A stretch of DNA of 64,000 nt, from contig JABLUY010000039.1 in NCBI GenBank assembly GCA_013306675.1, positions 62,001 to 126,000 of the forward strand. The letters are read 5' to 3'. Below the pieces are notes generated by a model, which did not search any database, was not told the origin of the DNA, and saw nothing but the letters and a program-made list of their open reading frames with translations. This document shows, in pieces, positions 1 to 64,000 of this stretch. The translations under genes and the position numbers were made by a program. This DNA is from Thraustochytrium sp. TN22 (lineage: Eukaryota > Sar > Bigyra > Thraustochytrida > Thraustochytriidae). Numbering within the stretch: position 1 is the first letter of the stretch; each line of letters opens with the position of its first letter.

Positions 1-1305
1 CGTCGCGGTTACCGACGCGGTAGTAGTCCGAGACCCGCTGCGAGCGCAGGCTGCGCGGCGCTGGCACCACGCTGGCACGACTAGCTAGGCTAGAGCCCGG
101 GCGTCTGAATGATGCGGGGCCTTGCGAAGACGGTGCCTGCGAGCGAGCTCTTTGTGAGCGCACGAGAGACGATCGAACCCGTGCGATGAGGCCAGCAAGG
201 ACGCCTCGACGCGGTCAGCCCTGCCAGTGGTTGCTGGTAGATCAGCTCCTCTCCTACTAGTAGCCAGCACTGCGAGCAGTGAGGTGCGCGTGACGTGCAC
301 GTCTTCGAAGCGTCGTGAAAAAAAAGATGATCTGTGATCAGAGGATTGAACGCGAGACCAAGGTCAAGCGCGCTCCTAGCCGCAGAGGGCGAGGCACGCA
401 TGGTTATTGAGGAGGTGGTGGCGAGCATGGAGGCCGTGGCAGGACTGGCGGTCGGCGCGGAGGTCTGCACGTCTTCGTAGAATTGTGAAAAAGGAGTTGT
501 CCGACACAAGAGTGGCGACCGCCCAGTCATCTACCGATCCTTCCATTAGATCCACGCGGTCATGGCACGATCTTCAAGTTCTACGAACCGTTCGAGTCGC
601 TCACAGCCAGCCGTCCGGTATGGCTTTGGTGCTGCACCCGCTGCGCACTGTCCCAACCACTCCCTCGCTCGGTGCCACGTGTAGTTCATGTGCGAGCCAC
701 CTCTCGCGGCCCCAGCTTGGTGTGGTGTCCGAGCGGCGAGCAGCACGACCTGGCAGAGCGAAGGATGCGGAGCAATCGCTTGCACTCTTCGCGACTCGCA
801 GAGAGATGCTGCAAAGTTGCGGCGGGCTTCACTGTCAGTTCAGCTGCGCAAAGGACTGACCTCGACGTCGCTCCCGACCGCGTCACAGTCCTCTCCATGT
901 CATCTCACGGCTTCGTCAAGCGTCGACTTCTCCAAATCCTCCGCGGTTCGGTTCCACTCGCTGCCATGCCATCGGTCTCGAAATACATGGCGAAGCCCAG
1001 AGCGCCGCGCCGCTGGCCGCCGCGCGCGACGAGCCACGGCGCGGCCCGGGCTGCGCTGACAGTGACGACGGTTTCGGGACCCTTGCATTTTCACCACTGC
1101 ACGACTCGGACTCGGACTCCTGACTCCTGAGGCACGGAGCTCAAGTGTCGCAGAAGTCGAAGCCGCCGCTCGCCGCGCAGCGCAGCGCAGCGCAGCGCAG
1201 CGCGGCGGCGCGCCGCGCGGCTTGGGCGGAGGAGAGCAGGCGCGGCGGCCAGGCGGCCGGCGCTGGCGCTGCGGCGAGCCGCAGCTCCGGCCGGGCCTGG
1301 CCGCC
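1..1305. other. No confident gene; 5' flank of the LEKR1-like gene
   Basis: Several open frames of 70-150 codons exist on both strands, but none has a recognisable domain or steady codon bias. A short element TGCACGTCTTCG followed closely by GTGAAAAA occurs twice, at about 296 and 466, as an imperfect direct repeat. A (CGCAG)5 pentamer tract lies at 1176-1200, about 100 nt before the next start codon. Confidence 0.5.
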
Positions 1306-3381
1306 ATGAGCGGCGTGCAGCCGCTGGCGCTGCGCGAGGCGACGCGCGAGGAGCTGCACGCCGTGGCGCGCGCCGGCGGGCGGCAGGAGCTGCCCAAGGC
1401 GGTGCAGGCGATGAAGCGCGCAGACACGGTGTGCAGGTTCTGCGGCGTCTCGTACCTGATCTTCAACGAGTTCAAGGACATCGAGAAGCAGCTGGCCGCG
1501 GCGCGCGAGGAGCTGGCGGCCGCCGCGGCCCGCGAGCAGACGGCGGCCAACAACGTGCAGGAGCGCATCGAGCAAGCCGTGCAGGAGCGCGGCGCGGCGC
1601 TGGAGCGCGAGCTGGCGGCGCAGGCCAAGGCGCACGAGGAGCGCGGGCGCGCTGTCGCGGACCGCGCGGACAGGCAGCGCCTGGCGCTCCAGCGCCAGGT
1701 GGCGCGGCTCGCGCGGCTCGCAGGCGCGCTGCGCGGCGAGAACGACGCGCTGCGCGGCGCCGTCAAGCGCGAGCTGCGCGCGCAGGAGTCCAGAATGCGC
1801 GGCGCCTTGCAGGCTGCGGCGGACAGGGCCCGCGCGCTGGAGGACGGCGCCGGCCTGGAGCGCGAGCGCGCCGAAGACCTGGCGCAGGCGCTGCAGGGGC
1901 TGCAGCGCCGCCTCGCGGCGCAGCAGGCGCAGGCCCGCGAGGACGTGGAGCGATCTCAGGCACAGGCCTCCTCCCGCCTCGCGCGCCTGCGCGAGCAGCA
2001 CGAGGCCGACCTCGAGGCCGCGGCGTCCAAGCACAGGCGCGCGCTCGCGCAGGCCGAGGCGAGCGCCAAGGCACTGCTCGAGGCGGGCTCCAAGGAGCAG
2101 GACGAGGCGCTGCAGAGGGCGCGCGAGGAGGGCGACAAGGCGCGTCGCGAGGGCCGCGACGAGGCGGACCGCCTGGCGGCGGAGCTGGCGCGCGTGCGGC
2201 GCGAGAGCGGCCTCGCCACGGACCGCGTCGCCAGGCTCGAGGCCGAGCTCCGCCTGACGGTGGAGCACCACGCGCAGGCGGTGGCGCGCCTGGAGGCGGA
2301 TGCCGCGGGGGCGGCGGCCGCTCAGGAGCGCAAGCTGCAAGCCGCGCAGACTGCACTCGAGGCGCTTCGCTCCGACGCGGCTGCGGAGCGCGCCAGTCAG
2401 GGCCGCGAGCTCCAGGCTGCGCAAGCGGAGCTCGAATCAATGCGCTCCGACGCGGCTGCAGCGCGTGCCGCCCAGGCGCGCGAGCTAGAGGCCGCGCGAG
2501 CCGAGCTCGAAGCGCTGCGCTCCGATGCGGCTGCGGACCTCGTGCAGGCCCTCGACGGCAAGAGGAATGCCGAGCAGCAGCTTCAGGCTAGCCTGCAAGA
2601 GCAAGAGCGTCTCCAAGAAGGGCTGCGCCAAGAGCTGCAGGACCTGGAGCTCAGCCATCGCGACGAGCTCTTACGGGTGCAGGCCGGCGCGCAGGATGCA
2701 CTGCGCGTTCGCCTCGCCGCAGCGCACGAGCAGACCTTGGCAGCCCGCCTTGAAGCTCTTGAGGCTGCGCACCAGGACGAGCTCGCCGCGCGGCTCCGCG
2801 AGTGGCGGGACGAGCACGAGCGCGAGACCTCGGAAAAAGCGTGCGCGCTGGCCAGGAGTCGCTCGGAGGCGATCGAAGCGCAGCAAGAGGCTGCCGCGCT
2901 TCGCACCGAGCTGGAGCGGATCCAAGAGCGAATGCAAGTGCTCGCTGGCCAGCGAGAGCAGGCCATCGCGGATGCAAGGCAAGCCCGACAGCAGCAAGCC
3001 GAGTCCGAGGCGCAGGCGAAGCTCGCAATGCAAGTGCACCACGCCGAGCAAGAGCAGGCCAAGCGCGCAGTGCAAGTGCAGGTGCAGCACGCTGAGGCCG
3101 CGTGTGCGGCGCAGCTGTCGTCCGAGGTGTGCTCGTTGCGAGCGGCACTGGAGGCCGCACAGCGGCGCGAGCAAGACGCTCACCACCGCGTGCAGGAGCT
3201 GCAGGCGCAGGTGGAGACGGCGGGCGCCGCGAGCGACCTAGAGGCCTTGGAGCAGCACATGATCCGGCTTTCGACTCTGGTCCGCAAGAAGGACGCGGAG
3301 ATCAAAGTCTTGCAGGCGACGGTGCATCGCCAATGCTTGGAGCGGACGACGCTTCTCGCGTCGAGTGGCACGGCGAGCTGA
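1306..3381 (+). CDS. LEKR1-like long coiled-coil protein
   Basis: The protein has 691 residues from the ATG at 1306, which sits in a GCCGCCATG context. The frame is open back to 1222, but those codons are GC-rich filler. Residues about 30-60 hold a compact motif, ETV/DTVCRFCGVSYLIFNEFK-like, with a CxxC pair (visible here as VCRFCGVSYLIF). From memory this matches the N-terminus of animal LEKR1 (leucine-, glutamate- and lysine-rich protein 1). The rest is one continuous Ala/Arg/Glu/Gln-rich coiled coil with near-repeats of about 25 residues around residues 360-450 (LEALRSDAAA type). LEKR1 is poorly characterised, so the likely role is a structural or scaffold coiled coil; a ciliary or centrosomal role would be a guess. 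The family name rests on the short N-terminal motif only, while the coiled-coil character is plain. The last codons lie inside a repeat unit that is copied downstream. Confidence 0.65.
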   Translation: MSGVQPLALREATREELHAVARAGGRQELPKAVQAMKRADTVCRFCGVSYLIFNEFKDIEKQLAAAREELAAAAAREQTAANNVQERIEQAVQERGAALERELAAQAKAHEERGRAVADRADRQRLALQRQVARLARLAGALRGENDALRGAVKRELRAQESRMRGALQAAADRARALEDGAGLERERAEDLAQALQGLQRRLAAQQAQAREDVERSQAQASSRLARLREQHEADLEAAASKHRRALAQAEASAKALLEAGSKEQDEALQRAREEGDKARREGRDEADRLAAELARVRRESGLATDRVARLEAELRLTVEHHAQAVARLEADAAGAAAAQERKLQAAQTALEALRSDAAAERASQGRELQAAQAELESMRSDAAAARAAQARELEAARAELEALRSDAAADLVQALDGKRNAEQQLQASLQEQERLQEGLRQELQDLELSHRDELLRVQAGAQDALRVRLAAAHEQTLAARLEALEAAHQDELAARLREWRDEHERETSEKACALARSRSEAIEAQQEAAALRTELERIQERMQVLAGQREQAIADARQARQQQAESEAQAKLAMQVHHAEQEQAKRAVQVQVQHAEAACAAQLSSEVCSLRAALEAAQRREQDAHHRVQELQAQVETAGAASDLEALEQHMIRLSTLVRKKDAEIKVLQATVHRQCLERTTLLASSGTAS

Positions 3382-3780
3382 TAGCATATTTGTGGTGCTA
3401 CCCCAGGTATCCGTCATCCTCTTCTTTTGAACCAAGAACGAAGGAAGGATGCGACCCTTTTTTCAATCATGATGCATCGCCAATGCTTTGAGCGAACGAC
3501 GCTTCTGGCGTCGAGTGGCACGGCGAGCTGACAGCATATTTGTGGTGGTACCTCAGGTATCCGTCATCCTATTCTTTTGAACCAAAAGACGAAGGAAAGA
3601 TGCGGCCCTTCTCTCAATCAGCATGGTGCATCGCTAATGCTTGGAGCGGACGACGCTTCTGGCGTCGAGTGGCACGGCGAGCTGATAGTCCGTCATCCTT
3701 TTCTTTGTCTCTTTCATGATAAAGTTGCATGAACCAAGACGAAGGAAGGATGCGGCCCTTCTTTCAATCATTCATTCATG
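3323..3780 (+). repeat. About 150-bp tandem repeat, three copies, first overlapping the 3' end of the LEKR1-like gene
   Basis: Units begin with TGCATCGC at 3323, 3473 and 3627 (spacing 150 and 154). Each holds the sequence coding for the last 15 or so residues of the preceding gene, its stop codon and about 100 nt of 3' flank (GAACCAAGACGAAGGAAGGATGCG type). The third copy lacks an internal segment (CAGCATATTTGTGG is absent) and has a divergent insert. Only the first copy is continuous with the reading frame, so copies 2 and 3 are duplicated gene ends. Confidence 0.85.
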
Positions 3781-4345
3781 GTCAAGGCTTGCGGTCGGCT
3801 TGAAACGAGAAGAAGAGGCTCCGCAAAGGAGAGAAGCATGACTTATCTATCACCGAGCCCCAATCCAACCACGGCCGAGGCGTTGACTTGACACACATGA
3901 AGACTGGGAGTTGTTGGGGGGCTAGCTGTGTGGAGTCGAGCCCCTCGGTTTCTTGGAGATGGTTCGACTCACGGCCAAGACGCACGAAGGCAGCGTGTCG
4001 ACCAAATGGGATGCACGCCTCTGCACACAATCATCGCATCGGAATTGTCTCATGCTTGGAATCATCAGTCAAAAAGGCCTATCACAGCCGAGGCGTCACG
4101 GTGCAGCCAAGAACAAATACAGCGCACACGCAGGTCGGAAAAGGGAAAGGTTGAGCTCCAGCATGTAAGAAGGAGAGAGAAAGGCGCCTCTCTAGTGGCA
4201 GAAGAAACACACACACACACACACACATTTGCAGCAGGCAAGCAGGAAGGCAGGCAGGTGGGCAGGAAAGAAGGAGGAGAACCAAGAGCGCGGCTGAGCT
4301 CATCGCTAGCTAGCGAGCGAGCGAGCGAGCTAGCTAGCGAGCGAA
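3781..4345. other. Intergenic region with simple repeats
   Basis: No supported gene. It holds an AC dinucleotide tract at about 4207-4226 and GGCA/AGCT/GCGA tetranucleotide tracts at about 4235-4344, directly abutting the stop codon of the G-alpha gene, which reads in from the other strand. Confidence 0.6.
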
Positions 4346-5434
4346 TCAGGTGGGCATAAGGCCGAGCGTCTCAAGGCTGTTCCGGAGGATGGAGTCCTTG
4401 CAGGCGTCAAAGACGACCTGAACGCCATAGGTGTCGGTAGCGCAGGTGACATGCGTAAAGACGGTTTTTCGTGGGTCCTTCTTTTGCGCGAGGAACTTGC
4501 GGCGCATCCAGTCGCAGCCGTCCTGGAAGTCAAAGGAGGTGGGCGCGTCCGGGAAAAGGCCGGACTTGTTGATCTCAATCTTCTTCTCGCAATACTTGGT
4601 GCGGAAGAGGTCAGACTTATTGAGGAAGAGGACCATGTTGGTGCGCGTGAACCACTCGCTGTTGCAGATGCTATCGAAGAGCTCGAGCGCCTCCTCGAGG
4701 CGGTTCTTGTCCCGCGCCTCGAAGAGCGTCTGGTCGTACTCGGATATGGCGGCCACGAAGATGACGGCCGTGACGCCCTCGAAGCAGTGGATCCACTTGC
4801 GGCGCTCGTTCCGCTGGCCGCCCACGTCGAGCACTTCGAAGTCGACGAGGCCGTCGGAGAAGCGCGCCTCGACGATGCCCGAGGTGCGCACGCGTGCGTG
4901 GATGGCGTCTGAGATGCTCGGGATCCAGCTGGGGCCGCCCCACTCGGGGTACTTGTGCGCCTGGCTGGCAAAGTCCGCGAAACTGTCGAGCACCTGAAAG
5001 TTGCTGCGCTGGTCCCAGGTGGCCAGGAAGTTGTCATCCTTGTACAGCGCGGCGATGGCAGCGGCGCTCTCGCGGTCCAACTCCGTGTTCTCCTCCAGCT
5101 CCAGGACCTTGTCGCCCAGCGCTCTCGCCTCGCCCTCCAGAGGCCGGCCGGCGATACCCTCGTTCGCAGCGCGCACGATGGCCTGCGCGCCGCTGATGAC
5201 ATTGTTATAAATGGCTACGCGCAGCGCCGCGCGCTTCTCCTCGCTGTAGCCCTCCCCGTACAGAATCTGCATCTGCTTGAAGATGGTCGACTTGCCGCTC
5301 GACCCGGCGCCTAGCAGCAGCAGCTTCAGCACCTGCGCGTCCGCCTTCTTGTCCCGCCTCTGCATCTCATTGATCCTCTCGTTGTTGTTCTCATTCGGCG
5401 ACGCATTTTCGCTCTTGGACGAGCTGCACCCCAT
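4346..5434 (-). CDS. Heterotrimeric G protein alpha subunit
   Basis: The 362 residues are the usual G-alpha length. It is a GTPase switch that couples seven-helix receptors to effectors at the plasma membrane. The N-terminus MGCSSSK carries the Gly2 myristoylation and Cys3 palmitoylation sites. The nucleotide-binding boxes are all visible: P-loop GAGSSGKST near residue 42, switch I RVRTSGIVE, switch II DVGGQRNERRKW with the catalytic Gln, NKSD in place of NKKD, and TCATDT near the C-terminus. The catalytic Arg and Mg-binding Thr of switch I are kept. Two departures from animal proteins stand out: the P-loop Glu of GAGESGKS is Ser, and the last residues LGLMPT lack the Cys that pertussis toxin modifies. 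The next gene upstream is a class C receptor on the same strand, which makes a functional pairing plausible. No introns are needed. Confidence 0.97.
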   Translation of the reverse strand: MGCSSSKSENASPNENNNERINEMQRRDKKADAQVLKLLLLGAGSSGKSTIFKQMQILYGEGYSEEKRAALRVAIYNNVISGAQAIVRAANEGIAGRPLEGEARALGDKVLELEENTELDRESAAAIAALYKDDNFLATWDQRSNFQVLDSFADFASQAHKYPEWGGPSWIPSISDAIHARVRTSGIVEARFSDGLVDFEVLDVGGQRNERRKWIHCFEGVTAVIFVAAISEYDQTLFEARDKNRLEEALELFDSICNSEWFTRTNMVLFLNKSDLFRTKYCEKKIEINKSGLFPDAPTSFDFQDGCDWMRRKFLAQKKDPRKTVFTHVTCATDTYGVQVVFDACKDSILRNSLETLGLMPT

Positions 5435-7397
5435 GCTGCCGCGACGCCGCCCGCGCCCGCGACGGAGTCACGCGCCGGCCACAGGGAGGAGACCACGACG
5501 ACCCCAACAGGCACGCAAAGGCAGACAGAGAGAGCGCGCGCGCGCGCTCCGCACGACACGACAGAGAGGGAGAGGAGGAGAAGGAAAGGAGGAGCAGAAG
5601 AAGACGAAGAAGAAGAAGAGAAGCTCTCGACGCCCTGTGAGCAGCGAGCTGCGCTGCTCGCCCTGCGAGCCCCGCGCTCGCTCGCTCCGGCGCCTGGGCA
5701 GCCAGGCGGGCGGCGGCAGCCCGGCAGCCAGCGCCGCGCGCGCTCGCTCGCTCGCTCGCGCAGCCTCAGCGCGCGCAATAATCGATTTGATCGCTGGCCC
5801 GCGGCGCGGCGCCAGTTCAAACCGGCGGCCGGCTCCGCGCGGCGGCGGCGGCGGCGCTGCTCCCGCGCGGTGGGCGCTCCCGCGGGCGGGCGCGGCGCGG
5901 GCGTCGCTCGCCGCGCTCGCTCGCTCGGGCGGCGCGGGCGGGCGGCGGGGCGTGCGGGCGCGGCGCCGCGACGAAGGTCGTTTGACTGCCTGCCTGCCTG
6001 CCTGCCTCGGCTGCCTGGCCTGGGCTGCCGGGCCGGCCGGCCGCAAGCGCGCTATCGCCGCGGCGGCGCAGTCGGCTAAACGCGGCGCAAGTGGCGGCGC
6101 GGCGCTCACGGCCCTTGCGGCGCGCGATCCGCGCCACTTGCGCGCCGCAAGCGCCGCGCGCCGCGCGCCGCAAGTGCCGCGGCCGGCAGCGCCCACTTGC
6201 GCGGCCGGGAAAACCCACTTGCGCCAGCGGGAAACCGCCGTTCAGCGGGGAAACGCTGAACCGACCCCGGAGTTGCCGGGACGGGGGTAAATGCGCGGGC
6301 TAGCGCGAGAGCAGGCGCGGGTGGGTCAAGCCAGCGACGGCGAGCTGCACGGAGTCGGAGCGCGCCCGCGCGGCGGCGGCGCGGCGGCGGAGCAGAGGCA
6401 GGGAGCGGCCGGCCGCGGCGGCTCGCGGAGGCCGTCGCGAAGCCGGGCAGGCAGGCAGGCAGGCAGGCAGGCCGGCGAGCGCAGCGCAGGCCGGGAGCGG
6501 GGCGCGGGAAGATGAGGCGGCGTTACGCGATGCGAGAAGCTGCGGACCGGGTGGGATCGGGTGTGGGGGTCCGGAGCGGGGAGCGAGGCGAGGTCCCGCG
6601 GGGCGCGAGGCAGGACCCGCGCGGAGGGAGCGGAGGCGCGCGCGGCGGCGGCGCGGCGGGCGAGGGGCCCATGCCAGGCCAACGGGAAGAGCGCACGCCA
6701 GCCGCGTCTTGCAGGGATTCGTCTCCTTGCGTGCGTGCGAGATCGTCGGACAGTCGGGAGCTGGCCGTGTGGTGCAGTGCGCGGCTCGTGCGATGACGGC
6801 TCGTGCGGGACATCTATCTTGTGCGACGGCGACTGGGACTTGGGCGGACTGCGGCGCCCGTGTCGCGACGCGCCGATCGTGCGCCGACCGGATTCACTGC
6901 CACGGTCAGTGCCGGCGATTTTCTTGCTTGCTCGCTGGCTGGCTGCACTGGCTGGCTGGCTGGCTTCGAATCGGATTGCGTCGACTTGCTTGGTCAGTAG
7001 GTTCGGATTGCTTGCTTGCTTGTACCCTGTAGCTTTCGCTTGACCAGGCCGTGCGTGACCTGCGATGACGTCACTCTCACAGTCTGTCAGGCTGCTGGGG
7101 GGGGGTCTTTTGCATCGTTGGAAGGACGTCAAACGCAAGCAAGACTTCCTGCTGCCAGCCTGACTGACACTCACTCGAGAGTCAGGCATGGCTCTTTTGA
7201 TCACTCCTCGCATGTCGTGGTGAATGCACGACCGCGCAGCGCAAAATGGCGACTCGCGCCGCCCGGGGCGCCCCCACTGGCACCCATCCCACCACACCTG
7301 ATCGGGAAGGGGAACAGACGACGTCGATCTTGGCTTGTTCGTGGTTGTTACAGGCTTGCTCTTACAAATATCATCAACATCATCACCGCCACCACCA
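5435..7397. other. 2-kb GC-rich upstream region of the G-alpha gene
   Basis: Long open frames on both strands here are made of Arg/Ala/Pro-rich runs with no domain, as expected from very high GC, so I do not call genes. The region holds TGCC/GGCA tetranucleotide tracts (about 5985-6007 and 6447-6471), GGCT/GCTT tracts (about 6920-7022) and a cluster of short regulatory-looking motifs at 6084-6261. It is the 5' flank of the minus-strand G-alpha gene and the 3' flank of the receptor gene. Confidence 0.5.
6084..6261. promoter_or_regulatory. Cluster of CACTTGC motifs with E2F-like boxes and a palindrome
   Basis: The 7-mer CACTTGC or its complement GCAAGTG occurs five times in 136 bp, at 6087, 6135, 6170, 6194 and 6216, mostly within CGCAAGTG contexts. 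GGGAAA boxes at 6207, 6229 and 6248 include GCGGGAAA, which matches the E2F consensus TTTCCCGC. The inverted repeat GTTCAGCG - 6 nt - CGCTGAAC spans 6240-6261. The cluster is about 650-830 nt upstream of the G-alpha start codon. The regulatory role is inferred from motif clustering alone. Confidence 0.4.
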
Positions 7398-10343
7398 TCA
7401 GACGAGCGTGAGATCGAGGTCGCTGCTCTGGATCGTGCGGGAGGTCTCCCGGCTCGCGTCGTACTCACAGTCATGTCCCTGCGACTCGGCCAGCCTCTCG
7501 TGCGCCACGGCTGGTCTGTGCATGTGCATGTTCAAATCAGCGTCGCCGTCGCCAGCATTGTCGTCGCCGTTGCCGTCGTCGCCGTTGCCGTCGTCGCCGC
7601 GGCCGCTGCCGGAGGAAAAGGCAAAGGAGACGATGGACTTGCTGGAGGAGTCCTCAGGCCTGGCGCTGCTCTGGAGCTTCTCACGGAGGCCGTTGCACTC
7701 GCGCTGCAGGGCGAGGTTCTGGGAGATGACCTGAGCGAGGCGCGCTTCCATCTCGTCCGAGCGGCGGCTGGCGGCGAGCGCCGACCCGTCGTCTGCGGCA
7801 GAGCCGCTGGACTTTTTGTGGATGGCCTGCACGACCTCTCCGGCCGACTTGCCGCGGTGGCGCAGGACGGCGCGCGCCTTGGGCACAAACACGAGGCAGA
7901 GCACCGTGAGGTCGGCAAGGAAAATGGCGGTGCCCACGCAAAGGAAGCGAGGCACGGGCTCCGCGCCGACGGCGAAGAGAAGCGGGACGCTGAGCACGAG
8001 GAGCTGGAGCGTCGCGAAGAGCGCAATGAGGAGATGGCGGCGCTCCTGGAAGTCATCACTGATGCCGCGCACGCGGTAGAGCAGGACGTGGCCGCCCACG
8101 AGGATGGACACGTGCAGGCCGGCCAGCACGCAGAGAAAGGCGATCATGTGGTCCGACGTGCACACGCCCGAGGACGTGACGAGGATGACGCCCTCGCGCA
8201 GACCAGCGAGCTCCACCTCGTCGGAGCGCTCCCAGCGCATCGGGTCGAGCGCGGTCCACAGCGAGAGCACGAGGATGTCGACGCTCAGCGCGACCGACAT
8301 GATGCGCACCAGGTCCCACTTGGTGATGCGGATGAGCTTCATCTGCGAGTTGTTGACGAGGCGTCCGAGGCGCCAAGACTTGCCCACCAGCGAGGCGTAC
8401 GCGAGCGTGAAGCCAATGCAGTACGGCCACGGCAAGGCGCGGCACGCCAGGTCCGCGTGCGCTGTGTCGTCCTCCGCGCCGGCGTCCACGGTGAGCACCA
8501 GAATGGACGAGCTTGAGAGCGCGCAGCCCACGGCCACCAGGTACAGAAAGAAGGGCTGCGAGAGCTGCAGGCTAGGCTCGCGCCGGTGGCGGTACACCCA
8601 GAGCGTGAACCACGCGGCCAGTGACCAGTTGATGGCCACATAAAAATACCCGAGGCCCTTGATGCCAGGCGGCAGCCGGTGGTCATCCACCTCGTAGCAC
8701 CGCACGGCGCCCTCGCCGCGCGAGCTCGACCCGGCAGGGCACGCCTCGCAGCCGCCTGTGGTCCCGGACTGGGCCGCGTACGTGCCGTCGACACACGCGT
8801 AGCACTTGCTGCACAAGAAGCAGTCGCTCTCCTCGTCGCGGCTCGCGTCCTTGAACTCGCCACGTCCACACGCCACGCCCAGCGGCGCCGGGAACACGAT
8901 GAGCGCTGTCGCTGCCTCGAGCGGTGCGATGCAAAAGTCGGAGAACTGCCCCGAGGCCGAGGCGCCACGGCTGTCGCTGCTGTTGCCGCTGTTCCTGGTC
9001 TCGACCTCCGCCGCCGGCAGCACCTGCACGCCCGCCGGGTCGCGCCCGACGTTGCGGCGAAAATCGTTGAAGGCGACCGGCCCGAAGATGGTGTCGACGC
9101 TGAGCCGCTCCAGTGCGCGCCGGAAGCGCTCGTACTCGTTGTCCAGCGACGCGCGCACATCGGGTTTGTCATCGCCCGCGAAGAAGCGCGCCAGGTGCCG
9201 TTTGAAGACGTACGGGACCGTGTACGAGCCGACAGCGTTGTACGTGGGTAAGTAGCCCCAGTCTGCCTGGATCTTGTCAAGAAGCTCCTGGCCGCCGCCG
9301 GGAAAGTACTCATCCGAGTACGAGAACTGATACTGCCACTGGCCGGCGCCCAGGAGGTACTGCGCACGCCCGTCGTGGTTCGCCAGCCCCCAGTCCCACA
9401 TGGTGTTGGTAAACCACACGGCGCTCGGCGCGCAGCCGTCCGTCGCCTCCATGTAGGCGAGCAGCGCCTCGGCCTCGGTGTCCGACGCGATGCACGCCAC
9501 GAGCACGTCGGCCCCGGCGGCGCACACCTGCGCGGCCACGCCGGCCATGAAGGCGGCGTCCGCGGCGTCCGCCACGCCGTTGCCGTTCGTGTCGGCCATC
9601 GGGTTGTACTGCTCGAACAGCGCAAGCTCCAGGTCGCTGTCGGGCTCGAGCACAAAGGCGGCGGCCGCGGCGCACGTCGCGTTGAAGAAGGCGTCGCGGT
9701 CGCGGCCCACCACGGCCACTCTGCTCCCGGGCGCGGCGAGCGCCACCTCAAGCAGCGCGCCCAGCGCATAGCCGTCGCTGGGCACGTGAATGCCAAAGAG
9801 AAAGGGGTTGTCGCCCTCCTCGTAATACACGTTGGGCCCTACCTGCGCCATGGTGATGACGCCGGCCACATCCCGCTCCGCCTCACTGGCGCCCGAGCAC
9901 GTGCCCACCACATACGTCACGGGCAGCTCCGCCAGCGCGGCGTCCAGCGCCTGCCTGTGCGCCTCCTCGTAGCCCTCGTCGCCCGGCGAGCGCCCCGCCA
10001 CGATGGACACGAGGCGGAAGCTCACGCGCGCCTTGTCGCTGTAGCCCACCTCGAAGAAGCCCTGGTCGCCGTTCACCGCCCGCACTGCCTCGAGCGCGCC
10101 GTCGCGGTGGTCTGCGCACCTGGCGGGCGTCACCTGCACCAGCACGACCTCCTCCGCGCCGCTGCTGTTGCCCGCGCCGCGCTCGTCGTACGCCACGCAC
10201 GGCGTCACGGCCTCGGCCGCCTCGCGCAGCGCCGCGCTGCCGTCCGCGCACGCCGCGGGCAGCGCCGCTGCACGCGCCGCCAGCGCCAGCGCCGCCGCCA
10301 GCGCCGCCGCCGCCGCCCGCCGCGCCAGCCCGCGCCGCGCCAT
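7398..10343 (-). CDS. Class C (GABA-B/mGlu-like) G protein-coupled receptor
   Basis: The protein has 981 residues from the ATG at 10343. The frame is open 74 codons further up, but this Met begins a typical signal peptide (MARRGLARR followed by an Ala/Leu core). Residues about 30-440 form a periplasmic-binding-like Venus flytrap domain. A cysteine-rich segment follows at about 490-546, with CFLCSKCYACVDGTY and CEACPAGSSSR resembling the mGlu cysteine-rich linker. Seven membrane helices lie at about 561-825. The cytoplasmic tail has a predicted coiled coil (RSDEMEARLAQVISQN and following), as in GABA-B receptors that dimerise by the tail, then a Gly/Asp/Asn repeat tract. It should sense an extracellular small ligand and activate G proteins; the ligand cannot be told. 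It lies upstream of, and in the same direction as, the G-alpha gene. Confidence 0.93.
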   Translation of the reverse strand: MARRGLARRAAAAALAAALALAARAAALPAACADGSAALREAAEAVTPCVAYDERGAGNSSGAEEVVLVQVTPARCADHRDGALEAVRAVNGDQGFFEVGYSDKARVSFRLVSIVAGRSPGDEGYEEAHRQALDAALAELPVTYVVGTCSGASEAERDVAGVITMAQVGPNVYYEEGDNPFLFGIHVPSDGYALGALLEVALAAPGSRVAVVGRDRDAFFNATCAAAAAFVLEPDSDLELALFEQYNPMADTNGNGVADAADAAFMAGVAAQVCAAGADVLVACIASDTEAEALLAYMEATDGCAPSAVWFTNTMWDWGLANHDGRAQYLLGAGQWQYQFSYSDEYFPGGGQELLDKIQADWGYLPTYNAVGSYTVPYVFKRHLARFFAGDDKPDVRASLDNEYERFRRALERLSVDTIFGPVAFNDFRRNVGRDPAGVQVLPAAEVETRNSGNSSDSRGASASGQFSDFCIAPLEAATALIVFPAPLGVACGRGEFKDASRDEESDCFLCSKCYACVDGTYAAQSGTTGGCEACPAGSSSRGEGAVRCYEVDDHRLPPGIKGLGYFYVAINWSLAAWFTLWVYRHRREPSLQLSQPFFLYLVAVGCALSSSSILVLTVDAGAEDDTAHADLACRALPWPYCIGFTLAYASLVGKSWRLGRLVNNSQMKLIRITKWDLVRIMSVALSVDILVLSLWTALDPMRWERSDEVELAGLREGVILVTSSGVCTSDHMIAFLCVLAGLHVSILVGGHVLLYRVRGISDDFQERRHLLIALFATLQLLVLSVPLLFAVGAEPVPRFLCVGTAIFLADLTVLCLVFVPKARAVLRHRGKSAGEVVQAIHKKSSGSAADDGSALAASRRSDEMEARLAQVISQNLALQRECNGLREKLQSSARPEDSSSKSIVSFAFSSGSGRGDDGNGDDGNGDDNAGDGDADLNMHMHRPAVAHERLAESQGHDCEYDASRETSRTIQSSDLDLTLV

Positions 10344-11102
10344 CGCGCGCGCGATCGGGCTTTGCGCCTCGCGCGCGCGATCGTCGTCCGCTCGCTCTTG
10401 GTGCCAGTGAAGTTGTCGTTGTCGTTGTTGGGAGTGACAGCCTCGTCCGGGACAGTGGCCGTGTGTGCGCCGCGCACTAGGAGGCCTAGAAGCCCCAGTC
10501 CGGGGCGCTCGGCGCCGACCATGCGCCCTCGCGCCTCGGCGCGGCGGCCTCCGCCGCGCCTCCAAGGCCCGGCCGGCCGCTCAAGACGCGCTCCGCCGCC
10601 CCCGCCGCATGTACGCTGCGCGGCGGCCGCCGGGCTCGGGCTTCGAGCTCGCGCGTGGTGCTCGGGGCAGAGGGGAGGTGGCTGCGGACTTGACAAGTGG
10701 CGAACGACAGGAGGATTTGTGCCGCCGCTTCTCGAGGCTGGCATGGCAATGATGGCATGCGACTTGAAGCGGCGACGCGAGCGGCGGCGAGCCGCTGAGA
10801 GCTGTGATCTGAGCGCAGCCACGGGCCCGCCCGCCCGGTCGGGACCTGGTCTAGCCAGTCACCAGGTCATCGGAAGAGGACCCGCGGACGAGGCAGGAAG
10901 CAGATGGATGGGTAGCATCGGGTACTTGGTAGCTTTGTTTTATGGACAAAGCGAAGCAAGCGTCCCTGGCACCCTGCCTTCGCGCTCGGCGCTCCCTGAG
11001 CCTCCCTCGCTTGCCTAACTACCCAACTTGAACTGAAACAGCTCTTAGCTCGCTAGCTAGCTAGCTTGTGTGCGGTGCGGTGTGTTACTGGTGGTTGGTT
11101 AC
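10344..11102. other. Intergenic region between receptor and TspO-like gene
   Basis: It contains the likely receptor promoter (the gene reads leftwards). No other gene is supported. A CTAG/AGCT tetranucleotide tract lies at about 11048-11068, close to the end of the neighbouring gene. Confidence 0.5.
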
Positions 11103-12055
11103 CTACATGGCGGAGTAACCGTCCTGCGGCGCAGGCGAGGAGAAGCCGAGCCAGTGCATGACAATGCCCGTCACGCCCGCGAGGGCCACCGCAACGCAGC
11201 CGCCAATCACCATGGTGTCCAGCTCCGTGTTGGGCGCCAGCGGCGAGGAGCCGCCCGAAGTCTGGTTGCGGTGGATGCCCAGGAGCGCCCAGATACAGAC
11301 ACCCGCGAACGTGAGGTCCAGCCGCTGCACGGCCAGCGACGCCGTCACAAAGCAAATGGCGCCCACCACACCAATGGCAAAGTCAGCACTGCCGATCTGC
11401 GTCGTCGACGCGCTCGCCGGGTCGTAAAGAGTGTTGGCCAGGTTCAGCACCGCCGCCAGCGACACCCAGCACAGGTTGGCCGACACCGCCGCGTACAGTG
11501 TCGACTTGGTGTACGTCGATACCTTCTTGCTCGTGTAGTCCACATCCAGCACCGTGTATGCCTTCACCAGCGAGTATTGCGTCACGAAGAGCACAGCCAC
11601 CGTCAACCAGTACGAAAACCCGTGCGACGCCGCGCCATTTGTCACTAGCCACAGCCCAGAGCTCAGGTAGTCTGTGCCGTCGAGCGTCAAGCGAGCGTGA
11701 GTGATCAATTCTCTGCGCCTCTTGCGCGCTGCGGCATCGTGGGGCCTGCGGCAACGCGGAGCCTGGGGCAACACGGAGCCTGCGGTAACTTACTCAGCGC
11801 CAGCCACGGCCGCACCCGCGAGAGGAGGGCCCGGTCCTCATATCCGGTCGTAAGATCCGTCAGCACCACGACCGCATGCAGCCCGTAGATGAGCGACCAC
11901 ACGGAGAACGTGCTGTCCGACGGCTGCAGGTACGAGTACGCCGCGCCCTTGGTCGTCCCGTCCTTGTAGAACGCGAATGCGAGCCCAGACAGGCAGAACT
12001 GGCCCACGAAGCAGGCCGCCATCCCAAAGGCGCCGAGGCTGACGCTAAGGGGCAT
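11103..12055 (-). CDS. TspO/MBR-like multi-pass membrane protein, two exons
   Basis: Exon 1 is 12055-11794 and exon 2 is 11710-11103, joined by an 83-nt intron with donor GTAAGT and acceptor AG (phase 1). The spliced product is 289 residues. Exon 1 encodes two helices and the motif PSDSTFSVWSLIYGLHAV, which matches the F-x-x-x-W-x-L-I-Y signature of the tryptophan-rich sensory/translocator family. Exon 2 continues with helices, including ANLCWVSLAAVLNLANTL, which matches the family W-x-S-x-A-x-x-x-N helix. At 289 residues it is longer than bacterial TspO (about 160), and two further C-terminal helices are present. The family binds porphyrins or sterols in outer mitochondrial or other membranes. 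The assignment rests on these two motifs and is tentative. Inside the intron, GTTGCCGCAGGC-type words recur. Confidence 0.7.
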
Positions 12056-12603
12056 CTTGACGTCCTCCGTCCACGCCCGCCCGGCCGAGAGATACAGACC
12101 GGGGACGCGGGCGCGCGCAGCAAGCCGAGACCGGTCCTCCCGCGCGCTCGCCGCTCGTAGCTCGCCGCGAGTGGAGCAAGGCAGGGCGAGGCGGGCGCTC
12201 GAGTCGACCCGGTTCTGGTGCGGCTGGATCGGCGCCGGCGCTCAGCTCGCTCGCCCGCGAGCGAGCGCTGCGCTCAGTCGTCCACCACTGGTACGTCACG
12301 GTCAGGCCGGAGGCGGAGCAGAGATGTTCACCGACCCTCGAGCCGCAACCGGCAAGCGTCCCGGCCGTAGCTAGCTAGGCCTAGTAGCTAGCAACCGAGC
12401 TTTGGCGAGCCCTTGGCAGGCCATGGGAAGCCTGCCTGCCTGCCTTTGACCATGAGGGGGCCTGTAAGCTCCACCGAAAGCGGCCGGCCCGCAGCGTCGA
12501 GAATCCTGTGGAAAGCACTGGCCCGGCGCAGCCTGAGACTGTGGCAGGCGCCAGAGATGTCGTTGGACGACGGGTATGGGGAAGCTGACAGCGTCGTCGA
12601 CAC

Positions 12604-12665
12604 TGGCCAGCGTCGTGTGAGCCAGCGTCATGCCGGCCAGCGTCGTGCCATCCAACGTCGTGTCA
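12604..12665. repeat. 15-bp minisatellite, about four copies
   Basis: Units of the form GCCAGCGTCGTGYCR, with CAGCGTC or CAACGTC cores, repeat every 15 bp about four times. They would encode a five-residue repeat in several frames, but no gene context supports translation. Confidence 0.7.
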
Positions 12666-13271
12666 GCCAGCTCAGGCTGCCGCCTGCTGGCTGGTGGTGG
12701 ACAGATGAAGGCTCACTGTCAGTCATCATGGGCCACGCTTGACGTCATCTCCGACCAACGATCTCTCTTTAGGCCAAAGTCCTATGCCAGCCGAAGACGT
12801 CGTCCGTGCTGGCGCTCGGACTGTCCTTGACACGCCTGTTGCGTTTTTATCGGATCAAGTTGCGCGGCCTCTCGTGTTGGCCGAGCTTCACGAGTCGTCC
12901 AGGCTGTCACACCATTCGGCAATGGAGCACTTTCGCAGAGTAAATTTGTCCTCAGCACGTGCGGAGTTCATTTATTACGCTCCATGAGCTCACAGCAGGC
13001 AGGCGTCTGCGCTGCCAGCCTGCGCTCGCCTGAGCTCCCTCCCCGGCTTCCACGCCTCACTGTCCCAGCAAACCTCCTGCCGCAGCCGACGTCGAGCCTG
13101 ACGGCCTTGAGCTCGATGACCTCGAGCTCGACGGCCTTGAGCTTGATCTCCTCGAGCGCGAGCCAGAGCTCCAGCTGGAGAGCTCGGGCTTCTCGAGCTT
13201 GAGCTTGAGCTTGATGCGCAGGGAGATGAGGATGAACTTGAAGGGCGGCGGCACCTCGCGAGCCAGAGCGG

Positions 13272-13410
13272 GAGCTTGAGCTTGAGCTTGAGCTTGAGCT
13301 TGAGCTTGAGCTTGAGCTTGAGCTTGAGCTTGAGCTTGAGCTTGAGCTTGAGCTTGAGCTTGAGCTTGAGCTTGAGCTTGAGCTTGAGCTTGAGCTCGAG
13401 CTTGAGCTTG
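13272..13410. repeat. (GAGCTT)n hexanucleotide tract, about 23 copies
   Basis: GAGCTT repeats almost perfectly from 13272 to about 13395, then after one GAGCTC variant to 13410. It ends about 105 nt upstream of the Prp5 start codon, so it lies in the promoter or 5' UTR. Each junction contains AGCT, a self-complementary tetramer. It is open in several frames (Leu-Ser or Lys-Leu runs), which creates long false reading frames on both strands. Confidence 0.9.
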
Positions 13411-13514
13411 ATGCGGATGCGCAACTTGTTGGAGGAGACGAAGCGGCAGACCCGACTCGGAGTCGCGCGCGCTTGGCGCGGCTCGCAGCGCGGCCCGCGA
13501 CCCGCGGCGGCGCG

Positions 13515-16500
13515 ATGGGGCGGCGCGAGGAGGAAGAGGCGGAGGAAGCGCGCGAGCGGCGGCGGCTGCGCAAGGCCGCCAAGCGCGAGCGGCGCGAGCG
13601 GCGGCGCGAGCGGCGCGACAAGGATGATGACGGCAAGGACGGCAAGCGCAGCAAGGGCGACCGCAAGAAGCACAAGAAGCACAAGAAGCACAAGAAGCGC
13701 AAGCGCGACGGGAGGGAAAAGAGCTCGCGGTCCAGGAAGAGGTCCAGGAGCGAGTCAGCGAGCGCGAGCAGCGGCAGCGGCAGCGGCAGCGGCAGCGGTA
13801 GCAGCAGCTCTGAGGAGGAGGAGAGTGATGGGGGCCGTCGCAGCCGCCGTCATGAGCGGGACCGCCGCGAGCGCTCACCTCGCCGTGATGAGCGCTCGTC
13901 TCGACGACGTGATGAGCGCTCGCCTCGACGTGATGAGCGCTCGCCTCGACGTGTTGAGCGCTCGGCCCGTCGTGATGAGCACTCGCCTCGCCGCGTAGCT
14001 CGCTCCCCGCGCCGTGATGATCGTTCGCCTCGCCGTGAGGATCGTTCTCTTCGCCGCGACGATCGTTCCCCGCGCCGTGATGAGCGTTCGTCCCCCTCGC
14101 ATCGCCGCGAAGACTTTTCAAAACAGCGCGAACCTCGCTCGCCTCGAGCTCGCTCGCCTCGACCTCAGTCGCCGCGGCCAAAGAAACCGCGGACAGAGTC
14201 TCCTCTGCCAGCTGCTGCAGCACCAGCGGCAGCGCCGCCTTCTTCGGCAGCACCAGCCGCGGCAGCACCACAGCCTTCGGCCGCCCCGCCTGTTCTTGCA
14301 CAGCCCGGCGCGCGTGTCGAGAGCAAAGAGGATGAGAAGCTGCGCAAGCGGCGGGAGCGCCTGGAGCGCTGGAAGGCAGAGCAGGCGCGCAAAGAGGCGG
14401 AGTCTGCGGACGCGTCCAAACTGGCGGCCTTCAAGGCGCAGCCAATCCGCCTGGGCCGCGGGCGCAAGGCACGCGCGACGCTGAGCGATGACTCGGACTC
14501 GGACTCGGACTCGGCCACCGGCGGCCCGCAGCAGCACGGCAAGCACCGGCGGCTGCCGTTCTTCAGCAAGACCGCTCCTGCCGCCGTGCACGACCATGCT
14601 GACGCTCAGCCGGAAGCCAAGGCGGAGGACAAGAAGGATGACGGCGGCGCGACCGCCGCCGCCGCCGCCGCCGAAGACGACGACGACCCGTTGAACGCAT
14701 ACATGGCGCAGCTCGCATCGGAACAACCACAAAAGGACGAGGCAGGCCGCGTGATCACCTTGGAGGAGATCATGCGCGACATGAGCCGTGGCGACGTGGC
14801 GCGCGCGGATCAGCCCTCGGAGAGCGATGCCAAGGCGGAGCACGAGGCTTTCCTGGCAGCGGCGCGTGCGCAGCGCGAGCAGCGCGAGCAAGAGGAGGCC
14901 GAGGCGGCGGCGCGCGCAGCGGCCGAGGCCGAGGCCGAGGCCGCGCAACGCGCCGCCGCGGACGCCGCCACGAGCACCGCGAACGCCCAGTTGCTCGCGG
15001 CGCGAGAGGAGCGCGAGGAGCTGCTGCGCGCCGCGAGTGAAGCGCCGGCCGGCGACGGCGTGGGCATCATGGACCAGGACGAGGGCGAGCAGGTGGCGGC
15101 GCTGGTGGAGCTGAGCGCGCCGACGGTGTCCGCGATCGACCTGCTCAAGGAGAAGGCGCGCAAGAAGGAGCTGCAGCCCGTGGACCACAGCAAGATCGAG
15201 TACATCCCGTTCACGAAGCAGTTCTACGTGGAGGCGCCGTCGCTGCGCGCGCTGCCCAAGGACATGGTGGAGATGACGCGGCGTGAGCTGGAGATCACGG
15301 TCCGCGGGGCGCGGCCGTTTCCCAAGCCGATCGAGGAGTGGGCCCAGGCCGGCCTGAGCGACCGCGTGATGAACGTGCTGCAGCGTCGCGGGTGGGAGAA
15401 GCCGTTCGCGATCCAGCGGCAGGCGGTACCGGCCATCATGGAGGGCCGCGATCTGATCGGCGTGGCCAAGACAGGCAGCGGCAAGACGCTCTCGTTCGTG
15501 GTGCCCATGCTGCGGCACGTGCTCGACCAGCCGCCGCTCGAGGCGGGAGACGGGCCGATCGCGCTCGTCCTGGCGCCGGCGCGCGAGCTGGCCGTGCAAA
15601 TTAACGAGGAGGTGCGCAAGTTCGCGCGCGCCTGCGAGCTTCGGTCGGCATGCTGCTACGGCGGCGTGGGCGTCAAAGAACAGATCGGCGAGCTCAAGCG
15701 CGGCGTCGAGGTCCTCGTGGCCACGCCAGGCCGCCTCATCGACCTGCTCACAGCCAACAATGGCCGGCTCCTCTCGCTGCAGCGCGTCACCTTTGTCGTG
15801 CTGGATGAGGCCGACCGCATGTTCGACATGGGCTTCGAGCCGCAGGTGCGCAAGGTCGTGCGCAACACGCGGCCCGACCGCCAGATCGTTATGTTCTCCG
15901 CCACCTTTCCGCCGCTCGTGGAGCGCGTCGCGTCCGAGCTCCTCAAGGAGCGCCCCACAATCATCGTCGTCGGCGGCCGCGCGAAGGTGCCCTCCAACAT
16001 CCGCCACCTCGTGGAGGTGCGCAAGCAGCAGGACAAGTTCCCGCGTCTGTTGCAGCTGCTCGGCGAATGGTACGACGAGGAGCACCAGATTCTGGTCTTT
16101 GTCAAGAGCCAGGCCGGTTGCGACAAGCTTTTCCAACAGCTCGTGGAGATCGGCTACCGCTGCCTCACGCTGCATGCCGGCAAGGACCAGATCGACCGCG
16201 ACAACACCGTCACCGACTTCAAGAACAAGGAGACCACGCTCATGCTCGCCACGGGCGTCGCGGCCCGCGGCCTCGACGTCGCTGACCTGCGCCTCGTCAT
16301 CAACTACGACGTCCCCAACCACCTCGAGGAGCTCATCCACCGCATCGGTCGCACGGGCCGCGCCGGCCGCGCGGGCACGGCCTTCACCTTCATCGCGCCC
16401 GACGAGGCCATGTACGCGCCTGACCTCGTCAAGGCGCTGCGCGACGCCGGCCATGACATTCCGCCCGAGGTCCAGGCGCTTTCGGACGAGTACAAGCGCA

Positions 16501-17204
16501 AAATCTTGGCGGGCGAGGCCAAGTTCCGCAGCTCTGGCTACCGCGGCTCCGGCTTCAAGTTCACCGACGATGAGAAGACCGCCACTGGCAAGCAGCAGGA
16601 GCTCCTGCGCAAGGCCGAGCAGGCCCACCTCGGCATCGCCCCCACCGACGAGGCCGAGGACGACGCGCGCCGCGACGCGGACGACGACGAGGACAACGAC
16701 GGCCCCTCTGCCGAGGCCAAGCGCCACGAGGAGTCCCTCGCGCGCGCAGACCGCCTTGGCGACAAGTTCGCCGCGGCCGCCGCCAAGCCTGCCGACGCCA
16801 AGGCCGACGCCAAGGCGTCGGGCGAGCCCGAGTCTGCGCACGTTGCTGCCGTCCACGCCGCGATCAGCGCCGCCATTTTGCGCGTCAAGGACTCCTCTAC
16901 GCAGGCCACCGACTACCTCATCATCAACGACTACCCGGCCAAGGTCCGCTGGAAGATGGTCCACAAGGAGACCCTCCACGCCATCACTGACAAGACTGGT
17001 GCTGGCATCACCGTCAAGGGCCAGTACTACGGCCCGGGTCAGCAGTCCTCCTCCACCGAGCCGCCGCTCTTCCTCCTCGTCGAGGGCGCCTCTCAGTATG
17101 ACGTCAGCCGCGCCGCGGCCGAGCTCAAGCGCATCCTCGAGGAAACCACGCGCGCCGTCGCTGCCATGTCCGCTGGCGGGGCCTCCCGTTACAAGGTGCT
17201 TTAG
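13515..17204 (+). CDS. PRP5: Prp5/DDX46-type DEAD-box RNA helicase
   Basis: This is a spliceosomal ATPase that remodels U2 snRNP and proofreads the branch-site helix, acting in the nucleus. The product has 1229 residues from ATG 13515 (GCGATGG context). Residues 1-80 are Lys/Arg/Glu-rich, and about 112-197 are an RS-like array of RDERSPRR units. A family-specific block PVDHSKIEYIPFTKQFY precedes the helicase core. The core shows the Q motif, motif I AKTGSGKT (about 650), Ia PARELA, TPGRLID, motif II DEAD in [16 protein letters not shown], motif III SAT (about 793), ATGVAARGLDV and [13 protein letters not shown] (about 942). The [19 protein letters not shown] and PRP5-style HSKIEY blocks separate it from other DEAD proteins. 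The C-terminus (about 1130-1212) is a KH-like fold with GAGITVKGQYYGPG, as in DDX46. The gene is intronless. Confidence 0.96.
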   Translation: MGRREEEEAEEARERRRLRKAAKRERRERRRERRDKDDDGKDGKRSKGDRKKHKKHKKHKKRKRDGREKSSRSRKRSRSESASASSGSGSGSGSGSSSSEEEESDGGRRSRRHERDRRERSPRRDERSSRRRDERSPRRDERSPRRVERSARRDEHSPRRVARSPRRDDRSPRREDRSLRRDDRSPRRDERSSPSHRREDFSKQREPRSPRARSPRPQSPRPKKPRTESPLPAAAAPAAAPPSSAAPAAAAPQPSAAPPVLAQPGARVESKEDEKLRKRRERLERWKAEQARKEAESADASKLAAFKAQPIRLGRGRKARATLSDDSDSDSDSATGGPQQHGKHRRLPFFSKTAPAAVHDHADAQPEAKAEDKKDDGGATAAAAAAEDDDDPLNAYMAQLASEQPQKDEAGRVITLEEIMRDMSRGDVARADQPSESDAKAEHEAFLAAARAQREQREQEEAEAAARAAAEAEAEAAQRAAADAATSTANAQLLAAREEREELLRAASEAPAGDGVGIMDQDEGEQVAALVELSAPTVSAIDLLKEKARKKELQPVDHSKIEYIPFTKQFYVEAPSLRALPKDMVEMTRRELEITVRGARPFPKPIEEWAQAGLSDRVMNVLQRRGWEKPFAIQRQAVPAIMEGRDLIGVAKTGSGKTLSFVVPMLRHVLDQPPLEAGDGPIALVLAPARELAVQINEEVRKFARACELRSACCYGGVGVKEQIGELKRGVEVLVATPGRLIDLLTANNGRLLSLQRVTFVVLDEADRMFDMGFEPQVRKVVRNTRPDRQIVMFSATFPPLVERVASELLKERPTIIVVGGRAKVPSNIRHLVEVRKQQDKFPRLLQLLGEWYDEEHQILVFVKSQAGCDKLFQQLVEIGYRCLTLHAGKDQIDRDNTVTDFKNKETTLMLATGVAARGLDVADLRLVINYDVPNHLEELIHRIGRTGRAGRAGTAFTFIAPDEAMYAPDLVKALRDAGHDIPPEVQALSDEYKRKILAGEAKFRSSGYRGSGFKFTDDEKTATGKQQELLRKAEQAHLGIAPTDEAEDDARRDADDDEDNDGPSAEAKRHEESLARADRLGDKFAAAAAKPADAKADAKASGEPESAHVAAVHAAISAAILRVKDSSTQATDYLIINDYPAKVRWKMVHKETLHAITDKTGAGITVKGQYYGPGQQSSSTEPPLFLLVEGASQYDVSRAAAELKRILEETTRAVAAMSAGGASRYKVL

Positions 17205-17878
17205 TGCGTAGCTCGCTCGAAAGAAGCCCATTAGCTAAGTTCGCTCTCCGCGCATCATTTGCGCGAAGCATTCGTTCGAAAGCAGGCCTTCGTCTCGTCC
17301 CTCCGTGGCCCCGATGCGAAGGGGTTGCGCGGAGCATTCGCAGTGAGGCCCCGCACGTACCCATCGCCGTCCACGGAGCCTCGAGCAAGCCCTAGCTAGC
17401 TAGCCAGCCCTAGCTATCGCCAGCCCAGGCACTAGTAGCTATCGCCAGCCCAGGCACTGGGAAGAAGCCCTCCCGGTCACACGCGAGCTCACCATCTTGG
17501 AGAACTTTGCAGTGAAGTGCAGGCCCAGGCCCAGGCCCGCGCGAGCCATGGTAAAGCTCCTAGACTCCTTCAATGGGCCTGACATGCGAGCGTCGTCCTG
17601 CTCGAGCCCTGGTCGACCGCAGCTCGCGCCCGCTCGCAGGCTCGCGCTCGCAGTGGTGCAATACCGGGCGTGCGCTGCAGCTGAGCCTCTCTTCGGAGCG
17701 TTGGACGAAGTCGAGCAAGAGCACGAGCAGACCCCCAACTTCCCAAGCCAGGACCACGTTCGTCCGCCTCCGCGGCGCGGCGCGGCACGGCGCGGCGCGG
17801 GCGCGGCGAGGCGAGGCGCGAGCAGCCACCCCCGACGTCAGGCAAGCAGCGACGCGCGGCGGCGGCGAGGCTGGCGCC
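17205..17878. other. Intergenic region with short tandem repeats
   Basis: No gene is supported. A 22-bp unit AGCTATCGCCAGCCCAGGCA plus CT occurs twice, at 17412 and 17437. A CTAG tract lies at about 17393-17404. A (CGCGG)n-type pentamer tract at about 17770-17820 lies 60-110 nt upstream of the next start codon. The reading frame of the next gene is open back to 17573, but the proposed start is at 17879. Confidence 0.5.
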
Positions 17879-18643
17879 ATGATGCGGGCGGCGGCGAGGC
17901 TGGCGAGGCCGACGACGAGGCCGACAACGACGACGACGACGGCGGCGCTGAGGAGCTGGCGGCACGCGCTGGCGACGACAGCGACGACGGAGAAGGGAGA
18001 CGCGCGGAAGAACGAGCACGTGGTGGAGCAGGACGGCGAGGAGTTCCCCGTGCCGCCGCCCGAGGGCGTCGTGGACATGCCGCGCAAGTTCAGGATGCTG
18101 ACGAACGAGGCTGTCTTCGAGCTGGCGCTGCACGGGAACCACCGCGCCACGCGCGAGCGGCTCGTGCGCGAGATCATGCGCGTGGACAAGTGCTCCTGGG
18201 CTCAAGCGCGCGCCAAGGTGAGCGAGATGAACAGGGTCAACGACCGCTTCGTGCCGTTCGCGCGACTGCCGTACTGGCTGGGCATGGGCGGCGCCTTCGT
18301 GGGCGGAGCCGCCTCGCTCCCGCTCGTCTTCCATAAGGAGACCGTCGTGTGGTTTGCGGAGAATGTCGTCAAGATGAACCCGGCTGACATCCCAGTCGAC
18401 GAGATGACCACCTGGTGGACCGTCGGCTCCTTCTCCTGGTCCTACATGGAGCCGCTGCTCGGCACGCTGTCCTTCGTGCTGCTGGCGGCGCAGTTCTCGC
18501 GGGCCAACATGAAGCATCTCGAGTTCCACCCCTACTCATCCAAGCTCGCGACCATGCGTGGCGCCCGCCTCTGCCGCCTCTACCCGCAGTACGATAAAGA
18601 GGTGGTGCGCGACTTTGCTATTACGGACTCCTGGAGTAACTAA
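17879..18643 (+). CDS. Conserved mitochondrial two-helix membrane protein, function unknown
   Basis: The product has 254 residues from ATG 17879 (the first of two adjacent ATGs). The first 40 residues are rich in Arg, Ala and Thr with no acids, as expected of a mitochondrial targeting peptide. After an acidic linker comes a charged helical region with KFRMLTNEAVFELALHGNH, then helix 1 (LPYWLGMGGAFVGGAASLPL), the segment HKETVVWFAENVVK, and helix 2 around SWSYMEPLLGTLSFVLLAAQ. The sequence ends with LCRLYPQYDKEVVRDFA. I recall similar proteins, with a W-x-W/S-x-MEPxLG helix, in many algae and protists, but none with a firm role, so I give no function. It is probably an inner-membrane protein. 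The frame is open to 17573, but the upstream part lacks coding character. Confidence 0.8.
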   Translation: MMRAAARLARPTTRPTTTTTTAALRSWRHALATTATTEKGDARKNEHVVEQDGEEFPVPPPEGVVDMPRKFRMLTNEAVFELALHGNHRATRERLVREIMRVDKCSWAQARAKVSEMNRVNDRFVPFARLPYWLGMGGAFVGGAASLPLVFHKETVVWFAENVVKMNPADIPVDEMTTWWTVGSFSWSYMEPLLGTLSFVLLAAQFSRANMKHLEFHPYSSKLATMRGARLCRLYPQYDKEVVRDFAITDSWSN

Positions 18644-18956
18644 AGCCCACATCACTTGAATGCGCGAGGCTCAAATGATGTTTTCGTGTGCTTTCATCTT
18701 TCTCTCTCTCTCTGCTCCCTTGCGGGTGCCCTGCCCTACCAGTAGCACGCCCGTGCTCACGGATAATGTGGCGCGGCCGGCGGGCGCCAGACCAGCACCT
18801 AAGCCGGCGCAGCGCAGCACGGCGCAGCGCAGCGCAAAGGCAAAGGCAGAGCAGCATGGACCAGGCGCGTCAGCGCCGCTGGTGGAGGCGCCCATGCCTT
18901 GCAGGATGATGAAGACGGCTCGGCGTAAGTTATGCACGATGAGCTTGAGAACCTAC

Positions 18957-19358
18957 CTTCCGCTACTTGCTGCATCGACCCGGTCCGTCTCGTCGTCCTC
19001 GCCGTCCTCGCCGTCGTACGGCTCCAGGCCGCTCGCGAGGGCCGGACTCGTCCCCTAGGATGCGACCCACGTCGATGCCAGAGATGAGCGGGTTGCTGGA
19101 GCCGTCGAAGAGCGCGACCACGGTGTCCGTGTCGCGCTCCTCAATTGCGCGCGCGGAGCCCTTGACGAGCGCAACCCAGTGCCGCACCATGGTGCGCTCC
19201 ATGGCGTTAACGCCGCAGGTGCCACCGGACGCCTTCATGGTCATATGGGCCATCTTGAGCGACATGTTGCCAGAATACTGCTTGCGCAGGCCGCTTACGA
19301 GCTCCTTCATCACCACGTAGAAGCGCATAACCTGGTCATTGGAAGCAGCGACGGGCAT
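18957..19358 (-). CDS. Unrecognised protein, exon of a split gene with an apparent frame problem
   Basis: A strong acceptor (CTTTCTCTCTTTTCAG, complement of about 19363-19378) precedes CAAG and ATG at 19358. The frame then reads about 105 residues of coding-like sequence: MPVAASNDQVMRFYVVMKEL, later GTCGVNAMERTMVRHWVALV and VVALFDGSSNPLISGIDVGR. After ILGDESG the same frame turns into an Arg/Gly run. One base over, the strand reads a sensible acidic tail (GLEPYDGEDGEDDETDRVD) ending at an ideal donor AAG/GTAGGT at 18956. This suggests a one-base frame change inside the exon or a sequence error. A further exon near 18897 is possible. I recognise no domain. It lies head to head with the kinase-like gene to the right. 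Confidence 0.4.
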
Positions 19359-19363
19359 CTTGC

Positions 19364-20171
19364 TGAAAAGAGAGAAAGCGAGAGAGGGGAAGAGTCGAAG
19401 CGGTGCGCTCCGAGTCTCCCGAACACGTCTTGCAAAGAGGCAAGGAGAAAAACATGGGCGCTGAGCTCCAAGCTCTGTTGCACGGGCCGCTGCCGCCGCG
19501 CGCGTTCACACGCACACGGGAGCGCTGGAGAAAAGACGAGACCCGCCTTTTCTCTCCTCACACGTCGAAGCGCGGGGGGAGCGCCACGAGACGCAGCTAC
19601 GTGCGTGAGGACAAGAACCAGCACATCGCCTGGAGCGCCAACGGCAACACCCGCGACGGAGAGGGCTTCTTCTTCACCCACCACAACTCCCTTGGCCTAC
19701 CCATCTGTGCCCTCCAGCTCAGCACGGCGCACGTCGGCGTCAATCTGCGTGCCAAGGAGCGTCTCCTCTGCTTCTTCAGGTTGCGGTCCTGCTACTTGCC
19801 GAGTTGCGTCACGTTCTCCAAGCCTACGCCAGACCAACTTCGCTCGACGCGGCAGCCCGGCGCGGCGCGGCGCGGCGCGGCGGCGCGGCAGGCGGCGTGG
19901 CGCGCCGTCTCGGCGTCCCGGCTCGGCTCGGCTCTTGGCTGGCTTGACTTGGCTCGGCGCGACGACGACCCCGGCGACACGCGCGCAGACGAGCCCGGCA
20001 CCCGACCATGTAGGGCTGCTCCGCAAGGTGGGCTGCGTGAACGCGCCCTCGAGGTTTCCGAGGTCGCGGCCGCAGGAGGCGACGCTCGTGGGAGACGACG
20101 GCCTCTGGGGCGAGCCCAATCCGGACGGCAAGACGCGGAGGTACGCGGGCAAGCCGCCGACGCCGGACAAC
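19364..20171. other. Shared upstream region between a leftward split gene and the rightward nuclease/kinase-like gene
   Basis: The frame of the rightward gene stays open through this stretch, but up to about 20040 it reads low-complexity or random-looking peptide. A (CGCGG)n pentamer tract lies at about 19858-19886. Between about 20040 and 20171 the peptide looks coding (GDDGLWGEPNPDGKTRRYAG), so the true N-terminus or an exon junction may lie here. Confidence 0.4.
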
Positions 20172-22361
20172 ATGTCGCTGCTTGACCTTTCGTCCTGGGA
20201 GGTGCACCTGCAGCACGAGAATGTCGGGCTCTTCCTCGACTGGCTCAACACGGACGCCGCAGTCGCAGAGAATCTGCGTGGGATGGTGCGCCAGACTCTC
20301 GGCAAGCTGTGCGGCATTGCTCAATTCCAAGGCAAGGATGAGGATGTTGCACTGGCCACAGAGCTCCTGGATCGGGTCTGCGCCGCGCAGAGCAAGAGCG
20401 TGTGGGAGTGGTTCGGCTCGGCGTCCCTTGGCGAGGTGTGGAACTACGGGCGGGAGCGCCAAGGCACGACCGCGACGGCGGAGGAATCCCTCGGGGGCAC
20501 GAGCAAGCGGCGCAGGGTCTCTTCGCAGAGTTCATCGTCCTCCTCCTCGTCGGGCGCCTCGTCGGCGCTGTCGCGGGGCGTTGGGACGCGGCACACGACC
20601 TCCTTCCCTGCCTACTTCGTCCCCACGGAGTGCGAAGAATGGCAGCTGGACGAGAACCAGGATCTCCTGCGCGTCTTCGATTTCAAGACCTACAATCAAG
20701 GGCCGCAATTCGAACCGATTCACTTTGGCGGCCGCGGGCGCAAGTCTGCGGTGGCCAAGTGGGGCTTGGATGTGGTGAAGAACGTGGCCCGATACGGCAT
20801 CAACTTCGTGGCGTGGAAGCTCAACGAGAACGTGGACGCGATGGATGCCGATAAGGACGTGAAGATCGTCCTGGGCGGGGGCGTGGAGACTCAGCGCCGC
20901 ATCGACATGCAGATCATGGCTGCTGACAACGACTCGCGCCAGATCCTGTATGAGCGCATCAAGGCCGAGAGCAAGGAGATCAAGCGGCTGGAGAAGCTCA
21001 TCGCGCAGCGTGAAGAGGAGTACGCGGCGCTGGATGGGCGCAAGCGAGGCGCCGTCGATAATGCCGAGCTCGATCTGAGGAGGGAGTTAGATCATTTACG
21101 TGCTACACTACAAGGCCCCACTGCCTCACGTGAGGGACTGGCCCGCGATCTCCGCGAGCTGATCCGGCGGCAGACCGCGGCGGTGCTGGAGTGCAAGACG
21201 CTGGAGACGATGAGCGACGACGTCAAGGCCTGTGTGGACGAGATCAAGGACCTCACGGAGCAGCTGTGCGGAGCACGCCAGCAACCTGGCCGCGCTGCTG
21301 CGGGCCGCAGCGACACCGATCGGGTGATCGACCTCGGCATGACATCGGCGCCACTCGCGCAGCTGTGCATGTACATGGTCGGCTTCAACACCTGCTACGG
21401 CGTGCTCACAGACGGCACCGTGACGTACTTTGCGCGGCGTGACACAAACAAGCCGCGTGCAATCCAGCTGACCGCTCCGTTCTACACGGAGCCGGGTGAG
21501 GAGCGCGCCAACCCGCACGGGTGGACGCTGGGGCAGGCGTGGCTCGCCTTCAGCGCCCACAGCTTCTCGAATTTTGACGCTGGGCGCGACTTGACGCCGG
21601 ACTACGAGTGGCTCAAGGACGACGTCACGGGTCCCCTCGTGATGCATCGGATGCAGGGACAGAACACCGTCTTCTCGGGTACAGACACCAGGCGCGGGAG
21701 CAGCCAAAGGAGCAGCCAAGGCTCCTCGCGGGCGACGCTGCTGCTGGGCACGGGCGACACCAACACATGGACCGTGGACTTGGGGCCCTTTTGCATGCGC
21801 GACGGCATGCGTCGGGTCCTGCAGGGGCAGGGCGTGGGCTATCCCAACATCAGGGTCGCCGACAAGCGCTGCTTCCTCAAGGCCATCTACCCGAGCGCCA
21901 GCGAGGCCGAGAGTCTGCGCAAGGAGGCCGCTGTCTACGAGGCCTTGCACGCCCTGCAGGGCGTCGCCATCCCGCGCGTGGTCTTCTATGGCAAGAGCGA
22001 GGCACTGCAGCTCTTGGGACTCTGCACAGAGCAGGTGGGTCGCGCGGTCGTGAACCTCAAGGCCTCGCAGTACGCTCGTCTCGGAGGCCGCGACACCCTG
22101 CTGCCGCGGGCCCTTGCCGCACTGCGCGAGATCCACAACGCCGGTTACCTGCACGGCGACGTGGCGCTACGCAACGTCGTTGTGAGCCGCCGCACGGGCG
22201 AGGTCCGCTTCGTCGACCTGGAGCGCGCCCATGAGGCGACCAACGACAAAGCGAAGGAGAAGGAGGTCAGCAAGCTGGAGAGGGCCTTTGACTCCTTTGT
22301 CCCGCTCAACGACAACGCCCGTGAGGAGAAGCCTGAGCCTTTCAACCTCGTCTTTGGATGA
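20172..22361 (+). CDS. Nuclease-like plus protein-kinase-like protein (Crinkler/FunK1-type)
   Basis: The product has 729 residues from ATG 20172. The coding look extends perhaps 40 codons further up, so the N-terminus is uncertain. After an N-terminal helical region and a Ser-rich nuclear-signal-like stretch (SKRRRVSSQ), residues about 250-370 form a coiled coil. At about 390-430 comes QLCMYMVGFNTCYGVLTDG followed by TVTYFARRDTNK. This recalls the final strand block of restriction-endonuclease-like domains (YGVLT..W/YF.RR) that precede kinases in fungal FunK1 and oomycete Crinkler-related proteins. The kinase follows: FLKAI gives the ATP-binding Lys (about 570), then the helix C Glu in RKEAAVYEAL, catalytic loop YLHGDVALRNVV (about 660) and metal-binding DLE in RFVDLERAHE. 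The HRD Arg is Gly and DFG is DLE, as in those kinases, so it may be active. No PD-(D/E)xK core could be confirmed. Confidence 0.7.
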   Translation: MSLLDLSSWEVHLQHENVGLFLDWLNTDAAVAENLRGMVRQTLGKLCGIAQFQGKDEDVALATELLDRVCAAQSKSVWEWFGSASLGEVWNYGRERQGTTATAEESLGGTSKRRRVSSQSSSSSSSSGASSALSRGVGTRHTTSFPAYFVPTECEEWQLDENQDLLRVFDFKTYNQGPQFEPIHFGGRGRKSAVAKWGLDVVKNVARYGINFVAWKLNENVDAMDADKDVKIVLGGGVETQRRIDMQIMAADNDSRQILYERIKAESKEIKRLEKLIAQREEEYAALDGRKRGAVDNAELDLRRELDHLRATLQGPTASREGLARDLRELIRRQTAAVLECKTLETMSDDVKACVDEIKDLTEQLCGARQQPGRAAAGRSDTDRVIDLGMTSAPLAQLCMYMVGFNTCYGVLTDGTVTYFARRDTNKPRAIQLTAPFYTEPGEERANPHGWTLGQAWLAFSAHSFSNFDAGRDLTPDYEWLKDDVTGPLVMHRMQGQNTVFSGTDTRRGSSQRSSQGSSRATLLLGTGDTNTWTVDLGPFCMRDGMRRVLQGQGVGYPNIRVADKRCFLKAIYPSASEAESLRKEAAVYEALHALQGVAIPRVVFYGKSEALQLLGLCTEQVGRAVVNLKASQYARLGGRDTLLPRALAALREIHNAGYLHGDVALRNVVVSRRTGEVRFVDLERAHEATNDKAKEKEVSKLERAFDSFVPLNDNAREEKPEPFNLVFG

Positions 22362-23341
22362 GTCGAGGACAGCTCGCCCGAGCGGCTGCCTGTCAATTGA
22401 TTGGTACACATGCAAAACAGATTACAGTTTTATCGCAGTTTGCTAGCTCTGAGAGACGCCTGGAGCCCCCCTCCTCGCCGGGCAGCGCCTCGCTAAAAAG
22501 GCGCGCATGGGCACCCTACCAGGGGAGACACATGTGCGACGTCTTCTCATGTGCAGCGTGGCCGCGAAGGCCACCTGGAGGCCGGAAGCGGACAGGCCTT
22601 CCTAGGTTGCCGCCTGCCTCCACGGCGCCGCCCAGGACGTCGCCGAGCAGCTCGTTCACGCACGCCGCCGCCGCCGCGCTGCTCACGACGATGTGCTCGC
22701 TACGTTGGCGCTCAAGCAGACAGGCAGACTGCGCGATGATCAGGCACATGTCGTGTTGGAGATCGCGGGTACCCGCTCGACTTGGTCCTCCCTTTGCCGC
22801 GCCGAGGCCTGGCGATGCGACCGCACGAGTTCAACTTGGCAACCACCTCGCCCTCTTGCGAGCCTTGCCGGTGCTTTAATCTGAACCAGCGGCCACCGCG
22901 CCGGGTTCCTCGGCGATGCGCTCCTTCCCAAACTTTGCCAGTGAAGCCGGCCTCCTGAGTCCTGAGAGACCCGTTCTCACACCGTTCTCCGACCGTCCAG
23001 CCAGACGCAACCGGGTCGCGAGTATTTCTCCTGCGTGACGGTCGGCGGGCCGCAACCCAGCCTGCACCAGTGCATCGCAACGCACCCTGCCGTCCGGCCA
23101 CCATGGCCGCAGGCCGACTTCTCCGCCGGTTCTCCAAGTTGAGTCACGACCCAGACTTCGACGAGAACTCCGGATCTTAGAGCCCCTGGACGTAGCGGAA
23201 CCGCCCTGCCAACGCTGGAGAGTATTTCAACCCCGAGCCACTGGCACTGGCAGGGGCCGGCTCCGGGGTCCATCCGCACCCGCGCACGCGCGCACGCGGC
23301 AGCCGCCCCGTTCCCGTCTTCGTGGCCCTGCGTGGCCTTTC
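22362..23341. other. 1-kb intergenic region
   Basis: Short frames on both strands have no domain or consistent codon bias. I see nothing beyond GC-rich flank. It ends at the start of the TIR-like/TPR gene and so should include its promoter. Confidence 0.5.
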
Positions 23342-26300
23342 ATGGCTCGCCATGGCCCTTCAAGAACTGGGTCCTCGCGCCGGGCCCACGCCCCGCCGCC
23401 CGCGCCGCAAGCTGCACCAGACCTGCAAGGCGATCAGCAGCACGCAAGCAAGGGGAGCGGGGGCGGCAGCATGCGGCGCAGCGTGCGAAAGAGCCTCGGC
23501 CGCCTCGCGCGGCGTGCCATCGGCGCGACCGGCACCGTGGCGCGGCGCGCGTCCAGGCACTCGGCCGAGGCGACCCCGCAGACCGAGCAGGAGCAGCAGC
23601 AGCAGCAGCCCGAGGAGGAGCAGCAGCAGCAGTCAGAGCTTGAGCAGCAGCGCGAGGAGGAGCAGAAGAAGGCCGGCGAGGCGCCTGGCGGCGATGACCC
23701 GGCCGACGAGAAAGCCGTGGTGAGCGCCTCGGACGTGCTCGACATCACGGGCAAGAAGAGCGAGGAGGTCGCGCGCGGCTCGGCGCGCCGCGTGGGCCAG
23801 GACGAGGACAACCTGAGCAACAATATCGTATGGTACCGCGGAGTCAGCGTCGCCGCGCTGCAGACCATTTGGCAAGACATCCTCATCGGGGAACGCGCGC
23901 CGGGCGTCCAACTCTACGTGCTCACGGAGAACGTCGACGCCACCGACAACACGGGAAACAAGACGGGCACTGTTAAAGCTGGCTGCACCGCCGCGCTCTT
24001 GCGAGCCCGCGCCCGCGCCGATGGCAAGCTCATCGGCAAGGTCCCCAGGGTCGACGGCAAACTCCTCTTCTTCCCTCACCAAGCCACGCCCAAGGACAGG
24101 GTCGACTGGACCATCGAGGACGTCTGCGAGTACCTCGTGCTCCCCGAAACCCTTCGCGAGAGCCGCTTTTATCTGGAGGTCCTGCTCGATGAAGCCGACG
24201 ACCTCGTCGGCGAGCCCTTCAAGGGCGCCTTCGTCAGCCAAGCGCGCAAGTGCCGCTTTGGCGAACTCCTCCAAGCCATCGTCGCGCACTACACCGACCA
24301 GGGCAGGGACCTTCGCACCACTTTCGTTTGGCTCGATATCTTCTGCGCCAACCAGCCCAAGCTCGCCAACAAGGACACAGACCTCTCGCGCGAAATCTGT
24401 GAGCAGCGCGACGACCTCCTCACGCACGGCCTTCACGCCGCCATCGAGCGCTTCGACGAACGCCTCATCTTCTTCGACAAGTGGGACAACCCCTCGCCCC
24501 TCACGCGCATGTGGTGCGTCTGGGAGATCTACGGCGCCGTCAACTGCGGCAAGGTCCTCGAGCTCATCTTCGCGCCGGGCCAGGACCAACGCTTCATCCA
24601 GCTCATGGAGGACGAGACGCCCGAAGCCATCACCATGGCGCTCTCCAAATTCGACCTCGCCAAGGCGGGCTGCAACGGCGACGCCGATCGCAAGATGATC
24701 ACGGACGCCGTCCACGCCCTGCCCGGCGGCTTCCACCACCTCAACTGCGTCGTGCTCGAGCAGCTGCGCTTCTGGCTCGCACAAACCGCGCGGCGCATCG
24801 TGGCCTCTCGCGTTAAAAGTGATGGAAAGACGCTAGAGGTGGCAAACCTCATGCACAGCGTCGCCTGGCTGCTGCAAAACCAAGGTCTCTATGAGGACGC
24901 CCTCGACCTCCACCGGCAGTCGCTCAAGATCAAGTTGACCAAGAAAAAACCCAGCCACCCGAACTTGCTGGCGGCGAAGCACAACATCGCCACTGTGCTG
25001 CATGACATGGGCCAGTACAAGGCGGCGCTGTCGCAGTACCAGGAGGTGCTGGAGCAACAAGTGGAGCAGCTCGGGCCGACGGACCGTGACGTGCTGAACA
25101 CGAAGCATAACATCGCCAATGTGCTGCGGGACATGGGCCAGTACAAGGCGGCGGCGGCGCAGTTCAACGAGGTGCTGGAGCAACAAGTGGTGCAGCTCGG
25201 GCCGACGCACCCTTACGTGCTGACGACGAAGCACAACATCGCCCAAGTGCTGCAGGCCATGGGCCAGTACGAGGCGGCGCAGGCGCAGCTCAACGAGGTG
25301 CTGGAGCAACTAGTGGAGCAGCTCGGGCCGACGCACCCTCACGTGCTGATTACGAAGCGCAACATCGCCGACCTGCTGCGGGACATGGGCCAGTACGAGG
25401 CGGCGCTGGCGCAGCTCAACGAGGTGCTGGAGCAAAAAGTGGAGCAGCTTGGGCCGACGCACCCGTGCGTGATGACTACGAAGCACAGCATCGCCCTAGT
25501 GCTGCAGGACATGGGCCAGTACGAGGCGGCGGTGGCGCAGTTCAACGAGGTGCTGGAGCAACAAGTGGAGCAGCTCGGGCCGACGCACCCTTACGTGCTG
25601 ACGACGAAGCACAACATCGCCCAAGTGCTGCAGGCCATGGGCCAGTACGAGGCGGCGCTGGCGCAGTTCAACGAGGTGCTGGAGCAACGCGTGGAGCAGC
25701 TCGGGCCGACGCACCCGTCCGTGCTGACGACGAAGCACAACATCGCCGGCGTGGTGCAGGCCATGGGCCAGTACGAGGCGGCGCTGGCGCAGTTCAACGA
25801 GGTGCTGGAGCAAAGCGTGGAGCAGCTCGGGCCGACGCACCCTGACGTGCTGACGACGAAGCACAGCATCGCCCAAGTGCTGCAAAACATGGGCCAGTAC
25901 GAGGCGGCGCTGGCGCAGTTCAAGGAGGTGCTCAAGGGATTTGTGGAACAGCTCGGACCGAACCATGAGTACGTCGCGGAAGCGAGCTACAACATCGCGC
26001 TGACTCTCTGCGACCTCGCCCGCTTTGGAGAGGCGCTCCCGTTCGCGGCGAGTGCCCTTGAGATCCTCACGGGAACCTTCGGCGCATACGCGGAGCACCC
26101 GCAAGTTGGCTTCGCGTACCTTGCCCAGGGGCGGGCGTTGCTGGGTCTCGGTCGCTATGGAGATGCTGTTGCGTCGTTGCAGCGTTCGCTGGCCATCCGT
26201 GAGGCGTGTTTGGGTTCGGACCACCCAGCTACGGCCGCCTCGCAGTACTACGTCGCTGAGGCGACTCACGATGTGTCGCTCGCGGCGCTGGCGCTGGCGA

Positions 26301-26422
26301 CGCGTCGGTCCAAGCTGGGCGCGGCGCACCCGCTGACGAAGGCGTCGTCTTTGCAAGTGGAATCCCTCCACGAGGGCGTCAAGACTCGCGTCTGCTCGAG
26401 CGGCGCCCTCAAGGCGCACTAG
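23342..26422 (+). CDS. TIR-like domain plus kinesin-light-chain-type TPR protein (NLR-like)
   Basis: The product has 1026 residues from ATG 23342 (CGCCATGG follows four codons on). An alternative start at 23471 would remove 43 residues. Residues about 45-130 are basic and then Gln/Glu-rich. Residues about 160-430 form a TIR-like domain: FYLEVLLDEADDLVGEP, then TTFVWLDIFCANQPKL (about 328) and LTRMWCVWEIYGAV (about 390). The W-C-x-x-E in the last block matches the TIR motif carrying the NADase Glu. From about 499 to 1010 there are about 12 TPR units of 42 residues (LGPTHPYVLTTKHNIAQVL, MGQYEAALAQFNEVLEQ), of the kind in kinesin light chain and NB-ARC-TPR proteins. No NTPase is present. It is presumably a cytosolic sensor or signalling protein whose repeats bind a partner and whose head acts on nucleotides. 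Several 126-bp repeats are almost identical, so unit number may vary. Confidence 0.85.
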   Translation: MARHGPSRTGSSRRAHAPPPAPQAAPDLQGDQQHASKGSGGGSMRRSVRKSLGRLARRAIGATGTVARRASRHSAEATPQTEQEQQQQQPEEEQQQQSELEQQREEEQKKAGEAPGGDDPADEKAVVSASDVLDITGKKSEEVARGSARRVGQDEDNLSNNIVWYRGVSVAALQTIWQDILIGERAPGVQLYVLTENVDATDNTGNKTGTVKAGCTAALLRARARADGKLIGKVPRVDGKLLFFPHQATPKDRVDWTIEDVCEYLVLPETLRESRFYLEVLLDEADDLVGEPFKGAFVSQARKCRFGELLQAIVAHYTDQGRDLRTTFVWLDIFCANQPKLANKDTDLSREICEQRDDLLTHGLHAAIERFDERLIFFDKWDNPSPLTRMWCVWEIYGAVNCGKVLELIFAPGQDQRFIQLMEDETPEAITMALSKFDLAKAGCNGDADRKMITDAVHALPGGFHHLNCVVLEQLRFWLAQTARRIVASRVKSDGKTLEVANLMHSVAWLLQNQGLYEDALDLHRQSLKIKLTKKKPSHPNLLAAKHNIATVLHDMGQYKAALSQYQEVLEQQVEQLGPTDRDVLNTKHNIANVLRDMGQYKAAAAQFNEVLEQQVVQLGPTHPYVLTTKHNIAQVLQAMGQYEAAQAQLNEVLEQLVEQLGPTHPHVLITKRNIADLLRDMGQYEAALAQLNEVLEQKVEQLGPTHPCVMTTKHSIALVLQDMGQYEAAVAQFNEVLEQQVEQLGPTHPYVLTTKHNIAQVLQAMGQYEAALAQFNEVLEQRVEQLGPTHPSVLTTKHNIAGVVQAMGQYEAALAQFNEVLEQSVEQLGPTHPDVLTTKHSIAQVLQNMGQYEAALAQFKEVLKGFVEQLGPNHEYVAEASYNIALTLCDLARFGEALPFAASALEILTGTFGAYAEHPQVGFAYLAQGRALLGLGRYGDAVASLQRSLAIREACLGSDHPATAASQYYVAEATHDVSLAALALATRRSKLGAAHPLTKASSLQVESLHEGVKTRVCSSGALKAH

Positions 26423-26933
26423 TGCTGCTGTGCGGCGTCTACTTTTTCTACGCTTGCTACGCGATGAGCAGCTCGGAGTCCTACCGCGTGATGCTCGACC
26501 AGTTAGCATGATACTTCAACAACTTTTTGGAATCGTGGATGCGGATGCGGATGTTGTCTCCTGAGTTGACTACATTGCACACGTTAAATTTTTGCTGCGG
26601 CCAGAGCGTACTCCAGGCGGCCGGAGGAAGCCGAATAGAGCATGACATTGGTGAGTCCCACCGTGAAGGGCTTCTTACGGTCGATCTTGAAGGCGCGAGG
26701 AGTGCGAGGGTCCCACGTGCTTCGCGCGGCCTCGATCTTCTGGGCGCTTCTTGGACAGCCTAGCATCTGCCATGACCGTGAGCGGCTTCACTCCGCACCC
26801 TGTCCTTGTAGCTGGTGGATGACTTGGAGAACGCGCACGTCCCGCATCATCTCGTAGCCCAGAAGCTGTGCCTCGGCGCTCTCCAGGGCTCTCTCCGGGT
26901 GACCCTCCATTTTCTACTCTTTACTGCTCAGTA
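26423..26933. other. Intergenic region between two convergent genes, with small coding-like frames on the minus strand
   Basis: Two short minus-strand frames look better than noise: 26910-26788 (40 residues, containing ALESAEAQLLGYEMMRDVRV) and 26766-26584 (60 residues, containing RAFKIDRKKPFTVGLTNVML). They could be remnants or exons of one small gene, but I found no convincing junction and recognise no family. Confidence 0.3.
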
Positions 26934-29546
26934 CTACTCAAGGGTCACCAGGGTCCTCATCATGGCTTTGTCCGCGCGAGGCGATGGCAGACGTAGCCTA
27001 TCCAGCACGCTCGGCATCCACCTGTTGTTGGGAAATCTGTCGAACGCCGCCTTGACAGCCGACTTGGCGCCAAACCTCCTAAGCGTCGCCCTCGCGGTGC
27101 TGCTCTGCGACGCCGCATTGTCAATGAGGTGACAGCCAGCCTGCTGGACTTCCTCGTCATCCACGTGCAAGCGCATGCTCTCGATGACGTCCGGCAGCAC
27201 GTAGAGGTCCTGTACAATGATCAACATGTTGCGGACGTCGCAAGTGAAGTTGCGCAAGGCGCCTAGGACGGATGCCACCACCGCTGCCGAGGCCATGTGT
27301 TTGTGCAGCGCCGCAGCGAGGGGGGCGCCGGCTTCATCGTGTTGGACGAGCTGCACGGCGTTTCTCGGCACGGCCGCCAGATTCTGCAACACGCCGGCGG
27401 CGGTCGTCTGCAGCACTTCATGCTCCGGGTGCCGTCGCATCGCAGCCAACACGACGGGGCCGGCCTCGATCTGAAAGGTCAGATGCGCTGCGATGTCATC
27501 GTCAATGGAGAAGTTCCAGAGGCCATCGCAACCCTTGACCTGCACCTCGGCATTACCCGCGTGTGCGCGCATCGTCGCGAGAATGGCCTCACACACCTGC
27601 AGACTTCGGGCAAGTAGCACAACGTTCTTGTGGCTGTCGAACGTGAACGGGGTCATGACCGCGCACGTTGCGCACACCAGGCGCGGGTCGTCGTTATGTG
27701 TGCGCATGAGCTCTAGCACCGTGGCCCCAAGCATGTGATGCTGGACCGCCGCTTCGCGAAACGAAGACCCTCCAGGACCCGTCAGGACGAATCGAAGCGC
27801 CCACACGGTCGCCGCTAGCACTTCAACACGCGTGTCCGTCTCCAGGATACGCCGCAGGGACGAGAGTACGCCACGCGACAACGCTGACAGGCGCAGCGAG
27901 TCGTGCCCAGCCACCGCCCCATCGACGTCCCGCTCGCGCTCGCTCTCGCAGATCTCTCGCAGCGCTTGGAGCGTCCGCAAGCGATCGCCCGCGTCTTCCT
28001 CGAGATCCCGCACGAGGCCGATAATCGTGCTCCGGTCAGGCGGCGCCGCGGCCTGCGCCTCGCCGCGACGCCACCTCCAGAACACCAGCGAGCTGGCCAG
28101 CCCGCGCAGCACGCTCGCGGACCGCCGGCTGCTGCCGCTGTCCACAAAGCGCTGCAGCGCCTCCAACGCGCGCGGTCGCTCCTCCGGCTCGTGCTCCCAG
28201 CAGGCCTCGATCAGCCGCAGCACCCAGCCTGCAATGCCCTGGCCGTCCGGAGCAAGCGCAGGGCGTTCGCCCTGCAGGACACGCGACGCATCGAAGTCGC
28301 CGGCGAACGGCGTCTCTTGGTGATACACTTGCCACGCCACGACCCCGAACGAGTACATGTCCGCGCACGAGCTCCACAGCGCGGGCGCCTGCAGGACTTC
28401 AGGTGCCAGGTACCGCTGATCGGCCGCGGTCGCGTCTGCGTCCAGGAGGCCAAAGCCCGACAGCTTCACCAGGCCCCGGTCGCGGCTCACGAGCACCTTG
28501 TCGGGCTGCAGCTGCCCATGCATGGCGCCCTGCTCGTGCAAGTACACCAGCCCCCTCGCCACCCCGCGCATGATCGCGTCTCTGTCATCGAGCGAGAGTG
28601 CCTGGATCGCCTGGGTCTCGTCGCGGCCTGCGCTAACGTCCTCGTCCAGGAGCTCCTGCAGCGAGATGTCGCCCCGCTCCATGACGATCGCGAAGGAGTC
28701 GGACACCATGCAGCTCCCAAGGAGGCAGGCCAGGTTGGCGTGCTCGAGCCCGCGCTGCCGCTCAACCTGCTGCTCCGCCATGGCTTCCTGCTCGGCGAGC
28801 GCCGCTGCGACGCTCACAGCCACCTCTGTCTCCTCTTCTTGCCGCAGCACGGCCGCCAGGACCTCCCCAAACCTGCCTTTGCCGAGGACGACGCGCGGCT
28901 CGTGCAGCGTCACCTGCTCGCTCTGCAGCGAGACTGCCTCCGCGATGCGCGCATGGCGCAGGCCCACGAGCGCCTCGCCCTGCGGCTCCCCGCCTGCGGC
29001 CGCGACGAGCTCGGCCTCGTCCAGGCCGTCCAGCGCTGCAGCCGCGCCCTGCGCGCGCAACTCGCGCACGGACTCGGCCAGTTCACTCCTCGCGTCCGCG
29101 GCATCCTCTGCGTCCTGGCGGGCCTCCTCCGCCGGGTCGATGCTGCCGTCGCCGAGCCTCACGTCCACCCGCGCGAGCCGCGCCGCGTCGCGCACGCACT
29201 GCTCTGCGGCGACGAGCGCGTTGCGTTCCTCCTTGGCGGCGACCAGCTGCAGCGCCCTCGCGGCCGGGCCCTGCGCCCTCGGCCGCACGAGCTGCAGCAC
29301 CTTCCTCGCGAGCGCCTCCACGCGCCACGCCGCCGCCGCCGCGCCCGAGTTCCTCGCGCCCGCGCCGTCGCCGCCGCCCTTCTTGCGCGCCTCCAGCGCG
29401 CTCGCGAGCTCCTCCAGCGCGTCGCCCACGCGCGCGCCCCTCCGCCGCCACCCGCGCGCGCCGCGCGCCGCCGCCGCGGCCAGCCGGGCGGCCTGCGCGG
29501 CGCCCTGCGCGGCGGCCTGCGCCTGCTCCTCGCCCGCGCGCGCCAT
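26934..29546 (-). CDS. Pseudokinase-armadillo repeat protein 1
   Basis: The product has 870 residues from ATG 29546. The frame is open up to 29822, but that extension runs into a tandem repeat. Residues 1-200 are Ala/Arg-rich helices. A protein kinase fold spans about 210-490: glycine loop LGKGRFGEVLAAV (about 215), helix C, hinge IVMERGDISLQELL, AMHGQLQPDKVLV (about 339), KLSGFGLLD (about 362), YLAPEVLQAP and DMYSFGVVAWQVY. Three catalytic residues are missing: VAVK is VAVS, HRD is HGQ and DFG is GFG. It is therefore a pseudokinase, probably a binding or allosteric module. The C-terminal half (about 520-860) is armadillo repeats of the type ILATMRAHAGNAEVQVKGC. The adjacent gene is a paralogue with the same order. 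In this layout the repeats could sense a partner and the pseudokinase relay the signal; that role is inferred. Confidence 0.88.
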   Translation of the reverse strand: MARAGEEQAQAAAQGAAQAARLAAAAARGARGWRRRGARVGDALEELASALEARKKGGGDGAGARNSGAAAAAWRVEALARKVLQLVRPRAQGPAARALQLVAAKEERNALVAAEQCVRDAARLARVDVRLGDGSIDPAEEARQDAEDAADARSELAESVRELRAQGAAAALDGLDEAELVAAAGGEPQGEALVGLRHARIAEAVSLQSEQVTLHEPRVVLGKGRFGEVLAAVLRQEEETEVAVSVAAALAEQEAMAEQQVERQRGLEHANLACLLGSCMVSDSFAIVMERGDISLQELLDEDVSAGRDETQAIQALSLDDRDAIMRGVARGLVYLHEQGAMHGQLQPDKVLVSRDRGLVKLSGFGLLDADATAADQRYLAPEVLQAPALWSSCADMYSFGVVAWQVYHQETPFAGDFDASRVLQGERPALAPDGQGIAGWVLRLIEACWEHEPEERPRALEALQRFVDSGSSRRSASVLRGLASSLVFWRWRRGEAQAAAPPDRSTIIGLVRDLEEDAGDRLRTLQALREICESERERDVDGAVAGHDSLRLSALSRGVLSSLRRILETDTRVEVLAATVWALRFVLTGPGGSSFREAAVQHHMLGATVLELMRTHNDDPRLVCATCAVMTPFTFDSHKNVVLLARSLQVCEAILATMRAHAGNAEVQVKGCDGLWNFSIDDDIAAHLTFQIEAGPVVLAAMRRHPEHEVLQTTAAGVLQNLAAVPRNAVQLVQHDEAGAPLAAALHKHMASAAVVASVLGALRNFTCDVRNMLIIVQDLYVLPDVIESMRLHVDDEEVQQAGCHLIDNAASQSSTARATLRRFGAKSAVKAAFDRFPNNRWMPSVLDRLRLPSPRADKAMMRTLVTLE

Positions 29547-29680
29547 GCCGCCCTGCCTCGCGCGCCGCTGCGCCGCGCTGCCGCCCTCGTTGCGCTTTTG
29601 CAGCGCCGCGACCTCGAGCGCGTGCCGCTCTCCGACGTCGACTTCCACTCCGACTCCGACTCCGACTCCGACTTCGACTC

Positions 29681-29720
<40 letters not shown>

Positions 29721-29760
29721 CGGGCCCGGGCTCCTTCGCTGCGCAGGCGGCCCGCGGCCG

Positions 29761-30170
29761 GTCGTGACGACGAGATGTGCTGCGCAGGGGCGCGACCTCG
29801 AGCGCGTGCCGCTCCAGGGCAATCAATCACCTGCTCTTCGCCATCGATGCGGACTCGGACTTCGGGCTCGGCCGCCTTCACCCTTATCACGACCGCCTTC
29901 ATCTACTCACTGCGAGATAAAGGCAGACCGCGCTCGGTCGTGATGATGAGATGTGCTGCGCAGGGGCGCGACCTCGAGCGCGTGCCGCTCCAGGGCAATC
30001 AATCACCTGCTCTTCGCCATCGATGCGGACTCGGACTTCGGGCTCGGCCGCCTTCACCCTTATCACGACCGCCTTCACCTACTCACTGCGAGATAAAGGC
30101 AGACCGCGGTCGGTCGTGATGATGAGCTCTGCTGCGCAGGGGCGCGACCGCGAACGCATGCCGCTCGAGG
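29761..30170. repeat. 176-bp tandem repeat, two full copies and a partial third
   Basis: Units start with GTCGTGA at 29761, 29937 and 30113, a spacing of exactly 176 each time. The third copy ends after about 58 nt. Copies 1 and 2 are almost identical, including GGGCAATCAATCACCTGCTC and GCGAGATAAAGGCAGACCGC. A 23-nt piece of the unit (GCGACCTCGAGCGCGTGCCG plus CTC) also occurs near 29608, just upstream of the proposed pseudokinase 1 start. The array thus appears to have grown from the gene's own 5' region. Confidence 0.9.
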
Positions 30171-30376
30171 TCGCCGTCCTGGGCTCAAGCGCATTCATCA
30201 AGGCTATTTCACCGTGCCAGGGAGGCAGAACCGCCGAGACCTGCTGCGACCGACGCGCAGGCTTGCTCGACGGCGTGTCGTCAGGCATCGGCAGAGCACA
30301 AGAATGAATCATGTTCAGTTCTTCGGTCGGAGATACTAAGGTCAGTAGAGGTCAAGTTCGCACGTCTTGCGATGCG

Positions 30377-32941
30377 TTAGTCGAGCAGCTCGATGGTTGG
30401 TTGGCCAGAGGAGTTGCGATGCCGACGCAGAGCTGTTAGAGCGGCGCGAGGTGCACCACTGTGCGGAAACCGGTCGCGCGCCGCCTTTACAAGGGGCTTG
30501 GCGCCCAGGCGGAGAAGCGTCACCTGTATCGTGGGATTTTCGGCGAGGGTGGCGAGGAGATTGCAGGCAGAGCTTTGCAGTTCGTTCGAGTCCGGGTGTG
30601 CCCGCATAGCTGCAAGCACGTCGCTGCCGAGGTAGACCTGCTCGGCGAGGCGCTCGGCGCTGCGCGGCTCCATGCAGAGGACCCAGAGGACGTCACAAGC
30701 AGCCTTCACGATGCTCTGCGTGTCAAGGTGAGCACGCATGGCCGCTGCAATTTCAACGCCAGCGTTCAACTCGCACGCCAGGGTGTACTTGTTGACCGCA
30801 TCGCAAGCCATGTTTTGCAGGGCGAAGCAGGCGAGCTCTTGGAGGTGGGCGTCTTCCGGATGTGCTCGCATCGCTTCCAGAACGACCGAGCCGACGTGCA
30901 TTTCCTGAGCGAGGACCGTGGCGGTGCGCGAATCGATGGCAATGTTCATCAGAGCAATGCAGGCGGCCGCCAGCACCTTGCCGTCGGCCATGTGCGTGCG
31001 CATCGCCACGGCAACGTCGGTCCCTATGCGGAGCTCCAACCCGACGATCTGCCTGTTGCGCTCGTCGTCCACCGTAAAGTTGGCCAGCGCGGTGCACGCG
31101 CGCAGCTGCAACGGGCCGTTGCTTGGATGCATGCGCATGGCCGCGAGGATAGCTTGAGACGCACGCAGCTCCTGAACAAGCTGGATGCGGTTGCGGTGAA
31201 TATCATAGGTGCAGGCGGTCATGACGCCGCATGCAGCCATCTGCAAGTCGGCGCACTCGGGGTGCGCGCGCATCAGTTCCAGCAGGAGCGGCCCGAAGCC
31301 GTAGGTCTGCATGGCCGCGGTGCGGTGCATCATGCCGCGGGCGCCGGTCAGCGCGAATCTGAGCACCTGGACAATACCCGCGAGCCGGTCCGGGTCCTCC
31401 TCGGCCAACATCAGCCGCTTTAACGTGGCGACAATACCCCTCGCACGGGCCAGCTCGCGAAGTTCGTCAACGTCCGAGTTCTCCGCATCCATGTCGTACT
31501 CATGCTCGAAGGTCTCGGCCAGCGCCGCCAGGGTGCGCACCATGTCGGTCTCCGCGTTGTTTGCAATGTCTTGCAGGAGCCCCAGGACCGTGGCAGCAGT
31601 GGCTTCTGCAGCGCCACGCGCCTCGCCGCGCCGCTGCCGACTTGCCATGACGCGGCTCGCAAAGCTGCGCAGGAGACCCATCGACCGCCGGCTCGTGCCG
31701 CGCTCCACACACTGCTGCAGCGCCTCTGCCGCCGCCGGCCGCTGCGGCGGGTCGTGCCTCCAGCACTGCTCCACGAGGCGCAGCGCCCACGCCTCGCCCT
31801 GCCCCGGCTCCAGCGCCGGCCGCTCGCCCTGGACCACGCGATCGGCGTCAAAGCCCGAGTTCTCGTAGGGCGGCTGACCCTGCAACACCTCCCATGCCAC
31901 CATACCGAATGAGAACATGTCGGCGTGCGAGCTCCAACGCACAGGCGCCTGGAGAGCTTCCGGCGCCGTGTACGGGCTGGGCGCGTCGCCCGGCGGGAGA
32001 GCGAAGCCGCCGAGCTTGACCCGGCCCAGGTCGCGGCTGAGTAGCACCTTGGCGGGCCGCAGATTGCGGTGCAAGACGCCCTCCCCGTGCAAGTACGCGA
32101 GCCCCCGCGCCATGCCGCGCAGGATCGAGTCCTTGTCGTCACGGGTGAGCTGCTCCAGCTCCGCAGAGTCCCCCCCCTGCCGCTGCGCGCTCAGCACGTC
32201 ATCCAGCGTCAGGTCGCACAGCTCCATGACCACCACGAAGCGGCCGTCCACCTCGCAGGTGCCCAGCATGCCCACCAAGTTCACGTGGTCCAGCGAGCGC
32301 TGCAAGTTCGCCTGCTCCACCAGCGCCTCCTGCTCGGCCGCCTCGTGCGCGCGTTTGACTGCCACGGGCGACTCGCCTGACGACGCCCACGCGAGCACGC
32401 CGGCGACCACCTCCGTCCCGAAGCGGCCCTCGCCGAGGACGACCTCGGGCTCGCACACGCGCACCCGCTCGCTGGCGATCTCGGCGTCCGTGCAGACGTC
32501 CGCGTCCTCCTCCTCCGCCTCCTGGCCTTCGTCGCGGTCCTCCAGCTCCTCGTCCAGCACTCCGCGGTCCTCGTCCCCCGCCACCTCCTCTACGTCCGCG
32601 GGCGGCAGGTCCACCTCGCACACCTTGGCCAGGCCCAGCACGGCGTCCTCCACGTCCTCGAGCGCCCGCCGCTGCTGCGCTAGGTCCAGCACCTCGCGCA
32701 ACCTCGCCTCGACCATCCACGCCTCCTCGCCGCCGCGGGCGCCGCCCGCGCCGCCCGCGAGCGCCGCGGCCACGGCGTCGAGCGCCGCCGCGGCGCGCCC
32801 CGCGCGGGCTCGGCCCCCCTCGCCGCCATGCTCGCGCCGCGCGCCTCGCAGCGCCGACCCCGCGCCGCGCGCCAGCCGCGCGAGCGCGGCCTGCGCGGCC
32901 TGCGCAGGCTGCGCGGCCTGCGGGCCCGACGCGCGCCGCAT
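30377..32941 (-). CDS. Pseudokinase-armadillo repeat protein 2
   Basis: The product has 854 residues from ATG 32941; 92 more codons are open upstream but run through short repeats. It has the same layout as its neighbour: Ala-rich helical N-terminus, kinase fold about 160-440, armadillo repeats about 470-830. Here the glycine loop is LGEGRFGTEVVAG and the ATP-site Lys is kept (SPVAVKRAHE, about 195). The catalytic loop is VLHRNLRPAKVLL, with HRD changed to HRN (about 290), and DFG is changed to GGF in VKLGGFALP (about 308). It could bind nucleotide but is unlikely to phosphorylate. TAPEALQAPVRWSS and DMFSFGMVAWEVL mark the activation-segment end and helix F. Armadillo units read VLEAMRAHPEDAHLQELAC and similar. 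The pair is a tandem duplication that lost different catalytic residues, so neither is a recent copy. Confidence 0.88.
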   Translation of the reverse strand: MRRASGPQAAQPAQAAQAALARLARGAGSALRGARREHGGEGGRARAGRAAAALDAVAAALAGGAGGARGGEEAWMVEARLREVLDLAQQRRALEDVEDAVLGLAKVCEVDLPPADVEEVAGDEDRGVLDEELEDRDEGQEAEEEDADVCTDAEIASERVRVCEPEVVLGEGRFGTEVVAGVLAWASSGESPVAVKRAHEAAEQEALVEQANLQRSLDHVNLVGMLGTCEVDGRFVVVMELCDLTLDDVLSAQRQGGDSAELEQLTRDDKDSILRGMARGLAYLHGEGVLHRNLRPAKVLLSRDLGRVKLGGFALPPGDAPSPYTAPEALQAPVRWSSHADMFSFGMVAWEVLQGQPPYENSGFDADRVVQGERPALEPGQGEAWALRLVEQCWRHDPPQRPAAAEALQQCVERGTSRRSMGLLRSFASRVMASRQRRGEARGAAEATAATVLGLLQDIANNAETDMVRTLAALAETFEHEYDMDAENSDVDELRELARARGIVATLKRLMLAEEDPDRLAGIVQVLRFALTGARGMMHRTAAMQTYGFGPLLLELMRAHPECADLQMAACGVMTACTYDIHRNRIQLVQELRASQAILAAMRMHPSNGPLQLRACTALANFTVDDERNRQIVGLELRIGTDVAVAMRTHMADGKVLAAACIALMNIAIDSRTATVLAQEMHVGSVVLEAMRAHPEDAHLQELACFALQNMACDAVNKYTLACELNAGVEIAAAMRAHLDTQSIVKAACDVLWVLCMEPRSAERLAEQVYLGSDVLAAMRAHPDSNELQSSACNLLATLAENPTIQVTLLRLGAKPLVKAARDRFPHSGAPRAALTALRRHRNSSGQPTIELLD

Positions 32942-33510
32942 CCCCCTGCCGCGAGCGCGCCGCGAGCGCGCCGCGAGCGCGCGGGATGGAGGTTTGGAGG
33001 CGCCATCCCGCGGCGCGAGCAGGCGGAGAGCGCCCGGCACGTGCTCGCGCGCGTGCAGCAGCACGACGCGGCTCGCCAGGCCTGCAGGGCATGGAAGCCG
33101 TGCACCGATCACGGCGCAGCTCGTTTGCGGGGCACGCGGCGCAGCCGCTGCACGAATCACGAGGCAGCTCGTGCGCATGACGATGCAGCTCGTGTGCAGG
33201 GCACGCAGCCACTGCACGGATCACGATGCAGCGCGCGTGCGTGGCATGCAACCAATGCACCGATCACGATGCAGCTCGCTGCAGCCATCCAGTCAGGCCT
33301 GTCTTCGAGATCGACATTGCCTGATGGGCTTCCGGGGGCGCTCGCCTTGATGAGAGTCGAGACCGAGGTCCGCATCCGTGCGAGCGCGACCTGGGAGTCG
33401 GCGGTGGCTCGAGCGGATACCGTGCGTCTGCTCCGCGCGTATCCTCTCGTTGCACTCACGCTCGCCAAGGTCCAAGGAAAGGTGCTTGCTCAGAAAATTT
33501 ACATTGCGGC
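32942..33510. other. Flank with short ATCACGATGCAGCTCG-type repeats and a segment duplicated near 38 kb
   Basis: Five imperfect copies of GATCACGATGCAGCTCGT occur at about 33107, 33156, 33181, 33221 and 33261, upstream of pseudokinase 2. From about 33300 to 33545 the sequence matches 37850-38105 (for example TCGCCAAGGTCCAAGGAAAG in both). That segment is the 3' flank of the TIR-armadillo gene on the left and of its paralogue on the right, so the duplication extends beyond the coding region. Confidence 0.7.
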
Positions 33511-36500
33511 TCAGTCGGCAGGGAGGCGGCGGCTCACGCGGTCAGCGCGGCCGGAGGCCGGGAGGGCTGCGAGAGGAGCTTGAGCGAGAGAACCGAGGGG
33601 GCTGAGGCTTGTAGGCTGCGACCTGCGATCCGCGGCCGCCCTCGGGCTCGAAGCCGGGAAGCGAAGGATGCTCCTCCTCTTTGGAACCACCGTCTCCGCT
33701 GCTCGCGCCGCCTGTGAGTCATCGACGGCTTCGCGGAGGCGCTCCGCAAGAGTGGCGATCTCCTCGGTGGTGCCGCCACTGGTCATGCGTGCGTAGAGCA
33801 GGTTACATGTACCCATACCAAAGGCTCCGGTCCACGTGTTCTGGCTGGTCATGGCTTCTTCAAGCACGCACGGGATCATGCGCTTGCCCCGACTGCGGAT
33901 ATAGTTGAACTCGGCCTTGCAGTAGTTGTCCTTGGAGACTGGACCGTTTACCTTGTCCATGTAGCTGCGCGTCACGAAGATGACAATCACCTCGGAGTCG
34001 TCGATGCCCTTCGCCAACACATCGTGGATCTCGTGGCCGGACTTGCGCGGCGCCTCTCTCTGGTCCAGCCAGCAGCGGATGTGATAATCGAGCTCCAGTG
34101 CTTCAGCGACCTTCGCCACTACCTTGTGCGTTTCGTATTCGGGAGCCTCGCCCCAAGCATGCGAGAGAAAGACGTCGAAGGCCTTGCTTGTCGGATGCGG
34201 AGTTTGGTTCAAAGGCGGAAAGAGACTGTCCATCGCGCGCTGTGGCTCTGCGAGGTCCTTGAACTGGTCGCGCGCCTTCTTGACGGCCGATTTGACAGGG
34301 TTGCAAGCCAGGAAGCTGCGATGCTTCGCGTCAGCGGCCAGTGCAGCGAGGGCTCCACAGGCGCGCGCTTGCACACGTTCATTGCGGCGAAATCGACGCA
34401 TCGCCTCTAGGACGGTACGGACAAAGCATGAGTTCGGGGTGAGACAGGTCGAGACGCTCGGATCTGCGGCGAAGACTTCCAATGTGCGACATCCGGACTC
34501 TTGTACTTCTGCGGAGGTCGCGTGCTGGCGCATGGCTTCAACGATCGTCTCGCCAGCCTTTTGCTCGGGACCGAGGAGGTGACGGCAGCCCTCGTGACGC
34601 GCAACGTGAAGGCGCGCGCACCACGCATGGTGCTGTAGCACGGTATCAGCCTGGTGTTCACGCATGGCGTAAAGCACAGCATCGCCAATCTCTGGCAAAT
34701 GGCCAAGCGCAGCTGCGTTTTCCTCGCTGCGCGTTAGCACTGCAAAGACCTCGCACACGTGGCGCTGCACCTCGGGGACTCTCAGATGGAAGTCCGCCGT
34801 CTGAAGAATGACGTCACTGCAGTCTGGCCGCCTGCAGAGCTGCTCTTGGTAGTGGCCCGTCTGACGAATGAGTCTCGTGAGCGTCTCAAGCCCCGCCACC
34901 TGAATGTCAGCTTGCTGGTCGTATATGCACATGTGTGCGAGGATGCAGTCGAAGGTGGAAGGGCTGACGGCATCCTCGTCCTCGCAATGGTGGCGAGCGG
35001 CGAGCGCTCCTAAAACTTCGAGAGCGCTCTTGACTACATCGGCGCTACTATCGAGCTGCGAGATTGCCTCAAGCGCGGCTGCGTAAGCGCCGCGGTCATG
35101 ATCTTGCGTTCCCTGGGGCAGCTTGCTGAGGAGGTGCAGACATGCAGACTTCACGCCGTCGTGACTGGTGTGATCGACCGTGCTGATCACAACGTCGTAC
35201 GTCTCAAGGGGAAGCGACCCCGCGGTGGTATCATTGCCCGCCAGAGCAGCCAAGGCCCCGCTCGCGTACATGACGACGCCCGGGTCATCCATGTGCTCAC
35301 GTATGCAATCCAGGACGTAATGGCAAGCATCCGTCTTCTCGCGCAACAGCTGTGCAGCCTCGCAGTTTGCTGCCAGCATGCACAGTGCGGCGCAGGCATG
35401 AGCCTGAACGTCGCGATGCCGCAAATGCCTCCGGAGGACCGCAAAGACACAAGCGTTGGCAGCCTTGTGTAGACGGGTTGCGAGATGCAATCGAATGCGC
35501 TTGCAGGACGCGAGGCTCTCGAGCGCGGCCCAGGCGTTGGCCTGAGCAGTCGCATCTTTGCTGAAGGATTGCATCACTCGGATGATGTCGGGCCCTGCGC
35601 TGTTCGTCTGCCCGATGGAGATGCAGATGTCGTCAGTGACGGCAAGGTACCCCAAGGCGCCACACGCTTGCGCCTGGACTTTGCTGTCGTCCCGGTGACG
35701 TCGCATGGCTTCAATGATGCAGCCGTCGACCTTCAGCGCGCCGAGGTACTCTGCGTGGTCAGTGCGAGCCCTTGATAGCTCTTGTAGCGCCTTGCAGGCT
35801 TCCTCTTGCACATCGCTGGCATCCTGATGGCCACGCATCGACTCCAAAATGCCCGCACCGGCGCCAAGCTCCATGAGGACCGTCGCGCTGCGCGCGTCCC
35901 TCGCGAGGGCGTAGAGGGCTCGGCACGCTTTGGCTTGAATGGTGGGGTCGCTGCGGTGTGCGCGCATGGCCTGAAGTATGACCTCACCGATGTAGAGGTC
36001 CAAGCCGAGCTGAGACGCGTTGCCCTTACCCAGAGCGAGGTTGCCGACTGCGGCGCACGCATGGGCCAGCACGATCGGGTCGGAGGGATGTTCGCGCATG
36101 GCGTCCATCACGTGGTGACCAGCCTGGAGATCTCGCTGAAAGGTCCTTTGATTCTGCCGATCATGCTCGGTGCAGACAGCCAGAAAGGCGCAGGCTGCCG
36201 CCTGAAGGTCTGCGTGGCGTTGGTGGGTGCCCATGAGCTCCAACACGCGCTCTGCCGGCCTCACTGCGCGTCTGCAGAGGTCCCTGCCTTCTTGACCTGC
36301 ATACAAATAGCTCAGCACCCAAAGCGCGACTGCAAGTAGGCGCGGGTCGCTGACCTTGCCCGAGCGCACGACCTTTTGAACCTTTGCGAGGACACCACCG
36401 GGCTGTTTGTACCTGAGACACACCTCGCGCAGCTCATCGCAATTGGCCGCCCTCCGGAGTTCCTCGTAGACATGGTGGAGCGCTTTCGCTCTGAAGTTGG

Positions 36501-36894
36501 GATCCTTGATTTGGCGAGCAAGCTCTAGTTGGGAAATACTCGCGACCTTGTCGGGGCCAAGCTCCGCCCTTGCCGCCTGAAAGGCGAGACTCAGGCGTTC
36601 AGCATCGGCGGCCAAGTTCATCGTCCTGTAAGGCGTCGCCAGCAACTCGTGGCCCCAGGCCAGCCACCCCTGTTCGCCCGCAGCCTTGGGTGTCCAGACC
36701 TCGCAGATGCCCTGCATAAGCGCGACGAGCTGCGCGACAAGGACCTCCTCCGCCTCCAAGGGCCGCAGCAGCGCTGCGGCCTGCTCCAGCGTCTGGCTCA
36801 GCTCCAGCGCGTCCTCGCGGAACACCGTGGCATCCTTGAGACTCCTGGCGGCCTCGTCCGCGCGCGCGGCCAGCTCCGCGTACGGCCCCCTCAT
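33511..36894 (-). CDS. Armadillo repeat protein with C-terminal TIR domain
   Basis: The product has 1127 residues. Residues 1-180 form a helical domain (MRGPYAELAARADEAARSL, later CEVWTPK). About 190-880 is a run of armadillo-like units of roughly 42 residues, for example VILQAMRAHRSDPTIQAKAC. A TIR domain lies at about 905-1035: box 1 AFDVFLSHAWGE, then YHIRCWLDQREAPRKSGHEI, VIVIFVTRSYMDKVN and YCKAEFNYI. The C-x-x-E of the last block fits the position of the NADase Glu in SARM1 and plant TIRs, so NAD cleavage is possible. The tail contains RRSQPTSLSPLGSLAQ and ends RVSRRLPAD, shared with the paralogue to the right. SARM1 also joins armadillo repeats to a TIR, where the repeats restrain NADase activity. 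A similar autoinhibited design is inferred here, but the repeat type differs and no SAM domain is visible. Confidence 0.9.
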   Translation of the reverse strand: MRGPYAELAARADEAARSLKDATVFREDALELSQTLEQAAALLRPLEAEEVLVAQLVALMQGICEVWTPKAAGEQGWLAWGHELLATPYRTMNLAADAERLSLAFQAARAELGPDKVASISQLELARQIKDPNFRAKALHHVYEELRRAANCDELREVCLRYKQPGGVLAKVQKVVRSGKVSDPRLLAVALWVLSYLYAGQEGRDLCRRAVRPAERVLELMGTHQRHADLQAAACAFLAVCTEHDRQNQRTFQRDLQAGHHVMDAMREHPSDPIVLAHACAAVGNLALGKGNASQLGLDLYIGEVILQAMRAHRSDPTIQAKACRALYALARDARSATVLMELGAGAGILESMRGHQDASDVQEEACKALQELSRARTDHAEYLGALKVDGCIIEAMRRHRDDSKVQAQACGALGYLAVTDDICISIGQTNSAGPDIIRVMQSFSKDATAQANAWAALESLASCKRIRLHLATRLHKAANACVFAVLRRHLRHRDVQAHACAALCMLAANCEAAQLLREKTDACHYVLDCIREHMDDPGVVMYASGALAALAGNDTTAGSLPLETYDVVISTVDHTSHDGVKSACLHLLSKLPQGTQDHDRGAYAAALEAISQLDSSADVVKSALEVLGALAARHHCEDEDAVSPSTFDCILAHMCIYDQQADIQVAGLETLTRLIRQTGHYQEQLCRRPDCSDVILQTADFHLRVPEVQRHVCEVFAVLTRSEENAAALGHLPEIGDAVLYAMREHQADTVLQHHAWCARLHVARHEGCRHLLGPEQKAGETIVEAMRQHATSAEVQESGCRTLEVFAADPSVSTCLTPNSCFVRTVLEAMRRFRRNERVQARACGALAALAADAKHRSFLACNPVKSAVKKARDQFKDLAEPQRAMDSLFPPLNQTPHPTSKAFDVFLSHAWGEAPEYETHKVVAKVAEALELDYHIRCWLDQREAPRKSGHEIHDVLAKGIDDSEVIVIFVTRSYMDKVNGPVSKDNYCKAEFNYIRSRGKRMIPCVLEEAMTSQNTWTGAFGMGTCNLLYARMTSGGTTEEIATLAERLREAVDDSQAARAAETVVPKRRSILRFPASSPRAAADRRSQPTSLSPLGSLAQAPLAALPASGRADRVSRRLPAD

Positions 36895-38077
36895 CTCGCT
36901 CGCCGCTAGCCCGTCCTGGGCTAGCTAGCTGGAGACCCCGCGCGCCTCGTTGCCAGTCTGCCTGGCAGTGACTCCCTCGCAGCCGCGCGGCGGCCGGGCC
37001 TGGGCGGCTCCCAGCGATCACGATCAGCTCGCGCACCAATGCCTGCCGGCCACTTTCGTAGCCTACTAGCCTAGGCCTAATGTTAGGTGTGTGGTTGATG
37101 ATGATCGACTCGCGTCTTAGCTCTAGAGTTAGCGCGTGCACGGCGTGCACGCGCTGCGCAGCACCGCGGTAGGTAGCCTCACTGTGAGTGCCAGGAGCTG
37201 CGCAGCCTTGACCGCGGAGGCGGGGCGGCGCGGGCCTCCACGCGAAGTCCGGGCGCAGTCCGGCGGGCAGCTAGCTCTCTCATTTGGTTTGCTCTCTCAG
37301 AGGAGATCAGGCTCGAGTGCAGCGCGGCGCAGTGTGGATCGCCGCCCGGCGCCGCAACTCGGAACCGAGAGGCACGACTGGCACGACGCGGAGGCGCAGG
37401 AAGAAAGGCTCCGTGGCAAGAGCGGCTGAGCGGAAGATGCGGGGCAGGCTGCGCAGGGTCTGTGGGCCCGACGAGGGCCGGAGGAAGGCCCGCAAAGCTT
37501 GAGCGAAAGCCTGGAGCGAACGCCTTGTGCTTTGGTTGCTTCCGCAACGCCTTGCGCGCCTCGCGGCGCGAGTCTTGCTGCGAGTAAGTTAGGGGAAGGC
37601 GCACGAGGTTGCCACGCGGTGCGACGCAGTGCAGGCAGCTCGGTATTTTACTTTCTGTGCCAGCGAGGTTGCCACGCGGTGCGACGCAGTGCAGGCAGCT
37701 CGGTATTTGACTTTCTGTGCCAGCGAGGCCCGGGGCCAGCTGACCTCCAGCTAGCTAGCTCACTGCACTGGCAGTAGCCAGCTACCCTTGAGAGAACTCG
37801 CGGCGGCTTTGGAGAGGGAGAACACGAGCAGCGCAATCGGGCTCGCCTTCGGGTTCGGGGATCGCCTCTTCAGCTTGGCTGCTGAGGGCGCTCGTCTCGA
37901 GAGTCGAGACCGAGCTTCACCGAGGTCTGCGTCCGTGCGAGCGCGACATGGGCTCGAGCTGATCGGCGCGCCTCGTCCGTCTGCTCCGTTTGAACCCTCT
38001 CGTTGCACTTCCGCTCGCCAAGGTCCAAGGAAAGGCGCTCGCTCATCAAGATTTTTAAAATTTGTGTACATTGATGA
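36895..38077. other. Intergenic region between the two TIR-armadillo genes, with an exact 60-bp tandem duplication
   Basis: No gene is supported. A 60-bp unit (GAGGTTGCCACGCGGTGCGA and so on, to TTTCTGTGCCAGC) is present twice in tandem at 37615-37674 and 37675-37734, with a single base difference. A CTAG/AGCT tract at about 36920-36935 sits just upstream of the left gene and another lies at about 37750. The right end (37850-38077) is the copy of the 33.3-33.5 kb flank. Confidence 0.7.
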
Positions 38078-41000
38078 TCAGTCGGCAGGGAGACGGCGGC
38101 TCACGCGCTTGGCGCGGCCGGAATCCGCGAGAGGCACTCTCGCGAGAGAACCGACGGGGCTGATACTTGTGGGCTGCGACCTGAGATCCATGGCCGGACT
38201 CGGAGAAGCTGAGGTCGAAGTTGAGGTGCGCAGATTGCTCTTCATCTTCATCTTCGAAAGCGATGCTTTCGCTGCTGCTGGGGCTGGGGCTGGCGACGAG
38301 TCGCCGATGACATCGTAAATGCGATCCGCAAGTCTGGCAATCCCCTCGGAGGTATTGCCAGCGAGAAGGCGCGTGACGTGCCGGTTGCTAAACTTTGCGC
38401 CGAAGACCCCCCACCATGCGCCGGTGTCTGCCATCTCCACGTCCAGTACACAAGGGATCATGCGCCGGAGCTTGTGCTTCGTCTGGATGTAGGCAAAGTC
38501 GGCCGTGCACTTGTCGTCCTCAAAGTTGTTCACCTTCTCCATGTAGCTGCGGGTCACGAAGATCACGCTCGCCTTGGAGTTGTCGATGCCACGCGTCCTG
38601 GCGCCTTGCTCCGCGCCTTGCGAAAGCGGTACCTCGGCCTCGTCCAGCCAGCAGCGGAGGTTGTACTTGCGTCCCAGCTCCGTCGCAATCTCCTTGATCC
38701 TTGCGCTCGTCTCGGAGTCTGGTCCTCCGGCGTGCGAGAGAAAGACATCATGCAGCTCCGTGGTGTAGGCTGGTAGTGAAGCTGGGTTGCGAGCAGGACA
38801 GAACCTCTCCAGCGCGCGCTGGGGCTCTGAGTGTGCCTTCAACCTTTTGCACGCCCGCTTGACGAGAGCCTTTGCTCCGAGCGAAGAAAGAAAGCTCCGG
38901 CTGTGCGCATCTCTGCCCAGTGTTGCGAGGGCGTCGCACGCGCAACGCTGGAGGAGGACGTCTGTTTCGAAGTCCTGCATGGCGCCAAGGACGGCGCCAC
39001 CTGCTTCCTGCTCCTGGACGAGGATGATCGATGTGCGCAAGTCCGTAGCAAGCGCCCGTAGCGCGCCGCAGCCAGCAATTTGCACGAAGCGGTCGTCCCT
39101 GTGCGTGCTCATGGCTGCAATGACATCTTCGCCGGCTCGTTGTTCGCGCCCGAGAGACTGGCAATGATCTCTGAGACGCGCGATGTGTCGGATTGCGTGG
39201 CACGCGTGCACCTGCAGCACGGCGTCCTTCGGGAAAGCACGCATGGCGCCGAGCACAGCTTTGCCTAGGCCGTGCAGATCGTCGAGAGAGGCTGCGTTGC
39301 GCTCGCTCTGCGTTAGAGAGGCGACGATCTCGCACAAATGGCACTGGATGCCGACGGACTTGCAGTAGCTTGTCGCAATCCGAAGAAGGACCTCGCCATA
39401 GGCGGGCTGGCCACAGAAAAGATCCTGGTAGCTCGGCTGGCGAACGAGCTCACTGAGCAGCTCCAAGGCCGCCATCTGCACCTCAGCTTGCTGCGGATTC
39501 GCGTGCACGACTTCGAAGATGGAGTCGAGGGTCCCAGCGTCCAATCCCTCGCCTAGGCGCTCGCGAGCGGCGATTTTTCGTAGGGCCTTGAGTGCCTTCG
39601 CGCGCCTGGTGTGACCCAGGTCGGTCTTGCGGGCAGCCTCGTCGGGCTTTCGGGCAGCCTCGCCGGTCTTGCGGGCGGCCTCGCCGATCTTGCGGGCAAC
39701 ATCGCCGGTCTTGCGGGCAGCCTCGCCGGTCTTGCGGGCAGCCTCGCCAGTCTTGTGTACGCGGTCAAGGTTTTCACTGGGCACTCTGGGCGTGCTGACG
39801 AGACGCACAGCTGCAGGCTGCTCGCCGACGTCAGAGAGGTAGTCGTCCGAGCGCTCGGCAGCCATGCTTCGCATTTTACGTGCATGGGATCTCGCGCCGG
39901 TGGACTTGGCACCGCCAGCAGCGGGAGCAATCCGCGATTTGCGAGCCGCGGGTGTGGAGGGGCGCGGCTTGGGAAGCACGGGCGTCGAAGAAGGCGGTCC
40001 GTGAGTTGCGGGCGGCGAAGGGCGCGGCTTGCGGGGCGCTGACGTGGATGTGTGCGACTTGCGAGGCCCGGACGCGGAAGGTCGCGAAGTGGAGGGCAGG
40101 CGCGTGCTCGACAGATCCGTAGGCATCACTGGCGTACTCGGCAGTGCCGTAGAGGTCATAGGCCTGCTTGGCAGAATCGTGGAGGGTGCGGGCGTGCTCT
40201 GCAGAACCGTGGAGAGCATGGGCGTGCTCTGCAGAACCGGGGAGGCAGGACGTGAGGTTTGAAGGCGGCTGCTCTTTCTCGCCAGGGTGGAGTCGCCCGA
40301 CTCCGTCCTCCTCGTGGTTGTCCTCCTTGGCCTCTCCGTCAGCGTAGGACTTGCCCTGGTCCTTTGTTCAGCCTGGTCTGCCGTGTCAAACTCGGTGAAA
40401 ATGCGGTTCGCGAGCCTGGTGACCTCACTCGTACTGCCGCCGTCGAGCATTTTTGTGATGCGTCGATCGCCTACTGTATAGAGCAGTTTACCGTCCCACG
40501 TTTTGGGGTCGGCCATGTCTGCCTCGAGGGGGCAGAAAATCATCCGCGCACGCGTGTGCTTCCTAATAATGTATTGAAGCTCGTCCTTGCAGAAGTCCGA
40601 TTCGGAGTCCTTCGAGTTCACCTTGTCCATGTATTCGCGTGTCACGAAGATGACGCTCCCCTTGGACTGCTCGATGCCTTCCCTGATTCCGTCCGAAATA
40701 TCGCGGGTTGCGGTGGTGCCGCGCGACAGCTTGTCTTCGTCAAACCAGCAGCGGATGTTGTGCTTGGATCGCAGCTTCTTCGCAATGGACTTGACCGCAT
40801 CGTGTGTCCTGCCCTTCTCACCCCAGGCGTGTGCGAGAAAGACGTCGTACTGCGGACCTGCATGTGTGGTCGGTGCAGGGTCAGGGTGGAGCTTCGCGAG
40901 CGCGCGCTGGATCTCTTCGCGATTCCTGAATCGTTTACTTGCCACCTCAACGGGATGCTTGGCGTCGATATTGAGCAGAAAATCGCGGTTTTCTGCGTCT

Positions 41001-43585
41001 GCGGCCAGCGACGCGAGCGCCTCGCACGCGCATGACTGAAGACGCACATCTGTACCGAACTTTCTCATGGCGTCCAAAATGGCGTCGCCGGCGTGTTGCT
41101 CCTGGACGAGGATCGTTGAGACGCGCGCATTGCTCCCCAGCTCTTGCAGTGCACCGCAGCCGGCACGTTGCACGGACAGGTCGGCCTCGTGGGTCTGCAT
41201 GGCCTTGACGACCTCTTCTCCCGCCCTTTGCACGTCCCCAAGGTAGCCCGGGCCGCTCTCACTCAGCTCGCCGGTGTTGTCGAGGCGCGCGAGGCTGCCC
41301 AGTGCGAGGCACGCGTTCGCCTGGAGCGCGGGGTCATCCACGTTTGCCTTCATGGCGCGGAGCACCACTTTGGCCAACTCCTCCAATTGGTCAGGGGCAA
41401 TACAGGCTGCGTTCTGCCCATTCTTCGTGAGAGCAGCAACGATCTTGCACGCACGCCGCTGAATGCGGATGTCTCCTCGGTGGTTCTCAGCAGCCTGGAT
41501 GATGGCCTCGGAAATGTCGGGCCACTCACAGAGGAACTTCTGGTAGGCTTTGTTGTGGGCGATGTTGTCGAGCAGATTCCACGCGGCGACCTGCACGCCA
41601 GCATCCATCGCGTGTGGATGCAAGCTGCCCAGGATCCTCTCAAGCGTCGATTCGTTCAGGACCGTGCGGAATTTGACAGGTTTGATGCAGCTGGCGCCCC
41701 GTGCGAGGACGGCGCAGGCGTTTTGGACCACCTTGGCACAGCCGGGACGTTGCAAGGCCGTAGTGGCGGCCGCGCACGCCTGGCGAAGTTGCGCCAGACT
41801 CGAGTGAGGAAGCTTGGACAGGAGACTCAGCGCGGCGGCCTGCACGCCATCGTGTTGGAGGTGGTGATGTCTGATCTTCAGGACAGCAAGGTAGGTCTCG
41901 GTACCGAGGGCTTCCGCGACGCGGCTGATGCAGGCAAGAGCAGACAGAGCGCCGCACGCATAAACGATGACGGCTTGATCACCCTCGTGCTCCTTCATGG
42001 CAGCGAGAATGCGATTCTTGACGACTTCCCTCATCGGAACCAGACTCTGCGCTGCGTCAGGCGTCGACGCCAGCGCCTCAAGCGCTGCACAGGCGTTGGC
42101 CTGGATGTAGGGGTTCCGCGCATGTCTCTGGAGGCCTTCAACGGTGCCTCTATGCTTCTGCAGCAACTCGGCAAGATTCACCCGATTGGGCGCGTGCTTG
42201 GCGAGGCTCCAGATGGCGGCCCAGCCATTGGCTTGCACTGTCGCATGATCCTTGAAGGTGTTCATCGCCGCCACGATTGACGCTCCTGCGCTGTGCACCT
42301 GCCCGATGGACGCGCGGGCCGTTCTTGTGACTGCGAGTTGCCACAACGCGCCACAGGCCTGCGCCTGAATGACGCAGTTGTCCGAATAATCCCGCATGGT
42401 CTTGACAACGCAGGCGTGGAGCTGCAGTTCGCCGAGCTGCGTCGCGATATCGACATGGGCGCTCGCCAGCCGCCACAGCGCCTTGCACGCCTCCTCTTGT
42501 ACGCTGTGGACAGTCGGGTGAGTGCGCATCGCGTCGCTGAGCTGTGCTCCAGCGCCGCTGACCATGAGCATCTTGGAGTTGCTTGCTTCGATCGCGAGAG
42601 CATCAATGGCCCGGCACGCCTGGGCCACGACGGAAGGAGCCCGTTTGTGCTGACGCATGGCCTGGACGACCCGCATACCGATATGGGGCAGCGCGCCTAG
42701 TATCACCGCATTGCCCTCGCCCAGAGCGAGGTTGCCCAAGGCGGAGCAAGCGTGCTCCTGCACTGCTTCGTCGGACACGTGCTCGTTCATGACGCTCAGG
42801 ATCACGGTGCCCGCGAAGAGTTTTTGCTGGAAGTCCACCTTGTTCTGGTGGCTCCTCTGCGTACACGCGGCCAAGAAGGCGCAGCCCGCAGCTTGAAGGC
42901 TTGCATTGCCCATGTGCATTTCCATGTGCAGGAGGGCACCCTCAGCTTGGCGAATGGCGTCCTTGCAGCGGTCCTTGCCCTGCCGACCTGAGCAGCCAAA
43001 CGTGAGCACCCAGAGTGCATCTGCGAGCACGTCCGGGTCTTCTAAGTGGGCGGCCCTCACGATCTCCTCAACCGCTGCGAAGACGCCATCTCGCTGGTAC
43101 CTGAGGCAGACCTCGTCGAGGGTAGTTGTCCCGGCCCTGGAGGCAGTCTTCAGTTCGTCGTGTGCCCCGTCGAGCGCTTTGCTCCTAAAGTTCTTGTTCT
43201 CGATGTTGCGAGCGAGCTGTATGCACTGCAAGTCAAATTTGCCCTGTTCCAGGCGATCCTTCGCGACTCCGATGGCGGTGTTCAAGCGATCCGACTCTGC
43301 GCGCAGGTCCCATATTTTCAGCGGCATCGTCGCCACGCCACCCACCCACTCAAGCCAGCCCTGCTCGCCCTGCATCCTCGGTGTCCAGACCTCGCAGACA
43401 TTCCCCACCCTCTCCACGAGCTCCCCCACGATGGGCTCCTCCGCCTGCAGCGGCTCCAGGAGCGTCGCTGCCTCGTCCAGCACCTTGCTCAGCTCCAGCG
43501 CGTCCTCGCGGTACACCTTCGCGTCCCGCAGGCTCGTCGCTGCCCTCCTCGCGCGCGCGGCGAGCTCCTCGTACGGGCCCTTCAT
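38078..43585 (-). CDS. Double armadillo-TIR protein (ARM-TIR-linker-ARM-TIR)
   Basis: The product has 1835 residues and no intron is needed. Residues 1-180 are a helical domain matching the neighbour (MKGPYEELAARARRAATSL; CEVWTPR). About 190-890 are armadillo units. TIR 1 spans about 910-1045: QYDVFLAHAWGEKGR, CWFDEDKLSRGTTATRDI, VIFVTREYMDKVN, DFCKDELQYI with the putative NADase Glu. A disordered linker (about 1050-1330) has Ser/Thr/Pro units (LPSTP type) and six or seven ARKTGEA units. A second, shorter armadillo block (about 1335-1600) follows, then TIR 2 at about 1609-1748: LHDVFLSHAGGPDSETSARI, VIFVTRSYMEKVN, KCTADFAYI, where the Glu position is Asp. The tail again ends RVSRRLPAD. The most natural origin is duplication and fusion of an ancestral ARM-TIR unit. 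TIR 2 may be a scaffold rather than an enzyme. Confidence 0.9.
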   Translation of the reverse strand: MKGPYEELAARARRAATSLRDAKVYREDALELSKVLDEAATLLEPLQAEEPIVGELVERVGNVCEVWTPRMQGEQGWLEWVGGVATMPLKIWDLRAESDRLNTAIGVAKDRLEQGKFDLQCIQLARNIENKNFRSKALDGAHDELKTASRAGTTTLDEVCLRYQRDGVFAAVEEIVRAAHLEDPDVLADALWVLTFGCSGRQGKDRCKDAIRQAEGALLHMEMHMGNASLQAAGCAFLAACTQRSHQNKVDFQQKLFAGTVILSVMNEHVSDEAVQEHACSALGNLALGEGNAVILGALPHIGMRVVQAMRQHKRAPSVVAQACRAIDALAIEASNSKMLMVSGAGAQLSDAMRTHPTVHSVQEEACKALWRLASAHVDIATQLGELQLHACVVKTMRDYSDNCVIQAQACGALWQLAVTRTARASIGQVHSAGASIVAAMNTFKDHATVQANGWAAIWSLAKHAPNRVNLAELLQKHRGTVEGLQRHARNPYIQANACAALEALASTPDAAQSLVPMREVVKNRILAAMKEHEGDQAVIVYACGALSALACISRVAEALGTETYLAVLKIRHHHLQHDGVQAAALSLLSKLPHSSLAQLRQACAAATTALQRPGCAKVVQNACAVLARGASCIKPVKFRTVLNESTLERILGSLHPHAMDAGVQVAAWNLLDNIAHNKAYQKFLCEWPDISEAIIQAAENHRGDIRIQRRACKIVAALTKNGQNAACIAPDQLEELAKVVLRAMKANVDDPALQANACLALGSLARLDNTGELSESGPGYLGDVQRAGEEVVKAMQTHEADLSVQRAGCGALQELGSNARVSTILVQEQHAGDAILDAMRKFGTDVRLQSCACEALASLAADAENRDFLLNIDAKHPVEVASKRFRNREEIQRALAKLHPDPAPTTHAGPQYDVFLAHAWGEKGRTHDAVKSIAKKLRSKHNIRCWFDEDKLSRGTTATRDISDGIREGIEQSKGSVIFVTREYMDKVNSKDSESDFCKDELQYIIRKHTRARMIFCPLEADMADPKTWDGKLLYTVGDRRITKMLDGGSTSEVTRLANRIFTEFDTADQAEQRTRASPTLTERPRRTTTRRTESGDSTLARKSSRLQTSRPASPVLQSTPMLSTVLQSTPAPSTILPSRPMTSTALPSTPVMPTDLSSTRLPSTSRPSASGPRKSHTSTSAPRKPRPSPPATHGPPSSTPVLPKPRPSTPAARKSRIAPAAGGAKSTGARSHARKMRSMAAERSDDYLSDVGEQPAAVRLVSTPRVPSENLDRVHKTGEAARKTGEAARKTGDVARKIGEAARKTGEAARKPDEAARKTDLGHTRRAKALKALRKIAARERLGEGLDAGTLDSIFEVVHANPQQAEVQMAALELLSELVRQPSYQDLFCGQPAYGEVLLRIATSYCKSVGIQCHLCEIVASLTQSERNAASLDDLHGLGKAVLGAMRAFPKDAVLQVHACHAIRHIARLRDHCQSLGREQRAGEDVIAAMSTHRDDRFVQIAGCGALRALATDLRTSIILVQEQEAGGAVLGAMQDFETDVLLQRCACDALATLGRDAHSRSFLSSLGAKALVKRACKRLKAHSEPQRALERFCPARNPASLPAYTTELHDVFLSHAGGPDSETSARIKEIATELGRKYNLRCWLDEAEVPLSQGAEQGARTRGIDNSKASVIFVTRSYMEKVNNFEDDKCTADFAYIQTKHKLRRMIPCVLDVEMADTGAWWGVFGAKFSNRHVTRLLAGNTSEGIARLADRIYDVIGDSSPAPAPAAAKASLSKMKMKSNLRTSTSTSASPSPAMDLRSQPTSISPVGSLARVPLADSGRAKRVSRRLPAD

Positions 43586-43586
43586 C

Positions 43587-43637
43587 TCGCCGCCGCCGGG
43601 CCCTCGCCGCCGCCGGGCCCTCGCCGCCGCCGGGCCC
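43587..43637. repeat. 17-bp tandem repeat, three copies, abutting the start codon of the double TIR gene
   Basis: TCGCCGCCGCCGGGCCC is repeated exactly three times, ending one base before the ATG of the minus-strand gene. It lies in the 5' UTR and would form a very GC-rich leader. Confidence 0.85.
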
Positions 43638-44896
43638 TCGCCGCGCCTGCTCGCGCCGCGCGTGGCCTATTGCCGCTCTGCACTCGCACGTTGCAGTGCT
43701 GCTGCTTGCCACAGACCGTGACGACTCGCCCGAGCGGCGCACCAGCGCGGCGACGGCTCCGACTCCCCCGGCTCGAGCCCAGGGCTCGTAGGACGACTAC
43801 CACCTTCACTTCCAGCGCCCACCAGCGCCTAGCTAGCTCTTCCAGGTCGACAATTTCGACCAACGAGCTTGCTGCGCGGCTGCAGCGGCTGCACCGAAGG
43901 ACGAGCGTCCTGTCCGTCGGCCGCTGCCGGTGCCTGACCCACTGCTGGCCGAGCTCAGGCCGAGGCCGCCGAGCAGCCCCGCGCGGCTGGCGCTCGCCGC
44001 CTCCACCGGGCCCCTGGCAGCGCGCACGGACCACGCCGCTGCACGCGCGTGCACGTGCCGCGCAGCCGCCCGAACCACAGATTGCCTCCCTCCCTGTCGC
44101 AGCCCGAGACGGAGACGGCGCCCATGCGCCGCGCATCAGCGCACGCTGCTGCCCGTGCTGGCGATGCTGCGCCGCGCGGCCGCGACTCGCGCGCGCGCCG
44201 GCCTCCGGGCGCGGTGTCGACTCGACGGTGCCGCGGCCGCCGCCCGCGCCACCACTCGTGGAGGAGGCGCCTGCCATCATGCCATGGCCAGCGCCGGCGG
44301 CGCCGTGGAGGTCACGGCCCGGGTGGGTGGGGGCACCGGGTACCCGGCGCCGCGGTCGATCGATCGAGCGAGCGATCGAGCGAGCGAGCGGCGCCGATGC
44401 GGAAGGACGACGAGCTTGAGCGAACGCCTTGCTTGACTACTGGTAGGTAGCTTTGCTTTCGCTTGCTTTCGTGGGCTTGCAGCGGGGCTACCCTCCCAGG
44501 GCCCGCCGGGCGGCCAAGGCCTCGCGGCGCGGCGCGAGTCTTGCTGCGACAGCCTGCGAGTCGTGCCGCGACCACGGCCGCCACTGGCAGCGCAAGCCCG
44601 TTGCCATCACAAGGACGAGCTCTTGCGCTGAAGCCTGACTGCCAGTGACTGGAGGCTGTGCATGATCTGCCGGTGGCCATGGCCCGGGTGGCCCCGGGCT
44701 GGAAGTCGACGCGGCTCGCGGCTCGCGGCGGCGGCTTCACTGTCAAGTGAGAGCAGGTGCAACGCGGCTTCGCTTCGGCAACGGGAGCACGGATTTATCG
44801 CGACCGCGCACGCAGTGCAGGCTGCAGCGCTGCAACGGCGAGGAGCAGAAGGATGAACAAAAAAGATATACATGAGCCTTGGCCCAAGCTCGACGA
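43638..44896. other. Intergenic region
   Basis: Arg/Ala/Pro-rich open frames on both strands have no domain and I do not call them. A CGAT/CGAG-type tetranucleotide tract lies at about 44355-44390. A short stretch near 44515-44575 (CTCGCGGCGCG, GCGAGTCTTGCTGCGA) resembles 37555-37585 upstream of the other TIR-armadillo gene. Confidence 0.5.
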
Positions 44897-47356
44897 TTAG
44901 ATGGTCTTGGCAACGGGCTCCGCCTTGCGCAACCTGGTGAGGCAGTTCTGAGGTTGCGCGAGAGCGGGGAAACTAAAGGTGGCCTTCTTGACGAGCGTGG
45001 TGGCCTTTTCCTCGCGCAGAGACTTGAGCGTGGGGTCGTGCATGGCGAGCGCCTCGAGGGCGCTGCAGGCTCGCGCCTGCACGGCCTGGACCTTCTCGTG
45101 TTTCTGCATGGCCTCGAGGATGGCTCGGCCTGCTTCGAGGCCGAGCAGCCGTTGGTTCGCGTCGTTCTTCTTGGCGAGAGCGCCGAGCACATGGCAAGCG
45201 GCTTCCTGGACCTCGCTGGTCTCGCGGTGGGCGCGCATGGCCTCCAGGATGACGGCCCCGGCGCCCAGGTCCTGGCCCACAATGTCGCGGTTCTGCTCGT
45301 CCCTGAGGACCAGGTCGCGCAGCGCCCTGCATCCATGCACCTGGACGAGCGCGAGACCCTTGTGGCGGCGCATTGCGGCGAGGATGAGTGAGCCGGCGTC
45401 GAGCACCTGGCCGAGCACCATGGCATTTGTCTCGGTCTTGGCCAGGTGCTCGAGGGTTTCGCAGGCGATCGCCTGCAGCGCGCCATCGTCCTGATGCGCG
45501 CGCATGGCCGCGAGGATGCGGGCCCCGGCAGGGAGCTGCCCGAGGGAATCCTTGTTGGCCGGGCTCACCGCGAGCCTGCGCATGACCCCGAGGGCCTTGA
45601 CCTGAAATGGGCCGTTCCTGGCATGCGTGCGCATGGCCGCAAGCACGAGCTTCCCGGCGCCATGCAGCTGCTCAAGATCCTCGGCATTGCCGTCGCTGCC
45701 GGCGAGGCTCTCGAGGGCGGCGCAAGCGTGCTTGGCCACCCCGGCGTCGAGGGCGTGCTCGCGCAGCGCGTCCAGGATGCAGGCGCCCACGCGAAGGTTC
45801 TGCTCCAGGAACGCGAGGTTGGCTGGGTTGGCGGCAAGCCTGCGCAGCGCACGGCAGGCGTTGACCTGCACGGGGACGCTGGCCTTGTGTTCGCGCATGG
45901 CTGCAAGAATGGCCTTCCCCGTTGGCCCGCGCAGGCCCAATGCCACGAGCCGGCTGTCTTCCGCGGCCAGCTTCCAAAGCGCGGCCCACGCGTTGGCCTG
46001 CACCGTCGCGTCTGCGCCCATGTGCTGCATGGCCAGACAGATGTCTGAGACGCCCTCTTGCTTGTGAAGGATGGCGGCTCTGTTGCCTTCGTGGCGCGCG
46101 AGCTTCCAGAGCGCCCCGCAGGCGGCCATCTGCACCTTGCAGTCCTTGCGGTGCGTCCGCATAGCCGCCAAGATGTCGGCCTCGGCGTGCAGCTTCTGGC
46201 CGAGCGCCTCCGCCTGGGTGGCCGCGAGCGCTTCCAGTGCGTTGCACGCAAAGGCCTGCAGCTCGGCATCCTCGCGGTGCGCGCGCATCGCCTCGAGGAC
46301 ATCCTGGCCGACATCGATCTCCGTGCCCTGCGCCATCAGCCGCAAGGCCTCGCACGCCTTGGTCTGCAGCTCGAGCCTACTGCGATGCTGGCGCATGGCC
46401 TGGACAATATCGGTGACTGCGTCGCCGAGGCTCTGCGCATGTCCCGGAGCCGCAGCGAGTTCTGCCAGCAGCGTGCACGCCCATGTCTGCGTGTCGTGGT
46501 CTGCTCCGTGCGCTCGCATGCCGGCTTGTACGAGCGCGCCGGCATTGAGCTGAACGAAGATGCTCTTGTTGTCGTCGTGCCCGTTCGAGCAGGCCGCGAG
46601 AAAGGCGCAGGCCGCGGCCTGAAGGCCGGCGTGGTCGGGGTGCTTCTTCATCAGCCTCAGAGCTCGGCGGCCGGGACCCCGGGGCACGGCAGCGCGCTGG
46701 CACAGACCGTCGCCCTGCTGACCGAGGCATGCGATTCGCAGCACCCAGAGCGCAGAGGCTTGCGCCGCGGCGCTCTTTAGCCTCTTCTCGCAGAGCTCTG
46801 TCTCCGCCGTCTGGAACACCCCGCCGGGCTGGTGGTAGGAGTTCACGAGCTTCTCAAAGCGTGCTGCGCCCTTGACGGTCCTCGCAGCCTCGAGCTCCTG
46901 GCGGGCCCTCGCCAGCGCATGCTCTGCGTCTCGAACATCGCGGATGCTCTTGACCATTTCGGTGCGCTTGTGATTCTCCAGCACTTTCGTCATGGCGGAC
47001 TGTTGCCGCAGCATGATCAGCTGGAGCGCTTGGAGGAGCTCGGACTTGGCCTGCACGAGCGCCGCCTTGCGGCTGTCGGCGGAGACATACCCAAGCATCG
47101 CCTCCCAAACCCCAGCCTCCTGCGGCGTCACGAGCCTTTCCACCTTCTGCAGCTTCTCCTCCAGTGCGCTCACATCCATGCCGTCGTCCGTGAACGTGTC
47201 CAAGGACTCGGTCACCTGTTGCAGCACCTCCCCCACTTCGCGCTTCTCCGTGGCGTAGCCATCCACCGCCTCGAGCATGTTCCGGATGGACTGCAGCGTA
47301 CGGAGCACGGTCTTTGCATTCTTGACCGTCAGCACCTGCGCAAGCATCGTTGCCAT
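44897..47356 (-). CDS. Armadillo repeat protein without TIR, related to the TIR-armadillo genes
   Basis: The product has 819 residues from ATG 47356; an Arg-rich extension to 47479 is open but unconvincing. Residues 1-200 are long amphipathic helices (KNAKTVLRTLQSIRNMLEAV, then EVGEVLQQVTESLDTF) followed by a brace-like helix, a layout that recalls the HeLo/MLKL N-terminal four-helix bundle. That likeness is by eye only. The junction block matches the TIR proteins: PGGV, ALWVL, then HAGLQAAACAFLAACS against HADLQAAACAFLAVCT. About 15 armadillo units follow (ILAAMRAHQDDGALQAIACE type). The protein ends PVAKTI, with no TIR or kinase. It may be a partner or decoy for its paralogues, or its helical head may be the effector. 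It is read in the same direction as the four genes to its left. Confidence 0.88.
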   Translation of the reverse strand: MATMLAQVLTVKNAKTVLRTLQSIRNMLEAVDGYATEKREVGEVLQQVTESLDTFTDDGMDVSALEEKLQKVERLVTPQEAGVWEAMLGYVSADSRKAALVQAKSELLQALQLIMLRQQSAMTKVLENHKRTEMVKSIRDVRDAEHALARARQELEAARTVKGAARFEKLVNSYHQPGGVFQTAETELCEKRLKSAAAQASALWVLRIACLGQQGDGLCQRAAVPRGPGRRALRLMKKHPDHAGLQAAACAFLAACSNGHDDNKSIFVQLNAGALVQAGMRAHGADHDTQTWACTLLAELAAAPGHAQSLGDAVTDIVQAMRQHRSRLELQTKACEALRLMAQGTEIDVGQDVLEAMRAHREDAELQAFACNALEALAATQAEALGQKLHAEADILAAMRTHRKDCKVQMAACGALWKLARHEGNRAAILHKQEGVSDICLAMQHMGADATVQANAWAALWKLAAEDSRLVALGLRGPTGKAILAAMREHKASVPVQVNACRALRRLAANPANLAFLEQNLRVGACILDALREHALDAGVAKHACAALESLAGSDGNAEDLEQLHGAGKLVLAAMRTHARNGPFQVKALGVMRRLAVSPANKDSLGQLPAGARILAAMRAHQDDGALQAIACETLEHLAKTETNAMVLGQVLDAGSLILAAMRRHKGLALVQVHGCRALRDLVLRDEQNRDIVGQDLGAGAVILEAMRAHRETSEVQEAACHVLGALAKKNDANQRLLGLEAGRAILEAMQKHEKVQAVQARACSALEALAMHDPTLKSLREEKATTLVKKATFSFPALAQPQNCLTRLRKAEPVAKTI

Positions 47357-48438
47357 CGTCCCTCTCTTGCAGCCTCGCCGTCGCCTTGGCCGTCGCCGCT
47401 CGGCCGCGCTCGGCCGCCGCTCCGAGTCTGCCGCCGCCTCGCCGCCGCTGCCCGAGGGGTACTCGCTAAGGCCGCTCAAGAGCCACGCTCTCTGTCGGTC
47501 GGTGAGATGAGTCAGGCTCCGAGTCTGCTCATCGTCAAGCCCGTCACCGCGGGCGGCCCGAGGCTCGCCGCTCGAGCCTGAGTCTGCTCGCGTCTGCTGC
47601 TCATCTCAGCTGTGGTGAGCACTGTGGCACTGTGGCCGCACGTGCCGGTCGGCGCCGGTCGACTTGGGTCGGCGTCGGTGGCTGGGCGCGCGGCGCCGCG
47701 CCGGCCGTCGGGCGGCCGGGGGCCGGCGCGGCTGCACTTTGGCGTTGGCGTGACTCGTGGCCACCAACCTGCCAGTGCACTGCGGCGCGGCGCGGACTCG
47801 CCATCCTCCGTGCTCGTCCCGGAGCACCTTCCGCACTGCGTCTGCACCGCACTTGTTCCTTGCGACGATCATGACGGGGCTCAACCTCGGCAGGAGGAGG
47901 TGTTCCATGCTCGAGGACGTCGTCCTGATGTCACCCCAGAGCCCTGTCGCGGGAGGCGCTCCACGACCGCGTCAACGCTCTAGCTAGCGACCAGCTCCGC
48001 ACGGCGTCGGCGCGCTACTACACCATCGCCTCGGTAATCCTCACGTAAAAACGATGCGCAAGCTGAGCAGGCTTCCACGGCCGCCTCCTCCTCCGTCGTT
48101 CAGTGCACCGCGCTGCCCTGCCGGTGGCACTGGCAGGCGTCGCCTGGCGTCCTTCCCGCACGCGGCGGCGCCGAGGACGATCACGGCTGACTGGAGTGAC
48201 AGTGGAGACGCTCTGGCGGCCGAGCCACCAGTGCTGCATCTTCGTCAGTTATCAATGTCGCTAGCTGACAACAGTAATCAGAGACTCAGAGTGAGTACCA
48301 GAGTTCAACGCCCCCAACCGTGACACGTGTCACGGTCACACGCGCGCCTCCAACCTTTACAGTGCCTGAGAGTGCGAGAGGCAGAGCCGCAAAGGCAGAG
48401 CGCGTTTGCGGCGGGCGCGCGGGCGCGCGGGCGGGCGG
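47357..48438. other. Divergent promoter region between the armadillo gene and the TPR gene
   Basis: The two genes point away from each other. No gene is supported in between. Open frames are high-GC artefacts. The last 40 nt (GCGGGCGGGCGG-type sequence) resemble the sequence just upstream of the phosphatase start at 55898. Confidence 0.5.
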
Positions 48439-50413
48439 ATGGCGGCGGAGAGCCTGTGCGTTCGTGGGCTGGCGTTCGTGGGCGCGCTGGCCATCGTGTA
48501 CATGGCGATCCTGCTGGGCCCCCACGAGAATGCGCTGCGCTACTACAACGAGGCGCTAGAGCTGGCACGGGAAGCCCTCGAGCCGCGGCACCCGGACGTG
48601 GCAGAGACGCTCAACAACATGGGCTTAATGTACGACTCCCAGGGCCGCTACGAGGATGCGCTGCGCTACTACAATGAGGCGCTGAAGCTGCGCCGGGAGA
48701 CCCTTGGGCCGCGGCACCCGGACGTGGCGGCAACGCTCCACAACGTGGCGTTGATGTACTTATACCAGCGCCTCTACGAGGATGCGCTGCGCTACTACAA
48801 CGAGGCGCTGGAGCTGCAGAGGGAAGGCCTCGGGCCGCGGCACCCGTCCGTGGCACAGACACTCAACAACATGGCGAATGTGTACAATGAGCAGGGCCGC
48901 TACGAGGATGCGCTGCGCAACTACAATGAGGCGCTGGAGCTGCGACGGGAGGGCCTCGGGCCGCGGCATCCGTCCGTGGCACAGACCCTCAACAACATGG
49001 GCTCAATGTACGACTCCCAGGGCCGCTACGAGGATGCGCTGCGCTACTACAACGAGGCGCTGGAGCTGCGCCGGGAGGCCCTCGGGCCGCGGCACCCGGA
49101 CGTGGCGGCAACGCTCCACAACGTGGCGTTGGTGTACGACTCCCAGGGCCGCCACGAGGATGCGCTGCGCAACTACAACGAGGCGCTGGAGCTGCAGAGG
49201 GAAGGCCTCGGGCCGCGGCACCCGTCCGTGGCACAGACACTCAACAACATGGCGAATGTGTACAATGAGCAGGGCCGCTACGAGGATGCGCTGCGCAACT
49301 ACAATGAGGCGCTGGAGCTGCGACGGGAGGGCCTCGGGCCGCGGCATCCGTCCGTGGCACAGACCCTCAACAACATGGGCTCAATGTACGACTCCCAGGG
49401 CCGCTACGAGGATGCGCTGCGCTACTACAACGAGGCGCTGGAGCTGCGCCGGGAGGCCCTCGGGCCGTGGCACCCGGACGTGGCGGCAACGCTCCACAAC
49501 GTGGCGTTGGTGTACGACTCCCAGGGTCGCTACGAGGATGCGCTGCGCAACTACAACGAGGCGCTGGAGCTGCAGAGGAATGCCCTCGGGCCGCGGCACC
49601 CGTCCGTGGCACAGACGCTCAACCACATGGCGATCGTGTACGATAAGCAGGGCCGTTACGAGGATGCGCTGCGCTACTACAACGAGGCGCTGGAGCTGCG
49701 CCAGGAGGCCCTCGGGCCGCGGCACCCGGACGTGGCGGCAACGCTCCACAACGTGGCGTTGGTGTACTCAAACCAGGGCCGCTACGAGGATGCGCTGCGC
49801 AACTACAACGAGGCGCTGGAGCTGCAGAGGGAGGCCCTCGGGCCGCGGCACCCGGACGTGGCACAGACGCTCAACAACATGGCGAATGTGTACTCAAACC
49901 AGGGCCGCTACGAGGATGCGCTGCGCTACTTCAATGAGGCGCTGGAGCTGCGCCGGGAGGCCCTGGCCGCAGCACCCGTCCGTGGCGAATACGCTCAACA
50001 ACATGGCGATCGTGTACAATGAGCCGGGCCGCTACGAGGATGCGCTGCGCAACTACAACGAGGCGCTGGAGCTGCGCCGGGAGGGCCTCGGGCCGCGGCA
50101 TCCGTCCGTGGCACAGACCCTCAACAACATGGGCTCAATGTACGACTCCCAGGGCCGCTTCAAGGATGCGCTGCGCTACTACAACGTGGCGCTGGAGCTG
50201 ACACAGGAGACCCTCGGGCCGCGGCACCCGGACGTGGCGGCCTCCTTGTACAGCATCGCCAACGTCCACTTTGACCAGCGTCGATTTCGTGATGCCTTGC
50301 CTCTACTCTATATGAGCAAGCCGGAGACATCCTCACGGAGGCCTTTGGTCCCGAGTTCGTGTGGGCGGTGAATGCACGAGCTCAGATCCAACGCTGCCGC
50401 GACGAGATGCGTT
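48439..50413 (+). CDS. Membrane-anchored TPR repeat protein with two compensating frame changes
   Basis: From ATG 48439 a short head and signal anchor (AESLCVRGLAFVGALAIVYM, residues 3-25) runs straight into kinesin-light-chain-type TPR units of 42 residues (GRYEDALRYYNEALELRRE, LGPRHPDVAATLHNVALVY). The first frame runs about 11.5 units to a stop at 50022. Near 49963, where other units have CTCGGGCCGCGG, two bases are missing. The repeats then continue in the next frame for nearly three units. Near 50308 an extra AT (CTCTATATGAG) returns the original frame, which ends YEQAGDILTEAFGPEFVWAV and stops at 50411-50413. The changes cancel, so this could be a real local divergence, sequence error in repeats, or a damaged allele. 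The signal anchor is shared with the phosphatase at 55898. The repeats would face either the cytosol or the lumen, depending on anchor orientation. Confidence 0.75.
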
Positions 50414-50467
50414 GATTCGGCACAAGGTCGATCGCGACACGCGTAAAGGATATTCGTCTTCTTTGCA

Positions 50468-51280
50468 ATGTGCCGTTGGCATTTGTTGCTGCTGTTCCTC
50501 GTGCTGGCCTTGACGGGCTGCGCGGCGAACGCGGACGCGGACTTGGCAGTGACGGACGATGCGATAGTGGACGAGAAGCGCTTCCCCGTAGCGGTCGACG
50601 CCCACAAGAACGAGCGCCCATAGCTGCTCGCGCCCGTCAAGGACCAGTGCGACAGGGCGTGGAGGGGCTTGCGGGAGAACATCGCCGAGGCCAAGCACGT
50701 TCAATTCCAAGTCGAGGTTTATGCAGAATCGCGCGGCCATGCGTTCGTGCACAACTCCTCCCACCCAGGGCGCCGCGCCGTGAATCCTTCGGCGGGCGGT
50801 GCCATCATCCTCCCGGCCGGCGTGGATCCGGACGTCCTGAGGAGCCGCAGCACGACGCCGCTCGACGTGGAGGAGATGCAACTGGTCTACCACTGCGCGG
50901 ACGCGTCTCGGACACGCGGGGCGCACTGCACGCCGGACAGTCAGTGTTGGGAGGGAGAGGGCACCTACGGCGCAGACAACGGGTGTGCCGGCGCTCTGGT
51001 CTGCGCGCAGCGGCGAACGCTGCTGGTCCTACGATGGCGCCTACCGCCACCGCCACCCCCGTGGCCAGCACGCCACTGCAGCCGACCAATCCGCCCAGTG
51101 CTGCGCCAAGTGCTTGTCCCACTTTGGTCGCGTTTTCGCCGCACCTACCGGCCATCATGGCTTCTTCTGTGCCAGCGCTGGCGTCATTGTGCTGGGGCTG
51201 GCGCCCACCTTGCTCGTCATCAGCAACTTGCTAGGCGGCAGCGCCGGGGCTGCGGTCGACAAGGTGGCACACACGAATAA
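50468..51280 (+). pseudogene. Decayed gene for a secreted or membrane protein, family unknown
   Basis: The ATG at 50468 begins a good signal peptide (RWHLLLLFLVLALTGCAA). The frame has one in-frame stop after about 50 codons and then continues with coding-like sequence (WRGLRENIAEAKHVQFQVEV; GGAIILPAGVDPDVL; CTPDSQCWEGEGTYGADNGC). It then gives way to other frames that read a Thr/Pro-rich stretch (APTATATPVASTPL) and a membrane helix (ASAGVIVLGLAPTLLVISN). The order of signal peptide, Cys-containing ectodomain, Thr/Pro stalk and membrane helix suggests a former surface protein. I do not recognise the family. It lies next to another pseudogene. Confidence 0.5.
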
Positions 51281-51325
51281 GAAACAAGGTCTAGTACCTG
51301 CGCGTGGACCGCCATGGTAAGTGAG

Positions 51326-51892
51326 TCACCCTGCGTGGCCAAAGCGCTTCGTCCACTCTTCGCAGTTGGCCAGGTCGGTGTCGCGCACGGACGGCTTTGT
51401 TGCGCGAGACGGCGACATGGCGAGCGGGTCGGATGAGCTGGAAGCCAGGACGAGGGCGCCGCTGCCGAAGCCAATGCTGCCAACACCACTGGCAGTGCAC
51501 GGCCGAAAGTAGCGCGCGGTCTGGCAACGCCTCACGGGCGGCGTCTCGGACGAGGACGCTCATGTCCGCGCCGCTCATGCCTGCCGTATCCTTGGCGACG
51601 CGGAGCAAGTTGGCGTGTTGCCATGGACCCAAGGTGGATGTGGAGCAGTGCCTCCTGCGCGGCGTTGTTGGGCAGCGGCACGTAGACGCGCTTCTGAAAG
51701 CGGCGACGAAATGCGGGTTCCAACGACCACGGCGTATTGGTAGCTGCGACGACAACAATAACAACGGCGACTGCTGCCGGCGCTGCTTGACGCCTTGCAT
51801 TTGCACGGGCAGCTCATTCTTGATGCACATCGTGAAATCGTTGTCGTCGTCCGCCCTCTTGCCCACCAGCGCCTTGGCCAGGTAGCTCCTGC
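51326..51892 (-). pseudogene. VPS4-like AAA ATPase pseudogene
   Basis: Pieces in different minus-strand frames follow the order of the C-terminal half of VPS4: GRSYLAKAL (end of the P-loop helix, after a splice-acceptor-like CTTTTCAG), NELPVQMQGV, AATNTPWSLEPAFRRRFQKR with VYVPLP, HIHLGSMATRQ, AKDTAGMSGADMSVLVRDA, and the tail KPSVRDTDLANCEEWTKRFG ending GHAG. VPS4 disassembles ESCRT-III polymers. The region between the P-loop helix and QMQGV, which should carry Walker B and most of the large subdomain, is missing, and at least two frame changes occur. It is therefore a non-functional relic. The acceptor-like site suggests the parent gene had an intron, so this looks like a genomic duplicate rather than a retrocopy. 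Confidence 0.75.
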
Positions 51893-52421
51893 CTGAAAAG
51901 TACGCAGCGTTCATGAGGGGCGCGGCGCAGCACAAAGGCAACGCGACGCAACGCGATGCGACGCAGCGCTTACAACGAATAGCAACACGATGCGCGAATC
52001 TTGCCACGCGGCTCGAAGAGGCGCGTCCTGTACGTGGCGTCGTCCTGTGATGACCTGTGCAAGAAGGAGCGCTTCATCGCGGACGCTACGGGTCACGTCA
52101 CCGCGGCACATCATCTTGACGCTGGATGATGTCATGTACGACTTCGACGACAGAGCGCGGCACGGGGCAGCGCGGCGTCGTGGACCAGCACCGTTGCTCC
52201 CTCCTGCGGAAGAAGTTTGCTCCATCGCCTCCATCGACCATGGCGACTGCGGCAATCGACATTCATCGGAAATCGATCCATCTTTGGGGTGGGTGTGCGC
52301 TAAACTAAGCTAAAGCTGAAAAAAGACGCCGAGACAAGGAGGCCATTCATGCGACCATGCATCCATCCATCGTGCCAGTGCATACATCGAGACGTGGTCG
52401 TGTCGCGTCGCGACCAGCTCA
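51893..52421. other. Flank of the pseudogene, no supported gene
   Basis: A plus-strand frame near 52016-52130 reads VLYVASSCDDLCKKERFIAD, which looks coding but is short and ends quickly. It may be another gene fragment. ACGCGATGCGACGCAGCG-type short repeats lie at about 51938-51970. Confidence 0.35.
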
Positions 52422-55199
<2,778 letters not shown>

Positions 55200-55897
55200 G
55201 TCGCCGCGCCGCGCCGCGCTCCCGCGCTCCGCCGCCGCCGCCGCCGCCGCCGCCGCGCGCGCGCTCCGCCTCGGCTTGGGCTTTGAATTTGAATTCGAAT
55301 TCGCCTTTCGTTCCTCGTTTGCTGCCTCTGCTTGCTCGCCGCCACCGACTCGCCGAAGGTTCCGAACGCCGTCGCGGACCGTCGCCGCCGTCGCGGACCG
55401 TCCGCGACAGCGCGCCGCGCCGCGGCAGGACCGGGCCGGGACCGGGCTGCGAGGCGCGGCGCGGCGCGGCGAGGCGCGGCGAGCGAGGCCGCAGCGCGCT
55501 CCCATGCAGAACGGCGGCATGCAGTGCTCCTTCAAATTGATTGACACTGCTCCGTGCACGAGAATGACTCGAAGGCCTTCTTGACGTGACGGGTCTGGAG
55601 CGAAAACCGTGATGCGTTATCATGAGCTTGACTCGGCCAGAGCCTCCCTGCCTCGTTGCTGCAGGTGGCGGTCGCCACATTCGCGGCTGCGAGCACGATG
55701 GCGCTGGCCTCCGACCTTGGCGCCAGCCTGCAGGTGCAATGCAGCTGCTCCCGCAACGGCGGCAAGAGCAGCAGCAAGAGGCAGTGTAGTCACGACTGCC
55801 TCGGCCTAACGTCACGGCAGCGGCCCGGCGGCGAGAGGGCATAACCTTTCCGCGTGTCGGCCGCCGGAACGCGCGCGCGCGCGGGTGGGCGGGCGGC
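55200..55897. other. Divergent promoter region between DDX5/Dbp2 and the phosphatase
   Basis: No gene is supported. It holds a GCC/GCG trinucleotide run just upstream of the helicase start (about 55225-55262), a short GAATTTGAATTCGAATTC tract (about 55283-55300) and a GCGCGG/GAGGC pentamer-type tract (about 55450-55490). Confidence 0.5.
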
Positions 55898-57880
55898 ATG
55901 GCGGCGGCAACGGAGGACCCGGCGGGCCGCGGCGAGAGCGCACGCGGCGGCGCTGCGACACCTGCGTCCGCGGAGAGCCTGTGCGTGCGGGCGTTGGCGT
56001 GCGTGGGCGCGCTGGCCATCGTGTACATGGCGATCGTGCTGGGCCACCACTACTACACGACGGAGGACGCCATGCCGACGCTGCCGGGCGCACAGCACCT
56101 GAGCGGGCTGCTAGAGCGTATCTCGGCACCCCAAGTGGACGACGTCGGCGGCCCGAGTGCCACGACGGAGGCGGCGGCGACGGCGACGACAACGAAGACG
56201 TCGACGGCGACGGCGACGAGCAGAGCACCAGCCGCGTCAGAGCTTGAACGCAAGCGCATGAAGCGCCTGGTTCTGGACCTGGACCTGCGGCGCACGCCAC
56301 GCATCTCGCAGGTCTCTCTCGTGCTGGGCGCGACGGCGCGCGACCTGGCGGTGAGCTTCGTGGTGGAGGAGCCCGAGCGCAAGCGGAGCGAGCGCACGTG
56401 CCAGGCGCTGGAGGGCCCGGCGTTTGTGCTGCAGGCGTGGCCCGAGGACGGCACGGAGGACGAGGGCGCGGTGCTGGTGGGCGAGGCGCGGCAGTCCGGC
56501 TGCGTGGTGTCGCAGACCACGGGCACATACGTGTGGCACTACTTTATAGCGAGCGTACACGAGGTGGAGCCAGGGCGACGATACGCGTACGAGCTGGGGC
56601 AGTTGCGAAGTGACGTCGGGGAACTGGCGCTGACGGCGGCGACCGCGCCGGGCGTCTTCCGCAGCAGCCTGTACTCGATGCCAACGACGGGGGTGGCGAC
56701 GAAGCATCCGCCAATTCTGGTCATCGGCGACTCGGGGCCAAACGAGCGAAAATCGGTGCTTGCGGCCGCCGCGGCAAGAATCGACGCGGAGCGCATCCCA
56801 CTCGTGCTGCACATGGGCGACATGTCTTACGTGTCAAACCGTGGCGATTGCTGGGGGTTGGATCTGCAGGCGAGGCACGAGTGCGCATGGAACTGCCTGC
56901 GGAACGAGAGTTGCCACGGCCGCGATCGCGTGGAGGACCGCGACTTCATGGACTGGGCCGCCTTCGCGGACGAGTTTGCGGCCGTGTCGAGCCGTGCGCC
57001 CATGGTGATGACCATGGGCAATCACGACAACGACATGCACTGGTTCCACCGGTACAGACCAGCCGTGCCGGAGGCCTTCCCGCATGTGAATATACAGCGG
57101 ACGCGCAAGCACGAGGTCTCTGACTTTGCCCTGCAGCGTATCCACGAGTTGCAGACCTCGGCCATGGGCGCACGAAGCGTGGAGCAGCAGGCCATTATCA
57201 ACGAGTTGCTGACGGAGCCCTACTTCTTCAGTGTTGACGCCGGCCCTTTCCACGTGATTTCGTTCCAGTCCGAGGACAACGCCATCAACGCATACGAGCG
57301 TGCTGTGGGCGAGCGGCCGCTGAACGAGAAGGAGCTCGCGCGTTTCGAGGCGCATTTTGGGGAGGAGTCCTTCCAGTTCAAGTGGTTGCGGCGCGACTTG
57401 GAGAGCGTGGACCGTACGCGCACGCCCTGGGTCATTTCGCTGTCACACCGGCCCTACTTTTCCACCTCGCGCCACCACCCGAACTGCCGCGAGACCGGCG
57501 ATTGGTACCGGTGTGCGATGCGCGAGTTGTACGCGCCCCTCATGGAGAGGGCAGGCGTCAACCTCGTGCTGAATGGCCACTCGCACCACTATGCGCGCTC
57601 GCGCCCGCTGCACTACGAGGAGTCGACACGACTCTCCTCGGCCGCGGTGCACGATGCGACCAAACGCGACGCGCCGGTCTACGTTGTCATTGGCACTGGC
57701 GGTATGGCTTTGGAGGGTGGCTTTCTCAGCATGCCCGACTGGCTCGCCACGCGTTCTGCGGGCGACTATGGTTATGCGCTTTTGCAAGCGCACAACGTCT
57801 CGCATTTGGAATGGTCTTACTATTCCGTCACCAAGGGCGACGTGGTCATTGATCAAGCGTTGCTGTATCAGCCGGAGTAA
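55898..57880 (+). CDS. Purple acid phosphatase-like metallophosphoesterase, membrane anchored
   Basis: The product has 660 residues. Residues about 25-49 are a signal anchor (AESLCVRALACVGALAIVYM) with no obvious cleavage site, followed by a Thr/Ala-rich stalk. This indicates a type II membrane protein with an extracellular or lumenal enzyme domain. An N-terminal fibronectin-like domain (about 130-260) precedes the catalytic domain. All five metal-binding blocks of the family are present: GDSG, GDMSYVS, GNHDND, SLSHRPYF and GHSHHYAR. The family hydrolyses phosphate esters at a two-metal centre, and a role in scavenging phosphate from outside the cell is plausible. GNHD replaces the commoner GNHE. 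Two Asn-rich Cys-containing loops (about 325-345: DCWGLDLQARHECAWNC) suggest disulfides. The start and signal anchor are shared with the TPR gene at 48439. Confidence 0.93.
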   Translation: MAAATEDPAGRGESARGGAATPASAESLCVRALACVGALAIVYMAIVLGHHYYTTEDAMPTLPGAQHLSGLLERISAPQVDDVGGPSATTEAAATATTTKTSTATATSRAPAASELERKRMKRLVLDLDLRRTPRISQVSLVLGATARDLAVSFVVEEPERKRSERTCQALEGPAFVLQAWPEDGTEDEGAVLVGEARQSGCVVSQTTGTYVWHYFIASVHEVEPGRRYAYELGQLRSDVGELALTAATAPGVFRSSLYSMPTTGVATKHPPILVIGDSGPNERKSVLAAAAARIDAERIPLVLHMGDMSYVSNRGDCWGLDLQARHECAWNCLRNESCHGRDRVEDRDFMDWAAFADEFAAVSSRAPMVMTMGNHDNDMHWFHRYRPAVPEAFPHVNIQRTRKHEVSDFALQRIHELQTSAMGARSVEQQAIINELLTEPYFFSVDAGPFHVISFQSEDNAINAYERAVGERPLNEKELARFEAHFGEESFQFKWLRRDLESVDRTRTPWVISLSHRPYFSTSRHHPNCRETGDWYRCAMRELYAPLMERAGVNLVLNGHSHHYARSRPLHYEESTRLSSAAVHDATKRDAPVYVVIGTGGMALEGGFLSMPDWLATRSAGDYGYALLQAHNVSHLEWSYYSVTKGDVVIDQALLYQPE

Positions 57881-58403
57881 GATTAGAGTGGGAGAGTACT
57901 GGTAGACGACTGAATGGAGCTGAACAAGGCCTCTTTGTAAATTTATCCAGGGCGGAGGCTCACTCACACGTGGTGCGGCAAAAAGTAGTCATCATCGTCG
58001 TCATCCATCATCATTCATTATCCAGCGCTCTGCAGCTACTACAGCCCGGGACACGCTCGGACAAAGGGTCTGTTTGTGTGTGGTGTATGGTGTGTGGTAC
58101 GTGCGATGGCTACAAGCCATGAAGAAAGGAAGAAAGGTAGGCAGGCAGGCAGGCAGGCAGGTAGAGAGGTTGCCGCGGTCCGTTTGCTTGACTGGGAGAA
58201 CACGTGTGCACGCACGGCCTGACTCTTGATGCGCGCAAGCACGATGAGGTGCTTGGTTTGAATGGCGCTTCTTCATTAAGAGGCGACTGGCTCTCCTCGC
58301 TCGCTCGCTCGCTCGCTCGCTTGCTTGCTTCACTTCGCTGCGGTTCAATTCGCTTCGCTTCGATCCGATCCGATCCGATTGGATCGCCCAGCGCTGGGCG
58401 CAC
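57881..58403. other. Intergenic region between convergent genes
   Basis: The phosphatase and a mitochondrial carrier end here. Simple tracts include GGCA tetranucleotides (58138-58162), CGCT/GCTT tetranucleotides (58294-58330) and CGATC repeats (58359-58382). No gene. Confidence 0.6.
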
Positions 58404-59450
58404 TTAAGAGCGCTGCTTGAAGAGGGTGGACTCGAACTGCTTCCAGAGCACGGTGAAGAGCATGCCCTGAAGGCCGTTGGCAAGAATCTTGGTCTGCAGG
58501 CCGCGGAAGAAGAGGCCGGAGAGACCGTCCTTGTCAACGACCATGCGGAAGGCCTGCGGGTAGGTGATGGGGTCGAGGCTGGTCTGCTTGGTGACCTTGA
58601 GCACGCGGATCGAGTTGGAGACGGTGTCGGAGACGGCCGAGGCGGAGAAGCCAATGACGGCGTTGCGCGAGAGCTTCTTGAGCGTGAAGTTGGGGTCGCT
58701 GTCCTCGGGCATGGGGATCATGGTGTTGAGCGTGTTGTAGGTGAAGAACCACGGGTAGTGGCCGACAAAGGTGGCGGAGGCGGAGCCGAGGGCACCGGCC
58801 CAGAGCACGGTGGGGCCGCCGACGCGCATCTTGTTGCCGAGCACCTTGAGGCCGTCCTTGCCGTTGACCTGGAGCGAGGTCTTGGCGGCGTCAATGGGCA
58901 TGAGGAAGATGCGGAAGGTAGCGGCCGAGAAGGAGGCGGCGGCGGTCTTGACGGCCACGGGCAGCGTCTGCGTGGTGGGCGAGGCGTCGAGAAGCGCGAG
59001 CATGCCGGCGTTGGAGGCGGTATCACCGAAGCGCGAGAGCGGGCCCTGGAAGAGCGCCGGGCCGACGCCGCGGTAAAAGCGGATCACGCCGCCCTCCTTG
59101 TACAGGGTGGAGAAGGCGTTGGTCATGGACCCACCGTTGCGGTACTGGTAGTTGACCGTCGTGCGCAGCCACATGAGCGAGAGCACCTGGACGCCCATGG
59201 CCATGGCGCCCGGCAGGCCGCCGCCGATAGCGCGCTTGCCGGCGCGCTGCAGGATCTCCTGCAGGCTCTCCTGCTTCTTCTCGGGCACCGGGGCCGCCGC
59301 GGCGGCGGCCACGCCGCCCTCCACGCCCTTCTTCACGTCATCGTCCAGGCCCGGGTCCGTGCCCTCCATCTCAAAGGTCGTCTCGTCATCGCGGCCAGAC
59401 ACCTGCCGCTGCAGGACGGCCTTGAGCTCCCTCTCATCGTCCGCGCCCAT
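58404..59450 (-). CDS. Mitochondrial carrier family-like protein
   Basis: The product has 348 residues. An acidic N-terminal extension of about 60 residues precedes a carrier fold of three helix pairs. The P-x-[D/E]-x-x-[K/R] signature is clear in repeat 2 (MPIDAAKTSLQVNGKDG) and degenerate in repeat 1 (LRTTVNYQYR) and repeat 3 (SNSIRVLKVTKQ). Following blocks such as GGVIRFYRGVGPALFQGP and GLSGLFFRGLQTKILANG are the usual G-x-x-x-x-[F/Y]-[K/R]-G motifs. Homologues with similarly weak first and third signatures occur in algae and plants, as far as I recall, without known substrate. It probably sits in the mitochondrial inner membrane or another organelle envelope; the substrate is unknown. 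A CAG repeat lies 20 nt upstream of the start. Confidence 0.85.
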   Translation of the reverse strand: MGADDERELKAVLQRQVSGRDDETTFEMEGTDPGLDDDVKKGVEGGVAAAAAAPVPEKKQESLQEILQRAGKRAIGGGLPGAMAMGVQVLSLMWLRTTVNYQYRNGGSMTNAFSTLYKEGGVIRFYRGVGPALFQGPLSRFGDTASNAGMLALLDASPTTQTLPVAVKTAAASFSAATFRIFLMPIDAAKTSLQVNGKDGLKVLGNKMRVGGPTVLWAGALGSASATFVGHYPWFFTYNTLNTMIPMPEDSDPNFTLKKLSRNAVIGFSASAVSDTVSNSIRVLKVTKQTSLDPITYPQAFRMVVDKDGLSGLFFRGLQTKILANGLQGMLFTVLWKQFESTLFKQRS

Positions 59451-59467
59451 CTTTGCTGTGTCGCTGC

Positions 59468-59469
<2 letters not shown>

Positions 59470-59514
<45 letters not shown>
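59470..59514. repeat. (CAG)15 trinucleotide repeat in the leader of the carrier gene
   Basis: Fifteen perfect CTG units on the plus strand are (CAG)15 on the coding strand of the minus-strand carrier gene. They end about 20 nt before its ATG, so they probably lie in the 5' UTR. Confidence 0.95.
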
Positions 59515-59517
<3 letters not shown>

Positions 59518-62351
59518 GCGGATTTGGCTAGCTAGCTGGCCGTCGCTTGCAGGTCTGTCTGCGCCTCGCGTCAGCCCGCCTTGTCCTGCCTCTCCGCGTG
59601 CCCCCCCCTGTCTTACTGCCGTGCAGCTGGCAGCCAGCATGCAAGCAGGCCGGCCAAGTAACAACTTGCTGCCGACCGGCCACAGCAAGGCTGAGCCTGC
59701 GCGTCTTCGAGCTTGCACGCACGCACGCACGCGCGTACGTAGCCTTCTTCGAGGGAGGGGAGGAGGAAAGAAACAGCCGCGTCCTTGTGACGCGGCGCTC
59801 GCGGCTCGCGTCGCCTCGCCGGCGGCCGCAAATTTCTCCCCGCCTCGCCTCGCCTCGCCCCGCCTCGCCTCGCCTCGCCTCGCCTCGCGCCGCGGCTCGC
59901 AACTCACGCTCGGCCGCGTCCGCCGCCGCCCAGGATCGCCCGCCGCCGGCCGCGCGCGCGCTGCCGCTGCCGTCGCCGCCTGACGCTCTCGCGCCGCGAA
60001 TTCGGAATTGCCGCCGCGAGCCTTGAAATCCAGGTCGACCCCGGCGCCCGCGCCCTGCCGTGGGCACGACGAGGCGCCCGCGCGCCGCGCCCCCGCGCCC
60101 TGCGGCTGCGCGCCACGGCGGCCGGAAGAGGCAAGCCAAGGCGCGCCGTGACGTCGCGCGCGCGAGGGAGGCAGAGGATCCGACTTTGAATGCGCTTGGA
60201 CTTGAACGTGGACCTCGATTTGAATTTTGAGATCGAATTCGAATTCGAATTCGAATTCGAATTCGAATCGAATTCGAATGCAAAGTCGAACTCGAGCGCC
60301 CGCCGGTCGCCGACGCCGAGCGCGGGCTCGCGAGGCAGCCCGCCGGCGCCCGGGCTCGCGAGGGCCACGTCGCGGTCGCGCAGCGGCCTGGTGCTGCCAG
60401 GCGGCTAGCGCGCTGCCGGGACCCGGCTGCAGCGGACCGAGCCGAGGCGCCGGACTCGCCGGAGCGGCCGGGCTGAGGGATGACGTCGTCGGCGGCGGCG
60501 GCGATGACATCACCCCTTGTGACACGCTCTGCATAGAGGCCTAGCCTAGGTGCAGTGGCGTGGGCCCGGCAAGCGTGCAGTGCCGCGAAACAAGAGGCGA
60601 AGACCGGCCCGGTCCGAGTCAGCTGGATCGTGACGGAACCGTGGCGGCGCGCAGGCTGGCAGCAGCAAGCTAGCCACCGCGCCCGTCCGTCTGGCTGCCG
60701 CAGCTGGGGCGCAACGGTGAAGCGAGGCTTGCCTTCACAGTTAGTTGACCGCCAAGGAGGGAGACTTCGCCGGCCTGACTGTGAGTGAGCAGCTCGCTCA
60801 ACTAAGTTACTGCTGGCTGACGTGCGCCGGCGGGCAGAGACCGTGACTCGGACGCAGGCCCGCTGCGCTGCTGCGGTGAGGCTCGCCATGACGCCGTGCT
60901 TCGCTTCTGCGAGCAGCGAGCGTGCCTGGTACGGCTGGCCCGGGCTGGGCCGGCCAGTGCGGCGACGCGGCGGTGCTGGCTGGCAGCGCGGCCTGGGTCT
61001 GGGCCGGGGCGTGACGCGTTAAGGTCTCCCGCGCTTTGTGCCGGTGACTCGTCGAAGACTTGGGACATGTTTTTCGTGATGACGCACGACGCGAGGCGGA
61101 GGCCTAACCTTGTGCTGCACTGCTGCGCAATGGCCACTTGCAGTGCCGCAGGCAGATTGTTGGGTTTCCAACGGCATGTACAGACTCAAAGTCTCCCCAT
61201 TCATGAGGGCGGTGATCTATATTTCTTGCTTGGGACGCTCGGCAAGCACGGGCTGCCAGGTATGAGCTTGACCAAGAGCTTCATTCATTCAAAGGTTGCG
61301 TCGTCGTCCGTGGACGGTGAACTTCGACTGGCGAGCGAGCCGCCTCGGCACGCTCACCCGGGCCTGTCGCAATTTTCACAACAAGTCTTCGGAGTGGTGG
61401 TAGTCACCCGCAACCAAGAAGTTGAAGAAACCATCGTTTGGTCGGTTGCTTGCTTTCTTGGCCAGTGCTAGCCACTTGCTTTTGCTTTCCTTGTTGCCCA
61501 CCTGCACTGCAGTGCGGCTGGCCGTGCAGTGGTTGGTCGCGTCCAACTAGCTAGGGAACCATGGGGTGTCGAGATTGCTTCGGAGGCCCTTGCAAGCACC
61601 AGCGCGAGCGCGAGCGCGAGGCGAACAAGCAAGTCCAAGACGGCTGATTAAGCTCCCTGCTCACTGACTCAGCAGGCGCCTGGCTGGCTGGTTGCAACGC
61701 CCCGCGAGCGCCGCGCCGACCTCCTCTTGCTAACCCACAAGTCCGCGCCGCTGCTCGTCCATCCCGGTCCCGCCCTGGCCCGCCCTGCTGCTTGTCCACA
61801 TTCGCCTCCGCGCCTCGCGGCGCCTCGCACAACGCCGCACAACAGCGTCCTGGCGGTTCGCGCGCCGCGTCACCGCTGGCCCTTCTGATGATCTGATCAA
61901 GGTTCTCTCCGAGTCCGAGTCCCTGGCCCTGGCCCCTGCGCCTCGTCCAACCTCGGAAACGGCGCCACGCGCCGCGCAGGACCTTGGTTGCTTGGACCAA
62001 TGGACTCGAGGCCGTGGCCGCAGTGCGCTGGCAGTGCGCTGGCAGTGCGCCGCAATGCTGCATAGGTAACTAACACCAGCAGGCACAGGCGGCGCTGCAC
62101 AGCCAGGCTCCGCGACTGCGCTGCAATCGCTTGCATCGCTTGCAATCGCTGCGGCAGCCAGTCGAGCGAGCGACTGCGCGCGCGCCGCGGGCCTCGCGCC
62201 TCCGACGGCTCGCGAGGCTCGCGAGGTCGCTCGACCGGGTTGGTGCCCGGGTCGGCTCGACTCGGCTCGGCTCGGCACGGCACGGCACTGGTGGCGGCGG
62301 CGCGCAGAGGCCGAGGCAGGCGGCGCGCAGTCGCGGCGCGCAGCGAGGAGG
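59515..62351. other. 2.8-kb intergenic region with tandem tracts, no confident gene
   Basis: The neighbouring carrier genes diverge from here. Long open frames are Arg/Ala/Ser-rich with no domain. Notable tracts are CGCCT pentamers at about 59840-59887, a GAATTC hexamer run at about 60230-60282, and GGCTC/GGCAC pentamers at about 62250-62287, which lie 65-100 nt upstream of the next start. The middle (60.5-61.6 kb) shows nothing I can support. Confidence 0.45.
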
Positions 62352-63409
62352 ATGGCGGAGGGCGGCGTGGTGCAGGCGGAGGCGGGCGGCGTGCAGGCCG
62401 CGGCCGCGGACGGCAAGGTGCGGTGGTTCTCCGGGTCGCCGTCCAAGGACTCAGCGAGGGACCTGCTGTCCGGCATGCTGTCAGGGTACGTGCGCGCGAG
62501 GCGGGGCCAGGCGGGGCCAGGCGGGGCGGGGCGGGGCGAGCGCAGCGGCGAGACTGACGAGTTGGACATGCGCGCGACAGCTTCGTGTGCAAGGTGGTGG
62601 AGTACCCGTTTGACACGATCAAGGTGCTGCAGCAGACCGGCGGCAAGTCGCAGTTCACGGGCCCGGTGGATGCCTTCGTGAAGACCTTCCAGCGCGGCGG
62701 CGTGCCGGCGCTGTACCAGGGCCTGACGAGCCCGCTGCTCGGCGCCATGGCGGAGAACGCCACGCTCTTCGTGGCGTACGGCATGATGAAGAAGGCGCTG
62801 CAGGTGAACCCGTCGCCGACGCTCTCGGACCCGGTGCCCATGTGGAAGTACCTGCTGGCGGGCGGCGGCAGCGGCATTTGCTCGGCCTTTGTGCTCACCC
62901 CCGTGGAGCTCGTCAAGTGCCGCCTGCAGATCCAGCAGGGCGGCGCCGCGCGCCTCTACAGCGGCCCGCTCGACGTCGTCGGCAAGACCATCCGGGCCGA
63001 AGGCATCCAGGGCCTCTGGCGCGGCAACCTCAGCTGCCTGGCGCGCGAGATCCCGGGCAACATGGCCTGGTTCGGCGTCTACGAGCTCGTGCGCAACCAG
63101 ATCCAGCGCACCTTTCACATCGAGAAGCAGAGTGACGTGCCGCTGCCCTACATTGCCTTCTCCGGCGCCTGCGCCGGCGTCTCCTACTGGGCCGTGCCTT
63201 ACCCGGCGGACACCATCAAGAGTCTGCTGCAGACCAACCCCAACTACGCCGGCATGAGCTTCTTTCAGGCCGGCCGCATGGTGCTCAGGACTCAGGGCGT
63301 TGGGGGCCTCTACAACGGTCTCGCCATCACCTGCATCCGTGCCGCACCCTCGCACGCGCTCATCTTTTACTTTTACGAGCTCACCAGTGGCTTTCTTGCC
63401 ACCCTCTGA
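62352..63409 (+). CDS. Mitochondrial carrier, ornithine/carnitine-carrier-like, two exons
   Basis: Exon 1 is 62352-62485 and exon 2 is 62581-63409, with a 95-nt intron (donor GTACGT, acceptor GACAG). The spliced product is 320 residues, the normal carrier length. The join reads GMLSG/FVCKVVEYPFDTIKV, restoring the first helix and signature. All three signatures are intact: YPFDTIKVLQQ, TPVELVKCRLQ and YPADTIKSLLQ. The second-repeat sequence ELVKCRLQ and the third-repeat ADTIKSLLQ are closest to the ornithine (Ort1/SLC25A15) and carnitine (SLC25A20/Crc1) group. EIPGNMAWFGVYELV is the matching even-helix block. It would exchange a basic amino acid or acylcarnitine across the inner mitochondrial membrane; the exact substrate is not decided. 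The intron is very GC-rich and contains GGGGCCAGGC tandem units. Confidence 0.9.
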
Positions 63410-64000
63410 TTGTCTTCGGCCGATTGTCCATGCGGTGCTGTCTTGCGAGATGGCAAGCCATTGGGAGGGGGAGGGGGAGGGGGAGGGGGGACGAGGAGTG
63501 CCTTGCCACGACATCTATTGCAGGGCAAGAAGCGTGCGCTCCATCCCCTCTTTACATTGTGTAGGTAGACTCCGTCCGTATGCTCATGCAACATTCCATC
63601 TGTCATTGCAGTGCCGTCTTGACTATTGTTGTTTCCTTCTTGCCACGACATCTATTGCAGGGCAAGAAGCGTGCGCTCCATCCCCTCTTTACATTGTGTA
63701 GGTAGACTCCGTCCGTATGCTCATGCAACATTCCATCTGTCATTGCAGTGCCGTGTTGTTTCCTTCAGCCGGTGGCCGCAGTGCTCCGATCCGTTCCCAT
63801 TCAAGACTCTTTTTTGTGGAGTCAGCAGGCGTTACTCAGCTCTGTTCCCTCTTTTTTCGTTGTCATTTCCTCCAAGGACCAAACATGATGCTCAAGACAT
63901 GTTGACACCTTGTGTGTGATGATGGTGTTCCGCATGTGATGATGGTGTGTCGCATGTGATGATGGTGTTTCGCATGTGATGATGGTGTTCCGCATGTGAT
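63410..64000. repeat. 3' flank with a 137-bp tandem duplication and a 20-bp satellite at the window end
   Basis: A unit starting TGCCACGACATCTATTGCAG occurs at 63504 and 63641 (spacing 137), with about 115 nt nearly identical and divergent joints. From about 63914 to 64000 the 20-mer GTGATGATGGTGTTCCGCAT repeats at least four times with single-base variants and runs off the end. A GGGGGA tract lies at about 63464-63490. No gene is supported. Confidence 0.85.

Follow-up and report, generated by a model that had tools for sequence, protein, structure and literature searches.

Genes and layout of the locus

The window analyzed here is the whole stretch of 64,000 nucleotides from Thraustochytrium sp. 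TN22 (contig C331:62001-126000), with a GC content of 61-73% in 2-kb blocks; genome-wide searches covered 37.9 Mb in 453 contigs. Six long open reading frames (ORFs) lie in its positions 23342..47356. Genes 2 to 6 are consecutive on the minus strand, are separated by gaps of 332-1311 bp, contain no internal stops, and have GC fractions of 0.45-0.50 (second codon position) and 0.72-0.85 (third codon position). At the level of architecture, these five genes form one family with the layout head-(kinase or pseudokinase)-ARM-(TIR), in which ARM stands for armadillo repeats and the modules in brackets vary between members.

23342..26422, plus strand: gene 1, TPR_12 protein whose head looks TIR-like (Pfam TPR_12 1.2e-88), judged to be outside the family
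26934..29546, minus strand: gene 2, head + pseudokinase + ARM, 870 aa (ORF, Pfam, kinase tree)
30377..33178, minus strand: gene 3, head + pseudokinase + ARM, 933 aa as listed, the family start probably being Met80 at position 32941 (ORF, Pfam, AlphaFold)
33511..36894, minus strand: gene 4, head + ARM + TIR, 1127 aa (ORF, Pfam, AlphaFold)
38078..43585, minus strand: gene 5, head + ARM + TIR + ARM + TIR, 1835 aa (ORF, Pfam)
44897..47356, minus strand: gene 6, head + ARM, 819 aa (ORF; Pfam ARM_LRRK2 5.1e-27)

Pfam identified a kinase and ARM in genes 2 and 3, ARM and TIR_2 in gene 4, ARM plus two TIR_2 stretches in gene 5, and ARM alone in gene 6. At E <= 0.1, it assigned no NTPase family to genes 1 to 6 (for gene 1, among the best 25 of 32 families). 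A sequence-only reading of this DNA had described a cluster of six adjacent large genes without a visible NTPase, comprising one TIR-like+TPR gene, two pseudokinase+ARM genes, one ARM+TIR gene, one ARM+TIR+ARM+TIR gene, and one gene with a helical head and ARM. The six ORFs, the missing NTPase, the two kinase domains without their catalytic Asp, and the ARM and TIR order of genes 4 and 5 were all recovered, and the general picture of receptor-like proteins with a common sensor and swappable modules is supported for genes 2 to 6. The head and ARM of gene 6 are likewise present, but this head is common to all five ARM proteins rather than particular to gene 6. Because it occurs in all of them, the layouts of genes 2 to 5 have to be extended to head+pseudokinase+ARM and head+ARM+TIR.

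Gene 1 was ruled out as a member of the cluster. It lies on the opposite strand and has no ARM, and Pfam confirmed the TPR part of the earlier description but found no TIR in it. Its head, which has no Pfam name, gave 114 matches genome-wide including itself, seven others being 78-82% identical. Gene 1 is thus a member of a dispersed TPR family that stands beside the cluster by chance.

The surroundings also contain a 176-bp tandem repeat between genes 2 and 3 (29745-30170; 2.4 copies, 94%), a gene for a class 3 seven-transmembrane receptor (7tm_3) not far from the cluster (7401-10565), and a TPR locus at 48406-50371 with around 13.7 copies of a 126-bp unit, where two overlapping frames are open over long stretches, possibly because a TPR gene carries a frameshift or an assembly error.

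Heads, kinases and TIR domains

The head is a helical domain of around 120 aa that opens the kinase-ARM genes found elsewhere in this genome (L040-L045), in Hondaea, and in further relatives. A profile built from 10 such kinase-type heads was compared with the N-termini of the window genes.

29172..29546, minus strand: gene 2 head, alanine-rich (32.4 bits, 0/2000 shuffles)
32621..32914, minus strand: gene 3 head, four predicted helices (AlphaFold; 17.6 bits, 0/2000 shuffles)
36505..36894, minus strand: gene 4 head, helices predicted with low to modest confidence (25.4 bits, 0/2000 shuffles)
43196..43585, minus strand: gene 5 head (19.3 bits, 0/2000 shuffles)
46967..47356, minus strand: gene 6 head, putative 4-helix-type domain (30.9 bits, 0/2000 shuffles)

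The scores of 17.6-32.4 bits compare with 8.1-10.9 bits for the best of the 2000 shuffles of each head, which allow for the alanine-rich composition of the heads of genes 2 and 3, and with a maximum of 7.3 bits for 125 controls, of which three were reversed heads and 122 were tiles cut from genes 1-6 and from three ARM-only genes elsewhere on the contig. When one canonical head was searched against the whole genome, 13 matches were obtained at E <= 1, its own gene included, and 10 of them fell in ARM genes: all six kinase-ARM genes including the query, a head-ARM gene on contig C418 (E 0.002), gene 2 (E 0.005), gene 6 (E 0.07), and gene 4 (E 0.19). The remaining three were a frame of 89 aa on C376 (E 4e-5), a stop-containing stretch beside the L040 gene (E 0.03), and one match with E 0.75; genes 3 and 5 were absent from these matches. 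As a single query, the gene 6 head found itself and genes 4 and 5 only at E <= 0.001, and no kinase-type heads. Alignment of the two head groups using hhalign gave a probability of 91.5% over 63 columns and 83% end to end.

In the AlphaFold model of gene 3, the head consists of helices at model residues 10-37, 41-62, 71-86, and 91-107, with block pLDDT values of around 55-78, and the head of gene 4 is modeled with less certainty. The only kinase outside the family whose N-terminus matched the head profile (E < 0.01; best 120 of 3606 kinases) was P0046, which carries the only MLKL_N domain among the Pfam matches listed for these 120 (4.8e-20) and whose MLKL_N head scored 14.5 bits over the full length of the profile, a value reached by 0/2000 shuffles. 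Conversely, Pfam MLKL_N matched one of 15 family heads (E 0.0078), EXOC6_Sec15_N scored better than MLKL_N in two of the 15 (best 0.0014), MLKL_N was absent from the Pfam results of seven full-length relatives at E <= 1, and a genome search with MLKL_N found no head and one other place (E 0.10). Since Pfam MLKL_N does not call them, an assignment of the heads as MLKL_N by sequence was rejected. A search of solved structures with the head profile gave no convincing match, the best being to a short part of GldM (E 0.019), and in the fold searches with the models of genes 3 and 4 the best 50 VIA matches each span the ARM part and barely probe the head. Taken together, the four predicted helices and the match to P0046 make it somewhat more probable than not that the head is 4HB-like.

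The kinase and TIR modules of the window are as follows.

28152..28889, minus strand: gene 2 pseudokinase (VAVS, HGQ, GFG; PF07714 5.1e-29, motifs)
31712..32440, minus strand: gene 3 pseudokinase (VAVK kept, HRN, GFA; PF07714 3.8e-33, motifs)
33709..34182, minus strand: gene 4 TIR, Glu995 kept (Pfam TIR_2 5e-12, alignment)
40361..40852, minus strand: gene 5 first TIR, Glu1002 kept (Pfam TIR_2, alignment)
38264..38752, minus strand: gene 5 second TIR, Glu changed to Asp at residue 1696 (Pfam TIR_2, alignment)

Both kinases lack the Asp of HRD and of DFG, and that of gene 2 also lacks the Lys of VAIK. Lys, HRD-Asp, and DFG-Asp are intact in eight of 14 aligned family kinases, the degenerate ones being those of genes 2 and 3, L044, L045, P0005, and P0006; the P0046 kinase was aligned alongside and is not included in the count. 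The best solved-structure relative of the kinase by sequence is LRRK2. The kinase tree pairs genes 2 and 3 as sisters (100/99) and places four kinases of Hondaea in a separate clade (100/100); therefore, the two groups represent separate kinase expansions.

TIR_2 was called above the Pfam cut-off in genes 4 and 5, and the catalytic-type Glu is kept in two of the three window TIRs in the alignment. The kinase and TIR parts of the AlphaFold models (genes 3 and 4) are poor, including the region between the third and fourth predicted strands of the gene 4 TIR, where Glu995 lies on a helix. When at least 123 TIR_2 places in the genome were compared by eye with at least 97 ARM places, genes 4 and 5 were, among these matches, the only ones with ARM and TIR in one ORF. 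Ten loci with similar TIRs were examined, and Pfam, run on five of them, showed COR-A in L005, L010, L011, and L014 (the last also with Roc) and a PDZ-TIR protein at L008; for L006, L007, L009, L013, and L015, the COR type is suggested by sequence only. A protein search with gene 4 returned one ARM-C2 protein (E 7.4e-6) among 7995 scored candidates, and a search with the TIR region returned none of 1626 candidates at E <= 0.001. The TIR tree gives no support to a single capture of a TIR domain, the three window TIRs grouping together in 0% of 200 bootstrap trees, with long branches. Elsewhere in the genome, G000:C160:1247-4627 contains four TIR matches of equal score, 1043 bp apart and with one TGA inside each, which appear to be broken TIR copies arrayed in tandem.

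Armadillo repeats and history of the cluster

The ARM repeats have a period of mostly 43-45 aa and precede the TIR in genes 4 and 5. Their best solved-structure relative by sequence is LRRK2, and in structure comparisons the AlphaFold models of both gene 3 and gene 4 gave matches to solved armadillo proteins.

34225..36357, minus strand: gene 4 armadillo solenoid (AlphaFold; Foldseek/VIA matches LRRK2, Vac8, beta-catenin, importin alpha)
44927..46774, minus strand: gene 6 armadillo repeats, the shared N-cap first (Pfam, repeat period, tree)

Variability within the repeats was compared over their first 22 positions in 13 proteins, namely genes 3 to 6, L040-L044, two of the distant C331 genes, L047, and L048; gene 2 and L045, among others, were outside this set. 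In all 13, pN was higher at positions 9, 13, 16, and 20 than at the other 18 positions, and this set ranked between 6th and 338th of 7315 four-site sets (270 in gene 3, 41 in gene 4, 15 in gene 5, and 7 in gene 6), with L040-L042 not counting as independent, since the positions were picked after viewing these three. According to the helix limits of the AlphaFold model of gene 3, the four positions map to the third helix of the repeat. In importin alpha, the third helix of each repeat lines the peptide groove. The pN/pS ratio at the groove positions is around 1.0-1.6, many substitutions are saturated, and pS is zero in L047; no claim of positive selection is made. Outside the groove sites, pN is lower than pS in genes 3 to 6. 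The raised variability of the groove could also be explained by relaxed constraint on exposed residues.

The repeats of the window genes are divergent. Near-identical ARM repeats occur elsewhere in the genome, at L042, L046 (C422), L047 (C34), and L048 (C44). L042 has four identical repeats consecutively, and one with a single change, and the L046 protein has a weak LRR match upstream of its ARM, unlike the window genes. Around 66 kb from the cluster, G000:C331:12422-23177 holds three tandem ARM-only genes of 1208, 805, and 1302 aa, whose first ARM caps form one clade (100/100).

The sequence-only reading had named, as a result that would refute it, a tree in which the ARM repeats of the five proteins do not group together. 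Genes 4 to 6 do group, their N-caps forming one clade (100/99) that includes gene 6 though it has no TIR. Genes 2 and 3 take no firm place, which weakens that reading in part, and all five regions fall into a single group in 24% of the 200 bootstrap trees, a value obtained against six distant C331 caps only. At the DNA level, genes 4 and 5 are 66% similar from the TIR to beyond the stops (33327-34285 vs 37877-38864), and within gene 5 an ARM-TIR segment is duplicated (38528-39354 vs 40616-41469, 62.6%). The ARM clade, the similarity of genes 4 and 5, and the internal duplication indicate that tandem duplication, accompanied by gain or loss of modules, built up the cluster. The tails of genes 4 and 5 (33511-33693 and 38078-38260) are nearly identical, although for most of their length the two proteins share around 42% identity; a functional motif or a conversion tract may account for the tail.

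Relatives were found at other loci and in another thraustochytrid. The same genome has at least six head-kinase-ARM genes (L040-L045), four of them with intact kinases, as well as the C418 gene, which has a head (29.7 bits) and an ARM match, and in whose translation no kinase was seen on reading. The closest named kinase-ARM relatives, among the best 120 of 3606 kinases, are P0002, P0004, P0005, and P0007 of Hondaea fermentalgiana (Thraustochytrida), which has its own kinase-ARM expansion. In P0002, head-kinase-ARM is followed by mitochondrial carrier domains, and the protein bears the name of a transporter; annotation may have merged two genes here. The relatives are thus multi-copy, expanded within lineages, and equipped with a kinase, a pseudokinase, a TIR, or no module, and not single conserved housekeeping genes with fixed partners, in agreement with the sequence-only reading. 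A literature search, based on best-ranked titles and the starts of abstracts and with subscription literature mostly outside its scope, found no description of this family and no paper joining thraustochytrid, armadillo, and TIR domain.

Possible function and comparison with known systems

We propose, with a probability of roughly 0.4, that genes 2 to 6 encode an NTPase-free family of receptors acting in cell death or defense. In such receptors, the variable concave groove of the ARM solenoid would take up a ligand, perhaps a metabolite or else a protein or peptide of host or foreign origin, and the solenoid would keep the effectors quiet until ligand binding released them. The putatively four-helix head may then oligomerize or move to membranes, as MLKL and HeLo proteins do, the pseudokinase may act as a regulatory switch similar to that of MLKL, and in genes 4 and 5 the TIRs may cluster and cleave NAD in the manner of SARM1. 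Cell death or a defense signal would follow. A more specific version, in which thraustochytrids combine an MLKL/HeLo-like four-helix executioner, an ARM sensor with a diversifying groove, and an MLKL-like pseudokinase or SARM1-like TIR NADase at one locus as intracellular, NTPase-free immune or death receptors and so unite necroptosis-type and SARM1-type logic in one family, is held more tentatively.

Many ARM proteins are scaffolds, and it is quite possible, if short of an even chance, that genes 2 to 6 belong to a general signaling or scaffold family, with the ARM as a docking platform, the head as a bundle for localization or dimerization, and ordinary kinases and TIRs without a role in defense or death. 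The solved relatives of the ARM (LRRK2, Vac8, beta-catenin, and importin alpha) and of the kinase (LRRK2) fit this explanation, as does a genome rich in repeat proteins, including the family of gene 1 and the numerous ARM matches. However, housekeeping scaffolds less often show lineage-specific expansion into multiple copies, arrangement in tandem clusters, kinases that have degenerated repeatedly, and modules exchanged between members.

Loss of function after duplication is improbable as an account of the cluster, even though catalytic residues are gone from both kinases and from the second TIR of gene 5 and part of the head alignment is missing in gene 3. Five long ORFs have stayed open with a codon-position GC bias, and the excess of pS over pN outside the groove also argues against decay. 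Pseudokinases, moreover, commonly serve as working regulators. Similarly improbable, in our view, is a system of allorecognition similar to that of the fungal het genes, in which near-identical, exchangeable ARM repeats would generate specificities and a mismatch would trigger death. Its attraction lies in L042 and L047, where ARM repeats are identical or one residue apart, resembling the WD40 repeats of the fungal HNWD genes, which undergo concerted evolution (PMC12881547), but the divergent repeats of the window genes do not fit this pattern.

If the receptor proposal is true, a stramenopile only distantly related to animals, plants, and fungi would have its own receptors made from the same death modules, namely a 4HB-type bundle, a pseudokinase, and a TIR, with armadillo repeats as the sensor and no NTPase. 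This would provide a testable case for convergent or shared cell-death logic in eukaryotes, and an ARM-TIR protein without SAM would be useful for asking why SARM1 needs its SAM domains.

Genes 4 and 5 are similar to SARM1 in having ARM followed by a C-terminal TIR, and the NADase Glu is present in gene 4 and in the first TIR of gene 5; this Glu is required for NADase activity in other TIRs (PMC7075850), and TirC of Dictyostelium is also an NADase (preprint, PMC13142454). Members of the SARM1 group contain SAM, Arm, or both (PMC7075850), whereas Pfam found no SAM in genes 2 to 6, an additional N-terminal head is present, and similar TIRs of this genome are mostly on Roc-COR proteins. With MLKL and plant MLKL/Pm13, the family shares a helical N-terminal head followed by a kinase or pseudokinase, the latter being present in genes 2 and 3 and no such domain in genes 4 to 6. 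The weak full-length match to the P0046 MLKL_N head adds to the likeness with MLKL, and HeLo/MLKL domains offer a precedent for the head (PMC12881547). Pm13 combines MLKL_NTD with an intact kinase (PMC10951266), similar to the eight family members with intact kinases. The family differs from MLKL in its C-terminal ARM solenoid and in heads that Pfam MLKL_N does not call.

LRRK2 and ROCO proteins are linked to the family as the best solved relative of both ARM and kinase and through the related TIRs on Roc-COR proteins of this genome, but Pfam found no Roc, COR, LRR, or WD40 in genes 2 to 6, and the order is kinase-ARM instead of ARM...kinase. In choanoflagellates, TIR is joined to armadillo domains in multiple species (PMC6040629); the relevant part of that source describes no shared head for the ARM/TIR and kinase-TIR proteins, and the kinase and TIR of the window are located on separate genes, unlike those of the kinase-TIR proteins.

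The sequence-only reading had regarded the cluster as an analogue of NLR clusters. The likeness to NLR/STAND proteins lies in the tripartite logic of an N-terminal effector-like domain and superstructure-forming ARM repeats in clustered, expanded genes. No NACHT, NB-ARC, or AAA domain was found in genes 1 to 6, however (Pfam, E <= 0.1; for gene 1, best 25 of 32 families), and because this defining NTPase is absent, the cluster is not filed as NLR, SARM1 and MLKL/Pm13 being closer working models. Thus, the family resembles SARM1, MLKL, and Pm13 in its parts and the NLRs in its logic, and is filed under none of them.
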